From positions 1-47,166 of IMG/VR virus record IMGVR_UViG_3300048592_001406: DNA of 47,166 nucleotides; one strand, given 5' to 3'. Source of the DNA: a virus. This document shows, piece after piece, positions 1 through 47,166 of this stretch (its first letter is position 1; each line of letters begins with the position of its first letter). Made by a program: the position numbers and the translations under genes. The notes below the pieces were generated by a model. It saw only the letters and a list, made by a program, of their open reading frames with translations, was not told where the DNA came from and made no database searches.

Positions 1-1236
1 ATGCCGCGGATTCCCAAGTATCGGCGCCATCCCAATGGCCAGGCATTCGTGCAGCATTGCCGAAAGCGTTATTACCTCGGCAAATACGGCAGCGCGGAGA
101 GCCACAAGCGCTATCAGCGGTTCCTGGCGAGGGTCACTGCGGCGCAGCCTTCCCCACTTTCAGTTGCCGCCAGGTCAGACGCTACAGTCGTCGAACTGAT
201 CGTCCTCTACCGAGAGTTCGCTAAGCGGTATTACTCGAAGGATGGGAGGCCCACGAAAGAATACTTCTCCATGGATGCCGCCTTGCGGCCGCTCGATGAG
301 CGGTTCGGCGATGAGATTGCCGCCGAGTTTGGACCGGCCAAGCTGCTTGAGCTGCAGGAATACATGATGGGGCTCGACTGGTCCCGAGGCGTCATCAATC
401 ACCAGATCAGCCGCGTCAAGCGTTTTTTCCGCTGGTGCTCGAAGAAAGAATACGTTCCGAAGGAGCTTTACGCCGGCCTGCTCTGCGTCGATGGGCTGCA
501 AAAGGGAAGGTTCGACGTCCGCGAGGCCGATGAGGTTCGGCCGGTCGATCTGCATTGGGTTTACAAGACGTTGCCGCACATGACGCCGACCGTCGCGGCG
601 ATGGTCCAGGCCCAATTGCTGTGCGGCATGCGGCCGGCCGAGGTGTGCGCCATGCGTGGCTGTCACCTGAACGCCCGCGGAGACGTCTGGATCTACTCAC
701 CGCCACAGCACAAGAACGCCTGGAGGGATATCGTCCGGAACATTCCGATTCCCCAAGTCGCCCAGCAGGTGATCAAGCCGTTCCTCAAGACAGACCTGGA
801 GGCTTTCTTGTTTTCTCCTCAGGAATCCGAGGCGTGGCGGTTGTCCCAGCGGCATCCATCGCGAAAGACCGATCGGAAGACAAAGGTTTATCCGTCGGAG
901 TTGCGAGCCAGAGAGAAGGCCAAGGCCGCGCGGGCTCAGAAGCCATCCAGGAAGCGGGACCATTACGACACCGATTCGTACCGCCGCGCCATCACCTACG
1001 CGATCGACAAAGCAAACAAAGCTGGTGAGGAGATACCGCATTGGCATCCCCACCAGCTCCGCCACACCATTTCAACCGAGATCTCCCAGGCGATCGGCGA
1101 ACAGGCCGCCCAGCGCTGGCTTGGGCATGAGCATCTGGAAACGACCGGCATCTACACCGAAAAGCAGATCAAGGAGCTGATTGAGATAGCTCAGGAACTC
1201 GACCGCCATTGGTCCCGGAAGCAACAGGCATCGTAG
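1..1236 (+). CDS. int: Tyrosine recombinase / phage integrase
   Basis: A 411-residue site-specific recombinase that would integrate or excise the element. The N-terminal ~60 residues are basic and resemble an arm-binding domain, residues ~62-165 fit a core-binding SAM-like domain, and the C-terminal half is catalytic. Visible catalytic residues are Arg211 (GMRPAEV), His351-x-x-Arg354 (HQLRH), His376 (WLGH) and the nucleophile Tyr385 (TGIYTE). Length is normal for the family. The ATG is the first base of the window, so an upstream start cannot be excluded. It is the only integrase and points into the element, opposite to the virion operon. Its 3' end overlaps the convergent gene at 1169-1783 by 68 nt. 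The attachment core could not be located because only one flank is visible. Confidence 0.95.
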   Translation: MPRIPKYRRHPNGQAFVQHCRKRYYLGKYGSAESHKRYQRFLARVTAAQPSPLSVAARSDATVVELIVLYREFAKRYYSKDGRPTKEYFSMDAALRPLDERFGDEIAAEFGPAKLLELQEYMMGLDWSRGVINHQISRVKRFFRWCSKKEYVPKELYAGLLCVDGLQKGRFDVREADEVRPVDLHWVYKTLPHMTPTVAAMVQAQLLCGMRPAEVCAMRGCHLNARGDVWIYSPPQHKNAWRDIVRNIPIPQVAQQVIKPFLKTDLEAFLFSPQESEAWRLSQRHPSRKTDRKTKVYPSELRAREKAKAARAQKPSRKRDHYDTDSYRRAITYAIDKANKAGEEIPHWHPHQLRHTISTEISQAIGEQAAQRWLGHEHLETTGIYTEKQIKELIEIAQELDRHWSRKQQAS

Positions 1237-1783
1237 CCTCGTCGTCCGCCAGGATGCATGCCCGCCAGGCAGACCGCCGCATCACGCGGTTGAATGTCGT
1301 CGCCCAATGGGCGGCGTGCCGCGGCTCGAGACCTTGCTCGGCAATCTCGATCGGCTGCTGTACCAGGCCGACGGAGTACGTGCGAGCGACGCGACTTGCC
1401 TTCACAACGGCTTTGGCCTTCGTCCACCAATTGGCGACCGATTGGACGAAGAAACCGGATCGCGCGGACCGAACACGGTCCAATGCGTCAAAGGCGGCCG
1501 CGGCTCGATCATCATCCAGCAGACGCGGCTCGCGTAGGGCGCCGGCGTAGAAACAGCGCTCGCCTCGTCGCTCCAGATCGAGGCAGTACAACAGCGGCCC
1601 GCGGCGCTCCAGCCGCGGATTGAGCTGCAACGTCTCCTGATCGAGCGGCTCGCGTTCGAGATTGCGGACTCGATCGATCCGAAACACGCGGCGCTCGTAG
1701 CGCTTGGGAATTCCGTCGTAGTTCGCCGCCGGATAGAGCGCCTCCCATATCTGACCCGAATGGAACACTGTGCGCGCATCCAT
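1169..1783 (-). CDS. Hypothetical protein, convergent with the integrase
   Basis: A 204-residue protein of unknown function. It is rich in Arg and Glu, has no signal peptide or membrane segment, and shows no motif I recognise. The N-terminal part (GQIWEALYPAANYDG) reads like a folded domain. An ATG at 1783 is preceded by GAGG about 10 nt upstream. Its last 68 nt run antisense through the integrase 3' end, so the true C terminus could be shorter in functional terms. It is separated from the minus-strand pair at 2130-3607 by a 346-nt non-coding stretch and so is probably its own transcription unit. It may be cargo of the element. The coding call rests on length and amino-acid composition only. 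Confidence 0.55.
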   Translation of the reverse strand: MDARTVFHSGQIWEALYPAANYDGIPKRYERRVFRIDRVRNLEREPLDQETLQLNPRLERRGPLLYCLDLERRGERCFYAGALREPRLLDDDRAAAAFDALDRVRSARSGFFVQSVANWWTKAKAVVKASRVARTYSVGLVQQPIEIAEQGLEPRHAAHWATTFNRVMRRSAWRACILADDEATMPVASGTNGGRVPELSQSAP

Positions 1784-2129
1784 AGCACTGTCACCTCATC
1801 TTGAAAGAACCTGTTGTAAGAAGATCGACCCCAGCGCGGTAATCGATCACGACAGGTTAGGCTCGTCTCGACGGCGACGAGCGACCGGCAGCCGCCTGGC
1901 TGACTTGGTTACCACGGCGATCCTTGGCCGACGTTCGTTCCTTTGTGCAGAGCAGAGTTTACCTACTGTACGTGCTATCATGCAACGCCACAAAATCTGG
2001 CAGTGTACAAGTGCCGACGGCACAAGTTGTAGCGGTTGTGCTGGCAAAAGATGAGCCGCGCGGCGTTCGCCGGCGGCTCTGGTCGGATCGGCAGGGGCTA
2101 GGCGACAAAGGCCGTGTGACGAAGACAGG
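1784..2129. other. Non-coding stretch with dyad element
   Basis: No convincing gene lies here; short open frames lack ribosome sites and look random. A dyad, TACAA-GTGCC-gac-GGCAC-aag-TTGTA, spans 2006-2031 and could be an operator or a small hairpin. A terminator-like hairpin follows at 2053-2079. Confidence 0.4.
2046..2079 (-). terminator. Intrinsic terminator of the 3607-2130 operon
   Basis: The hairpin GAGCCG-C(g)C-GGC / GCC-GG-CGGCTC with a GTTC loop lies at 2053-2079. On the minus strand it is followed by TCTTTTGCC. It sits about 50 nt past the stop codon of the gene ending at 2130, as expected for the end of that two-gene unit. Confidence 0.5.
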
Positions 2130-2693
2130 TCAGTTGCAGCGCGGATCAGGGAAGGGCATCCACCACGGCGACGTGCAAGGAGCGCAAGCGCTCGTTGATG
2201 TCGGCTGTGGTGAGTACGACACCTCGGGCACGATTACCGGGACGGTGTGAATGACGCGATACTCTCGCCCATAGAAGTCACGATAGACTTCTAGTCGCCG
2301 TTCATAAACGACTCTTGAGTGAACCTGTGCGGTCTGCTGCTGTGGGCTCGGTAGGTAAACAACGGGCCTATCCAGGCGAAGTGTGATCTGCTCCGGCCAC
2401 CCCTTAGCTGTTCGCTTTATCTTCGAGTTGTCGCTCTTGTCCTTGGTGGCAGCGATGACATTCAGTTCGTCGTACTGAGAGGTATCGCATTTACGACAGG
2501 CATACGTGCCGTCTAGCCCCGTCTTGCCACTGTCCACGCCATCGGGAACATTTTCTACTGAATCGAACATGACGTGGGCGCCAGCAACAGGTTTGTTCGA
2601 CGCCCCATCAAGGACGATCACTCTGGGTTCGGCATGAACCGCATTGGAACAAATAGCGGCAAAAATGGCCGCATTGACAATCACATGTCTCAT
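2130..2693 (-). CDS. Exported protein, carboxypeptidase-regulatory-like fold
   Basis: A 187-residue predicted secreted protein. A signal peptide covers roughly residues 1-21 (cleavage suggested at VHA-EPR). The next ~75 residues (VLDGASNKPVAGAHVMF ... GKTGLDGTYACRKC) have the pattern of a carboxypeptidase-regulatory/transthyretin-like beta sandwich, in which a Gly-x-x-Gly-x-Tyr turn is typical. Six Cys residues occur, two as CRKC and several near the C terminus. Its ATG overlaps the stop of the membrane protein upstream (ATGA), so the two are translationally coupled. The pair is visibly AT-richer than the virion genes and looks like cargo. No enzymatic role can be assigned. Confidence 0.7.
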   Translation of the reverse strand: MRHVIVNAAIFAAICSNAVHAEPRVIVLDGASNKPVAGAHVMFDSVENVPDGVDSGKTGLDGTYACRKCDTSQYDELNVIAATKDKSDNSKIKRTAKGWPEQITLRLDRPVVYLPSPQQQTAQVHSRVVYERRLEVYRDFYGREYRVIHTVPVIVPEVSYSPQPTSTSACAPCTSPWWMPFPDPRCN

Positions 2694-3607
2694 GGAGAAT
2701 CCTGGTCTTTGTAATAGGCAACCGCGACAACGGGCCCGTTGAGATTCTCCGTAATCCTGTTCTTTAGCTCCGTCGGACCAATCGTTTCCCGCTGCTGTTG
2801 AAGCGTCACACGTAGCGTATATCGCTTTTGGGAGTCCAGAAAATTCCAGTAAACACGTTTTTGATGCGGCGGGTAGTCCGGATCATCGTCCATGCGCGGG
2901 GATGGATCGGTGAGCGAAGTGCTGTCAGCTCCTCCAGCGAATCCTTGAACACCCGTGATCCGCCAAGCACCTTTGAGCTGATCTGCTAACTTAATATCAA
3001 TCACCATCCGAGCTGGAATTTGCTTTGTACGGAACACGTCGGCCGTCACGGTAAAGAAGACGACTATCTTCGGGTCGCCTTTTCGGACGCCCTTATTCTC
3101 TCGACTTTCCTGGAACGCCGACTCCTCAGCGCCGACGATTGGCAAGGCAGCTTGCGTGGTCTTTTGACCTGGCAGCTGCTCGTTTGCATACGCGAAGGAA
3201 ATGGCAATCAGAAGCACAAGCGAGACTGAAAGGCATAGTCTGGCCATCATGATTGTACTCCGATCAAACGCGTGATCTTGAGTGTTGGCGTCGGTTCTAA
3301 TTCGCATGATCCCAAACATGATCAAGAGAGGAACAAATGACACCATGACATACGCTACCCAGATATTGAAACGAGGCTCAGCATCGGCTTGAATGTACAA
3401 CACGAGCCCCGCCGCAGCGGTGAGAAATGCGGTCTCCATGGCCATCAGTGCATCGATAGCGTGGTGGCCGCCCCCATCATGATGTCGAAATCCAATGCCG
3501 AAAAGCCAATAACCTAGTCGGTTCAGCAGTTCCGGTAACGAGACTACGCCATCAAGGACGACCGCGATCCATTTTCTTAAGGCCCGAGTGTACCGTTCTA
3601 TTCCCAT
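2690..3607 (-). CDS. Membrane protein with three TM segments and exported C-terminal domain
   Basis: A 305-residue integral membrane protein of unknown function. Hydrophobic segments lie at about residues 53-73, 82-102 and 121-141. They are followed by a soluble domain of ~160 residues with alternating polar and hydrophobic strands (RVYWNFLDSQKRYTLRVTLQQQ). An early HHDGGGHH cluster precedes the first segment. The stop overlaps the start of the exported 187-residue protein (ATGA), implying a shared role at the envelope. Codon and base composition are clearly less GC-rich than the neighbouring virion genes, suggesting separate acquisition. A superinfection-exclusion or host-fitness role is possible but is only inferred from position. 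Confidence 0.7.
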   Translation of the reverse strand: MGIERYTRALRKWIAVVLDGVVSLPELLNRLGYWLFGIGFRHHDGGGHHAIDALMAMETAFLTAAAGLVLYIQADAEPRFNIWVAYVMVSFVPLLIMFGIMRIRTDANTQDHAFDRSTIMMARLCLSVSLVLLIAISFAYANEQLPGQKTTQAALPIVGAEESAFQESRENKGVRKGDPKIVVFFTVTADVFRTKQIPARMVIDIKLADQLKGAWRITGVQGFAGGADSTSLTDPSPRMDDDPDYPPHQKRVYWNFLDSQKRYTLRVTLQQQRETIGPTELKNRITENLNGPVVAVAYYKDQDSP

Positions 3608-3833
3608 GCAGTCATGCTAGCTAAGCAAGGCTGTAACCGCAAAGAAAAGTGCCGCACGATATCAGAAGTCGTTTGCAACGCCAATGCTGCTCTATGAATG
3701 AATATCCACCGGCCCATGAGCTCGTTCGCAGCCGACGGAGTAAAGTCGATACGGCCGAGCCAGTAAAAATCTTGCGTCCCGCCTTTCCCTCCGCTTACCA
3801 TAGCCTGCGTGTGACCCCGCGATGGAGGCAGCT
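3608..3833. promoter_or_regulatory. Divergent intergenic region
   Basis: A 226-nt region lies between the start of the minus-strand membrane operon (3607) and the plus-strand zinc-ribbon gene (3834), so it must hold two divergent promoters. I could not pick out confident -35/-10 pairs. A short minus-strand open frame (3598-3801) is not credible. Confidence 0.4.
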
Positions 3834-4817
3834 ATGGCGATACCGGTGATTTGTCCGCACTGTCAATGGGCGATCAACGCTCCAGAACATCTGGCCGGCC
3901 AGCGCATCGGCTGCCCGCAGTGCAAGGGCGTCGTCGCCGTTCCGTTGGTCGTAGACCCCCCGGTGTCGCGTCTGCCAACGCAGCATCGCAAAAGCGGCAT
4001 GTCGCCGGGTACGATGGCTGCCTACGGCGCGGGCGTGGCGGCATTTCTGGCCATTGCCGTGATGACGGTGATGGTGGTGGGCGACGCGATGCAGCGGCCC
4101 GTCGGAGCGGACAAGATCGCCATCGTGCCGATAAACCAGCCGGCGGCGATACCCACTGTGCGGATACCACCCAAGAAGACCGAGGCCGGCCAGCAGCCGC
4201 TGAACGACGTCGAACGCTTCGACCAGTCGATCGGATTGACGCTCGAAGAATCGCGGGCGCTGCAAGAGAAGGATCGCCGAGCGGCGGAGAACGAACCCGC
4301 TGAGCGGTTCCAGCCATCGATGCCGCGCCGCACAGTAACAACTGCGCCGCCCCCGCCGAACAAGGGCAATGGCATGGGACTCGGCAATGATATGGGCATG
4401 GGGATCGGCAACGGCGGCGGGTTCAACGTGATCGTCGAGGAGGCTCCGCCCGAGGAGAACGCCGACGATCCGAACTGGAAGGCGATTCGCCAGGAGAAAC
4501 AGAAGAAGCAAGAGCATTACGAAAAGGGCTATCTCTTCGCTGAAAAGTTGGCTCGATCCTTCATCACCGAGCCGATCCTCACACGCGACGACGAGCCGCT
4601 GGAGTGGTACGTGCACACGACCAGCCGCGGCGATTGGTATTGCGACGGGAAACTGCTTTGCCGGTCGCGCAACGACGAGGCGGTGTATCGCGACTGGTTC
4701 GTCGTGTTCCGCCCCGTCGGCCCGCGGGAAAGCGGCGAGTTCGAGAAGAAGATCGTCTTGATCGACCAGCGGATCCGCTTCATGGCGCCGGGCTATCGCA
4801 GTTGGCAGCGGGAGTGA
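3834..4817 (+). CDS. N-terminal zinc-ribbon, single-TM protein
   Basis: A 327-residue protein. Residues ~6-36 hold CPHC and CPQC pairs that make a small zinc ribbon, followed by a TM segment at about residues 62-82 (AFLAIAVMTVMVV) and a long soluble C-terminal region. That region includes a Gly/Met/Asn-rich stretch (GNGMGLGNDMGMGIGNGGG) and a basic helical segment. Such ribbon-plus-TM proteins are, from memory, very common in planctomycetes. I prefer the ATG at 3834 over 3822 because GGAGG lies five nt before it. It stands alone on the plus strand, converges with the virion operon (9-nt gap) and may be a host-derived cargo gene. Function unknown. Confidence 0.75.
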   Translation: MAIPVICPHCQWAINAPEHLAGQRIGCPQCKGVVAVPLVVDPPVSRLPTQHRKSGMSPGTMAAYGAGVAAFLAIAVMTVMVVGDAMQRPVGADKIAIVPINQPAAIPTVRIPPKKTEAGQQPLNDVERFDQSIGLTLEESRALQEKDRRAAENEPAERFQPSMPRRTVTTAPPPPNKGNGMGLGNDMGMGIGNGGGFNVIVEEAPPEENADDPNWKAIRQEKQKKQEHYEKGYLFAEKLARSFITEPILTRDDEPLEWYVHTTSRGDWYCDGKLLCRSRNDEAVYRDWFVVFRPVGPRESGEFEKKIVLIDQRIRFMAPGYRSWQRE

Positions 4818-4826
4818 CCCGCGTGC

Positions 4827-5126
4827 TTACCGTGATTGCCGCCCGGTATGGTGCGGGCACATCGAGCACGCCCCAGCCGTTGTTTCTGTGGCTAGCAGGC
4901 TGCACGCAAATACTTTCACGCGGACGTGGCCGGTACAAGACGCACATCGGACGGTGCGTACCACGTCTCCACGATGCGCGCAGGCAGTCGCGATGGCCGG
5001 CTGGGCCGAACCGCAGGGAACTCGCAAGGATTCCACTGCGTACATCTTTGGGCGGATGACTACACCGCAGGTTGTGCAGCGATATTCCCCTGCCACTGCG
5101 GTCGGGAGGAAAACGCAATAGTCCAT
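4827..5126 (-). CDS. Small Cys-rich protein
   Basis: A 99-residue protein with ten or more Cys, several as CxxC-like pairs: YRCTTCG, ACAHRG, VRCASC, ACSLL and CSMCPHH. This implies one or two zinc-binding knuckles. The VRTVRCASCTGHVRVKVFAC core resembles small proteins that I associate with planctomycete genomes and prophages, where function is not established. The start at 5126 is chosen because its ATG overlaps the TAA of the preceding gene (TAATG), showing translational coupling. It is the last gene of the long virion operon. A fold-only call; it could be structural or could bind nucleic acid. Confidence 0.7.
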   Translation of the reverse strand: MDYCVFLPTAVAGEYRCTTCGVVIRPKMYAVESLRVPCGSAQPAIATACAHRGDVVRTVRCASCTGHVRVKVFACSLLATETTAGACSMCPHHTGRQSR

Positions 5127-5662
5127 TAGATGTCCAGCGGCGTGAGTGTCAGGCGCACCAGGGACGGATCGCAATAAGTGAACCGTGAGGGTGGAATGTA
5201 GAGGTGACTGACGTCGAACTCAAACACCCTGGAGCAATCCGAGCCGTGAAATGGTTGGTACCATCCGAAGTCGTCATAGTCGCTAGATGGGGCGGCGCCA
5301 ACGGTACTCATCCTCACGCCAATCACTGGCACGTCCTCCGGACCGAACAGATAGCTACGACAGATCAGCACATAGAAGTTGAACGTGCCAAGGAAGGCCT
5401 GTCCCGGTCCAAGGATACTCTCACCGCATGACAGTGCCGCTCCAGTGACGCCGGGAGCCCACGTGCAGCAGCCATTGACGATCGCGGCCGGACCTGCCGG
5501 AGTGAGGTACAGCCCGTCGAGTTGGGCGCAGTTTTGCGCACAGACGCCCGTGTCGGCCCAGCCGGCCATTTCTAATTGCCAGCGCGGCGGCAGCGTCGCT
5601 CGACTGCATGGACAGCCGACGGTACAGCAACAGCCAGGACCAAACCTACCGACAGCCGCCAT
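5126..5662 (-). CDS. Hypothetical Cys-rich virion-operon protein
   Basis: A 178-residue protein of unknown function near the end of the virion operon. The N terminus carries a tight Cys cluster (GCCCTVGCPCSR), with further Cys at ~40, 44, 64 and beyond. The rest looks like a beta-rich domain with Tyr/Trp-rich segments. The ATG at 5662 is preceded by a strong GGGGAGGAG site. The longer open frame beginning at 5692 lacks a site and runs into the preceding gene. It follows the 577-residue tail-like protein with a 1-nt gap and is coupled to the next gene. It is likely a minor virion protein, perhaps exposed at the tail tip or stabilised by disulphides or metal. Confidence 0.65.
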   Translation of the reverse strand: MAAVGRFGPGCCCTVGCPCSRATLPPRWQLEMAGWADTGVCAQNCAQLDGLYLTPAGPAAIVNGCCTWAPGVTGAALSCGESILGPGQAFLGTFNFYVLICRSYLFGPEDVPVIGVRMSTVGAAPSSDYDDFGWYQPFHGSDCSRVFEFDVSHLYIPPSRFTYCDPSLVRLTLTPLDI

Positions 5663-5663
5663 G

Positions 5664-7397
5664 TCACTCCTCCCCAGGTGAACCGTCCACATCGTCGTCG
5701 TCGCCCTCGGCGGACTCGCACTTGGCGTTGACGATGTACCACATGGCCCCGTAGCGCTTCACAATGACACGCGTCCCGGCTTCAATCGCATCGTCCGCCA
5801 ACAACAGCCAATCTTGCACGCTGTGCAGATCCACCGCGCCAATGAATTGGCCCTGATCACCGCGAATGCGCACGCTACAGGTTCCGCCGGCTGACATGGC
5901 AGTCAGCGTGATGGCCAGGTACTCGTCGGGCGAGCTGTCCACGATGTACAGCGGACGCCATTGGTCCTCGTGCTGCCAGCTCCCGCACAGCCGCCCGAAA
6001 ATCTCCTCGGTGCCAAACCAGTACACGGGCGGTCGCCCAGCACACTTGACCCACACGTATTCATCCGTGGGTTCCCACGAACCGCCGTCCTCCGGGTTGT
6101 AGCGCAGCAGCCGCCCAGCCGAGATCAGGTTGTCCGACTCCGGCTCGGCCGGCTCCGGCGCGCCGCGGTCCATTTGGATCAGGTGCATCTGCGGCGGATA
6201 CATGCCGGTCGAGGGCCGCGGCCACGTCGCCGGGCGGAGCGGATCGACGCCCGCATGGCGACCGGCGTGCTGCCGCGGCAGCGGCGCTAGGTTGGACTCG
6301 GTGAGCCAGCCGTCGCCGAAATTCCGCCACCACACGGTTTTGACCTGCGAGCCGGGAATCAAGCCGGCCTCCAACCCATGCAGCAGCACGCGCCCTTTGT
6401 GTGCCCCCACCCGGGCCACGTACAAGTCTCTGACCTGCTGGGCGCGCTGGTTCAGATCCGCGGTGTTGGAGATGCTGCCGTCGAAATCCAGCCAGGCGGG
6501 CAGGTCATCCCAGATGGGCAACACTCCGCTGGCGCCGGCAATGCCGGTGGCGATGTCCATTGAATAGGCCGGTTCCGCCGCGATGTTCCCCTCGCGCGGC
6601 GTCGTCCGTTCGGTGCCGTAACTGCGATAGATACGGTGGAAAAACACGCGGATCGCCGCCGGATAAACCGCCGTGCCCCCCAGCGGCGCCGCGTCCTGCA
6701 TCCGCAGCGGGTGCCGCGCCATGGCCGATCTGAAGCCGGGCTGCGAGGCTCCCAGCTTGACGATGGCAAATCGCCCCGTGAAAGGATGGAGCGCCACCGT
6801 ACAGCCGAGCTTGGTCAACACCACTTCAATCGCTTCCCACGTGTCCCAGCCATGAAAGCGAAAGTCTGTCGGGCGGTCGTGAGGCGCGTAAGGCAGGCCG
6901 GGAAAACTGCCCGCTTCGGCAGGCAAATCCTCCCACAAATCGCGGACCATGTTGTCCCACGTAAAGACGCCGCCATTGTCCAGTGTGTCCTCATAAAACG
7001 CCTGCACCGATTCTTTGTCGTCCGTCGCCGGCGCGGGGAGGGGGACGTTAAAGGCCTTGTCGGTTGCGCCGAACATCTTGGCCCGCTTATCCAACAACTG
7101 GACCAGGTAGGCGCGGTCGTTGTCGGCGTTGTGCCCCTTGCTGACCGACCAGCCGTGATTGAGGTACAGGCCGCCAAACGTGAGCGTATTGTCGCCAGCC
7201 GTGCAGGTGAGGCTGAGCGGGCTGGTCCGCGATAGCGACATGAAAATGCGGCGGGTCACCAGCACGTAGGCCACGCCGGGCTCGAAGCCGACCGGACAGC
7301 GATAGCTGTTCGCCTTGCGGGCGGCCTCTTTATAGGTGCCATCGTTGATCAGACAGGGATGGCCGTTAATGCGTGCTTCGGCAAACTCTTGAGGCAT
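5664..7397 (-). CDS. Putative minor virion (tail/baseplate) protein
   Basis: A 577-residue protein with no TM segments. The N-terminal ~350 residues are beta-rich (TCTAGDNTLTFGGLYLNHGW, FRFHGWDTWEAIEVVLTKLG) and resemble the multi-domain fold of phage tail hub or late-control-like proteins. The C-terminal ~150 residues look like a separate beta domain (ITLTAMSAGGTCSVRIRGDQG) ending in an acidic tail (EGDDDDVDGSPGEE). The ATG at 7397 has AGGA seven nt upstream; the alternative TTG two codons earlier is less likely. It lies directly after the gpF-like gene, an odd place for a tail protein, so a head-vertex or adhesin role is also possible. The family assignment is an inference. Confidence 0.55.
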   Translation of the reverse strand: MPQEFAEARINGHPCLINDGTYKEAARKANSYRCPVGFEPGVAYVLVTRRIFMSLSRTSPLSLTCTAGDNTLTFGGLYLNHGWSVSKGHNADNDRAYLVQLLDKRAKMFGATDKAFNVPLPAPATDDKESVQAFYEDTLDNGGVFTWDNMVRDLWEDLPAEAGSFPGLPYAPHDRPTDFRFHGWDTWEAIEVVLTKLGCTVALHPFTGRFAIVKLGASQPGFRSAMARHPLRMQDAAPLGGTAVYPAAIRVFFHRIYRSYGTERTTPREGNIAAEPAYSMDIATGIAGASGVLPIWDDLPAWLDFDGSISNTADLNQRAQQVRDLYVARVGAHKGRVLLHGLEAGLIPGSQVKTVWWRNFGDGWLTESNLAPLPRQHAGRHAGVDPLRPATWPRPSTGMYPPQMHLIQMDRGAPEPAEPESDNLISAGRLLRYNPEDGGSWEPTDEYVWVKCAGRPPVYWFGTEEIFGRLCGSWQHEDQWRPLYIVDSSPDEYLAITLTAMSAGGTCSVRIRGDQGQFIGAVDLHSVQDWLLLADDAIEAGTRVIVKRYGAMWYIVNAKCESAEGDDDDVDGSPGEE

Positions 7398-7406
7398 GTC
7401 CAATTC

Positions 7407-8285
7407 CTAATGCAGACGGTCCCAGCTTGGGGACGGAGCGAACGGCGGCGGCGATACCGGCGGGTGTGGCGGCTCAATGCCGGTGGCGATCCACTGTTTC
7501 GCCTCCTCCACACCAAAGGCTGCGGCGTCGGCAACGGCAATGGCCACCCACGCACACCGACATCCCCAATCCCAGGGCGGCCGGAATCTCCGCCAGGTGG
7601 GATCGTTTTTGTGATAGACGTTCGTGCCGTTGAGCCCCAAAAACTCCAGCGCACGATGCTCTTCCCGGGCGCGTGTGTCCCGGACAGGGAAATACGCCCG
7701 GTACGGCAGGAAGTCGGCAACCATCGGATGTTCGAGAGTTGCCTCGGCGCCTTGGGCGAACGCCTCGTTCACGTTGTTCCGATACACCATTTCGAGGTGC
7801 ATGGGGCTGATTGGCAGCCCTGGCAGCTCCGCGCGGACAGCTTTGGCGAACTGCTCGCGGCTGGTCCCCTTGCGCAGATCTTCGGCCAACAGCTCGCGGA
7901 CGCGCTCGATGCTGTCTCGCGTCAGATCGCCCGAGATCGTAAAGGCCTGCTGTTTGGCCGACGCGCTGAGCTCGTAGAACTCCTCGGGCGTGAGCACCTG
8001 CCGCGCGATGAGTTGCCAGACGGCGCGGTCGATGGCCGGCAGTCTGACGAGCGGCTCGTCATCCGGTTCGGGATACAGAAATGATCCGCTCGGCGGCCGC
8101 GGCGGCGGAGGCGTTTTGGGCGGGCGCGCCACAGGCGGAAGAATGCCGCCTGGCAACTGCTGGACCTGGTCGAAGGCGCCGGACACCCAGCCGCCCAGGA
8201 TGCTATCGGTGACCGCCTGAGCCAGCAGCGCGCCGGACGCGTCGAGCAGCGCCTCAATCTCGGCCGCTAGCTCTTGGATGGGGAC
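7407..8285 (-). CDS. Mu gpF-like minor head protein, read by -1 frameshift from the portal gene
   Basis: This is the Phage Mu F / SPP1 gp7-like minor head protein, which in related phages binds the portal and is packaged in the head. The 292 codons from 8285 form an open -1 frame directly after the slip site in the portal gene. The family core covers roughly the last 190 residues (LTRDSIERVRELLAED, YRNNVNEAFAQG, ARAEEHRALE-type, GLNGTNVYHKNDPTWRRF, PPWDWGCRCAW). Between the slip site and the core are a helical stretch (IQELAAEIEALLDASGALLA) and a Pro-rich linker. The first possible independent start is a GTG at 8186, with no ribosome site near it. The most economical reading is therefore a portal-gpF fusion of 1347 residues, or a homopolymer sequencing error with the same consequence. 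Confidence 0.85.
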   Translation of the reverse strand, partial: VPIQELAAEIEALLDASGALLAQAVTDSILGGWVSGAFDQVQQLPGGILPPVARPPKTPPPPRPPSGSFLYPEPDDEPLVRLPAIDRAVWQLIARQVLTPEEFYELSASAKQQAFTISGDLTRDSIERVRELLAEDLRKGTSREQFAKAVRAELPGLPISPMHLEMVYRNNVNEAFAQGAEATLEHPMVADFLPYRAYFPVRDTRAREEHRALEFLGLNGTNVYHKNDPTWRRFRPPWDWGCRCAWVAIAVADAAAFGVEEAKQWIATGIEPPHPPVSPPPFAPSPSWDRLH

Positions 8286-11200
8286 TTTTTTTTTAAGAGC
8301 GTATCGAGGCGGCGGCCCACGTGGTCGTGCAAATCCCGGCTGGCGGCATTGGCCGCGGCGAGCACTTCGTTGCGATCCGCCAGGCTGTCACCCCCGATGG
8401 AGAATTGCGTCGGTTTATCCGGTTCAGCTTGATTTTCGTTGACCGAGGTGGATTGGCCGGCGATAATTGGAGTAGAAGACTCGTCTGCTGGACCCGTTTG
8501 TCCCTTCGGGGATGCCGACCGGCTTAAGGACGGGTCTTCTTTTTTTGCCGTGATGTGCTGATCATAGAACCAGTTGCCGTTGTTGTCCTCGCGTACCTTG
8601 ATCCGCGATAGTGAGGCAACGCCGGCCAACCGGACATCCGCTTCAAAGTAGTGGTACATCCGCACGTTTTGCTCATCGCCAGCAGGTAGCTGAGACGAGT
8701 CGTACCGAGCCGACGCGATAATCTCGGGCAGTTTGGCCAGGGCTTTAACGGGCGCTTTGTCGGGCAGGTGACTGACCGCTTTCTTTAGCGACTTGCCGGA
8801 AACCTTGATCACCTTTCCTGTGTGTTGGTTGACGAACTCCTTGCCCTGCAGTTGAGTCTTAAAGAACTCCTTCGCATTGGCCAACATTTCGGGATCGGTT
8901 TCACCGAATTCCGTTCCGGTCACCTCGATGAACTTGCCCTCATCATCGCGCGGATGTTTTTCCGGATCGAAATCGACGGAAAAGGGCAGCGGATCGAACT
9001 CCGCCAGCACGTCGTCATCAACACGGTTGGCCAGCACGTAGCCGGCGGCCTCGTCGATCAACTCGGGGTCATGTTTGGCCGGCGGCTCGAGCCGGCCCTC
9101 CTTGAGCAGTTCCCACACCTTGGCCGCATAATCGGTACGGTCGTGATTGGCGCCGCTTTCATAGCCGCGGCCCAAGCCCAGCTCGGGGTACGCTCCGGCG
9201 ACTTCGCGGGCCGTGGCATCGAGCCCCGGCCACGTCGAATAATCCTTGCCGGCATCCTCCCACTTGTTAATCCGGTCGCGAGTCAGGCCGGTGAGATCGC
9301 GCGCCTGCTTCTTGGCATGTTCCCGCTCCAAGATGGCGTCGCGTTTCTCCTTCCAGACGAAATCGACCGCATCCGCCAGGTCGCTTGGATCGACGCCATG
9401 CTTTGCGGCGGCGTCGGTGATGGCGCTGCCAACTCTCGACTGTTGATTGAGCTGGCGCTTCTTCGGTTCCCATTCCGACGGGTCGAAGCTGGTCAGCTCC
9501 TTTTCGCGCTTCTTCTTCAGCGCGGAAAAGTGCCGCTTGAGTTGGCCGAGCTTCTTGCCCACCAGCGATTGCAGGCCGCCGCTTTTGAGGATCGTGCCAT
9601 CGGCGGAGATCTGGACCGGGAAGCCGCCCACGTGCTTTTTGCCGCCCTGCTCGCGGCCACCAATCGTGATCCAGCGGCCTTCGGCGGTTGCGGTGGAGAA
9701 CTGCAGGGCGCCGGCTTGCTCTGCCATGGGCAAGCTGCTGTCGCCGCGATCGAGCCAGCTTTTGAACTGCGCCATGGTCAGCGGCGTGATGATTCCCAGG
9801 CCTCGCCAGCCGGGCGAGTAATTCGACAGATAGCCTTGTCGGGCCGATTCCTGATCGGTCCAGCCGATCATGACTTTGTGCTCATCGAACGTGCCGGTAT
9901 CGCCACGGACCTGGTCGACCACAAACACCAGTTCGCTTTCCGGGTTCGGTCCAAGGAACACGTCGATGTGATCGCCGTCGGCCTCGCTCTGGGTCCGCTT
10001 GATGTAGCCGTAGTGATTCGCCAGAGGCGGCCACTGGGGGCGGCGCGAGGCGCCCTTGGGCGTCTCAATCGAGATGGGCAGGCCCTGCACCGTCACATGA
10101 GCGTGCCGATAGTTGCCGGCCAGCTGTTGGGCCGCGGACGGATCGGTGTCGACTTCGCGCGCCGCCGCATCGATGGTGTCGCCGAGGGAGTACTGCTGCG
10201 GCTGCTGACTGGGGTGCGGTGGCCGCGGTCCCCCAAGTTGCAGCGGCTGGCGCCCTGGCAATTGACCGGGCTGTTGCGGCTGCGCCTGACTTTGGGCGTT
10301 GGGCTGCCCCATGTCGCCCATCTGCTTGCCCACGGTTTCCAATAGCGGCCGGGGCTTGATCTGGTACCGCTGCGCCGCTTTCACGCCGTAATTCACGGCC
10401 GTCATCGGCCGGAGTTGCTGGCGATCGACCTGGCGGACAATCCCGCCCATTTCCTCGTCGCGGGTCGCCAGAAACGCCATGAAGGGGAACGAACGGCCGG
10501 AGAAGCCGCTGCCGGTTTCCGCCGCTTCCACCACTTCCCGCGGCACCAGCAGCCCGTCGAAAATGTCCCAATCGAGATCGCGGATCCAATCCTGAATTTG
10601 CGCGGTCTCAGCGATCGCCGCGGGCGGCACGTATTCGAACAGCAGATTGCCCTTGTCGTCGCGGTCGCTGGGCAAGGCGACGACGGCGCCGGAATAACGG
10701 CTCTCGCCCACTTCGCGGGCATAGTCTCGGGCCGAAATGACCGTGCCGTCCGGCTTGGTGAGCTTGCGGAACATCGGATAGCGGACCACGTCGCCAATCC
10801 AGGCGTCTTTCACGTTCCGCAGCCGGCGCAAGTCATACGCGCCGTTGTCCATGGCCTTGTCGTACCACGGCCCATAGGCATGCTCCAACAGCGGATCGCC
10901 GAACCGGCTGCCATGCTGCGCACGGTAAGTGAGCCACAGGCCTTGCGGTCCGACGAGGTACGCCTTGCCGCGGCCTTGCTGGGCCACGCCGTTGAGGTGA
11001 TTGACCGACACGCCGATCATCTGCGAGCCCTTCAACAGCGGCCGCGTGTCGACTGGGTGACGGTCCAGCAACTCGTCGAACACGATGCGGCCGCTGGTGT
11101 CGTCCAGCTTGTGCATCACCTCGTAGCCCGAGAAGCCGTAGCACTTCGCCTTGAGGAGTTTGCTGGCCGAAGTACTCCAGATCTTTTCCCACTGCTCTTG

Positions 11201-11449
11201 GACGAACCGGCAGACGGTGGGATCGGGGCCGGTGACTTCGACCTCGGCCGACATCAGCGGCGCGTTGCCGACGCAATAACCAAAATAGACCTGATTGTCG
11301 TACATCATCAGGTCCGCCCACGTGAGCGAAAACGGCGGCCGCTTCGCCAGAATGGAGGCGGTTATCGTTTTGGGCACGTTGACGTAATCGACGGTCAACG
11401 GCTCCTGGCGGAGCATTTTCCGTTTGAGCCAGTCCACTACGCCGGGCAT
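8267..11449 (-). CDS. Portal polyprotein: DUF935-type portal + InPase-like + polyvalent domains
   Basis: A 1060-residue protein (0-frame product). Residues ~1-385 match the Mu gp29/DUF935 portal type, which forms the dodecameric DNA channel of the head. A Gln/Pro-rich linker (~385-417) follows. Residues ~445-575 resemble the inorganic-pyrophosphatase-like domain of phage polyvalent proteins (HVTVQGLPISIETPKG, HYGYIKR, DHIDVFLGP, FDEHKVMIGW). Residues ~575-820 are helical and unassigned, and ~865-970 resemble an LPD3/barnase-EndoU-type polyvalent domain. The motif QYS/QFS/PFS/QFS lies at residues 419, 583, 822 and 1015, between these units. The ATG at 11449 has GGAG seven nt upstream; it overlaps the preceding gene by 13 nt. 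The C terminus carries the slip site leading to the gpF-like protein. Confidence 0.85.
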   Translation of the reverse strand: MPGVVDWLKRKMLRQEPLTVDYVNVPKTITASILAKRPPFSLTWADLMMYDNQVYFGYCVGNAPLMSAEVEVTGPDPTVCRFVQEQWEKIWSTSASKLLKAKCYGFSGYEVMHKLDDTSGRIVFDELLDRHPVDTRPLLKGSQMIGVSVNHLNGVAQQGRGKAYLVGPQGLWLTYRAQHGSRFGDPLLEHAYGPWYDKAMDNGAYDLRRLRNVKDAWIGDVVRYPMFRKLTKPDGTVISARDYAREVGESRYSGAVVALPSDRDDKGNLLFEYVPPAAIAETAQIQDWIRDLDWDIFDGLLVPREVVEAAETGSGFSGRSFPFMAFLATRDEEMGGIVRQVDRQQLRPMTAVNYGVKAAQRYQIKPRPLLETVGKQMGDMGQPNAQSQAQPQQPGQLPGRQPLQLGGPRPPHPSQQPQQYSLGDTIDAAAREVDTDPSAAQQLAGNYRHAHVTVQGLPISIETPKGASRRPQWPPLANHYGYIKRTQSEADGDHIDVFLGPNPESELVFVVDQVRGDTGTFDEHKVMIGWTDQESARQGYLSNYSPGWRGLGIITPLTMAQFKSWLDRGDSSLPMAEQAGALQFSTATAEGRWITIGGREQGGKKHVGGFPVQISADGTILKSGGLQSLVGKKLGQLKRHFSALKKKREKELTSFDPSEWEPKKRQLNQQSRVGSAITDAAAKHGVDPSDLADAVDFVWKEKRDAILEREHAKKQARDLTGLTRDRINKWEDAGKDYSTWPGLDATAREVAGAYPELGLGRGYESGANHDRTDYAAKVWELLKEGRLEPPAKHDPELIDEAAGYVLANRVDDDVLAEFDPLPFSVDFDPEKHPRDDEGKFIEVTGTEFGETDPEMLANAKEFFKTQLQGKEFVNQHTGKVIKVSGKSLKKAVSHLPDKAPVKALAKLPEIIASARYDSSQLPAGDEQNVRMYHYFEADVRLAGVASLSRIKVREDNNGNWFYDQHITAKKEDPSLSRSASPKGQTGPADESSTPIIAGQSTSVNENQAEPDKPTQFSIGGDSLADRNEVLAAANAASRDLHDHVGRRLDTLLKKKSPSKS
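8285..8291 (-). promoter_or_regulatory. Putative -1 ribosomal frameshift site, A AAA AAG
   Basis: The minus strand reads TTA AAA AAA AAG TCC in the portal frame, a run of nine A. The heptamer A AAA AAG is the classic bacterial -1 slip sequence (dnaX type). After slipping, GTC CCC ATC CAA continues open into the gpF-like gene; without slipping, the portal frame stops six codons later at 8267. No strong upstream Shine-Dalgarno-like stimulator is evident. Confidence 0.6.
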
Positions 11450-11688
11450 GAGGTGTCTCCGTTCCAGCCGCATTTCACGCACGGCAGCAGATTGAGTTTG
11501 ACTCCGCAATTGAGGCAGCGAATGCCCTCCACGCGCGTCGGCTCCGGTTGCTTGCCCGTGCACTGGCCGCGGGCAATGCGGTTGACGGTTTCGTGGTTCA
11601 CGCCGCACAGCCGCGCGATGGCGCGGCGGGATAACCGGCCAAAGGCGAGCAGTTCTTTGATGCGGGTGACCATCAGGACGGTGATCAT
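11437..11688 (-). CDS. Small HTH plus zinc-ribbon protein
   Basis: An 83-residue predicted DNA-binding protein. Residues ~8-42 form a resolvase-like helix-turn-helix (ELLAFGRLSRRAIARLCGVN, then HETVNRIARG). The C-terminal third has two CxxC pairs (CLNCG and CVKCG), forming a zinc ribbon. Similar small HTH/ribbon proteins are, from memory, widespread in planctomycetes. The ATG at 11688 overlaps the previous stop (ATGA), and its own stop overlaps the portal start, so it is translated with the structural genes. A regulator embedded in a virion operon is unusual. It might tune portal/late expression or act at DNA ends, but no target can be inferred from this sequence. Confidence 0.75.
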   Translation of the reverse strand: MITVLMVTRIKELLAFGRLSRRAIARLCGVNHETVNRIARGQCTGKQPEPTRVEGIRCLNCGVKLNLLPCVKCGWNGDTSCPA

Positions 11689-11972
11689 GTCTCTAGCTCC
11701 GTGGGCTCGTCGGCGCGGAACACGTGCACGTTGAGCCGGTCCAACTCTCGGCGGTGCGCTTCTTGCTCGCGTGTGAGGGCGGCAATCTTCTTGTCGTGTC
11801 GGCCGATCAGCTGCAACATCCTCCCCAGCTTGCGATCCATCGAACCCATCAGGCCGGTCATCTGGCACCACTGCCGATAGCTCATCGACAGCCAGCGCAT
11901 GAACCCGCCGCCCATGGCCAGCACGATGGCCGTTGTGACGCCGGCAGCAATTTCCCACCAGAAGATTGACAT
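11685..11972 (-). CDS. Small single-TM coiled-coil protein, holin/spanin-like
   Basis: A 95-residue protein with one N-terminal TM segment (about residues 5-27, EIAAGVTTAIVLAMGGG) and a charged helical C-terminal half likely to form a coiled coil (RKLGRMLQLIGRHDKKIAAL). The size and topology fit a class III-like holin or a lysis accessory protein. A structural membrane-anchored role is equally possible. It has AAGGA close to the ATG, follows the 59-residue gene by 16 nt, and is coupled to the HTH protein by ATGA. The nearby papain-like peptidase and nuclease genes support a lysis or entry block, but that is inference. Confidence 0.55.
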   Translation of the reverse strand: MSIFWWEIAAGVTTAIVLAMGGGFMRWLSMSYRQWCQMTGLMGSMDRKLGRMLQLIGRHDKKIAALTREQEAHRRELDRLNVHVFRADEPTELET

Positions 11973-11988
11973 TCCTTGTGCCCTGCCC

Positions 11989-12168
11989 TTAGTCGTCCAA
12001 TTCTTCGATCGTGAGCCTCACGCGCTCGTATCGCACCTGGTTTTGGCCGCTCGTCAGTTTCTCGGCCAGCAAGATGCACAAGTCTCGCGGGTCAATCCGC
12101 AAGCCTCGCCCGTGATCGATTGTCAAATCCGTCACGATGACTGCGCCGTTGCCGGTGTTAGTGACCAT
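11989..12168 (-). CDS. Small hypothetical protein (59 aa)
   Basis: A 59-residue protein beginning MVTNTGNGAVIVTDLTIDHG and ending ERVRLTIEELDD. It is beta/alpha mixed, mildly acidic, without Cys or TM. It is the first gene after the terminator at 12197-12238 and lies 16 nt before the TM/coiled-coil gene, so it probably opens the portal-containing transcription unit. The ribosome site is weak (GGGTCCGG). Coding character is supported by its fit between neighbours and the lack of another frame. Function unknown. Confidence 0.55.
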   Translation of the reverse strand: MVTNTGNGAVIVTDLTIDHGRGLRIDPRDLCILLAEKLTSGQNQVRYERVRLTIEELDD

Positions 12169-12196
12169 CGCGCCGGACCCTCGTGTCAGCCTTCGG

Positions 12197-12238
12197 AAAA
12201 AAGTACAGCCGGCCGCCCCGGAAATGGGGCTGGCCGGC
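12197..12238 (-). terminator. Strong intrinsic terminator after the nuclease gene
   Basis: The stem GCCGGCC-GCCCC (12208-12219) pairs with GGGGC-t-GGCCGGC (12226-12238) across a GGAAAT loop, 12 bp with one bulge. On the minus strand it is followed five nt later by TTTTTT (12202-12197). It ends the unit containing the nuclease and separates it from the portal unit. Confidence 0.85.
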
Positions 12239-12270
12239 GTCCTAGAGGATCTATCTGGCCGGTAATTGCC

Positions 12271-12918
12271 TCACTGCTGTGATCCGGCCCCGCTTTTTCT
12301 CCACTGCCATGGCGGAATCGGTTCGCGATCCGCCCACAAGCCGAGGCGGTTTTCTTTCGCCCTGTCCTGGTCCGCCCGGTAAGTCAGATCGCTGGAGTAA
12401 TCGGAGTACCAATGGCAATAGCCCTCGCGGACCAGACCGCGGTTGAGGCTGCCATACTCGGGCAAGAGAATCTCGCCGATCATGCGGCCGTAACGGTCGG
12501 GCTGTTCGCCGAGCACAGTCACCTGCTTGTTGAGCGCATGCTCTTTGGCTTTGGCGGTGGCTTCCGGCCCGTATGGCTGATCGTTCTCCGGCGCATCCAC
12601 ATGCTTCAGCCGTACGGTGACGAGCACTTTGCAGGTATCGGCGTCCAGAAATTGTGTCACCTTGCCGTGGATCTTCAGCGGCAGCTGCGAGCACTCGCAG
12701 GCCGCGCCGCATGGGCAGACCTTTGGCTTGGCGGCCTGGTGGAGAATCGAACGCGGTTGCTGCATGGGGATAGGCGTCAGCTCGCTGGCCTCGATCGAGC
12801 AACAGCAGCTCGCCGGCTCCGGCTGCCATGACGCCGCGGGTGGCATGAGGTGCCGTTGAATGAGCACGCCGATCACTATTCCCGGCAGCAGCGTAGGCAA
12901 GAATTTCAAGCGTTCCAT
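12271..12918 (-). CDS. Membrane-anchored staphylococcal-nuclease-like (thermonuclease) protein
   Basis: A 215-residue protein with an N-terminal TM or signal-anchor (residues ~7-22) followed by Cys-rich linkers (SCCC at 38-40; CPCGAACEC at 68-76). An SNase/TNase domain spans residues ~82-205. Matching catalytic positions are visible: Arg103 (VRLKHVDAPE), Glu119 (YGPEA) and Arg142/Arg145 (DRYGRMIGEI). The enzyme class cleaves DNA or RNA phosphodiesters with calcium. The anchor suggests action outside the cytoplasmic membrane. The ATG at 12918 has GGAAGG upstream. It is the last gene before a strong terminator. It could degrade host or competitor DNA at lysis, or be cargo; it is not a standard virion gene. 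Confidence 0.8.
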   Translation of the reverse strand: MERLKFLPTLLPGIVIGVLIQRHLMPPAASWQPEPASCCCSIEASELTPIPMQQPRSILHQAAKPKVCPCGAACECSQLPLKIHGKVTQFLDADTCKVLVTVRLKHVDAPENDQPYGPEATAKAKEHALNKQVTVLGEQPDRYGRMIGEILLPEYGSLNRGLVREGYCHWYSDYSSDLTYRADQDRAKENRLGLWADREPIPPWQWRKSGAGSQQ

Positions 12919-12991
12919 CTGTTACACCTTCCTGAATCGCGTTTTCCAGAGTCACCACACACAACACTTCATCCGCCGATCAAGATGCCGC

Positions 12992-13954
12992 TTAAATCGT
13001 CGGCTGCGGGATGCTGCCCACGCTCTGTGATCCGCTCGACGCGCCGCCGCTTCCCGTCGCAGCGAGCCCCGCGGATCCGCTGGGCGACGTATCGCCCGGC
13101 TGGCCGATCGTCCCGCCGGCAGCGGCCTTGTGCATCTCCACGCCCACCGCAGCCGCCGCCGGAGTGAGTCCCTCTCCCGACAGGCCGGCACTGCCGGGCA
13201 GCGGTCCGACCGGGTATTGCTTGAGGTTCGGCGTGATAAGGTTGGCCGGAATGCCGTTGAGGAACGGCCGCAAGTCATCCTCCGTCAACGTCGAAAAGAT
13301 CTGGCCGGGTGAATCGAGCGCCTCGATATTGAGGGTCACCATCTCCGGCTTGTAGGCGCGGTAATGCTCCTCGGTGAAGACGAACGTATCCTCGGGAGCC
13401 CGCACCGTGGCGGCAGGAATGGCCAACAACTCAATGGCCACCAGGTTGCGTATCTCGCGGAAATAGGCCCAGATCTGCTGTGCGAACAGGTTGGTGACCG
13501 TCAGCGCGAGGTTGTTATCCGAGTGCTGCATCATGTTGCACAGGGCAATCATGGTCAGCCGGTTATATTCCTTCAGCCAGCGGTTGCGGACGATCGTGCC
13601 CTCAAAATAAGGGACGGGGTGAATGTTCCACGGCTCGGGATGGGCCGACGAGTGGCCCTCTTCCAAGCGCCGCTCGTTGGATTCCTTCATCCGATTGACG
13701 AGGATCGACTGCACGCGATTGCAGACCTTGCCCAGCCGCTCGACGGTGTTGATCGACGGGGCTTGCTTGCGCTGCGCGTCGATGTGGGTCATGATGTAGA
13801 GCTGCGCCTGGCCGATCTCATCCACCAGGCCCCAGATGGCTTGGTTCTTGGTGCCGATGTTGTCGCCGAAGTTAGGCACGCCGAAGCCAAACTTGTTCCA
13901 CGGGTCCACGTCGTACAGCAGCGTGCGGTCGCTGCCAAACAGGGTCGATCCCAT
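12992..13954 (-). CDS. Hypothetical virion protein (320 aa)
   Basis: A 320-residue protein without TM or signal. Residues ~20-240 are mainly helical with conserved-looking segments (TVTNLFAQQIWAYFREIRNL, LVNRMKESNERR). The C-terminal ~60 residues are Gly/Ser/Ala/Pro low complexity. It lies between the collagen-like metalloprotease and the nuclease, in the tail-distal part of the virion operon. The ATG at 13954 is chosen because GGAG lies ten nt upstream; the TTG three codons earlier is too close to that site. Function unknown. The flexible C-terminal tail would suit a capsid- or tail-surface component. Confidence 0.55.
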   Translation of the reverse strand: MGSTLFGSDRTLLYDVDPWNKFGFGVPNFGDNIGTKNQAIWGLVDEIGQAQLYIMTHIDAQRKQAPSINTVERLGKVCNRVQSILVNRMKESNERRLEEGHSSAHPEPWNIHPVPYFEGTIVRNRWLKEYNRLTMIALCNMMQHSDNNLALTVTNLFAQQIWAYFREIRNLVAIELLAIPAATVRAPEDTFVFTEEHYRAYKPEMVTLNIEALDSPGQIFSTLTEDDLRPFLNGIPANLITPNLKQYPVGPLPGSAGLSGEGLTPAAAAVGVEMHKAAAGGTIGQPGDTSPSGSAGLAATGSGGASSGSQSVGSIPQPTI

Positions 13955-13969
13955 AACTGGCAATCTCCT

Positions 13970-15646
13970 TTAGCTGTGCTTCTCGTCGCTCCAGCCCATG
14001 CCAAAGCGTTTCTTGGCTTGCTGGCCGTGCAGAAGCTGTTTCTTGGTTTCCTCGATCCGGTTGGCATAGGCCTCCAAATCGGGGCACAATCCCACCTCGC
14101 GCCGGATCGCTTCCCGGTAGGCTTCTCCCTCCGGGTCCACTTCCGGCACGCGGACATACCGCGTCTCTGTCTTTTCCATCGGGGCCACAATGACGCTGGG
14201 CTCGGTGTGCAGCGGTACCGCCGCACACGGTCCTTCGTGCCCCGCGCCGCGAGTGCACACCCATCCCCCCGGCGGGCGACTGCATGGAAAGGGCGATTGC
14301 GGAGCAGGTGGCGCCACGTTGGCGCTGGCCGGCGGATGTTTGGGGATCTCCGGCACTTGGCGTCGATACCAGCGATCCCGGATCTCCTGGCCCAGTTCCT
14401 CGGGCAACGTCGGCAGGCCACGCTTGCGGAGTCGCCGCTTGACCAGTCGATACAGCAGCCATAGCCCGATCGATTGCGGCATACTCAATCCGAGCGCGGC
14501 GGCCGCGCCGGGTAGCAGGCGGTCCCGCAGTGAAAGCCCCTCTCCGTCGGCCCCATTCTTTCCAGGCTTGCCCGGCGGACCTGGCAGACCATTGACGCCT
14601 GGCTGGCCCTCCTTGCCGTCGACGCCGTTCTTTCCGTCTTTCCCTGGCAGGCCGTCCAAGGGCCGAGGCAGGTTCTCGACTGTCTTCTCCAGCTTGTCGA
14701 TCCGCTTGGTGAGCGGCGTTAGATCGACAGAGGTTTGCTTGACCGCCGCGGGGGGCTGCGCGTTGATGCGCGGCGCCGGCTGGGCCGTCACAGCGGCGGC
14801 CGGCGATGACTGGCGTTGTTGAAAGGGAGTCGGCAACCATTGGCGGAGCGGTGCGCCAGTCGGGCACACAAAACCGCCGCGGGCCGGATCGAACACGCAG
14901 CCCTCCCGCGCCACGATATGCTGCTCGCAGCGCGGGCAGCCGGCCTCCACCCATGCGAGCCAGCGAGCTTGCAGCTCGCCGAGGTCCAGGCCGTAGACCT
15001 CTTTGAACGCAGCACGTTGATCCGTGGCGCTGGCCCGCTCGAGGAATACCACCAGCGACCGCTTACCCTGGAGCTGGGCGAGAAAATCGCACACGCTAAA
15101 GCCCTGCGCGTAAAGCGCCATCACCTTGCCGGTGTCCTGCGGGTATTGGCGGATTTCGACCAGCTCTGGCAGGTTATAGAGCAGCCCGCGGGCAGAGCAT
15201 TGAAACAGAATCTGCCGCTGTCGATCCTGCTCGCTGGCCGCTTCGGTCATCACGCAAATGCCTTCGTCGATCCAGCGCGGCGACGGCTGCCGCAGGTGAG
15301 TCGCCATCACGGTATGCATGACCTCATGCGGCACTACGGCATCGATCAACCGCGCCGCCGGACCCTGGACACTCGACTCCCAACCGTAGACTTCGCCACG
15401 GTCGAACATCATGCTCGTCGCGCCGCCGCCGCTGGTATTGTCCTCCTTGACCGTGAAGGTGAGCGGACAGGGTGAATACCAGCGTGGATGCTTGTAGCCG
15501 AGCCACTCCTCCGACAACTCGGCGCGCGATCGCTCCGCGGTTTCGGCAATGGTTTGCTCCAGGTTCGCGGCATTGCCGGAGACGACGAAGTTTTCCGTCT
15601 TGACCGTTCCGAGCAGTAGGACAATCAATAGTGCGTTCATGGTCAT
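13970..15646 (-). CDS. Exported HExxH metalloprotease with collagen-like repeat
   Basis: A 558-residue multi-domain protein. A signal peptide (MTMNALLIVLLLG) leads into a gluzincin/peptidase-MA-like domain with HEVMH and a downstream WIDEG that would supply the third zinc ligand (~residues 105-130). CxxC appears at ~240 (CPRCEQH). At about residues 335-380 is a collagen-like Gly-x-y run (GLPGPPGKPGKNG and neighbours, ~13 triplets). A short hydrophobic stretch (SIGLWLLYRLVKRRLRKRG) then suggests a second membrane contact, followed by a helical basic C terminus. The start at 15646 overlaps the previous stop (ATGA). It probably acts on the cell surface or as a tail adhesin. Collagen-like segments occur in phage fibres. 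Confidence 0.75.
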   Translation of the reverse strand: MTMNALLIVLLLGTVKTENFVVSGNAANLEQTIAETAERSRAELSEEWLGYKHPRWYSPCPLTFTVKEDNTSGGGATSMMFDRGEVYGWESSVQGPAARLIDAVVPHEVMHTVMATHLRQPSPRWIDEGICVMTEAASEQDRQRQILFQCSARGLLYNLPELVEIRQYPQDTGKVMALYAQGFSVCDFLAQLQGKRSLVVFLERASATDQRAAFKEVYGLDLGELQARWLAWVEAGCPRCEQHIVAREGCVFDPARGGFVCPTGAPLRQWLPTPFQQRQSSPAAAVTAQPAPRINAQPPAAVKQTSVDLTPLTKRIDKLEKTVENLPRPLDGLPGKDGKNGVDGKEGQPGVNGLPGPPGKPGKNGADGEGLSLRDRLLPGAAAALGLSMPQSIGLWLLYRLVKRRLRKRGLPTLPEELGQEIRDRWYRRQVPEIPKHPPASANVAPPAPQSPFPCSRPPGGWVCTRGAGHEGPCAAVPLHTEPSVIVAPMEKTETRYVRVPEVDPEGEAYREAIRREVGLCPDLEAYANRIEETKKQLLHGQQAKKRFGMGWSDEKHS

Positions 15647-16227
15647 GGGCAGAGAGTGAATCTCGGCTCCCACAGGATCGACTTGGCTAGATCGCCCGGT
15701 TCGGTGATCCGGTCCGAGGCGTTTTGCACGGGATCGATGCCGCCGCCCAGACGGCAGGCGTTGGCCACGGCTTCGGAGCAGTATTCCGGGGCCGAGTGGG
15801 GACCGCCGTCGTCTGTGAAGTCTGGCTGGTAGGCGAGCCGGACAATGGGCAGGTGAGCCAGCGAGGCGTTGACAATGCCAGCGTAGGAGTACTGGCGTCC
15901 GGCTTTCGACAGCATGACCCGAATTGCGCTTTTGCGGTCGAACTTATCCTCCCACTCCGGTCGGATCGTGTACACGTCAATCCGGTTGGGGAATCGCTGG
16001 ACCTGGCTTTCCAGGGTCACCACACGACCGCCGCGAAATTCTCGCAGTTCCATGCACACCGGAGTCAAGTCCCACCATGCCAACAATGCAGCATGGGAGT
16101 ACTCCGTGCGACCCGCGGTCCGGATCAGCTTGGAACTGACGCCCCACGAACGGAACAACAACAGGCTCGCATTGCCTGCCGACCAGGGGTAAAGATCGTG
16201 AAGCTTGACGGTGCATGTCGCTGCCAT
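15643..16227 (-). CDS. YiiX/NlpC-P60-like papain-fold peptidase
   Basis: A 194-residue protein with the permuted papain-like pattern of the YiiX/DUF830 type. The candidate catalytic His45 lies in EYSHAALL, the nucleophile Cys150 in PEYCSEAVANAC. The SYAGIVNASLAHLP helix between them is typical. Family members hydrolyse amide or ester bonds, often in peptidoglycan. Here it may be the endolysin or a virion-associated wall hydrolase. It starts a transcription unit just after the terminator at 16256-16309 and is coupled (ATGA) to the metalloprotease gene. No signal peptide is visible, so release would need a holin. The enzyme family is fairly clear, the substrate is not. Confidence 0.7.
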   Translation of the reverse strand: MAATCTVKLHDLYPWSAGNASLLLFRSWGVSSKLIRTAGRTEYSHAALLAWWDLTPVCMELREFRGGRVVTLESQVQRFPNRIDVYTIRPEWEDKFDRKSAIRVMLSKAGRQYSYAGIVNASLAHLPIVRLAYQPDFTDDGGPHSAPEYCSEAVANACRLGGGIDPVQNASDRITEPGDLAKSILWEPRFTLCP

Positions 16228-16255
16228 AGCGCTGCCGACTTTGTTGCCCTGCTAA

Positions 16256-16309
16256 CAAAAAAAGGCGGCCACTCGGGATCGCACAAGCAATCCAAAGCAG
16301 CCGCCTTTT
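16256..16309 (-). terminator. Intrinsic terminator after the small tail gene
   Basis: AAAAGGCGGC (16260-16269) pairs with GCCGCCTTTT (16300-16309), with an inner GGAT/ATCC stem in the 30-nt loop. The minus strand continues with a T-rich run (TTTTTTTTGTT). It separates the tail genes from the peptidase unit. Confidence 0.75.
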
Positions 16310-16362
16310 GAGAGCGTCTGAGCCCAACAATGGGCATTTGTCCGGGTTGTCAGCACTTGAGA

Positions 16363-16527
16363 TTAGTCGCTCGCCTCGTCCCGGTCAAAGGATTTTCGCT
16401 GCGTGTCGTCTTCCACCTTCACCGTCTGAGCGGGTTCGAGGATGAGCCGAACCGACTTTTCTCCCGGATTGATGATGCGGACGCCGTTGGCGACCTTCGA
16501 TTGTTGGGCCTTGATCGTCACAAACAT
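16363..16527 (-). CDS. Small hypothetical protein (54 aa)
   Basis: A 54-residue protein (MFVTIKAQQSKVANGVRIIN at the start, RDEASD at the end) with a beta-rich core and charged C terminus. A purine-rich AAAGGGGG lies about ten nt before the ATG. It follows the chaperone extension by 68 nt and precedes the terminator. It is probably a small tail accessory protein. It contains no recognisable motif. Confidence 0.55.
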   Translation of the reverse strand: MFVTIKAQQSKVANGVRIINPGEKSVRLILEPAQTVKVEDDTQRKSFDRDEASD

Positions 16528-16595
16528 GGCTTCCAAGCCCCCTTTGCTGTCTTAGCCGGTGCTTCCTTCCTGCCTACCGTAGGCCGTCACCGCGC

Positions 16596-16856
16596 TCACC
16601 ACCGCGCGGCGACCTGGCTCATCAGCTGCGCCAGGTAAAAATCGTTGCGGATTTTTCGCGCCCGCTCCTCGTCGCCGGTGGCCAGCCAGGCCAGCCGGTA
16701 GATCTCGTGCGTGTTCAGGCCGCGGAGGTTCCCGAAACGCAGTTGCCACTCCGCTTGCACGTGCGGCAGATTCTCCAGCCAACTGCGGAGTTTTACGCCG
16801 CTCCATCCGCTGGGGTCAACTCCGTACCAGTAGGCGACTCGACAGGCTGGGAGCTC
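16596..16856 (-). CDS. Tail assembly chaperone, -1 frame extension (gpT-like)
   Basis: These 86 codons are open in the -1 frame directly after the slip site and have no credible start of their own. They begin ELPACRVAYWYGVDPSGW, contain the helical segment THEIYRLAWLATGDEE, and end LAQLMSQVAARW. Slipping at 16862-16856 would give a 220-residue fusion to the upstream protein, the standard gpG/gpGT arrangement of siphophage tail chaperones, which hold the tape measure protein during tail-tube polymerisation. The frame continues across the 0-frame stop at 16793. A minus-strand open frame at 16552-16806 in a third frame is not credible. Confidence 0.85.
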   Translation of the reverse strand, partial: ELPACRVAYWYGVDPSGWSGVKLRSWLENLPHVQAEWQLRFGNLRGLNTHEIYRLAWLATGDEERARKIRNDFYLAQLMSQVAARW

Positions 16857-17257
16857 TTTTTTTTTAGGCTCCGCATCTGCCCGCAGACGATCTCGTAGAA
16901 CTGCGCCGCGGCCTTCCGAGTGACCGGCGGCGTCCCGTACTGTTCGACCAGCAAAGTGACCACGTCATCCAGAAACGACTGATCTGGCGCCACGTCCTGG
17001 CTACCACACTGTGGGCACCGAATACGTTGGCCTGGCTCGCGAGGGTGCGATCGGTTGGTCCATTGAGCCCCACAGGGGACCAGCTTGTCTGGATTGGCCG
17101 GATCCGACAGCTTGGCCTTGCAGAGGATCGGGTCATCCTCGTGCCGGCGGTCGATCTCGCTCAGTTGATCGCCGGCTTTGTAGGGGTCGACGTGGATCTC
17201 TTTCCCGCGAATCGTGATCGCCAGGAATCCTTCATCCTCGATTTCAATTGCGGGCAT
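16793..17257 (-). CDS. Tail assembly chaperone (gpG-like, 0 frame)
   Basis: A 154-residue protein of the tail assembly chaperone position. It has an N-terminal beta region (FLAITIRGKEIHVDPY), four central Cys in two pairs (CKAKL/VPCG and CPQCG), and a helical region (FLDDVVTLLVEQYG). The shift occurs after Lys134, so the shared part is 134 residues and the 0-frame tail is 20. It lies 3 nt after the 549-residue tail protein. Unusually it is downstream of the probable tape measure, whereas in most siphophages chaperone precedes tape measure. The role is inferred from the frameshift architecture and position rather than from strong sequence identity. Confidence 0.8.
   Translation of the reverse strand: MPAIEIEDEGFLAITIRGKEIHVDPYKAGDQLSEIDRRHEDDPILCKAKLSDPANPDKLVPCGAQWTNRSHPREPGQRIRCPQCGSQDVAPDQSFLDDVVTLLVEQYGTPPVTRKAAAQFYEIVCGQMRSLKKKSSQPVESPTGTELTPADGAA
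16856..16862 (-). promoter_or_regulatory. -1 ribosomal frameshift site of the tail chaperone, A AAA AAG
   Basis: The minus strand reads CTA AAA AAA AAG AGC in frame, nine A then G. The heptamer A AAA AAG is preceded by GGAG at 16872-16869, six nt upstream, a spacing suited to an internal Shine-Dalgarno stimulator as in dnaX. Slipping moves reading into the 86-codon extension. It is identical in run length to the site at the end of the portal gene. Confidence 0.85.
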
Positions 17258-17260
17258 GAT

Positions 17261-18910
17261 TTATACGCACTCGTTAGGGGTGGGACGGGGACCGGAGAAC
17301 AACGCATTCGTGCCGCGCGCCGGTTCCAGTAATTCATACAGCACGGCCCAGCGGCCTTTGTACAGCGGACAATCGAAAAACGACAGGAACGGGGTGTCCG
17401 GAATGTCATAGTTGACAGCCAGTTGCCGCACGGCGGCGCCGCCGACACTAACCAGGCGCGGCGGCTCCGGCTTGTACTGGAGGCGAATCGCCGAACCCGT
17501 CATCAGGATGAACTGATCGGGCGCCGACTGGTATTGTCTGATGTGCTGAGTCCATGAACTCGAATAGCTTGGGTTCGCTTCCGGTAGGTACCGTTGCGCG
17601 AACCGATGAAGCACGCTCTGCTGTTCCAGGATGGCTTTAATGTCATTTTGATACTTGAGATAACTGCGCGCCGGATTGATTGCCTGACAGTCGAGCCCGG
17701 CTTTAATCGAACCCGACAGCGTCTTGTAGCTCCCAGCATCCTTCCCCAACGTGGCTCCGGGAAAGCTGGCGCACACGTCAACAATCATGTCTTCTGTGTT
17801 GTTCCACTTCAAGCCGGCGGAGCCGCGGTTGCTCCACGGCGTCCGCATACTGGCGGCCCATTGCGAATAATCTGAACCTGGGACGGGCGCCCATAGGCCC
17901 GTTGAAGTGAGGATTTCGTGCAAACAGGTCACCATCATGTACTGCACGGAAAAATAGCTGCTCCGCGTGAACAGTTTGTGAGCAAACTTGAACCGCAGCG
18001 GCACGATAATGCCGCGCGTCGAGCTTTGGGTCACCTTCTGCAGATCGACGGCCTTTTGCGCCAGGATGGCAAAGAACTTCTGCCCTGCCACGCTTGGATG
18101 CACACTCTTGGCCGTCGTCATAGTGCCCTGCAGCGTACCGATGAGCTGCGCGAACCCATGGCCGGTCGACTCGATGGAGTACTCCAGGTCTGCTTTCACG
18201 ATGCCGGCTGGGTAAGGGTCGCCGTCCAGTTCGATATCAGTGACGGAGAATTCCAGCCGGTTTTTCGCTTCGTCGATGCGGCGAATGCGCGGACCGCGGC
18301 GAAACCCCGGCGGCGTGTTAAAGGTGAGCCGGTCCCATTTCTCATCGACGTTGTCCAGGATCTGCCGGCTGGCGACTCCTCTGGAGATTGGTATCTCTAC
18401 GTATCCGGTAATCGTCCGCGTCGTCAGATGCTCGTCATTGACGGCATACACAATGTCATAGTTGAACGCCATGAGTGGGAACGACTGCGAGCTGCTCACG
18501 CAGCGACTCATATGGAAATCACACTCCCATACCACGTGCCACGCAAGCTGGCCTCCCCATGGGTCGCAAGCGATCATTCGAGGTTTGGCGCCCCATAGCA
18601 TGTCAGCGCGGGGATTGCCGCGACTCGTGTTGATATCAGTATCAAAGCCAATATCCTCGATAATGAGCGTCTTGCCGGCCTGCGTCAGCGCGTCCTGGAC
18701 CGCCTTCATATTGGTCTGCTGCGCGGCCAGTGTCGCGCCGTACACGATCGTATCGACGCGCAGGCGGTACACGATGCATGTGACGGTGCGCTCCGCACGA
18801 TCGTACCGCGGCCTCCCTTCGATGGTGGCTTTAGTCAGCCCGTGAAAGGTGTAACCGTTGTAAGTGATCGTCCCGTAAACGGACGTGCCGAGATCTTTAA
18901 TTGTGGTCAT
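17261..18910 (-). CDS. Putative tail protein (549 aa)
   Basis: A 549-residue protein of mixed alpha/beta character without TM segments. The first ~130 residues (TSVYGTITYNGYTFHGLTKA ... TVTCIVYRLRVDTIVYG) look like a beta-barrel such as those of distal tail or tube-initiator proteins. The middle is Arg-rich (GFRRGPRIRRIDEAKNRLEF) and the C-terminal region is helical. It begins at the base after the previous stop and is followed by the chaperone. It is probably a tail component that joins tube and tip. I do not recognise the family, so the role rests on its place between the tape-measure candidate and the chaperone. Confidence 0.6.
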   Translation of the reverse strand: MTTIKDLGTSVYGTITYNGYTFHGLTKATIEGRPRYDRAERTVTCIVYRLRVDTIVYGATLAAQQTNMKAVQDALTQAGKTLIIEDIGFDTDINTSRGNPRADMLWGAKPRMIACDPWGGQLAWHVVWECDFHMSRCVSSSQSFPLMAFNYDIVYAVNDEHLTTRTITGYVEIPISRGVASRQILDNVDEKWDRLTFNTPPGFRRGPRIRRIDEAKNRLEFSVTDIELDGDPYPAGIVKADLEYSIESTGHGFAQLIGTLQGTMTTAKSVHPSVAGQKFFAILAQKAVDLQKVTQSSTRGIIVPLRFKFAHKLFTRSSYFSVQYMMVTCLHEILTSTGLWAPVPGSDYSQWAASMRTPWSNRGSAGLKWNNTEDMIVDVCASFPGATLGKDAGSYKTLSGSIKAGLDCQAINPARSYLKYQNDIKAILEQQSVLHRFAQRYLPEANPSYSSSWTQHIRQYQSAPDQFILMTGSAIRLQYKPEPPRLVSVGGAAVRQLAVNYDIPDTPFLSFFDCPLYKGRWAVLYELLEPARGTNALFSGPRPTPNECV

Positions 18911-20701
18911 TTACAGCCCCAACGCAGGTTCGCCACCCGCGAAATCAGTTGGCAACTTCACCACTCGGCCGCCCCCGCCATTGCCACCGTAGGTCCGGCC
19001 GTTGTAATCGACCGATAATGGTTCTTCGTGAGCAAAGATCGATCGGAGTAGATCGTTGGGCTGCTTATCTTTTGCACTGATGTAACCATTGACAATCTCA
19101 ACCAACGACCTGACGGCCTTTTCCCCAGGTACGACGTGGTCAAGCAGCGCACCGAAAATCCGCTCCAGAATGCTTCGCTGGTTCTCTTGTCCCTTTTCTG
19201 CCAAGTTGGCCAAGAACTCCATGTATGGATTGATGCGATCCAAGGCTGCACCCTCGATGGCATCGCCTACACGATCCATTGCCCGTTTGAGCTCCGCCCG
19301 GTTGTCGGTAAAGGTAGCCAGACGCTCGCCTAAGAAGTCCGCCGACTCTTTTCGTGCGAGCAGATCCCGAGCTTGCTGGTTCGCACGTGCCGCGGCGAGT
19401 GCGGCATTGAACGGAGATAATTCCTCTACCGACCGATTCAGTTCATTGGCTAATGCCTCCGCGGCGCCCGCCACGGCTTTAAAACCGAGCACGATGGCAC
19501 TGCCGGCAGCGACAACGAGCCCCACCACCGGCAGCGACAGTCCGGCGGCCAACGCGCCGCCTCCGGCCGCAGCTCCTCCGGCAGCCACTCCGCCTGCGCT
19601 GGCAGTCGCGCCCGTTGCTGCCGGCAGTGCCGGCGCAAGTGCCGCGGCGCCCGCAGCGGCGCCAGGACCGACCGGAGGCGGAGGGGGAGGAGGTGGCGCC
19701 GCCTTGCCGGGCGCTACCGGCGGTTCAGTGGGCTTGGCCTGCTCTTTGGGTGGCTGCCCAAACGGCGGCATGTGATGGACTTCGGTCCCGCGCCCCTCGG
19801 CAATTTGAGGCTGCCTGCCGGTCGGGCCAAGGTCGGTCTCTTGGGCTGCCTTTCGTGGCGCGACGGGCTCGCGCGGCGCTACCTCAGGTTTTTTGGGCGG
19901 CGCCGCCGAATCCAGGGGCGCCGCCGCTGGCGAAGCGCTGGGCTCGCGGATCGGTTCCGTCGCTGCTGACGCCTCTCCTGGCGCTGGCTGCTCTCGTTGC
20001 AAGCGCTCCGCGATTCCGGAGGCGATCTGCTCTGCCGCGTCGGCAATCGATTTCGCCCCGCCAGGAGCCGCGGGAGGTTTTTCGTCGCCCGCTGGTGTGG
20101 CCGGCTCTGGGGCTTGGCCGGCACTGGCCGGAGGCGGCTCCGGGTTCGGGTCCGGCTTGCGCGGTGCCTGTGGCTGGTCGGACTCTGGCACAGAGCGAGT
20201 CGGCGGCTGATCTTCGACGGGAGGCGACGGCTGGACCGGATCAGCCGGCTCAATCGGCTCCGGCACGGCAACCGTGGGCTTGCTCTGTTCCGCCTGCCCT
20301 GGCTCGACGCCGCGCAGCCAGTTGACCGTGGCTGCCAGCGCATCGGTGATCGCGCCGGAGACGAACTGATTGCCCAGCAGCGGACTGGCCAGATCGAGCG
20401 CTCTGCCGATGCCTGGCAAGTGTCCCAGGAATTTGAGCATCTCGCGCTGTAGTTGCAGGATCTCGCCGCGTGCGGCCGGCGCGGGACCTTGCTCCTCCCC
20501 CGGAGCGACACCTGGCGCGTCGCTGGCCGGCCCCCCTTTTTTCGCCGCTGGCGGCGCGTCCGCCGCATCCCCGGGGCCCACGTGCGGCGGCGCAGGTTTC
20601 CCCTTGCCGCCGTCGCTTGGCAGTGGCGGCGGTGTGGGAGAATCCGTGTTCCCCGGTCCGCTTCCATCTTCGAGCACGAACCGGATTGTTGCGCCGTCCA
20701 C
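18911..20701 (-). CDS. Probable tail tape measure / tail-length protein with Pro-rich N terminus
   Basis: A 596-residue protein. Residues 1-~380 are low-complexity Pro/Ala/Glu with long Gln/Pro stretches and a run of nine Pro near 340. Residues ~385-420 form an Ala/Gly hydrophobic segment (VGLVVAAGSAIVLGFKAVAG). The C-terminal ~190 residues are helical (ELKRAMDRVGDAIEGAALDR, NPYMEFLANLAEKG). A hydrophobic patch amid helices, placed directly after the tail tube gene, fits a tape measure protein. The extended Pro-rich half is atypical. A GTG start at 20701 has GGAG eight nt before it. It might instead be a tail-tip scaffold. Confidence comes mainly from gene order. Confidence 0.55.
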   Translation of the reverse strand: MDGATIRFVLEDGSGPGNTDSPTPPPLPSDGGKGKPAPPHVGPGDAADAPPAAKKGGPASDAPGVAPGEEQGPAPAARGEILQLQREMLKFLGHLPGIGRALDLASPLLGNQFVSGAITDALAATVNWLRGVEPGQAEQSKPTVAVPEPIEPADPVQPSPPVEDQPPTRSVPESDQPQAPRKPDPNPEPPPASAGQAPEPATPAGDEKPPAAPGGAKSIADAAEQIASGIAERLQREQPAPGEASAATEPIREPSASPAAAPLDSAAPPKKPEVAPREPVAPRKAAQETDLGPTGRQPQIAEGRGTEVHHMPPFGQPPKEQAKPTEPPVAPGKAAPPPPPPPPVGPGAAAGAAALAPALPAATGATASAGGVAAGGAAAGGGALAAGLSLPVVGLVVAAGSAIVLGFKAVAGAAEALANELNRSVEELSPFNAALAAARANQQARDLLARKESADFLGERLATFTDNRAELKRAMDRVGDAIEGAALDRINPYMEFLANLAEKGQENQRSILERIFGALLDHVVPGEKAVRSLVEIVNGYISAKDKQPNDLLRSIFAHEEPLSVDYNGRTYGGNGGGGRVVKLPTDFAGGEPALGL

Positions 20702-20717
20702 GCATCACGCTCCGCGC

Positions 20718-21224
20718 TTAAGGCTGGGTGATAGAAAACAGCCGGATCGTGCCGCTGGAGTCGTACGGCAGCAGTTCGAAGATCACGGGGATATCCCGCT
20801 CGTCTGGCCCGAACAGCAGATTGATGTCATTTTCCGGAGCAATCTTCGCCAGATTGGCCGTGAACAACGTCGGGCCGGCTGTGGCGGCTGGAGTGCCGGC
20901 CGTCGGTGTCAAGGTGATGACCTTGGCGACGTCGCTGGCCAGACGGCCAATCACGCCCAGCGTGCCATCGAAAGTGCCGCTGGCCGACCAGGGCCAGATG
21001 GCCGCGCGGACTGCCGGCTTCCATTCCTTGAAGGTGACGGCCAGCAGCGCGTTGACCCCGCGGTAAATGCCGTCGATCTTGGTGTCGCCAAACCGATTGG
21101 TGTCCTGAATCGCCTTTTCCTTGAAGCGCCAACGGAGGTTTTGGCCGCCACTCGTCACAAGCCCCACGGCAACGCTGTCGTAGGTCATGACGTATTCGCC
21201 GGGCGCGAAGATGCCGAGTCCCAT
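20718..21224 (-). CDS. Major tail tube protein candidate
   Basis: A 168-residue beta-rich protein with the features of tail tube proteins: an N-terminal MGLGIFAPGEYVMTYDSVAV, the segment RFGDTKIDGIYRGVNALLAV, and a flexible Thr/Ala loop near 110. Tail tube proteins polymerise into the hollow tail through which DNA passes. The ATG at 21224 follows AAAGGA. It comes after the tail-terminator-like protein and before the tape-measure candidate, the usual order. No sheath-like gene accompanies it, so a long non-contractile tail is likely. Confidence 0.7.
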   Translation of the reverse strand: MGLGIFAPGEYVMTYDSVAVGLVTSGGQNLRWRFKEKAIQDTNRFGDTKIDGIYRGVNALLAVTFKEWKPAVRAAIWPWSASGTFDGTLGVIGRLASDVAKVITLTPTAGTPAATAGPTLFTANLAKIAPENDINLLFGPDERDIPVIFELLPYDSSGTIRLFSITQP

Positions 21225-21239
21225 TGAGGATTCCTTTCG

Positions 21240-21800
21240 TTAGGTTGCCACGTCCATCGCTTGCACTCGGGTACCGCCGCGGAATGGCAGCACGCGGACA
21301 AGGAATTGATCCGTCGCCTTTTCGCTGAAAACCCACTCCGGCCCCTTGGGCATCGATCGAGCGCGCCCGAGAAACCACAGCGGATGTTGAAAAATGTCGC
21401 CGTTGCCGGCCGACGGAACGCCGGCCAAGGTGCACGCGGCCGCTCGGACAGCATGGCTGTTATGGATCGTCGTCTTGATCGTGCTTTCCAGCGGATCGAG
21501 TCCGTTGATCGCTTGCAGATAAGCCGAGTTCTGGCGGTCCTGCGCGAACTTGCCCATCCGCTTCGTGATAAACACGTCGATCGAGAACACTTCGCGGAGG
21601 AAAGCATGCTCGGTGCTTTCGACCTTGCTTTCGTCGATCGACACGTACCAGTCAGCGAACGTGGCCGGCGGATGACCGCCGGGATGGACGCCGACATAGT
21701 TCCGAGCCTGCGCGCTAACCTCGCCTGGAATGTGGGGGACCAGCGCAGTTCGCAGGGCGTCCTGCACCGCTTCCAGCAGTGCGCCAATGCCAATGCTCAT
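21240..21800 (-). CDS. Head-tail joining / tail terminator-like protein
   Basis: A 186-residue protein starting MSIGIGALLEAVQDALRTAL. It shows an alpha-helical N terminus, a central beta region (YVSIDESKVES, REVFSIDVFITKR) and a C-terminal strand pair (FLVRVLPFRGGTR). Size, layout and place between the gpG-like protein and the tail tube fit a tail terminator or neck protein. The start at 21800 overlaps the previous stop (ATGA); the longer frame to 21878 is an overlap artefact. Family identity is not certain. Confidence 0.6.
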   Translation of the reverse strand: MSIGIGALLEAVQDALRTALVPHIPGEVSAQARNYVGVHPGGHPPATFADWYVSIDESKVESTEHAFLREVFSIDVFITKRMGKFAQDRQNSAYLQAINGLDPLESTIKTTIHNSHAVRAAACTLAGVPSAGNGDIFQHPLWFLGRARSMPKGPEWVFSEKATDQFLVRVLPFRGGTRVQAMDVAT

Positions 21801-22582
21801 CGAGCGCGCCCTCCCAGCAGCAGACGAATCGCCTGCTCGATGCCGGAGGTCGAGGCGGAGGCCAGGAAGTGCCACCAACTCGACGGGATCTGACTTGGCT
21901 CCGGCACGATCTGCCGCCGGCGCTTTTCGCTTTTGGCGTGCTGATGATAGCCGGCGTAGGCCACCGAGCTGCCGACGATTACTTCGCCCGGGTTATGCTC
22001 GACGATCTGACCATCCGGGCCGATGTAGTGGGCATCGGCGCCAGCCTCGGTCAGCGCGCCGGGTGACAGCGAGTTGAGCAGTATGTCCCGGTCCCGGAGG
22101 ATTTCATGCTCCCGGCTGCCAAACACATCGAGCTTGGTCCGCACGCCGCGGGCCTTGGCGCGGCTCCAGGCCCAGGCCGCCGCGCGGCGCTTGGTTTCCT
22201 CGCTGAGCCCTTCGTCGGCCGCCATCCAGGTTAAGGCGCCGGCATAGTCCCGCTTCCATTGAGCCAACTCGCCCGGGCTCATGAAGCCATCTTTGCCACC
22301 TGGCGACAGACCGCCGGCCGTGCGATCGCTCTTGGGGCCGCGCTGATAGGCGAGATAACGCTTCGTGAGCGGCGGCCAGGAAATGCCGCACTCGTCGGTA
22401 CCCCCGCGTGCCTTGACGATGTACGCGAGCTTCACCTTCGAGAGCAGCGCATACGCCAGGCGCATGGCGAAACCGTGAGCGATACCGCCCTCGTCGGGCT
22501 GGCCTCCGCTTAAGATCGACACCAGACGCCGCAACTCGGATTTGAGCTGCTGGCGGGTTGCTCTCACGTAGATCGTAGTCAC
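21797..22582 (-). CDS. Mu gpG-like virion morphogenesis / tail completion protein
   Basis: A 261-residue protein with the pattern of phage virion morphogenesis and tail-completion proteins: LRDRDILLNSLSPG near residue 160, followed by VGSSVAYAGYHQHAK and RRQIVPEPSQIPSSWWHFLA. In such proteins the Tyr-x-x-xHxx-G and Pro/Arg-rich segments mark the domain that sits at the head-tail junction. The start codon is GTG at 22582 with no obvious ribosome site. It lies 12 nt after the 129-residue protein and is coupled to the next gene. Mu gpG acts in tail termination or head completion. This is a family-level call. Confidence 0.75.
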   Translation of the reverse strand: MTTIYVRATRQQLKSELRRLVSILSGGQPDEGGIAHGFAMRLAYALLSKVKLAYIVKARGGTDECGISWPPLTKRYLAYQRGPKSDRTAGGLSPGGKDGFMSPGELAQWKRDYAGALTWMAADEGLSEETKRRAAAWAWSRAKARGVRTKLDVFGSREHEILRDRDILLNSLSPGALTEAGADAHYIGPDGQIVEHNPGEVIVGSSVAYAGYHQHAKSEKRRRQIVPEPSQIPSSWWHFLASASTSGIEQAIRLLLGGRAR

Positions 22583-22594
22583 GTTATGACGCGC

Positions 22595-22984
22595 TTAGAC
22601 GTTGGGGTTGTTACTCAAGCCCTTGATCTTGATCGTGCCGGCGCTGCCGCTGGCGTTGGTGGCGAAAAAGCTGGTCACATCCGTCGCCAGCGCGAAAGCA
22701 TCTGCCAGCGAGTCGTGCCACACGTAGGGCTCGCCGGCAGCCAGCGCGATCGTGTCGGCCGGGGCGCTGCCATCGTTGGTTTCCAGCGTCATGGCCACGT
22801 CGGCAATCGCCGCGAAGAACGTGCAAGCGGAGACATCGAGGCTGCCGCCCAGATCGAGATCCGTGGTGGCGTCCGGCACATCGCGGTCGATCAGCAGCAG
22901 ATTCGTGCCGCTCTTGCTGACCTCGCTCTGATCGGTCTCGCCGCCGACGGTGAATACCTGCTTGTAGTTGGCTGTGTAGGACAT
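22595..22984 (-). CDS. Small beta-rich virion protein (129 aa)
   Basis: A 129-residue protein rich in Thr, Ala and Asp, predicted mostly beta (YKQVFTVGGETDQSEVSKSG, GSAGTIKIKGLSNNPNV). The ATG at 22984 has GGAG six nt upstream. It starts 3 nt after the 104-residue gene and lies in the connector region. It may be a capsid-decoration or neck-fibre protein. I do not recognise the family. Confidence 0.6.
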   Translation of the reverse strand: MSYTANYKQVFTVGGETDQSEVSKSGTNLLLIDRDVPDATTDLDLGGSLDVSACTFFAAIADVAMTLETNDGSAPADTIALAAGEPYVWHDSLADAFALATDVTSFFATNASGSAGTIKIKGLSNNPNV

Positions 22985-22987
22985 GCT

Positions 22988-23302
22988 TTACTCCGCGGCC
23001 TGGGGCGTCGGCTCCGTGCCGTCGACGCGCGGGAGGGTGTTGAGATCCGCCAACATCGAGGCATCGGCCACGTCGCCCGCGAAGGGCTCCAGGCCGTAGT
23101 GCCCGACATATAGGCCGGTCTGCACATCGAGGCTGCCCGCGAAGGTGAGGAAACGAACGGACCGCGGCGGGTGGACCTTGTCGCCCAACGTGAGCGGAGC
23201 GACGTTCACCTTGCCGCGGAGTGCCTTGTAGACCGCGATTTCAGCCTTGCTGATCATCGCGGGGAACATGATCGGAGCAGAGAACTTCTGTTTGGCTCTC
23301 AA
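22988..23302 (-). CDS. Small virion-operon protein, TTG start
   Basis: A 104-residue protein (RAKQKFSAPIMFPAMISKAE at the start) of unknown function. The start is a TTG whose bases overlap the previous TGA (TTGA), with GGAGG eight nt upstream, giving coupled translation. The basic N terminus and mixed beta content fit a small connector or neck component, but no family is recognised. The gene lies between the DUF1320 protein and the 129-residue protein. Confidence 0.6.
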   Translation of the reverse strand: MRAKQKFSAPIMFPAMISKAEIAVYKALRGKVNVAPLTLGDKVHPPRSVRFLTFAGSLDVQTGLYVGHYGLEPFAGDVADASMLADLNTLPRVDGTEPTPQAAE

Positions 23303-23823
23303 TTTTCAACCCTCCCTAAATCGTAAACGGGGTAATTGTTCAGACCGCCGGCGGGGTGCTGTCCTGACGAGGTGCTCGGCACGCGGCGGACCTTGTTTCG
23401 TCGGTAGCGGCCATCGACGATCATGTTGGAGACGGTCGGCGTGCTATCGACGCTCGGAAGTGCCAGGCCATCGTTGACGCTCAGATCGTCGTGCCCGTCG
23501 CGGATCCGCTTGAGATCATCGAGGTACGTTTTGACCTCGGCCGCCAACTCCTCGGGAACCGTCAGGCCGCGCCGGCGACACAGCCAGGCGGTGGCCAGAT
23601 GCGCGGTGCAGTACTTCACCCAATCGGACAGCAAGAGCTGGGACACGTCGTACCGCTGCAGCAGCCGCTGATTGACGTCGGCCGAGGCCTTAGCGATGCC
23701 CGCGGTCATCAGGCCGGCGTCCGCCGTGCCGTCCTGATCGTCGTCCAGGCGATCGAGCACGCCGAATTCGGAGAGCAAGGCCTCGACGTCCTCTTGGGTG
23801 CAGTAGGTTTGCAGCGTCGCCAC
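23299..23823 (-). CDS. Mu gp36-like (DUF1320) head-tail connector
   Basis: A 174-residue helical protein of the DUF1320/Mu gp36 type, which sits at the head-tail interface. The N-terminal QTYCTQEDVEALLSEFGVLD and the later YDVSQLLLSDWVKYCTAHLA match the expected pair of helical segments. The C-terminal tail is basic (RYRRNKVRRVP) and ends in a flexible Gly/Asn stretch. A GTG at 23823 is preceded by GGAG six nt upstream, better than the TTG codons further up. The gene begins just downstream of the terminator that follows the capsid gene, so it is expressed by read-through or from a weak promoter near there. Confidence 0.75.
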   Translation of the reverse strand: MATLQTYCTQEDVEALLSEFGVLDRLDDDQDGTADAGLMTAGIAKASADVNQRLLQRYDVSQLLLSDWVKYCTAHLATAWLCRRRGLTVPEELAAEVKTYLDDLKRIRDGHDDLSVNDGLALPSVDSTPTVSNMIVDGRYRRNKVRRVPSTSSGQHPAGGLNNYPVYDLGRVEN

Positions 23824-23835
23824 GCGTCTCTCCAA

Positions 23836-23873
23836 CAAAAACAGGCGGGCCGGGCCTAGAACCCGAGCCCGCC
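23836..23873 (-). terminator. Terminator/attenuator after the major capsid gene
   Basis: GGCGGGC (23844-23850) pairs with GCCCGCC (23867-23873), with an inner CGGG/CCCG stem and a 7-nt loop. The minus strand then reads TGTTTTTG. It lies between the capsid gene and the connector gene in one operon, so partial termination would lower connector output relative to capsid. Confidence 0.75.
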
Positions 23874-23922
23874 ATCACTGCCCCGCGTCGCCGCGAAGTT
23901 CCTGGGAAAACGGGGGGCTATC

Positions 23923-25017
23923 CTAGAACACCACCGTTCCGGTCTTGATGGCCTTCGGCACGAACAGGGCGGGAATGCCGTTGTGGATGCCCTTGAGCTC
24001 CACGCCGCTGGGATCGTCGACCGGCTTGGGCCAGAAGTAGCCTCCCTGGCGAAGCGCCTGCGGTCCGCCGGTGTATTCGGTGACCACTTCGGAGCCCTCG
24101 TAATAGGCCAGCCAGTCCGGGCCGGGATCGGGCAAGAACGTCGCTTGCGTGTCGGCAATCAGCTTCGTGGTGGTGTAGCTGCTGCCGACGTCGAGCACTT
24201 CGTTGATCACGTGCCACTTGAGCCACGGGATGCCCTTGAGCACGATCAGGAAGTCGGTCGTCCCTTCGATCTGGTCGAATCGCTCGAACACGGTGTTGGC
24301 CGTACCGGCCAGCGCCTTGACGGCCGTGTTATTGAGCACGTTGCTCATGCCGATGGAGTTGATCAGCACGTGCTGCAACGGCATGCCGTGATCGATTTCC
24401 ATCTGGGCGTTGATCTCGTCGATGTGCCCCGGAATGTCCGTAGCGGCGTTGTCCCAGCTGGCGGCGATGATGCCTCCCAGGTTGCCCAACGACGCCGCCG
24501 GAATTTGAAAGTTGATCGTCTGCGTGCCGCCGCTGAAATCGTGGAACAACAGGTCGCCGGAGCGGCTGTACGTGTAACTGCCGCGGAGCATGGCCGCCAC
24601 CTGGAACTCGCGCAGGTTCGTGAACCGCTGCTTCAGGGTCCGCTCCTGGCGGTTGATGTAGTTGATGCCGCGCCCGTCGAGCACGCCGACGGGTCCGCCG
24701 ATCGAGCGCAGGTTGTGCACCTTTTCATGCAAGATCAGCACGGTTTCGGCCGCGCGAGGAAACGCCCCGCGGACCTCGCCGACGGGGTTGGCTTCGATCC
24801 GCGCCGACGGCTGGCCTGGGTGGCGCGCCGTGGCGACCTTGCGGATATCGTCGTAGATATCCCAAAAGAAGTCGCGCCCGCCGAAGCCTTCGACGTTGGG
24901 GCCGCCCAGCCCCATGCCGAAGAAATTCTGCAAGCGCGTATTCCGCACCTTGAGGCGACTGATCGCCTTGTTGACTGCCTTCGGATTGAGAACATCACCG
25001 AGGGTGAGAGTTGCCAC
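23923..25017 (-). CDS. Major capsid protein (lambda gpE-like)
   Basis: A 364-residue HK97-fold major capsid protein of the lambda gpE type (length about that of gpE, 341). Recognisable parts are the N-terminal LQNFFGMGLGG, the DFFWDIYDDIRKVATARHPG region, the ERTLKQRFTNLREFQVAAML helix with RGSYTYS, and the C-terminal TTKLIADTQATFLPDPGPDW followed by YYEGSE. It assembles the icosahedral shell. The start is GTG at 25017 with GGAG ten nt upstream. It follows the decoration protein by a 127-nt gap with a hairpin and is followed by a terminator, an arrangement that fits high expression. Confidence 0.9.
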   Translation of the reverse strand: MATLTLGDVLNPKAVNKAISRLKVRNTRLQNFFGMGLGGPNVEGFGGRDFFWDIYDDIRKVATARHPGQPSARIEANPVGEVRGAFPRAAETVLILHEKVHNLRSIGGPVGVLDGRGINYINRQERTLKQRFTNLREFQVAAMLRGSYTYSRSGDLLFHDFSGGTQTINFQIPAASLGNLGGIIAASWDNAATDIPGHIDEINAQMEIDHGMPLQHVLINSIGMSNVLNNTAVKALAGTANTVFERFDQIEGTTDFLIVLKGIPWLKWHVINEVLDVGSSYTTTKLIADTQATFLPDPGPDWLAYYEGSEVVTEYTGGPQALRQGGYFWPKPVDDPSGVELKGIHNGIPALFVPKAIKTGTVVF

Positions 25018-25073
25018 TTGTGTTTTTCTCCGGCCGTCCGCCTGGCTGAAATCCGCATGGTTTGCAGCAGCTT

Positions 25074-25094
25074 GCCCGGCTGCGGTCGCCGGGC
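25074..25094 (-). other. Hairpin in the leader of the capsid gene
   Basis: A perfect 7-bp stem, GCCCGGC/GCCGGGC, with a GACCGCA loop lies 57 nt before the capsid start. No T run follows, so it is probably not a terminator. It may stabilise the capsid message or mark a processing site. Confidence 0.4.
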
Positions 25095-25144
25095 TTTCGG
25101 GTCGCGTTCCCTAGCTGCCTTGGTCCCTTCCGTGGTCAACCTCT

Positions 25145-25927
25145 CTAGGCGACCGTTGCCGTGGTCCCGCCGAGATTCAGCACGAGCCACTTGAGCGTAC
25201 CGGCTGCGGTGTACACGGCGGTGGCGATCGCACAACTGCCGATCTTCTGGCCGGCCGTGTTGAACGTGACGGAGTCGGCGGCGGCATCTCCCTTGTGCAC
25301 GATGTCGTCCGCCGAGCCAGCCGACAAAATCGCCATATCGGCGTCTGCCGTCTGCGCGAACATGAACGACAGGCCAACCGCCGGCGCCGGCAAGGTGAAG
25401 TTGGCCGCCGCCGTGGCCAGAAACAGCGTGCCGTTGTCGGCGGCCACAACGGTATAGTGGGTCGCCTTGGGCGCCACTTGCCGCGGCCGCAACAGGAAGC
25501 CGGCGGCGCACGGCACGTCATCGTCGAAGATGAAGCGGCCGGTGGCCGTCATCTGCGCCCGGGCCTGCGCGTCGACGTTCACCAGGCCTGCGGCGCGCAA
25601 TCGGCCGCCGACCAGGATGCTGGCAGTCCGGGCCACGGCGGTACCGGACGGATCGAGCATGTTGAGCCCCTCCAGCAACACGCCCTCGGCGAACTGAGTG
25701 CCGTCAGTGGCGTCGGGATCATAGGCGTAGTACAGCCCGTCCGAATCCTTCTTGCCCAGAATCAACCCGGCGCGGAGTTGCGTGGTGGGGGTGTTGCCGC
25801 TGTCGACGGCTGCCGAGCCGATGACAACGCCCTCTTCCACCATCTGCTCGCGGCGCCCCCACAGGATGTTTCGCTCCGCGGTTTCATTCGCGGCCGCGAT
25901 ACCGGGCTGAATGCCGTACAAACTCAT
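25145..25927 (-). CDS. Head decoration protein (gpD-like) with extra beta domain
   Basis: A 260-residue protein. Residues ~50-150 match lambda gpD-type decoration proteins (EGVLLEGLNMLD, SGTAVARTASILVGGRLRAA, DAQARAQMTATGRFIFDDDV). Residues ~160-255 add a second beta domain (TVVAADNGTLFLATAAANFT, LPAPAVGLSFMFAQ) like the fibre-head motif in the plus-strand protein at 28363-29289. Decoration proteins cap capsid trimers and stabilise the shell; the extra domain would be displayed on the outer surface. It precedes the capsid gene and follows the protease, the canonical order. Ordinary gpD is about 110 residues, so this one is more than doubled. Confidence 0.8.
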   Translation of the reverse strand: MSLYGIQPGIAAANETAERNILWGRREQMVEEGVVIGSAAVDSGNTPTTQLRAGLILGKKDSDGLYYAYDPDATDGTQFAEGVLLEGLNMLDPSGTAVARTASILVGGRLRAAGLVNVDAQARAQMTATGRFIFDDDVPCAAGFLLRPRQVAPKATHYTVVAADNGTLFLATAAANFTLPAPAVGLSFMFAQTADADMAILSAGSADDIVHKGDAAADSVTFNTAGQKIGSCAIATAVYTAAGTLKWLVLNLGGTTATVA

Positions 25928-25993
25928 ATTGGTGGCCCTCGTATTGTTGAAAGGCTGTCGTTGGTGAATCGTGACTCGGACGCCGCGCGCCCG

Positions 25994-27328
25994 TTAAACG
26001 CCGATCGGCTGATTGAACCTGGCGGTCTGGGCCTCCGCGATTTCGTCGGCCCTGGCGTCGTCGATATCTTCACCGGGCTTCTTCGGAGGCTGGAAAAACG
26101 CCTCGCCCTTGGGATGCTGATCCTCGGCAGTGCCAGGCAGGGCATCGAGCGAGAATTGCCGCGCCGGAAACATCGCGTCGTCCGGGAATGCCTCCTCAAA
26201 AATCTCCGCCAGGTCGGCGAGGTCGAACGTCTTGGCGAACTTCCCGTCGGCGGAAAACTGCATCGCCTTGCCAGACGTGAGCAGCTCGTAGGCGTGCGGC
26301 GTGATCGCGCGGCGGTTCACCAGGCCCTTGAGCTTGTCGGCGGCCAACTGTGCCTTGAGGGTCACCAGTTCCGCCACGGCGGCGGGCAGCTTCGCTACGT
26401 CATCCACGCTGAACAGCATGGCCGGCGGCGTCTCTTCGATCGCGCCCTTGAGGTCGCCGCCGTCTCGATCCTGCTTGGCGGCGGCCTGTTCGTCGGCCTT
26501 CTGCTTGGCAGCGCTGGCCGTCATCAAGGCCGTCAACAGCCGTTCGACGAGGTTCTCCATCGTCGTACCAGCCGGCAGGGCAAAGCCATGCTCGGTCAGA
26601 TGAGCCAACAGCGCCTCGAACTGCTGCATTTCCTGCAGGTTCGTCTGCGGCATGTCCGGGTTCTCCGGCTCGGCCGGCGGCTCCGGTTGCTTGGGCGGAT
26701 CCGCGTCTCCCTTGGACTCGACGGGAGTGTCATCGGTGTTCTTGCTGGCCGCGTCGTCGTCGCGCTCTTCATCGTCGAACGCCATATCGTCCTCCATGTC
26801 AGCAAGCGAAAACTGGACGGGACCGGCGAAAGAGCCCTCGCCCAGCTTGAGAATGTCTGACTGATTCGGGTTACGAGGGCGATGCGTCACAGCGACGTGC
26901 CCCAGAGTGAACGGATAGAGGCCGCCGACGCCGTCCTGCCACAGCGGTCGCAGTTCCGGCGAGGTGAATTTCAGGCTGCCGTTTGCGAACTGCTCGGCCG
27001 TCTGGGGGTCGGTGACCTCCAGCTCGTAGCCCAGCGCACCGTCGGCGTCCTGAAAGATGTCCGCCAGGTAGCCGCGGCTGTTTTCCAGCTCCAGCGCTTT
27101 TTTCTCGCGTTCGCTCAGCGTAGCGGTGAACACGGAGAATTGCCGCGGCTGCCCTTCGGAGCTGCCAGGCGCTGCATGCTCCAACAATAGCGGCGGCCGG
27201 TAGCCGGCGGCGATGAGTTTGCGCGTGCCTGCGACGTACAACCCCAGCTCTTCGCCGGTGAGTTGTTTCTGGACGCCCGAGAACTTGTATCGGGCTGGCT
27301 TCAAGGCCGTCTGACGGAATGCTGCCAT
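25994..27328 (-). CDS. Prohead protease/scaffold (Mu gpI-like)
   Basis: A 444-residue Mu gpI-like protein that combines a head-maturation protease (residues ~1-165) with a scaffold. The core segment SLKFTSPELRPLWQDGVGG and the following LYPFTLGHVAVTHRPRNP are typical; Ser123 and His144/His149 are candidate catalytic residues. After an acidic linker (~176-200) and a Pro-rich segment (~205-228), a helical scaffold follows (~230-390). The motif Q-F-S recurs at residues 63, 172, 357 and 391, and a related LFS at 305, placing several between blocks as expected for self-cleavage sites. It is the first gene of the head operon, upstream of decoration and capsid genes. Confidence 0.8.
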   Translation of the reverse strand: MAAFRQTALKPARYKFSGVQKQLTGEELGLYVAGTRKLIAAGYRPPLLLEHAAPGSSEGQPRQFSVFTATLSEREKKALELENSRGYLADIFQDADGALGYELEVTDPQTAEQFANGSLKFTSPELRPLWQDGVGGLYPFTLGHVAVTHRPRNPNQSDILKLGEGSFAGPVQFSLADMEDDMAFDDEERDDDAASKNTDDTPVESKGDADPPKQPEPPAEPENPDMPQTNLQEMQQFEALLAHLTEHGFALPAGTTMENLVERLLTALMTASAAKQKADEQAAAKQDRDGGDLKGAIEETPPAMLFSVDDVAKLPAAVAELVTLKAQLAADKLKGLVNRRAITPHAYELLTSGKAMQFSADGKFAKTFDLADLAEIFEEAFPDDAMFPARQFSLDALPGTAEDQHPKGEAFFQPPKKPGEDIDDARADEIAEAQTARFNQPIGV

Positions 27329-27483
27329 AGCTCGCTGCGGGATGGCGCCATAGCCACGTGGTTCGTATGCAGGCCACTTTCCCCCGCGCGGGCCAATCCC
27401 GACAACCTAGTTTTTAGTCACCGGCACTTTTAGGCTCAAAACCAAGTTCTTACTTTCCAACGACTCGGAAGGGGTTTTGGCCT
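27329..27483. promoter_or_regulatory. Divergent promoter region of head operon and tail-fibre island
   Basis: This 155-nt gap must hold promoters for the minus-strand head operon and the plus-strand fibre genes. It is AT-rich in the middle. Reading minus, TTGAGC then 17 nt then TAAAAA is a weak sigma70-like pair. The 13-mer at 27408-27420 is repeated before the terminase gene. Confidence 0.45.
27408..27420. repeat. 13-bp direct repeat, copy 1 (TAGTTTTTAGTCA)
   Basis: The same 13 bases in the same orientation occur at 34540-34552. Both copies lie in short intergenic regions upstream of the starts of minus-strand virion/packaging genes, suggesting a shared operator or promoter element. Confidence 0.6.
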
Positions 27484-28290
27484 ATGGCCGGCTCATTGTC
27501 CGCATACCTGGAGCGCAAGCTCCTGGATCATTTTTTCAAGGTGGCCTCGTTCGGAGTGCCCGCCAACCTGTACGTCGGCCTGTCGACTGCCGATCCCTTG
27601 GACGACGCCAGCGGCAATGCCGAGCCGGGGGCCGGCGCCTATGCCCGCGTGCTCTGCAACACGTGGGATTCGGCGGCCACCAGCACCGGCGCCGCGCGGA
27701 CTGCCAACGCGGCGGAGATCGCGTTTCCGGAAGCGACCGCCTCTTGGGGCACGGTGACCCACTGGACCATTTGGGACGCCTCCAGCGGCGGCAACATGCT
27801 CTGGCACGGCACACTCGACACGAGCCGCGCGGTGGGCACCGGCGACGTGCCGACGTTTGGCATCGGAGATTTGGACTTGTCTATTTCGGGCAAGTTCAGC
27901 GATGCCGTCCATGAGGACATGCTCGATCACGTGATGAAGGTGTTGGCCATGAGCGTGCCGACCAACATCTACATCGGCCTGTCCACTGCCGACCCCGCGG
28001 CCAACGGTGGTTCGATTGCCGAGCCGGTGGGCAACGGCTACGCCCGCAAGGCGTGCAACACATGGAACGCGGCCAGCAACAGCGGCGGGGTCGGAGTGAC
28101 CGCCAACACGTCGGCGGTAGACTTCGACGAGGCTAGCGGTTCGTGGGGCACGATCACCTGGTTTTCGCTGCACTCGGCGGCCAGCGGCGGCACGTACTAC
28201 GGCCGCGGTCAGCTCACCAGCTCCCGGCTGGTCAACACCGGCGACATTCCCCGCTTCAAGGCCGGTGAGATCGATTGGACGGCGGAATAG
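27484..28290 (+). CDS. Tail-fibre/structural protein with tandem duplicated domain
   Basis: A 268-residue protein made of two tandem copies of one ~130-residue beta domain (residues ~5-138 and ~140-268). Shared blocks are VPANLYVGLSTADP / VPTNIYIGLSTADP, GAYARVLCNTW / NGYARKACNTW, and SWGTVTHW / SWGTITWF. Single-copy versions of this domain occur in phage tail-associated proteins. It opens the plus-strand island. The ATG at 27484 has GGAAGGGG upstream. It probably forms part of a tail fibre or a capsid-surface decoration. The duplication is protein-level, about half identical, so it is old. Confidence 0.75.
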   Translation: MAGSLSAYLERKLLDHFFKVASFGVPANLYVGLSTADPLDDASGNAEPGAGAYARVLCNTWDSAATSTGAARTANAAEIAFPEATASWGTVTHWTIWDASSGGNMLWHGTLDTSRAVGTGDVPTFGIGDLDLSISGKFSDAVHEDMLDHVMKVLAMSVPTNIYIGLSTADPAANGGSIAEPVGNGYARKACNTWNAASNSGGVGVTANTSAVDFDEASGSWGTITWFSLHSAASGGTYYGRGQLTSSRLVNTGDIPRFKAGEIDWTAE

Positions 28291-28362
28291 CTGTGGCTCG
28301 GAGCCTCGTTACGTGTGCACTCTCTTGAACCGCCGGCTCAGAGTGCCGGCGGCGGAGCAATC

Positions 28363-29289
28363 ATGAAGATCGCCGATCGCGTCAAAGAAACCAGCACCAC
28401 CACAGGCACGGGCACGCTCAGTCTGGCCGGAGCAGCCAGCGGCTTCGAGGCGTTCATGGACCGCTTCGCCTCGGGCGACTCGGTGTTCTACTATATCGCC
28501 CACCAGTCGGCCGACGAGTGGGAGTGCGGCTACGGCACCATTACCGATGCCACTCCCGACACGCTCAGCCGCAACGTGATCGCCAGTAGCAATGTCAACG
28601 CGCTGGTCAACTTCTCGGCCGGCACCAAGGACGTGTTCTGTTCATTGCCGGCGCGATTCGTGAGTGCCCACTATCGGGCGCTCTCCGCCACGGCCACGCT
28701 CGATGACTTCGACCGCGTCGTGTCGATCGCCAACACCGCGGCGGCCACCATCAACTTGCCTACGGCTGTCGGCCGCGCCGGCAAGCAGTACACGATCATC
28801 AAAACCAACTCGGAGAACCTGGTCACCGTCGATGCCAATGGCACGGAGACGATCAACGGCGAGACGACGTATACGCTTTCCGTGCAGCATGCCTGCCTGC
28901 ACCTGGTCAGCGACGGCGTGAACTGGCTCATCGAAGGAGGACCGGCTGAGCGGACCTACGAGGGCTTTGTCGCCGTGGCGGACGACACGCCGACCGCGAT
29001 TTTGACGATCCCGATTGAGACGCATTCGGCAGTGATGATCGAGTATAAGGCCGTGGCCACCGAAGACGGCGGCGGCTCCGGGCATTGGTGGCGTTATGCA
29101 TTCTGCGAGCGACTGGCTGGAGACGCGTCGGTGCACCTCGATGGCGAGATCGGCAATAACGTCAACGGCATGCTGACGGGCATCTCGGCTGCCGCCTCGG
29201 GTGGCAATGTGGTCCTCACGATCACCGGCAACGGCATGAACCCGTCGCAATGGGTCTGCAAGGCCGCCGTCACCAAAGTGAAGAGGTAG
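28363..29289 (+). CDS. Tail fibre protein
   Basis: A 308-residue protein. The N-terminal ~75 residues (MKIADRVKETSTTTGTGTLS, GDSVFYYIAHQSADEWECGY, TDATPDTLSRN) are a common phage tail-fibre attachment domain. The middle (~95-190) is a beta block (VSIANTAAATINLPTAVGRA, LVTVDANGTETINGE) of the type found in fibre heads and also in the decoration protein. The last ~100 residues may bind the receptor. The ATG at 28363 has GGAG five nt upstream and is preferred over the first ATG at 28315. It lies 72 nt after the duplicated-domain gene and 3 nt before the LamG protein. Confidence 0.75.
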   Translation: MKIADRVKETSTTTGTGTLSLAGAASGFEAFMDRFASGDSVFYYIAHQSADEWECGYGTITDATPDTLSRNVIASSNVNALVNFSAGTKDVFCSLPARFVSAHYRALSATATLDDFDRVVSIANTAAATINLPTAVGRAGKQYTIIKTNSENLVTVDANGTETINGETTYTLSVQHACLHLVSDGVNWLIEGGPAERTYEGFVAVADDTPTAILTIPIETHSAVMIEYKAVATEDGGGSGHWWRYAFCERLAGDASVHLDGEIGNNVNGMLTGISAAASGGNVVLTITGNGMNPSQWVCKAAVTKVKR

Positions 29290-29292
29290 CCC

Positions 29293-32229
29293 ATGCCCGG
29301 CTTCGGCGCGATCGGCGAGACTCCGCACGGAGCAGTGCCTGCCAGTACGGGAGGTGGCAGCGGCGGACCTGTTTCGCTGTCCGGCAATGCGGCGGGATCT
29401 CTAGACAGCCAAGGAATCTTGTCGCTGGCTGTGAACTTGACCTTCGGCGTCATCCATGTCTGGAAAATGGAAGATCCGGACGGCACCGACCAGATCTGTG
29501 AAATCACGGCCGCGGCACTACACACAACCACTGCCATTGGTACCGTCGGCAGCGGAAAATTCGGGCAGTCGCTGCAACTGCACGAGGGAGGTCTGACCGG
29601 CCTCGCTGACGCCGCCGACGCCGACATCGACATGGATTTCTCCGCCTCGTCATGGACGATGGCCGCCTGGGTGAGAATGTCCACCGTCTCAGCGGCGACA
29701 ACACCGCTCTGCGGTAAGTTCTCCAACTCGACCCTCTATGATTACGAGTGGTATCTTTCCGCGACGCGCGCCGGCGCGGGGCCGAGCTACACATACAACC
29801 TCACCGCCCACAACGTCAACACCAGCTACTCTGAGTTCGCGGGCTCGTCGGGCATTGCTCCCCTGACATCCGGCGCATGGTGCTTGCTGATCGTGAAGGC
29901 CGACTTGACCGCGGGCGAAATGTCGACCCGCGTCAACAATGATTCGTCGCCGGGGGTAATTCCGTACGCAGGCGTTCCGAATCTCGGAGTACCGTTCCGG
30001 CTAGCGTTAACTGAATGGGACGAGCTGATTTTCTGGAACCGGGCCTTAAGTGCCGACGAAGAGGCGGCGCTCTGGAACGGCGGCGACGGGATCGAGTGGC
30101 CCTTTGCAGCCGACGATTTAAGCGGCTCGGCCGAGGGCCTGTTTTCCAGTTCTGCATTTCTCGCGGCAAGCGTTCCGGTGTCCGCCTCGGGTGAAGGTGT
30201 GTTCGACTCGGTCGGCCGCTTGAGCTTCTCGTCCTACCTGCTCTCCGGTCAGGCCGATGGCGCGTTTGACACCCCCGGCGCGGACCTGACGACCGACGAG
30301 GTGGGCTTGACCGGCCACGCCGACGGGGTGTTGGCCAGCACGGCCACCATCGTCCTCGACCCCCTGGGCTTGTTTGGCGCGGCGGAGGGTGTCTTTGCCT
30401 CGACTGCCTCTGCGTCCATCATCAGCGGCCTTACCGGCTCCGCGGCAGGCGTTCTTTCCGCTACGTCGCTCCTATCGTTCTCTCCATTGACCCTCACGGC
30501 GAGCGCCGAGGCGGTGACAAGCGCCCGCGTCTCCATGCTCCTCCTGGTGAATTTCATGCTCGACTACGATTCCGCCAACGGCGGCCTGTTTACTCACGTC
30601 GGCAAGGCTGCCAAGCACTACAACCTCCAGCGCACCGACGGCCGCGACCTGAGCGCCGACCTGACGGATCTGATCGAGCCTTTCCAGGCCGCCGACCTGG
30701 ACCTGCTGGTGGACGGCCTGGCCGGTACCGTCGAATCGTGGTCGCAGCAGCACGTCCAGCGGCGGGCCGAGTTGGCGGCCTTGGCTACGGCGCGGCTACA
30801 ACTGCGGGAGGAAGTGCTGGAGGAAATCGGCGCGGTGAGCGAGGACATTACCGAGGTGTTGCCGCTGCTGCATCACCAAATGATCCTCGATGGCGAGACT
30901 CTCGACCGTTCGACGGTGACCATCGGCGGCGTCAACTCCGGCGGAGACAACAGCCTCAACACCGGCAACGGTCGCGTGCTGACCACCACGCTGCTGGATG
31001 GCGTCACTTCGCCTGGCCGACGGCCTGGCCTCTCCATGCTGGCCTGCCCGGACTATCGGCGCGTGCGATCGGAGCTGGCCAACACGACCGAGACGATGCT
31101 GCTGGTGTGCACGCGCGACGCGGCCACCGACGGCATCGACGAGGGCTCGGAGAGCTTTCGCTGGACGGGCGGCGTCGAGCATACCCAACACGGCATCGAG
31201 ACCAACGAGGGGAGCGGCGACATCGCCGAGTTCACCGTTGCCAATGCCGCCGGGCTGCTAGCGAATACAGATTTCGAAGCGGCCGAAGTGGCGCATACGC
31301 CCGATAGCTGGGATGTGGACGCCGGCACGGCTGGCACCGATTTCACGCTCGCGACTACCAGCGGCGAGTTCTGGCACGGCGATCGGGGGCTCAAGTTCGC
31401 CGCGGCTGGTTTGGGCGGCACGCTGAGCCAGACGTTTACCGGTCTGGGGACAAGCATCGTCGGCAATCGCATGTACCTGCTGGGGGCCTGGGTCAAGTCG
31501 GCCGCCGCCGCCAGCACGTCGCGCTTCCGGCTGCGGTGCAAGGGGACCGGCTACACTCCGCTGACTCCGGTGCCGCAGATCCAGACCTATGCGCTCGATG
31601 GCACTGGCCTGGGTGGCACCTACACCGTCGCACTGCTCGGACAGACCACGGCGGCCATTGACGTCGCGGCGTCCGCCGCGGCGGTGCAAGCGGCGATCCG
31701 GGCCTGCACCGGCCTGGAGTGCGTCACCGTTACGCGGTCCGGCAGCGCGCCGAATTACACGTATACGCTCACGCTCTATAACGTGCCGGGCGGCTCGGCC
31801 ATCGGCAGCGACGATACCACGCTCATGACCGGCACGGGCGCCGGCATCACCTGGAGCATCACGCAAGCGGTGGTGGACGGCGAGGAGATCGACCTGCAAG
31901 CCGATCAGCTGCCGACCGGGTGGGCGTTCCTGTTCGCTTGGGTGACCATGCCCGACACGTTTCCCGAGGACTTCGAATTGCAACTGGTAGTCAGCACGCC
32001 AGACGAACATCTGTACGTCGATGACCTGGTGTTGGCGGAAGTCCAGTATGGGGCGGGTATCGGCATGCAGATCGTCCGCGGGTCGACCGGCTTTGTCCGC
32101 GAGGATCGATTCACCTTCGACGTCACCAACGACGATGCGGGGGTGATCCAGAAGTTTTGCCGGCAGGTGTGGGGTTTTCAGTTCCCCAGCTCGGCCACGC
32201 CGAGCATTGCGGATGCGCTGGCGATATGA
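29293..32229 (+). CDS. Large LamG-domain tail fibre/adhesin
   Basis: A 978-residue surface protein. Residues ~50-265 form a LamG/concanavalin-like domain (VGSGKFGQSLQLHEGG, SWTMAAWVRMST, WDELIFWNRALSADEEAALW), likely binding a glycan. Residues ~276-410 hold about six short tandem repeats. Residues ~420-600 are helical and unassigned (HVQRRAELAALATARLQLRE). Further beta domains follow (~655-960), one resembling a carbohydrate-binding jelly roll (NTDFEAAEVAHTPDSWDVD). GAGG lies six nt before the ATG. It ends the plus-strand island and overlaps the convergent gene at 32178 by 52 nt. It is the best candidate for host receptor recognition. Confidence 0.75.
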   Translation: MPGFGAIGETPHGAVPASTGGGSGGPVSLSGNAAGSLDSQGILSLAVNLTFGVIHVWKMEDPDGTDQICEITAAALHTTTAIGTVGSGKFGQSLQLHEGGLTGLADAADADIDMDFSASSWTMAAWVRMSTVSAATTPLCGKFSNSTLYDYEWYLSATRAGAGPSYTYNLTAHNVNTSYSEFAGSSGIAPLTSGAWCLLIVKADLTAGEMSTRVNNDSSPGVIPYAGVPNLGVPFRLALTEWDELIFWNRALSADEEAALWNGGDGIEWPFAADDLSGSAEGLFSSSAFLAASVPVSASGEGVFDSVGRLSFSSYLLSGQADGAFDTPGADLTTDEVGLTGHADGVLASTATIVLDPLGLFGAAEGVFASTASASIISGLTGSAAGVLSATSLLSFSPLTLTASAEAVTSARVSMLLLVNFMLDYDSANGGLFTHVGKAAKHYNLQRTDGRDLSADLTDLIEPFQAADLDLLVDGLAGTVESWSQQHVQRRAELAALATARLQLREEVLEEIGAVSEDITEVLPLLHHQMILDGETLDRSTVTIGGVNSGGDNSLNTGNGRVLTTTLLDGVTSPGRRPGLSMLACPDYRRVRSELANTTETMLLVCTRDAATDGIDEGSESFRWTGGVEHTQHGIETNEGSGDIAEFTVANAAGLLANTDFEAAEVAHTPDSWDVDAGTAGTDFTLATTSGEFWHGDRGLKFAAAGLGGTLSQTFTGLGTSIVGNRMYLLGAWVKSAAAASTSRFRLRCKGTGYTPLTPVPQIQTYALDGTGLGGTYTVALLGQTTAAIDVAASAAAVQAAIRACTGLECVTVTRSGSAPNYTYTLTLYNVPGGSAIGSDDTTLMTGTGAGITWSITQAVVDGEEIDLQADQLPTGWAFLFAWVTMPDTFPEDFELQLVVSTPDEHLYVDDLVLAEVQYGAGIGMQIVRGSTGFVREDRFTFDVTNDDAGVIQKFCRQVWGFQFPSSATPSIADALAI
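30115..30515 (+). repeat. Six degenerate ~20-residue repeats in the LamG fibre
   Basis: Units begin LSGSAEGLF, SASGEGVF, LSGQADGAF, LTGHADGVL, LFGAAEGVF and LTGSAAGVL, spaced 20-22 residues apart. Each has a Gly-x-(A/G)-x-G-hydrophobic core followed by Ser/Thr/Ala. They may form a stalk or short beta-solenoid between the lectin-like domain and the rest. Confidence 0.75.
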
Positions 32230-32498
32230 GCGCGTCTCGGCAGCAGCCATAACGCGCGCTGCTGGTCCCAGGTTGGATGGTGCAGCGCCGCCTGGTAGAC
32301 GCCTCGCTGGCCGTCGGGCGCGCTTACGTTGTCGATCGATAGCGCGCCAAAGAAACCACTGTCGAACAGGGCGCCGGAAAATCGCTGCGCGGCCTCATGA
32401 TCGATGAGCTGATGCAGATCCTGATTGAACAGTTGCAGGATCACCGCTGGCTTTCCATCGAGGTAGTACGTGCCGACCATGGAGAGGCGGGAGATCAT
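32178..32498 (-). CDS. Small hypothetical protein after terminase
   Basis: A 106-residue protein (MISRLSMVGTYYLDGKPAVI at the start) of unknown function, mixed alpha/beta, without TM. Its ATG overlaps the stop of the terminase gene (TGATG), so it is translationally coupled to TerL. The last 52 nt run antisense to the end of the LamG fibre gene. No motif is recognised. Small proteins in this position often act in packaging or as head accessories. Confidence 0.55.
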   Translation of the reverse strand: MISRLSMVGTYYLDGKPAVILQLFNQDLHQLIDHEAAQRFSGALFDSGFFGALSIDNVSAPDGQRGVYQAALHHPTWDQQRALWLLPRRAHIASASAMLGVAELGN

Positions 32499-34105
32499 CA
32501 GTAAATGCCTCCGATGATCGGACCGCCGTCGATGATGAGATCTCCCTGGAGGTAACTGCGGTCGACGTGCAGCGCGGCATACGCTGCGGTGTCACCCATG
32601 TCGAACGGTTCATCCTTGCCGCCGGTCCAACTGGTGAGCTCGTTTTCCGCATGATCTCGCCACCAAAGCCCATCGTCGTCGGGCGTCTGTGACCACGGCG
32701 GGCGTTCGGCAGGGAAGTGTACCTTGCCTTGTTCGAAATCGTTAAGGAACGTGCCAGCCCGGGCGAGCTTGTCTTTGCCTTCATGGCTCAGCGCTCGTGT
32801 TGGCAGGCGGCGGCGATTCTGCAACAGCGCGCGGCCGGTCTTTTCGTCCTCGATACCAACCCACTCCGGCAGGTGCAGGTCATACATTTCGTCGAGCTGG
32901 TGGCACAGTTCGGGGAACTCCCAGCGGCCGCGGCGGCAGTCGCGCCACAGCAGCCAGCCATTGCCGCGGTGATAGTCCCAGACGCTGATCACCGAATAGC
33001 TGGGCGCTTTGCCTTGACGCTCTTTGGTCACATCCTCGCTGGAGCCGGCACAGTCGACGGTGATGACGCGTTGACATTCTTGAACAGGAAAAATGGCCTG
33101 GTAGCCCTCGCCGTCGGGGCGCCGCAAGCGGTAATGGTCACCGAGGATTTCCCAGAAGCGGAACCACTCGCGCTTGACGCGTCCGCCTTCTTCGTCAGTT
33201 GGGTTTTGATCATACAGAGCGCTCCAAAAGTAGCTGCCGACCGTGCGGCGAATCTTCTGCAACCGTTCGACGTTGAACCGCTCCGGCCAGAGGGCTTGTC
33301 CTGGTGACCTCCCGAGGATGTCGTTTGCGCCGGCAATCGCCGGCAGATTGAGGATCTCCCAATCCTCGCCATCGCGACGTGCCTCTTTGATCACCCGGCC
33401 GGCCAGGTCATCCGAATGCCAACGCGTCTGGATCAGCACAATGCATCCGTCCGGCTCGAGCCGCGTGTAGGCCGTCGAGCGGTACCAGTCCCAGATCTTG
33501 TGGCGAATCGTGAAGCTGTTGGCCTCTTCGGAGTTTTTCAGCGGGTCATCAATGATCAAGAGATCGGCGCCCTTGCCGGTAACCGCGCCGCCGACGCCGG
33601 CGGTATCCATGCCTCCGCGATAGCCCTGCAGGCCCCAGCGGTTGGCGGCCGAGGATCCGCGGCTGACTTCAACGTCGAACAGCGCCTTGCCGTATGCTTC
33701 GAGGATGGCGCGGGCTTTGCGCCCCCAGCTCGCGGCGAAATCGGCCTCATAGCTGGCCAAGATCACCCGATGATTCGGATTGGTCCCCAAGTACCAGGCT
33801 GGGAAATTCTCCGAGGTCAACAGGCTCTTGCCGTGCCGCGGCGGCATCGTGATCAACAGCCGGCGGAGGCGTTTGTTCGCCACGTCCACCAGCTTCCGAT
33901 TCAGCAGGTCCAGGTGGGGGGCGTCTTTCCACTGCGGGCCCCATACTGTCCGGGCCAGCTCGATCGGGGCTTTCGGCCGCTTGTCCTCCGGTTCCGGCGG
34001 AGGGGCTGGCGGCAACGGGCTCAGCCTGAGCAATTCCTCGTCGGGCAGAGATTGCAGCCGTTTGAACAGTTCCGCTGCTGCTGTCCCGGCCGTGAGTCCC
34101 AGCAT
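32498..34105 (-). CDS. terL: Terminase large subunit
   Basis: A 535-residue packaging motor. The N-terminal ATPase shows Walker A PPRHGKS (residues ~88-94), Walker B LLIIDDP (~182-188) and the adjacent motif RWHSDDLAGR. The C-terminal RNaseH-like nuclease has acidic residues in VITVDCAGSSED, VGIEDEKTG and DMGDTAAYA. The enzyme pumps DNA into the prohead and cuts it. I prefer the ATG at 34105, which has GAGG six nt upstream, over the in-frame ATG at 34216. The N-terminal ~45 residues, Pro-rich, are variable. It overlaps the upstream gene by up to 359 nt. The Walker A Arg-His-Gly-Lys form is typical of this family. Confidence 0.93.
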   Translation of the reverse strand: MLGLTAGTAAAELFKRLQSLPDEELLRLSPLPPAPPPEPEDKRPKAPIELARTVWGPQWKDAPHLDLLNRKLVDVANKRLRRLLITMPPRHGKSLLTSENFPAWYLGTNPNHRVILASYEADFAASWGRKARAILEAYGKALFDVEVSRGSSAANRWGLQGYRGGMDTAGVGGAVTGKGADLLIIDDPLKNSEEANSFTIRHKIWDWYRSTAYTRLEPDGCIVLIQTRWHSDDLAGRVIKEARRDGEDWEILNLPAIAGANDILGRSPGQALWPERFNVERLQKIRRTVGSYFWSALYDQNPTDEEGGRVKREWFRFWEILGDHYRLRRPDGEGYQAIFPVQECQRVITVDCAGSSEDVTKERQGKAPSYSVISVWDYHRGNGWLLWRDCRRGRWEFPELCHQLDEMYDLHLPEWVGIEDEKTGRALLQNRRRLPTRALSHEGKDKLARAGTFLNDFEQGKVHFPAERPPWSQTPDDDGLWWRDHAENELTSWTGGKDEPFDMGDTAAYAALHVDRSYLQGDLIIDGGPIIGGIY

Positions 34106-34502
34106 CTGCCGCCTCGTAATGCGCGACGTCGATGGCGACTCCGGCCTCTTGCATGATGGCCTCGATGTGCCGCCGTCGCTCGTCGTCGGAGAGTTTGATC
34201 GTGTGACTGTGCTCATGAATCACCGTCGCCGGATCGTCGTGCACTTCCTGCCCGAGGTTCAACCGGTCCAGCATGGCCAGCACGCGAGCCGCGGCCAGCT
34301 TGTTTCGCTGCGTCGACTTGTCGCTGCGGATCAACTCCCAGGCCCATTGCGGCAAGCCGCGGCGTGCCTCCTCGGGAATGTTCCAGCGCTCCCGGACGGC
34401 CCGTTCCAGCATTCGCATATCGCGAGTGGTCACCGGCTCCAGGTCGGAGGCTCCCCCCGAACCCCCCGGCTGTTGGTCGTCGATCGGCTCGGTGGCATCC
34501 AT
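33747..34502 (-). CDS. Terminase small subunit-like protein, with long overlap into terL
   Basis: A 251-residue open frame. Residues ~27-120 look like a packaging-associated helical protein (DMRMLERAVRERWNIPEEARR, QRNKLAAARVLAMLDRLNLG), in the position of TerS, which binds DNA at packaging initiation. After residue ~150 the frame overlaps the terL N terminus in another frame and becomes low complexity (Ala/Gly/Pro/Glu), so the biological end may be earlier or the overlap may be real. The ATG at 34502 has no strong ribosome site. It begins the packaging unit, 95 nt after the RuvC-like gene. Family identity is inferred from position and helicity. Confidence 0.6.
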   Translation of the reverse strand: MDATEPIDDQQPGGSGGASDLEPVTTRDMRMLERAVRERWNIPEEARRGLPQWAWELIRSDKSTQRNKLAAARVLAMLDRLNLGQEVHDDPATVIHEHSHTIKLSDDERRRHIEAIMQEAGVAIDVAHYEAADAGTHGRDSSSGTVQTAAISARRGIAQAEPVAASPSAGTGGQAAESPDRAGPDSMGPAVERRPPPGPAESEAGGRGEQTPPPAVDHDAAAARQEPVDLGEFPSLVLGDQSESSGDLGQL

Positions 34503-34539
34503 GAACGCATCGTAATGAAATTAAAATGGCGCTCCGCTG

Positions 34540-34552
34540 TAGTTTTTAGTCA
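34540..34552. repeat. 13-bp direct repeat, copy 2 (TAGTTTTTAGTCA)
   Basis: This is identical to 27408-27420. On the minus strand it reads TGACTAAAAACTA and lies 38 nt before the start of the terminase small-subunit-like gene. TTGACT overlaps it and could serve as a -35-like box. A short hairpin-like sequence (TACTACC-ttg-GGTGGTA, 34562-34580) lies just upstream in the same 95-nt gap. Confidence 0.6.
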
Positions 34553-34597
34553 AGTCGAAGGGTACTACCTTGGGTGGTAACAGCGCTTTTCTCTGGG

Positions 34598-35104
34598 TCA
34601 AAATAGACCCCTCTGCTTTCTGACTGCTCGTCGCAGATTCTGCTTTCGCTTCTTCGCGGAGATTGGCGGCCGGTAGCCCTGCTTGGCCATCTCAAGGATG
34701 AAGCACGCATCGGCCACGTTGTCGTCGCGCGTTTCGATGCCGAGCCTGGTCTTGCAGGCCCGGATCATTTGCTCCTTGTCGGCGCGGCCACTACCAGTGG
34801 CAAATGCCTTGATCGTTGTCGGGTGGTAAACGACCGTCTTGGCGCCGAGCTGTGCCGCGGCGAACTTGATGATCCCGCGCAGCTCGTTATGCATGGCCTG
34901 CGTGTTGGGGTTGATGCTCCCGAAACTGGCATCTTCGAAGGCGATTAGGTCAATGCCCTCATTGAACTCGGCACATGTAATGATCTGGCGGAACAGGTCA
35001 ACCAGTCGGGCGTCGCCGTCTTTGAGGTGCCACACCCCACGCTCGCCGCTGGTGTGCGCGTAGCCGCAATGTGCGGCTGGATCGAGTGCGAGAATGCGTT
35101 GCAT
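34598..35104 (-). CDS. RuvC-like Holliday junction resolvase
   Basis: A 168-residue RuvC-fold endonuclease that would cut four-way junctions during recombination or before packaging. Acidic metal-binding positions are visible: Asp8 (ILALDPAAHCGYA), Glu57 (LIAFEDASF), and Asp127/Asp128/Asp132 (RDDNVADACF). The C terminus is basic (AKKRKQNLRRAVRKQ). Length fits RuvC (173). The ATG at 35104 has GGAG upstream and follows the previous stop by 2 nt. The longer open frame to 35251 only overlaps its neighbour. It lies at the end of the replication module and right before terminase, which suits a role in resolving DNA before packaging. Confidence 0.88.
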   Translation of the reverse strand: MQRILALDPAAHCGYAHTSGERGVWHLKDGDARLVDLFRQIITCAEFNEGIDLIAFEDASFGSINPNTQAMHNELRGIIKFAAAQLGAKTVVYHPTTIKAFATGSGRADKEQMIRACKTRLGIETRDDNVADACFILEMAKQGYRPPISAKKRKQNLRRAVRKQRGLF

Positions 35105-35106
35105 AC

Positions 35107-35748
35107 TCAAAACTCCGCTCCACCTTGCCAGATGGTGCCCATGCTCTCCCCCTCGATGTGTGACCGCAGCGCCGCGATGTCCTCTGGCGTCGGGTGATAC
35201 TGGCAGCGGACCATGCGCGACGCATCGAACTCCACCGGCACGCCTTTCCAACGGCTACGGCCGATGTCGCAAGGGCAGCGCACGCCGCACTGATACACCG
35301 TGCGCGGTCGGCCGAACGTGCCCTCGCGCATGGCTTCCATCGACGTCGGATGCCAGACGAGAATCAGTCCATCATCGAGGCATTCCGGGCAGTGATACAC
35401 GGCGACGGTTTCGCCGTTTTCGTCTGTGCGGTACTTCGTCGGGCCTCCGCCGTGCGCGGCAATTTTCCGATCGGCGCGGCGGCCGATGGCGGCGCGGCGA
35501 ATGGCCTTCGGATGGCTGTCCCAACTTCGCGGCTCATCCAGGTCGCCACGCATCATGGCATCCGTGGCCGCCTTGGCGTCGGCTTGGTCCACGTCCCGCA
35601 GGCATGCCCGCCAACGTCGCAGCACGTCGGCAGATCGCATGTCGTCATCGTGCTGAGCGTCCTTGTCGAGCTTGGTGAGCCAGCGGTCGATGCCTGGAAA
35701 GCTAGCCCGGTGGTGCGCATACCACTCCGTGAACTCTCGGTCAGTCAT
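35107..35748 (-). CDS. Hypothetical replication-module protein with Cys motif
   Basis: A 213-residue protein following the replication protein with an ATGA-type overlap. The N-terminal half is helical and charged (DREFTEWYAHHRASFPGIDR, RWRACLRDVDQADAKAATDA). The C-terminal half has CPEC and VRCPC, which could form a zinc site, near a GTFGRPRTVYQCG strand. The size and position fit a helicase-loader or replication accessory protein, but I recognise no specific family. It is probably co-translated with the upstream replication protein and the downstream resolvase. Confidence 0.6.
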   Translation of the reverse strand: MTDREFTEWYAHHRASFPGIDRWLTKLDKDAQHDDDMRSADVLRRWRACLRDVDQADAKAATDAMMRGDLDEPRSWDSHPKAIRRAAIGRRADRKIAAHGGGPTKYRTDENGETVAVYHCPECLDDGLILVWHPTSMEAMREGTFGRPRTVYQCGVRCPCDIGRSRWKGVPVEFDASRMVRCQYHPTPEDIAALRSHIEGESMGTIWQGGAEF

Positions 35749-36613
35749 CGCCTTCCCCTAGGTCGAGTGTGCGCAGGTCGAGACTGCTGCGCTCGTGCTT
35801 GCCATTGGATTCGCCATTGCGATCCAACCAGGCTTTCGGGTCATCGTCGTAACTGCCACGATTGAGCCACGTGGCTGGATTTGGGCAGAAATCTCCACGG
35901 CCTTTGGGGCTCGCTGCAAACACTTCCACCGCGGTTTGCATACGCTCGACGGCTTGGATCTGGGTCATGCCTTGCGCCCGGAGGCGTTTACCGGCTTTCG
36001 TCCAGGCCCTAAGCGCGGCTTCTTTGCCGACCTTCAACGGGTAGCACTTCCACCACGCCTCGAACGCTTTCGGATAGCTCCCCTTCGCCGCTTTGGGTGG
36101 GGCGTCGCTTTGGGCGTCTGATCGCTTACTCGCCTTGGGAGAGCCAGCCTCGGAATCGTCCCCTTTGGGGGACTTTAGGGGGTTAGAAGTATCGTTAGAT
36201 ACTTCTATATCTTCTCTTCTCTTCTCTTCTGTAGGTGCGCTTTTCGTAGCGCGCGTTGCGCAACGGTGTGCGCTACGCACTTTCGCGGCACGATTCGCCG
36301 CAAGTGCTCTCTTCTTACCAGTTTCGGTGTTGTGCTTCTCGAAATCTGGTATCTGAATTCCGTGCTCTGTGACTCGCAGCCAGCCCACTTCAATCATCGC
36401 ATCAGCGAATCCGGCAGCGCTGACACAACGATCAATCCAAACTTTCGTCACGCGCGCTGCGCTACCATCTGTCGTGTGCTGATCGGCCCAAAACCAGATG
36501 CGAAGCAATTTGCCTACAACGGCGTCCTCTTCGATGCCCGTCGCCGCGGCAATGGCAATGACTTCCGGTTCATCCGACAAGCATCCACGCATCTTGATCC
36601 AGTCACCAGCCAT
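35741..36613 (-). CDS. Phage replication protein (DnaT/O-like)
   Basis: A 290-residue replication protein. The N-terminal ~95 residues (MAGDWIKMRGCLSDEPEVIA, AVVGKLLRIWFWADQHTTDG, FADAMIEVGWLRVTEHGIQI) form a winged-helix-like unit as in phage O/DnaD-type initiators. A charged, low-complexity linker (~100-170) follows, then a C-terminal block with FEAWWKCYPLKVGKEAALRA and the signature FCPNPATWLNRGSYDDDPKAW-type ending. Such proteins load the host helicase at the phage origin. The ATG at 36613 has GAGGGAG upstream. It is the first gene after the terminator at 36629-36668. The origin itself was not identified; the linker-coding region is a candidate, as in lambda O. Confidence 0.78.
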   Translation of the reverse strand: MAGDWIKMRGCLSDEPEVIAIAAATGIEEDAVVGKLLRIWFWADQHTTDGSAARVTKVWIDRCVSAAGFADAMIEVGWLRVTEHGIQIPDFEKHNTETGKKRALAANRAAKVRSAHRCATRATKSAPTEEKRREDIEVSNDTSNPLKSPKGDDSEAGSPKASKRSDAQSDAPPKAAKGSYPKAFEAWWKCYPLKVGKEAALRAWTKAGKRLRAQGMTQIQAVERMQTAVEVFAASPKGRGDFCPNPATWLNRGSYDDDPKAWLDRNGESNGKHERSSLDLRTLDLGEGDD

Positions 36614-36628
36614 GTAGCTCCCTCAGAA

Positions 36629-36668
36629 CAAAAATGGCGGCTACGCGCTCCGGCTAGCGCGTGCCGCC
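36629..36668 (-). terminator. Strong intrinsic terminator
   Basis: GGCGGC-t-ACGCGCT (36636-36649) pairs with AGCGCGT-GCCGCC (36656-36668), 13 bp with one bulge and a CCGGCT loop. The minus strand then reads ATTTTTGTT. The stop codon of the PP-loop gene (36641) lies inside the stem. Confidence 0.9.
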
Positions 36669-37657
36669 TCGTCCGGACGTTGCGGCCGTTGATTGGTGTT
36701 GTCGTCCCCCGCGCCATCGTCGATCGCGCATCCACAGCCACCAAACTCTCCGAACAATTCATCGGCTTGCTCGAATAATTCCGGCTGTGCGCATCGCTTC
36801 GCAAAGTCTTGGAGCGTCAACCTGGTTGACGCTCCAAGGTCCCTGTCTCGAAGTACTGTCGCATCTGTTCCAATCGCTTGCATGGCCTCCCGCTCTTGGC
36901 CGGCGTGATAGGCGAACCGCTGTGGCAGCACGCGATGCAGCAGTCTGAAGGCGCGATGCCCGGCCTTCACGCAGAAGCCGCCGCAGTTGTTGTGCGGGAA
37001 CCCCAGGACGTATAGCCGCGGCTTACGGATGCCGGCCTCGGCATACATTCGGTCGGTGTCTTGAGAGATCAGCCACGGCTTTTCGCAAAGCGGCGCCTCG
37101 AACGTCCACCCCATGGCAGCCATTCGGGCGCGAATTCCAGGTTTGCCGGCGCCACCGGTGAAGCGATGAGACTCCGACCAGTCGATGCCGACATAGCAAA
37201 CCGTTTCGGACGGGTCGCAATGCTCGTCGCGCCAGCGATCCATCAACTTCCGCTTGAGGATCTTTGAGCATGGGTCGATGCGGGTGTTGCCGATGAACCG
37301 CTCATCTCGAAAGACTTCCCAGGGAGTACGGCCGTCGGCGATCCAGGCCAGTTGCGGGATACGCTTTTTGGTTGCCTCACGCAATGCAGCCAACTCGGCT
37401 TTGCGGCGCGGAAGATCATCGGCCTCTACGGGTGTCAAAGCCAAGGCTTGGCGCGATAGATCAGCAACCCAATGAACCGACCGCCCGAAAACATTGGCGG
37501 CCATTTTGATCAGACCGCGATACGTGTCCTCGTCCTCGATAAGCGTATCGGCAAACAGCAACGTCATACCCGACGTTCCGACGCGTGCAGCGACGCGCCG
37601 TGCAGTTACCCAACTGCCCGTGCCACCTGAGAACATGACGATGTGGTTTGTTGCCAT
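36641..37657 (-). CDS. PAPS-reductase-like PP-loop ATP pyrophosphatase
   Basis: A 338-residue adenine-nucleotide alpha-hydrolase of the CysH/DndC superfamily. The PP-loop is FSGGTGSW at about residues 9-16. The C-terminal region has LGFPHNNCGGFCVKAG, a Cys pair typical of phage PAPS-reductase-like proteins, and an additional GGCGC near the end. Such enzymes activate sulphate or adenylate a substrate; phage members are suspected of roles in DNA modification or sulphur use, but this one's substrate is unknown. The ATG at 37657 has AAAGGG upstream. The gene is preceded by the tRNA-like element at 37739-37867 and ended by a strong terminator, so it may be an independent unit. Confidence 0.8.
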   Translation of the reverse strand: MATNHIVMFSGGTGSWVTARRVAARVGTSGMTLLFADTLIEDEDTYRGLIKMAANVFGRSVHWVADLSRQALALTPVEADDLPRRKAELAALREATKKRIPQLAWIADGRTPWEVFRDERFIGNTRIDPCSKILKRKLMDRWRDEHCDPSETVCYVGIDWSESHRFTGGAGKPGIRARMAAMGWTFEAPLCEKPWLISQDTDRMYAEAGIRKPRLYVLGFPHNNCGGFCVKAGHRAFRLLHRVLPQRFAYHAGQEREAMQAIGTDATVLRDRDLGASTRLTLQDFAKRCAQPELFEQADELFGEFGGCGCAIDDGAGDDNTNQRPQRPDEAARASRSA

Positions 37658-37738
37658 CGCAATCCCTTTAGGCCGCCCTGGCCCGCGCTTCCAGCGTCCT
37701 GTCGTCCTGTCCCGCATCAGTCGCGGGCGTGTTCCAAG

Positions 37739-37867
37739 TGCATCGCTCCGGAATCGAACCGGACCAGTCCCATTGTTAACGTCCGACGGCGATTGCTCGC
37801 CCGGCTGCTACGCTCGGGTTCGGGACCGCAGCCAGTCCCACCAGGTCCCAGCCTGGCTATGCGATGC
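37739..37867 (-). ncRNA. tRNA-like RNA candidate with acceptor and T arm
   Basis: The minus strand starts GCATCGC and ends GCGATGC-A, a perfect 7-bp acceptor stem (8 bp if T37868 is counted). Next to the 3' strand is a perfect T arm, TCCGG-TTCGATT-CCGGA, with the universal T-loop. The 129-nt length and the middle, which folds into several alternative hairpins (AGCCAG/CTGGCT, GGCTGC/GCAGCC, GGCGA-GCAA-TCGCC), do not give a standard D arm and anticodon loop. No CCA is encoded. It fills a non-coding gap between two genes. It may be a degenerate or interrupted tRNA, or a tRNA mimic. Confidence 0.4.
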
Positions 37868-37898
37868 AGTTGCCCGGTTCTCTCCACCGGGCGAAGTC

Positions 37899-38249
37899 TC
37901 ACATCGGCAGATCGTCGTCCTCGTCAAAGTCCTCATCGTTGAAGTCGCCAGGCGCACCGACCGGCGCGGGCAGCGCGGCAACCGCCGGGGTCAGGTAGAA
38001 CGACTCGAAGGCTACCGACCGGAACCGATACGCCGCGGCCCGGGCTGCGTCCTCGGTGGTCGGCGTGATGGCGAAGATGGCGCCGGCGCCGATGATCTTC
38101 GTGAAGGCGGGCCGGCCCTCGATCTCCGGCACATCGACGCGCAGAAAACTCGCTCCGCCGATCGTCTCTTCGGTCATGTGGCCGGCGTACCGCTGGTGGC
38201 CCATGACTTCGACGATGCCCCACTCGTTGAATTGCTGATTTAGTTCCAC
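37899..38249 (-). CDS. Hypothetical phage protein with acidic tail
   Basis: A 116-residue protein beginning at a GTG with GGAG six nt upstream. The core (EWGIVEVMGHQRYAGHMTEE, TIGGASFLRVDVPEIEG, TTEDAARAAAYRF) is a compact alpha/beta domain. The C-terminal tail is strongly acidic (GDFNDEDFDEDDDLPM). I recall similar proteins beside replication genes in phages and prophages, without assigned function. It lies 66 nt after the small 84-residue gene and is followed by the tRNA-like element. The acidic tail resembles those of proteins that interact with single-strand-binding or DNA-repair proteins; that comparison is speculative. Confidence 0.65.
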   Translation of the reverse strand: MELNQQFNEWGIVEVMGHQRYAGHMTEETIGGASFLRVDVPEIEGRPAFTKIIGAGAIFAITPTTEDAARAAAYRFRSVAFESFYLTPAVAALPAPVGAPGDFNDEDFDEDDDLPM

Positions 38250-38315
38250 AAGTCTCTCCTTCAATACCTCAGATACCAGTAGTAAACGTGCCTTGCGCAG
38301 GGGGCTGGCCATCGG

Positions 38316-38570
38316 TCACCATTCCCCGCCAGGTCCAAAGCAAACAAACCCGTGATCATTGACCACGATCTCATCGAGCTCGCCTTGCGAGTCGTAATAG
38401 AACAACCGGCGGCCTGGCGGCAGTGCGCCCATCGACCGCAGCTCGTCAACAACGCGCTCCGCATCGTTGGTGATGGTCAACACTTGGCGATGGTCGCCTA
38501 CGTCCCTGATCACCAGGCGGTCCTCTGTCGACTCATCGCAGACGACTTCGTAAACACTGTTGTTGCTCAT
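38316..38570 (-). CDS. Small hypothetical protein (84 aa)
   Basis: An 84-residue acidic protein (MSNNSVYEVVCDESTEDRLV at the start, GFVCFGPGGEW at the end) with a predicted beta-alpha-beta layout. Its ATG overlaps the stop of the SMC-like ATPase gene (TGATG), so the two are translationally coupled. The length and location suggest a small partner or regulator of the ATPase. No motif is recognised. Confidence 0.6.
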   Translation of the reverse strand: MSNNSVYEVVCDESTEDRLVIRDVGDHRQVLTITNDAERVVDELRSMGALPPGRRLFYYDSQGELDEIVVNDHGFVCFGPGGEW

Positions 38571-40048
38571 CAGGAAAATACCTCCGCCCGCAGTTCGTTG
38601 GACTCTCCCTTGCGGCTGGCGCGGGCAGTTACCAGCCAAACCTTGGCCGCGCGGCATTGCTTATCGATCTGCACCTGGTGCTCGTAATCGAGCGACTCCC
38701 AGGCCTCTTGTTGAACGGGAATCAAGCCGCGCTCACCAACGGCGGCGATGGCGATATCGAGCGCGATCGTCCAACGCTCGCCATGGGAAAGGTCGCTGTA
38801 GAACGTTTCGCCGCGGCCGGTCTGCAGCACAAGCCGCGTCTTGCCGTCGATCGTCTTGACGGTCAACGGGCAATTGAGCTTGCCAACCTGAGAGGACAGG
38901 ACGTCGTCAGTTCCCTTGGCACAGCTACGGAGGAACTCGGCTTGCTGCTGGCTCTGCCGCGCCTCTTCGCGCGATGCCTCCGCGGCCTTCAATTGCGCTT
39001 TGGCGTTGCGGACGACGGCGCCACGCTCGACAGCTTCTCGAGCTTTGACCACGGAATCGCGAGCGGCTGCCAGCTCCGCCGGATCGACCGGCTGAACGTT
39101 GGCCGCGGCGTCGATCTGCGTCCGCCAACTGGCGATCGTGTTGGCATGGCCTTCCGCGGTCTGCAAGTCGGAGCGGGCGAGGTTGTAGCGAACCCGAGCG
39201 GCTTCCAGACGCTGCTTGGCCTCTTCGAACGCTCTGTCCGCCGCGTCACGTTCCCTGGTCGCCGCATCGACTTCCTGCTTGGCTTGATCGACGGTCGGCC
39301 CAGAGTACTCCGCCTCGGCATCAGAAAGGTACGCACGAGCCGTGGCCGCTTTGTCGATCGCCGTTTGACGCGCCTCGGCATCGGCCTTGAGTTTGGCGTC
39401 GGCGGCAATGGCCTGTTCGAGCGCGGCCTGGAGCGTCGCTTGATCGTCGGGCACTTCAAGGTCGATCGACTCGACTGCCTTGCGGGCGGCGTCGGAGCGG
39501 GCCTTGGCGTTTTCGGCCGTCGCCTCTGCCGCGCGGGCCTTGCCTTCAATGTCCCGCTTGATCCGGCTGGCCATCAGGATCAAGTCATCGGTTTCGATGG
39601 CCGACGGGGTGACCAGCCGCTCAAACTCCGCCTGGCCGCCGACCAATTCGTGGAACAAGGTGGCGTCGGCTTCCACGCCAGCCAACTGCAGCAGCGCCTT
39701 GATCCGCCGCTCGTCAGCAGCTTCCGGGGTTTTCAGTTTGGGATCGACCAGGTCCGCCGGCGACAGCTTCCCTTCGAGGCTTTCCGCTTCGAGTTCTCCG
39801 GAGCGACTGACGCGGCCGCGGAAACGGATCGTGACACCCATGCCGGAGAGCTTGCCCTCCTGAGTGCCGTCGCGGCGCGTGACGTCGCACTTGCCACCGG
39901 CCAGGGCGCCGACGGCATCAATCAGTTCACTCTTGCCGGCGCCGTTGCGGCCGGTGATCTCGATCACACCGCCGCCAGCGGGTACCGGCAGGGACAGATG
40001 TTCGACCGGGCCCACGTTTTGAGCGGTGATTTCGTCGATGATGGTTGC
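38570..40048 (-). CDS. SMC/Rad50-like coiled-coil ATPase
   Basis: A 492-residue ABC-type ATPase with SMC/RecF/Rad50 architecture. The N-terminal head has Walker A GRNGAGKS (residues 34-41). A central helical region of ~250 residues (KAADEARQ-type Ala/Glu/Lys/Arg-rich heptads) forms an antiparallel coiled coil. The C-terminal head has the signature SHGERW and a Walker-B-like segment (IPVQQEAWESLD). Such proteins bind and process DNA ends or hold DNA, often with a nuclease partner. The ATG at 40048 is chosen because the earlier in-frame starts are leaderless. It lies with recombination genes, and its partner may be the small 71-residue or 76-residue proteins nearby. Confidence 0.8.
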   Translation of the reverse strand, partial: ATIIDEITAQNVGPVEHLSLPVPAGGGVIEITGRNGAGKSELIDAVGALAGGKCDVTRRDGTQEGKLSGMGVTIRFRGRVSRSGELEAESLEGKLSPADLVDPKLKTPEAADERRIKALLQLAGVEADATLFHELVGGQAEFERLVTPSAIETDDLILMASRIKRDIEGKARAAEATAENAKARSDAARKAVESIDLEVPDDQATLQAALEQAIAADAKLKADAEARQTAIDKAATARAYLSDAEAEYSGPTVDQAKQEVDAATRERDAADRAFEEAKQRLEAARVRYNLARSDLQTAEGHANTIASWRTQIDAAANVQPVDPAELAAARDSVVKAREAVERGAVVRNAKAQLKAAEASREEARQSQQQAEFLRSCAKGTDDVLSSQVGKLNCPLTVKTIDGKTRLVLQTGRGETFYSDLSHGERWTIALDIAIAAVGERGLIPVQQEAWESLDYEHQVQIDKQCRAAKVWLVTARASRKGESNELRAEVFS

Positions 40049-40064
40049 CATGGTGCTTTGCCTT

Positions 40065-40280
40065 TCAGATCGAAGAAGGGATTGGTTTTTCACGGAAACG
40101 ATTCATGAGTTGGTGAAACTCTTCCTTGCCGAGATCCCGGCATGGCGGTTCGTGGTTACAGGGAAAGACAGCGAAGTGACCTCCATGGATGTTGTCATGC
40201 ATGACCGGATGGATCTTGGCGAACGCCTCGGGATCGTCCGCAGCTTTCACCAGCAGGCAGTATTTGACTGGCACGCTCAT
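40065..40280 (-). CDS. Small hypothetical protein (71 aa)
   Basis: A 71-residue protein (MSVPVKYCLLVKAADDPEAF at the start) with mixed character and His/Cys residues (KIHPVMHDNIHGGHFAVFPC). The ATG at 40280 has GGAAGG upstream. It lies 16 nt before the SMC-like ATPase gene and 4 nt after the 76-residue gene, so it belongs to that operon. The function is unknown. The His-rich middle could bind metal. Confidence 0.55.
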   Translation of the reverse strand: MSVPVKYCLLVKAADDPEAFAKIHPVMHDNIHGGHFAVFPCNHEPPCRDLGKEEFHQLMNRFREKPIPSSI

Positions 40281-40284
40281 CGTC

Positions 40285-40515
40285 TTACCCGTCCCTTCCA
40301 GTGGCATGTCGGATTGAAGGAAACGGCCACGCACGATGTCCTACATACCACCCATCACTTGCCCTAAAAGTTCGCCCGTCGACCAGTCTGACAATCCGCT
40401 TTCCAGCGCGATGAACCTTTACTCGACTCATGACGCTTAAGTTGCGGTCACACACCTCTACGATCTCGCCGCGAATAAACGGCTTGCCAATTGGAAGCGG
40501 CATCTTGTATGTCAT
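40285..40515 (-). CDS. Small hypothetical protein (76 aa)
   Basis: A 76-residue basic protein (MTYKMPLPIGKPFIRGEIVE at the start, VHRAGKRIVRLVDGRTFRAS in the middle) that looks like a small beta-barrel, for example an SH3-like or KOW-like fold. The ATG overlaps the stop of the HTH-frame relic upstream (ATGA). It is followed 4 nt later by the 71-residue gene. No family is recognised; a role in DNA binding would fit the charge. Confidence 0.55.
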   Translation of the reverse strand: MTYKMPLPIGKPFIRGEIVEVCDRNLSVMSRVKVHRAGKRIVRLVDGRTFRASDGWYVGHRAWPFPSIRHATGRDG

Positions 40516-40708
40516 CTCCTGACCCTCCGCCCCTGGGTACCTGCGGGCGTCGTCAACGCCTTTTCAATTGACCACCCAAGTCGATCGATCCGGGACGCCA
40601 GAGTTTTACGCTGAATGCCCAGCCTCTTAGCCCACTGGGCCTGTAGCCACTGAACCGTTTAACGGTCAGCAACCCAACGCGCTTATCTCGAATGTCGATT
40701 CTTGCCAC
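40512..40708 (-). pseudogene. Broken HNH/AP2-type homing-endonuclease-like gene with HTH tail
   Basis: A GTG at 40708, with GGAG seven nt upstream, starts ARIDIRDKRVGLLTVKRF, which resembles the N terminus of phage AP2/HNH endonucleases; that frame continues to 40553 without further resemblance. In a second frame the strand reads QWLQAQWAKRLGIQRKTLAS, then RIDRLGWSIEKALTTP, the C-terminal HTH typical of the same proteins. That frame has no start and is preceded by TAA; its TGA overlaps the next gene's ATG (ATGA). The middle (HNH core) is missing. The simplest reading is an internal deletion plus frameshift that left the two ends. Confidence 0.65.
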
Positions 40709-40892
40709 GGCTGCGCTCCTGCATTTCCAAACGCTTCGTCGGATCGGTGAAGTAATCCCCACCCTCTTCGCTGTCCGAATCAAAGATTCCGCCGCACTTT
40801 TGGCACTGGTAATCGCCGTCGCGGCGCTCTTGGACGTGCTTTGACGTGCGGCAGCGGGGACATGGGGGCTTGAGTTGCGTCTTGCTTTTCAC
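40683..40892 (-). CDS. Zinc-ribbon protein (69 aa)
   Basis: A 69-residue protein with PPCPRC near residue 9 and YQCQKCG near residue 27, a four-Cys zinc ribbon as in many phage DNA- or RNA-polymerase-associated proteins. An acidic segment (FDSDSEEGGDYF) and a basic C terminus (RSRGKNRHSR) follow. A GTG at 40892 has GGAGG seven nt upstream. It overlaps the 84-residue gene by 113 nt at its start and the pseudogene by 26 nt at its end. It could bind DNA or act as a transcription-factor-like adapter; neither is shown. Confidence 0.7.
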   Translation of the reverse strand: MKSKTQLKPPCPRCRTSKHVQERRDGDYQCQKCGGIFDSDSEEGGDYFTDPTKRLEMQERSRGKNRHSR

Positions 40893-41034
40893 GGAGCATC
40901 CTCCACATGACGAGGTCCTGCGCGTGCTCCAGGCGGTACCGATCGAGCCGCGCAAAAATGTCGGAACGAGGCGGACAGACAGACGCCATCAGGGCATCGA
41001 ATTGGTGCGGTTTGGTATCGTAGGCCGCCGGCAT
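40780..41034 (-). CDS. Small basic hypothetical protein (84 aa)
   Basis: An 84-residue basic protein (MPAAYDTKPHQFDALMASVC at the start, ending KARPRAPRRRLPVPKVRRNL) with a central helix (FARLDRYRLEHAQDLVMWRM). The ATG overlaps the stop of the annealing-associated gene (TGATG), indicating coupling. Its last third overlaps the zinc-ribbon gene in another frame and may be accidental extension. The function is unknown; the basic tail would suit nucleic-acid binding. Confidence 0.5.
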   Translation of the reverse strand: MPAAYDTKPHQFDALMASVCPPRSDIFARLDRYRLEHAQDLVMWRMLREKQDATQAPMSPLPHVKARPRAPRRRLPVPKVRRNL

Positions 41035-42305
41035 CAAGCACCGCCTTTCTGCTTGTCGGCCTTCCGCTTGGCCTGCTCCGCCTCGATCTCCTGGCGGCGG
41101 CTGCCGACCATGGCAAAGAAGCGGTGCTTGGCGTCTTCACCCTTGATCGACTTGGCGCGCTCGACGGAGTACTCCGTCAACGGACCGAGGCCGGTGATGC
41201 CGTTTAGCGTCTCAGGCACGTCGGCCAGCTCGTCGACCGATGCGCCTTCTGTCTCCGTCAGCTTGGACTCTGGAGCAGTTTCGGCCGGCTCATTGGTGAC
41301 CGGCTTCTCCACCGCCGCAGTTGTGCCGCCGGCTGTTCCATTGCCGTTGCTATGCCCCTTGGTGAGATCGTCCGCCTTGACCGGACCCGTCGGCGCCGAC
41401 GACTTGTCGTCCAGGTCGGCTAGCAACTCAGCGACGGTTGTCTCCTCGTTTTTGAGGGCGGTCAGGATCTTCCGCAGTTCGAGCCGCTCTTCCTCGCGCC
41501 AGCCTAGCTTGCGCGGCCGCCCGACCAGCTTCTCCAAATGCTCGACGCTAATGCCTCGTTCCAGAAAGGCCGGCAGGATCTTCTGCTCGATCACCTCCGG
41601 AGCGACCAGCTCGAGCATCTTCTTTTCGCACTCGTCGCGGAACAGGGCTTTGACAATCGCCGGAGTGCTGTCCAGGATCACATCCCGGCGTAGCTTGGAC
41701 TTTTCCGCCTTCACGACAACGCCGATGAACCGGTCCTCTGGCGTCTTGACCATCGCGCCGGTCTTGGACTTGTAGTACGGCGATACGATTCGCTCGTCGC
41801 TGGTGACATTGCCGGCGGCGTAGTCGACCAGCACGCCGGTAATCTTGGCCGATCCGTCTGGACGGATATCGCACGTGGTCGCCAGGCGCGTATAACCGAA
41901 AATCGATCGGATCGACTCTGCAGCCCGGATCGACAGCCCCTCGGCAAACTTCTTCACCTTTCTTGTGCGAGCGTCCCGCGATGGCTTGGCTTCGCAGGCC
42001 GGGCAAACGGTCGTGTCCTTATCGATGTAGGACACTTCGTACTTGATGCCGCATTGGCAGGTAATCTCTGTCACCGTGCCGACGGGCTTCGAGTAGATCG
42101 CCTCATCCGCCGCGGCAGGGTAGGCGTCGATCAGCTGCTTGAGCTGGGCCACAATCTTTAGTGGATCGCGCGGCACGGCTCGCGCCACGGCCATGATGCT
42201 TTCGTTTTCCATCTTCAACAGCATCAGGTCCGGCGGCAGATTCTGAGCGGACGCCAACTGGCGGGAGGTGACATCGATAACGTCTTCTTCTTGAGCGTAA
42301 GCCAT
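41034..42305 (-). CDS. Recombination-associated protein, possible annealing-type
   Basis: A 423-residue protein. Residues ~90-250 hold a family-like core (KKFAEGLSIRAAESIRSIFG, YTRLATTCDIRPDGSAKITG, VKAEKSKLRRDVILDSTPAI). This resembles widespread phage proteins encoded beside Cas4/RecB-like or RecE exonucleases and thought to act in recombination. A zinc ribbon (CQCGIKYEVS and CPACE) lies at ~83-104. A Pro/Thr/Glu-rich linker (~310-360) and a basic helical C terminus follow. The ATG at 42305 is the first after the nuclease gene, 5 nt from its stop. A single-strand-annealing role is likely by context but not shown. The function is inferred, not read from a motif. Confidence 0.65.
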   Translation of the reverse strand: MAYAQEEDVIDVTSRQLASAQNLPPDLMLLKMENESIMAVARAVPRDPLKIVAQLKQLIDAYPAAADEAIYSKPVGTVTEITCQCGIKYEVSYIDKDTTVCPACEAKPSRDARTRKVKKFAEGLSIRAAESIRSIFGYTRLATTCDIRPDGSAKITGVLVDYAAGNVTSDERIVSPYYKSKTGAMVKTPEDRFIGVVVKAEKSKLRRDVILDSTPAIVKALFRDECEKKMLELVAPEVIEQKILPAFLERGISVEHLEKLVGRPRKLGWREEERLELRKILTALKNEETTVAELLADLDDKSSAPTGPVKADDLTKGHSNGNGTAGGTTAAVEKPVTNEPAETAPESKLTETEGASVDELADVPETLNGITGLGPLTEYSVERAKSIKGEDAKHRFFAMVGSRRQEIEAEQAKRKADKQKGGA

Positions 42306-42310
42306 GGTGA

Positions 42311-43129
42311 TCAATCTCCTTGCTCTTTGCGGGACCGTGCTGAATTGACGAATGGGCAGGTGGAGTGATAGCCACACCACCGAGGGCCACACCACCAAGC
42401 GCCTGGCGTGGCTGGCGGAAAGCTGCCAGCCTCGATGGCGGCAGTGACGACGTTGATCCGGTTGGCCAGCGCGTTGAAGTCGTCGCCGCTACGATCGGAG
42501 GCAACGACCTGGCGTTCCGTCTTGGTTTTGGTCTGGATGACCGCATCGAGACGGACCTCCTTGGGAGCGCGGCCGAACCGGACACGGAACGCAGCGTCAT
42601 AGACGGTCAACTGGACCGAATCGTCCGCGTCCGCCTGGTTCTTCTTCCTGCCGGCCGTCTTGAAGTCAATGACTCGATCCTGATCGTCTGCCAGGTCGAT
42701 GATCCCCAGCAGATCGCGCGGAGCGTTGGGCAGTACGATCCGCAGCTTTTCTTCGACCAGCACGGGCTGATAGTCGGGCGCCTGCTGCCTGGCGTGGACG
42801 TGGACCATATCCAACGTGTCGTCGATCGCCTCGCCAAGCACGATCGCCGCGCCCCGCGACTGCTCTTCGGCCGACAACTGATACTCGCCATGCGTGGCCT
42901 GATCGAAGGCGGCGCGGGCGGCGTCGACGATATCCGCAACGGGCAGGTCAACGTGGCTTTCGATCTTCTGCCGCATGTTGACCGCCGCGCCGCCATGGAA
43001 GGCCGTTCCCTTGAGAATGGCGATGCCAGGCGGAATGATCTCGCCATCGAGGTACCGCCGGCGGTAGGCTTCGGGACAACGGCAAAAGCTTTCGAGTTGG
43101 CTGGGGCTGATGTGAGGTTTGTCGCTCAT
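42311..43129 (-). CDS. Cas4/RecB-like PD-(D/E)xK exonuclease
   Basis: A 272-residue nuclease. The core has His45 (GTAFHGG), the Asp of GIIDLADD (~145), and the D-x-K of VIDFKTAGR (Asp155, Lys157), followed by a Gln-Tyr-type motif (QLTVYDAAF). N-terminal Cys16/Cys18 (CRCPEAY) and C-terminal Cys in CGPRWCGYHSTCPF suggest the four-Cys iron-sulphur cluster of Cas4/AddB-type enzymes. Such enzymes trim 5' ends to expose 3' overhangs for annealing. The ATG at 43129 is preferred to the upstream frame because MSDKPHISPSQLESF opens the conserved domain. It is coupled with the annealing-associated gene downstream (gap 5 nt). Confidence 0.88.
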   Translation of the reverse strand: MSDKPHISPSQLESFCRCPEAYRRRYLDGEIIPPGIAILKGTAFHGGAAVNMRQKIESHVDLPVADIVDAARAAFDQATHGEYQLSAEEQSRGAAIVLGEAIDDTLDMVHVHARQQAPDYQPVLVEEKLRIVLPNAPRDLLGIIDLADDQDRVIDFKTAGRKKNQADADDSVQLTVYDAAFRVRFGRAPKEVRLDAVIQTKTKTERQVVASDRSGDDFNALANRINVVTAAIEAGSFPPATPGAWWCGPRWCGYHSTCPFVNSARSRKEQGD

Positions 43130-43506
43130 AGTCCGAAACCTTCCAGAATGATGCGGAGTGCGGCCGCCAGCACGCTTGCCGACATGGCAACCCATACGTA
43201 CCAAGGCGGGTTAATCAGAGGCGGATCTGGCACGCGGTCGACGGGAGGCGCGTAGATAACCGCCGCTGGCTCGTCAATCCGCGTTGGCTTCACCGGACCT
43301 GCCAACTCGATCGCATCTTCGGCAGTGCCCCGCCTTGATGACCGTCCATTTCCGACGATCGCCATCCGTGGACCGCCTTTCGACGTAGGCCAGAAGTCGA
43401 CACGGTGGCGAGCCCCGGTCAGTTGCCAGTGGTATTCAGTGCAGCGTTTTGCCTGCACACCGCACAGGCCGGCCAACGCCTTGAAGGAGTCAAAATCATG
43501 TTGCAC
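43126..43506 (-). CDS. Small TM protein upstream of the exonuclease
   Basis: A 126-residue protein starting at GTG (GAGG six nt upstream) with a basic, Trp-containing N-terminal domain (FKALAGLCGVQAKRCTEYHW, QLTGARHRVDFWPTSKGGPR). It has a short Pro-rich segment (~90-100) and one C-terminal TM segment (WYVWVAMSASVLAAALRII). Its stop overlaps the start of the exonuclease gene (ATGA). An N-terminal nucleic-acid-binding and C-terminal membrane-anchoring topology is possible. No family is recognised. Confidence 0.6.
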   Translation of the reverse strand: MQHDFDSFKALAGLCGVQAKRCTEYHWQLTGARHRVDFWPTSKGGPRMAIVGNGRSSRRGTAEDAIELAGPVKPTRIDEPAAVIYAPPVDRVPDPPLINPPWYVWVAMSASVLAAALRIILEGFGL

Positions 43507-43672
43507 AGGTTTCCTCGCTTTCTTTTGGCTGGGGCAGGCATCGCAGCCGCAACTTGGCATCGCGGACCCATTCCAGCGTTTCGAGCGCGGCACGCTCTGC
43601 GCGCTCCACGGAATCCAGAATGGCCGCGATTTCGGCTTCGACGATGGCAGGATGATTTGCGTTCTGAGACAT
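43496..43672 (-). CDS. Small helical protein (58 aa)
   Basis: A 58-residue protein (MSQNANHPAIVEAEIAAILD at the start) that is one long charged helix (ERAERAALETLEWVRDAKLR) with a short Cys-containing end. The ATG at 43672 has AAGG six nt upstream. It overlaps the next gene by 11 nt. It may form a coiled-coil dimer; the function is unknown. Confidence 0.6.
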   Translation of the reverse strand: MSQNANHPAIVEAEIAAILDSVERAERAALETLEWVRDAKLRLRCLPQPKESEETCAT

Positions 43673-43716
43673 GTTGCACCTTGCCGGATTTGGACGCCGG
43701 CTCGGCTTTTGTTCGG

Positions 43717-45954
43717 TTAGTCGAGGAGCATTTCGTACGAAACCGAATACTGCTGGCAAATCTTCTCGAACGCCTTTTCCGTAACCTTGTAGTCGTGCCA
43801 GCCGACTTTGTGTTGAGCGGTCGGAGTCAGGTCGCCAGACTTGAGCGTGCCGATCTTCTCGATGCCGCGGCCCTTCAACTCCAGCGGCGTGCAGAGGAAG
43901 TAGCGCCGGCCGTAGTGGCTCAAGCTGGCCTCGATCTGCGCCTCGGGCTTGGCATCGCCCATTTCAGGGTGATAGGTAAAAAGGCCCGCCATGTTGGCCC
44001 GTACAAGCGCCTCTGCCACGTGTGGCGAAACGCTGTTGCCGATCTTGGCCACCTGGCTGGTATTGCTGCCGGTCAACACGTAATCGCTATCGAACCCCTG
44101 AGCGGTCGCCAGCTCGCGCGCCTTGAGCATCCGCATGCCGATATCGACGATCACGTACAGCTCGCCGGCGATCGTGACGGTCACCAGGCCGAACCGGTCC
44201 TTTCCAGTGATCGTGTGCAGCGGATCGGTCAGATGCTGGCCGATGGCCGTGCCGAAGTACTTCACCAGGAAGCTATAAACCAGGGCGGCATGCTTGCCCG
44301 TCGTGACGGTCCGCATCGGCTCGCGGAGATCCGACCATTGCTTGTCGCCGTAATTCAGGTGGACGAGGTTGGCGGCGACCAGTTGGTTTTGCGTGCCCCG
44401 GGCCGTTGTGGTTGTGAGCGGGGACTCGACCGGCACGCCGACCATTCCGCCGTAGTGCTTGGCCATAAATGCCGCGACAAGGGCATGGTTGCCGCCGCCG
44501 GCGTGAATCGTGGTAAGCGGCTTTTCGACGTGATGAGTCCGGCTGTCCCCAAAAGTGCCTGTCGCTTCGCCATGCGCCAGAGTGGCAATCACGGGCGCGA
44601 CAACCGCGAATTCGCCACCGTTCGCGCTAGTGATCGTCGGTAGTGGTTCGCCGGCAGGATGGGCTCGCCGCTCGCCGCTGTGAGTGACCGGCACAAAGTA
44701 CGGGGTCACCAGCGCCTTGCGATCGTGCGGCAGAACGGTAGAGAAAGGCGCGTCGGTCGATCGAGGCTTGGCCGCATACTCGGCGCCGCCGACCCCTACG
44801 ATGAAAGGTTGCGGATTCTCCAGCACATACCGCTTGAGCCCCAGGGCGATTCGTCGCAGCGTCGCCGGTTTCAACTCCCGCTTACGCCCAAAGATGCTGG
44901 GGCATGGAATCGACCAGTCGATGCACTCGGCAGCAGTTCGCCAGGGCCGGAGCTTTGGGCCGAACAGCGGACGCTGATCGACCTTCCGAGCGTCGCCGTG
45001 CGTAGCCTCTGGCCACTCGATCGGCTGGCCGTCGCAGCGAGCCACCAGGAACAACCGCCGGCGATGCGTCGGGGCGCCATAGTCGGCCGCGTTCAAGTTG
45101 CGGTATTCCACCGTGTAGCCGAGGCCTCGCAGCCGATTGCAGAACAGCCGGAATGTCATGCCGCGCTTGTTGGGATCGGGAATGCAACGATCTGTCGGCC
45201 TGATGCGCAGCGAGTTGCAGCGAGGGCAACGGCGCCGCGTACGGGCCAGCGTGGCTTGTCCCTCGGTCCCTTCCCACTGGCAGCCGCGGCACTCCCACAA
45301 CGGCAGCAGCGGGCCCCACTCGGCGAACTCGCGAACGTTCTCGAGAAAGATGGCTCGAGGGCGGATCTGGCTGGCCCACTTCACCGCAACCCAGGCGAGG
45401 CTCCGAATTCGCTTGTCGACTGGCACGCCGCCCTTGGCCCGGCTGAAATCCTTGCAATCAGGCGACAGCCAGAGGAACCAAACCGGGCGGCCGTTCACCA
45501 AATCGCGGAGCTTGGTCAGCCACACATCTTCGCGGACGTGCAGCGTCTCGGGATGATTGGCCGTGTGCATCGCGATGGCATCGGCATCGTGATTGATCGC
45601 AATGTCTGGCGATCGGCCGACAGCACGCTTGATGCCCAGGCTGGCACCGCCGCCGCCTGCAAATCCGTCGATGATGAGTCCGTTCAACATCAGTTCCTTG
45701 CCCCCATTCGCGTCCCCGCCAACACAGCCCGCTCCAGCGGCGTCAGGTCCCACGTCGCCAGCACGGCGTACAGCAACGCCGGCCTCTCTCATGACTTGAT
45801 GAAGGTCAATGATCTGCCGGCCAAGCGACATGGCCCGATAGCCGCGCATGATCGCTTCGTCCTCAGCATTGTGACGCTGCCGAACCGCTCGCCGATATTC
45901 AAGAAACGCGGCGCGGGCTTCCTTTTTCGGCATGGAAATGGTCGTGAGATTCAT
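43717..45954 (-). CDS. C5-cytosine DNA methyltransferase, N-terminal fusion and repeated recognition blocks
   Basis: A 745-residue enzyme that transfers a methyl group from S-adenosylmethionine to cytosine C5. Motif I is DGFAGGGGAS (~97), the catalytic Cys lies in LSPDCKDFS, FLENVREF supplies motif VI, PTHRRRLFLVA motif VIII, and IGNSVSPHVAEALV motif X. A CxxC/CxxC pair (CRGCQWEG, CPRCNSL) sits between motifs VI and VIII. Residues ~395-595 hold six repeats of the type P-x-x-T-x-x-x-x-(n)-A-L-V. Residues 1-88 form an extra helical domain (FLEYRRAVRQRHNAEDEAIM) that may be an independent protein fused in frame; an ATG at 45690 with AAGGA offers an alternative start. Likely protects phage DNA from restriction. 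Confidence 0.88.
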   Translation of the reverse strand: MNLTTISMPKKEARAAFLEYRRAVRQRHNAEDEAIMRGYRAMSLGRQIIDLHQVMREAGVAVRRAGDVGPDAAGAGCVGGDANGGKELMLNGLIIDGFAGGGGASLGIKRAVGRSPDIAINHDADAIAMHTANHPETLHVREDVWLTKLRDLVNGRPVWFLWLSPDCKDFSRAKGGVPVDKRIRSLAWVAVKWASQIRPRAIFLENVREFAEWGPLLPLWECRGCQWEGTEGQATLARTRRRCPRCNSLRIRPTDRCIPDPNKRGMTFRLFCNRLRGLGYTVEYRNLNAADYGAPTHRRRLFLVARCDGQPIEWPEATHGDARKVDQRPLFGPKLRPWRTAAECIDWSIPCPSIFGRKRELKPATLRRIALGLKRYVLENPQPFIVGVGGAEYAAKPRSTDAPFSTVLPHDRKALVTPYFVPVTHSGERRAHPAGEPLPTITSANGGEFAVVAPVIATLAHGEATGTFGDSRTHHVEKPLTTIHAGGGNHALVAAFMAKHYGGMVGVPVESPLTTTTARGTQNQLVAANLVHLNYGDKQWSDLREPMRTVTTGKHAALVYSFLVKYFGTAIGQHLTDPLHTITGKDRFGLVTVTIAGELYVIVDIGMRMLKARELATAQGFDSDYVLTGSNTSQVAKIGNSVSPHVAEALVRANMAGLFTYHPEMGDAKPEAQIEASLSHYGRRYFLCTPLELKGRGIEKIGTLKSGDLTPTAQHKVGWHDYKVTEKAFEKICQQYSVSYEMLLD

Positions 45955-45976
45955 GGCGTTGAACTCCGTGATTCAA

Positions 45977-46012
45977 AACTGGCGGCCTCGTACACCAGAA
46001 GCCGAGGCCGCC
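45977..46012 (-). terminator. Intrinsic terminator before the methyltransferase gene
   Basis: GGCGGCCTCG (45981-45990) pairs with CGAGGCCGCC (46003-46012), 10 bp with a 12-nt loop. On the minus strand it is followed by AGTTTTGAAT. It ends the unit of the acidic-tailed 153-residue protein. Confidence 0.8.
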
Positions 46013-46041
46013 AATGCCACCAGCGACGTGCCCGGCCCCGC

Positions 46042-46503
46042 TTACTCCTCGTCCTCTTCTTCCTCCACCTCTTCGTCTTCGTCCTCATCAGGGATCGCGG
46101 ACACCTCGTCGACGATGAACCGGCCCTTCTGCTTGGCGAAGTGTGACAATGCTTCGACGTCGATATCCGCCAGGCTGAACGTCAGGCCGCACGTGATGTT
46201 TCTCGGCGCGACACCAAATCTTTTGACATCGAAAATCGATGAAACTTCGTGCCGCACGCCGTCCAGAAACGTCGTCTGATTTACGTTTTCGCCGTCTTTC
46301 AGAATCACCACGCGGCCCTTGAGCCGGCGCCCGCAAAGCGCCTCGTCGGCCGCATCGATGTTCAGGTTGGTACGATCGATCTTGAGCCCGAGGCGGGCGG
46401 TACCGTCGCCGATCGAGACGCCGCCGAACTCGACGGGTACGGAGAGAGCCGGCAAAAGTTGTTGTTCTGCGGCCTGCTTTCGAGACGCTGCTTTCTTCGC
46501 CAT
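46042..46503 (-). CDS. Hypothetical acidic-tailed early protein
   Basis: A 153-residue protein with a beta-rich core (LSVPVEFGGVSIGDGTARLG, LKIDRTNLNIDAADEALCG) and a C terminus of Asp/Glu (PDEDEDEEVEEEEDEE). Two Cys occur in the core. I recall comparable proteins in planctomycete prophages, with unknown function. The ATG at 46503 follows AAAGGACAAAGG. It is a single gene between two terminators, so it is independently expressed, and its acidic tail may mimic DNA or bind a partner. Nothing more specific can be read from it. Confidence 0.65.
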   Translation of the reverse strand: MAKKAASRKQAAEQQLLPALSVPVEFGGVSIGDGTARLGLKIDRTNLNIDAADEALCGRRLKGRVVILKDGENVNQTTFLDGVRHEVSSIFDVKRFGVAPRNITCGLTFSLADIDVEALSHFAKQKGRFIVDEVSAIPDEDEDEEVEEEEDEE

Positions 46504-46518
46504 GGCCTTTGTCCTTTA

Positions 46519-46559
46519 ATGAAAGAAATGGAGCCGCCGCATCCATCGCTGGCGGCTCC
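46519..46559 (-). terminator. Intrinsic terminator after csrA
   Basis: GGAGCCGCC (46530-46538) pairs with GGCGGCTCC (46551-46559), 9 bp with a 12-nt loop. The minus strand continues ATTTCTTTCATT. It lies within the 209-nt gap between csrA and the 153-residue gene; the rest of that gap shows no gene. Confidence 0.65.
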
Positions 46560-46712
46560 CGATCCGTCAAACACGCGGCAGCATTGCCGCTCCATCGTGG
46601 CCTGCCATAGCCAACGTCCTGTTCAACAACCCGGCGGCGTGATTCGCACTTACGCCGCCGGGAAACGTGCTGCCGCAACAAGCGGACAGCGACGAACACC
46701 GTCACACATGTT

Positions 46713-46919
46713 TCAACTAACCGCCTGGTCACCCTCGATAATCGTGTCGTCCGATCGCTCACGTGCGATCGCCTCAGCAACTTCGCGTCGATGGACCGGC
46801 ACGTCCCGCGGTGCCTCAACGCCGAGGCGAACCTTGTCGCCGCGGATTTCAACCAAAGTGATCACGATGTCTTTCCCAATGAGGATCTGCTCATCGCGCT
46901 TTCGAGATAGAACAAGCAC
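46713..46919 (-). CDS. csrA: CsrA-family translational regulator
   Basis: A 68-residue CsrA/RsmA protein. The N terminus MLVLSRKRDEQILIGKDIVI and the segment IRGDKVRLGVEAPRDVPVHR are diagnostic, including the RNA-contacting Arg in VHRRE. It dimerises and binds GGA motifs in 5' leaders to block or stabilise translation. The start is a GTG with AAGGAG six nt upstream. A phage-borne CsrA could rewire host or phage translation. It is probably its own unit, bounded by a terminator downstream. Confidence 0.92.
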   Translation of the reverse strand: MLVLSRKRDEQILIGKDIVITLVEIRGDKVRLGVEAPRDVPVHRREVAEAIARERSDDTIIEGDQAVS

Positions 46920-46953
46920 TGTCGGCTCCTTCCTTGAACTTGAAACCTGAAAT

Positions 46954-47166
46954 TCACCTCTCTGACCGCCGCACCTTCTTCAACTCACGCTTGGCAAACC
47001 GTGCCATGACATTGATCCGCCAACTCCGCAGACCGAATTGCGTGATGGCCACCTTGCACCAATCCAGATCGCTTTCCGCCAGCGGTCGGTTGACTGCCGG
47101 ATCGTAGTCGTCGCCGTACGTGTACTGAGCGATGCGGTTGCGGGCCTGACGGTTGGCGCGGTTCAT
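46954..47166 (-). CDS. Hypothetical protein, possibly partial at the window edge
   Basis: A 70-residue basic protein (MNRANRQARNRIAQYTYGDD at the start, ending RFAKRELKKVRRSER). Its ATG is the last base triplet of the window, so it may begin further upstream. It is rich in Arg/Lys with a predicted helix-strand-helix layout. It precedes csrA by 34 nt. The charge suggests nucleic-acid binding; no family is recognised. Confidence 0.55.
   Translation of the reverse strand: MNRANRQARNRIAQYTYGDDYDPAVNRPLAESDLDWCKVAITQFGLRSWRINVMARFAKRELKKVRRSER

Follow-up and report, generated by a model that had tools for sequence, protein, structure and literature searches.

A short recurring word in the protease/scaffold and portal polyprotein of a phage as a candidate site of head maturation cleavage

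The words [QP][FY]S[LVAIT] that recur in the protease/scaffold and in the portal polyprotein of the virus analysed here are probably sites recognised by the phage's own head maturation protease, which would cut both its scaffold and the portal polyprotein. Judging from sequence, we put the probability of this reading at roughly 0.63. The window, by which we mean the whole stretch of DNA that was analysed, comprises 47,166 nt of one viral IMG/VR record (IMGVR_UViG_3300048592_001406), and the motif was first described in an earlier note made from the letters and open reading frames (ORFs) only. If the reading is true, virion protein termini would become predictable from sequence, and phages without a built-in peptidase could deliver several effector domains from a single head polyprotein.

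The motif in the protease/scaffold and the portal polyprotein

The putative protease/scaffold gene, its motif copies and its neighbours are located as follows.

25994..27328, minus strand: putative head maturation protease/scaffold (gpI-like), 444 aa, assigned by profile match and gene order
27134..27142, minus strand: QFS63, in the protease core upstream of the catalytic block, where a strand is predicted by a poor model
26960..26962, minus strand: candidate catalytic Ser123 (KFTSPEL), placed opposite the family's invariant Ser in alignments
26807..26815, minus strand: QFS172, at the core/scaffold junction, candidate and likeliest autocleavage site
26408..26416, minus strand: LFS305, candidate site in the scaffold, by motif
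26252..26260, minus strand: QFS357, candidate site in the scaffold, by motif
26150..26158, minus strand: QFS391, candidate site in the scaffold, by motif
25145..25927, minus strand: head decoration protein (PF02924), no motif
23923..25017, minus strand: major capsid protein, capsid E family (PF03864), no motif

A profile match and gene order lead us, with moderate confidence, to regard ORF 25994-27328 as a head maturation protease extended by a scaffold part. The match was to profile A4, which combines actinophage and B3-type head maturation proteases (hhalign, E = 3.2e-4), and it covered the block with the catalytic Ser. The order protease, decoration protein, capsid E is the same in Gordonia and Tsukamurella phages. 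Profiles of Mu-like or B3-type proteases alone gave no significant match to the window protease (hhalign, 0.66 for A1, and 0.22 for A2, whose match covered the same block), and neither did the curated families of Pfam, PHROG and NCBIfam (including PF10123, phrog_328 and phrog_976) match it. The case for homology consists of one profile comparison (E = 3e-4) plus synteny. A candidate catalytic His, in LLLEH, was matched by eye only. When Mu-like gpI was forced into alignment with the window protease the result was poor, and a single-sequence AlphaFold2 model of the protease core (pLDDT 39) was too poor for a fold search; both were set aside. Among the viral contigs, genomes and phages searched, no direct relative of the protease, capsid, terminase or portal core of the window was close enough, and no relative combined a window-type protease with a window-type portal architecture.

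Within this ORF, QFS172 is the best-supported candidate site, because it aligns with the place at which actinophage proteases have QFSI (TIN2, Hotorobo), NFSL (Demosthenes) or KFSM (Mbo2). A weak, non-significant hhalign match set GKAMQFSAD of the window, which contains QFS357, opposite GKVIPLSAE of Mu-like gpI.

The portal polyprotein and the gene for the gpF-like protein have the following features.

8267..11449, minus strand: portal polyprotein, 1060 aa, from Met54 of the GTG ORF 8267-11608
10187..10195, minus strand: QYS419, candidate site in the linker from portal core to InPase; a cut here would leave a 47 kDa portal
9752..10132, minus strand: InPase domain (PF18823; Pfam E = 1.7e-43), ORF residues 493-619
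9695..9703, minus strand: QFS583, candidate site directly after InPase and ahead of RWITIGG...GGKKHVGG
8978..8986, minus strand: PFS822, candidate site ahead of DPEKHPRDDEGKF and LPD3
8564..8881, minus strand: LPD3 domain (PF18798; Pfam E = 7.7e-22), ORF residues 910-1015
8399..8407, minus strand: QFS1015, candidate site ahead of a 42-residue C-terminal piece
7407..8186, minus strand: gpF-like minor head protein (PF04233), a separate ORF, no motif

Portal residues are numbered, as in the earlier note, from Met54 (window position 11449); the whole ORF, 8267-11608 on the minus strand, has a GTG start, and in its numbering the four tail words are residues 472, 636, 875 and 1068. The portal core resembles the portals of Rhodococcus phage Mbo2 and of Gordonia phages (tblastn against the Mbo2 portal, E = 2e-6), and the Portal_Mu profile (PF06074) did not match the window portal. 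The idea that the last 42 residues are a Mu-type portal C-terminal domain was dropped for want of profile support. A polyvalent protein is a virion-linked protein that unites several effector-type domains, and here a portal core, InPase and LPD3 are joined in one chain. The portal ORF had no Pfam match to the built-in zincin-like metallopeptidase that is common, if not obligatory, in polyvalent proteins. QFSIGG, the form taken by the word at portal QFS1015, also occurs in the proteases of TIN2 and Mbo2.

Every motif named in the earlier note was found: QYS419, QFS583, PFS822 and QFS1015 in the portal, and QFS63, QFS172, QFS357, QFS391 and LFS305 in the protease/scaffold. Its statement that QFS is missing from the capsid, tail and replication proteins was likewise borne out, the count being zero in all other predicted window proteins; the lone QFS outside the protease and portal ORFs lies 5' of the likely start of 41034-42398. 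The looser [QP][FY]S occurs elsewhere in the window as QYS112 (15643-16227) and as PFS403 and QYS735 (43717-45954). Two further copies had gone unlisted, KFS15 in the protease and PPFS39 inside the portal core. KFS15 and QFS63, both in the protease core, are probably not sites, and PPFS39 is unlikely to be one.

In shuffle tests QFS was enriched in the protease/scaffold ORF (4 versus 0.06 expected, p = 5e-5), where it was the most over-represented tripeptide (p = 0.0015, max-corrected over all tripeptides). The portal tail, too, showed an excess of QFS, here a word taken solely from the protease (2 versus 0.08 expected, p = 0.003), and [QP][FY]S occurred there four times (0.3 expected, p = 1.5e-4). 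The form [QP][FY]S[LVAIT], whose looseness is post hoc, was present 8 times in the protease plus portal tail versus 3 times in the remaining protein sequence (Fisher, 2.8e-7). Generic 5-mer matching between the window protease and its own portal tail was not significant; this comparison is uninformative because proline-rich linkers dominate it and supply the best matches.

The proposal that the motif marks domain borders held in part. All four tail words lie outside both InPase and LPD3, but the chance probability of that alone is about 0.2, and gpF, which had been placed behind QFS1015 together with the C-terminal part, proved to be a separate ORF. Among homologues, the junction word is present in actinophage proteases, whereas actinophage portals, the nearest to the window portal, have tails without the motif.

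Genome-specific words in Mu-type phages and in a second phage of similar design

Across 37 Mu-type phages, the protease/scaffold tended to carry a short motif, particular to its genome, that recurs in the C-terminal tail of its own portal. When 2156 ORFs were ranked by [FY]S excess, protease/scaffolds came out on top (L088, L014, L081), and Mu-like proteases were then gathered irrespective of motif. Most of those sampled have [FYL]S at the core/scaffold junction (e.g. GAVDGLSFYSVD, GLRAFSVD, GLELFSTD). These proteases show strong enrichment of LSA and FSA, with 76 LSA versus 11 expected in Mu-like gpI. Phage Mu itself has AALSA words in gpI and KEAALSAED in the portal gp29, where AALSA occupies residues 427-431 of 512; cutting at that point would take off about 9 kDa. 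The last 124 of the 512 residues of gp29 are missing from the virion structure, an absence interpreted as the result of cleavage by protease I (PMC11915804), and the portal AALSA falls within this missing tail. Other pairs of protease and portal words are VALSD and VGLSD in SuMu, EFAEG and TEFAEG in B3, IAALS/T and IAALAQ in JBD26, and RQLAG and RQMAS in a Rhodovulum phage.

We scored word sharing in each phage by the best 5-mer of the last 150 portal residues against three separate scaffold places. Compared with shuffled portal tails, the sharing was significant over 28 phages (Fisher p = 5e-7), while segments of the portal core, used as controls in the same test, gave 0.09, 0.57 and 0.18. 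Nine more B3-type phages gave 7e-4 for tails versus 0.30 for cores. When own portals were compared with those of other phages, over 37 phages, tails reached z = 7.3 (p = 5e-5, the floor of the test) and cores z = 1.7; with relatives removed, leaving 27 phages, the values were 5.7 and 1.9. Roughly half of the Mu-type phages were not significant singly, and per-phage p values were mostly modest. In B3-type phages, F[ASG][EADS] was found 48 times in the scaffold part versus 10 expected and 12 times in the portal tail versus 4, while counts in gpF, the capsid and the portal core matched expectation. For the Mu-like IMG/VR set, enrichment of [LF]SA extended to portal cores, and there a class count alone cannot split tail from core; the two are told apart by the matched own-portal test.

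Among relatives of the InPase domain (L002-L055), [FY]S stood near InPase only sporadically. From these relatives came a second phage of similar design, record G026 (L014), which has one ORF with Portal_Mu and InPase, a second, large one with LPD1, and one that resembles a protease/scaffold. The last of these contains five YSR and one FSR (0.08 expected), and YSR is its top tripeptide (p = 5e-4). Further copies of YSR are in the capsid N-terminus (VISYSRNEK) and at the opening of the second ORF (PEKYSRWVTVGG). Two domain starts are common to the window and G026, RW[IV]T[IV]GG...GGK.HVGG and ...HPR...G.F, and both follow [FY]S: the G026 counterpart of the QFS583 border is KYSRWVTVGG...GGKQHVGG, and that of the PFS822 border is SKYSQKEFDWNESEHPRNSLGEF. 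The portal/InPase ORF of G026 has YSQ rather than YSR, and [FY]S is not enriched in it.

A model of processing and its alternatives

From the presence, enrichment, position and co-variation of the words we infer the following processing. The protease would cut itself at QFS172, freeing its core from the scaffold, which would be diced at about three further words (LFS305, QFS357 and QFS391). The portal polyprotein would be cut in its linkers at 419, 583, 822 and 1015, and the pieces predicted from these four cuts, of 47, 18, 26, 21 and 4.5 kDa, would be a portal core, InPase, a middle piece, LPD3 and a short tail, all inside the prohead. The scissile bond may be F↓S or equally FSx↓ (the arrow marks the cut). 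The released InPase and LPD3 may be ejected with the DNA, a step that follows from the concept of polyvalent proteins (PMC5512222).

In Mu-type phages generally, the site would begin with an aromatic or large hydrophobic residue, followed by S/A/G and by a third residue characteristic of the phage; copies would lie in the scaffold and also in the linker that precedes the portal C-terminal domain. Its phage-specific forms would be L-S-A in Mu, F-A-E in B3, L-S-D in SuMu and Y-S-R in G026. We give even odds to the wider proposition that a cleavage word of the form hydrophobic-[S/A/G]-x, with letters peculiar to each phage, has co-evolved in the protease/scaffold and portal tail of Mu-type phages, some of which turned the portal into a polyprotein with effectors (such as InPase and LPD3) placed between sites and released in the head by the prohead protease for ejection with the DNA.

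The single protease rule put forward in the earlier note is partly supported. One motif family joins the protease/scaffold to the portal linkers, its letters co-vary in Mu-type phages, the word stands both at the core/scaffold junction and in a portal linker, and the loss of the Mu portal tail has been attributed to protease I. Against this, QFS63, KFS15 and PPFS39 lie in cores and are probably no sites, and the portal tails of actinophages are without the motif.

The main rival to cleavage at the words, and an unlikely one in our judgement, is that scaffold and portal tail share a docking peptide by which both bind the protease or the capsid protein while the prohead assembles, with the cuts falling elsewhere. 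Portals do interact with scaffolds, and a docking peptide would likewise yield a genome-specific word common to scaffold and portal tail. However, the most constant position of the word is the junction of protease core and scaffold, where a cut is needed; the Mu portal copy lies in the segment that virions lack; and the window words stand between foreign domains that have no known scaffold role.

It is less probable again that cutting is confined to the protease itself and the scaffold, leaving the portal polyprotein intact with copies of the word that are fortuitous or are sites for a host protease. The actinophage relatives do have QFS[IL] in the protease and not in the portal tail, and the enrichment in the window tail amounts to four copies, but shuffle p values of 3e-3 to 1.5e-4, the own-portal matching in 37 phages and the precedent of Mu all favour cleavage of the portal.

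We consider it distinctly improbable that the words have no cleavage role and are helix N-caps or a composition habit of coiled-coil scaffolds (hydrophobic-Ser-x-x-Glu). LSAE and FSVDD do look like N-cap boxes that repeat in helical scaffolds, and the excess of LSA in Mu-like gpI (76 against 11) is in keeping with this, but FAE and FGE of B3-type phages and YSR of G026 would be poor N-caps, and N-capping gives no reason why a word should match its own portal better than foreign portals or stand between the domains of a portal polyprotein. Helix N-capping could account for some of the LSAE words. Chance combined with post hoc choice of the motif is scarcely credible: the loose form [QP][FY]S was picked once the sequence had been read, and single-phage p values are mostly modest, but the max-statistic correction, the testing on the portal of a QFS defined in the protease and the independent phage sets all argue against it.

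Relation to known systems

Release of domains by proteolysis has been proposed for polyvalent proteins, through built-in metallopeptidases or fused assemblin-like domains, and in these proteins, as in the window, a structural protein of a phage is joined to InPase and LPD domains (PMC5512222, Iyer et al. 2017). The window differs from that proposal in that the domains would be released by a prohead protease made apart from the polyprotein and acting at matching sites. A comparable economy is seen in gp245, the prohead protease of the giant phage SPN3US, which cuts at A-X-E↓ (PMC10052503): one short rule serves many head proteins, the portal and ejected proteins among them, and sites are repeated within propeptides. 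The third motif residue is E in SPN3US, whereas it is L/V/A/I/T in the window. The window words do not fit the x-x-E↓ rule of the T4/phiKZ type; B3-type F-A-E does.

The nearest relatives of both portal and protease are Gordonia, Tsukamurella and Rhodococcus phages (Hotorobo, TIN2, Mbo2), which have QFS[IL] at the core/scaffold junction but differ from the window in their normal-length portals without InPase or LPD3. Mu, with its protease I/scaffold Z and portal gp29 (H to H*), is alike in the fusion of protease and scaffold and has AALSA in both proteins; unlike the window, it has one portal tail and no inserted effector domains, and by sequence the portal of the window does not belong to Portal_Mu. 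In herpesviruses the assemblin protease is also fused to its scaffold and its site is (V/L/I)-X-A↓S. That order of a hydrophobic residue, x and a small residue is similar to L-S-A of Mu, by analogy only.

The loss of the Mu portal tail, and its ascription to protease I, were already known. Searches of the open-access literature, with few subscription journals among it, turned up no cleavage rule for proteases of the Mu gpI family, which is not proof of novelty. As such a word is shared by protease and portal in Mu, B3 and dozens of relatives, it offers exact, testable sites in laboratory phages. The predicted 47 kDa portal piece of the window is about the size of the Mu portal cut at AALSA (48 kDa).

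The QFSIGG word in actinophage proteases

The word at residue 1015 of the window's portal polyprotein, a candidate cleavage site, reads QFSIGG and recurs identically in the proteases of the actinophages TIN2 (L203:5979-7187) and Mbo2 (L103:6937-8118). In Demosthenes and Kampe, Lys replaces the Ser (FKIGG/FKIAG), and thus this second position of the word in the proteases is not strictly conserved.

Shared peptides and natural fusions

In G026, a second polyprotein phage, the peptide ATFPGP.NVS.P.H is common to the protease/scaffold (L106:16862-18502), where it adjoins KYSM, and to the capsid N-terminus (L107:27-1070), where it lies upstream of SYSR. In two comparison records a single ORF, of 957 aa in L092 and 706 aa in L093, naturally fuses the major capsid protein to a Mu-like protease and scaffold; release of the capsid protein would require a cut.

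Gene order and record irregularities

The gene order of the window is unusual:
7407-11608, portal and gpF, downstream of tail genes
23923-34216, terminase, protease and capsid, distant from portal and gpF

At 15643-16227, among the late genes of the window, lies a possible papain-like C92 amidase relative (weak Pfam match), a QYS word falling within the amidase-like domain.

The protease ORF of Pseudomonas phage Komp_PAO1_1 (L191) occupies about 5046-6293 on the plus strand; the sole record annotation for that region is an antisense hypothetical CDS (5112-7241). A head module of the Mu-like transposable-phage type is present in the 35-kb record of Klebsiella phage KP12 clone KP12_2 (L197, OM835952), which is classed as Vequintavirinae; this record could represent a prophage or contamination.
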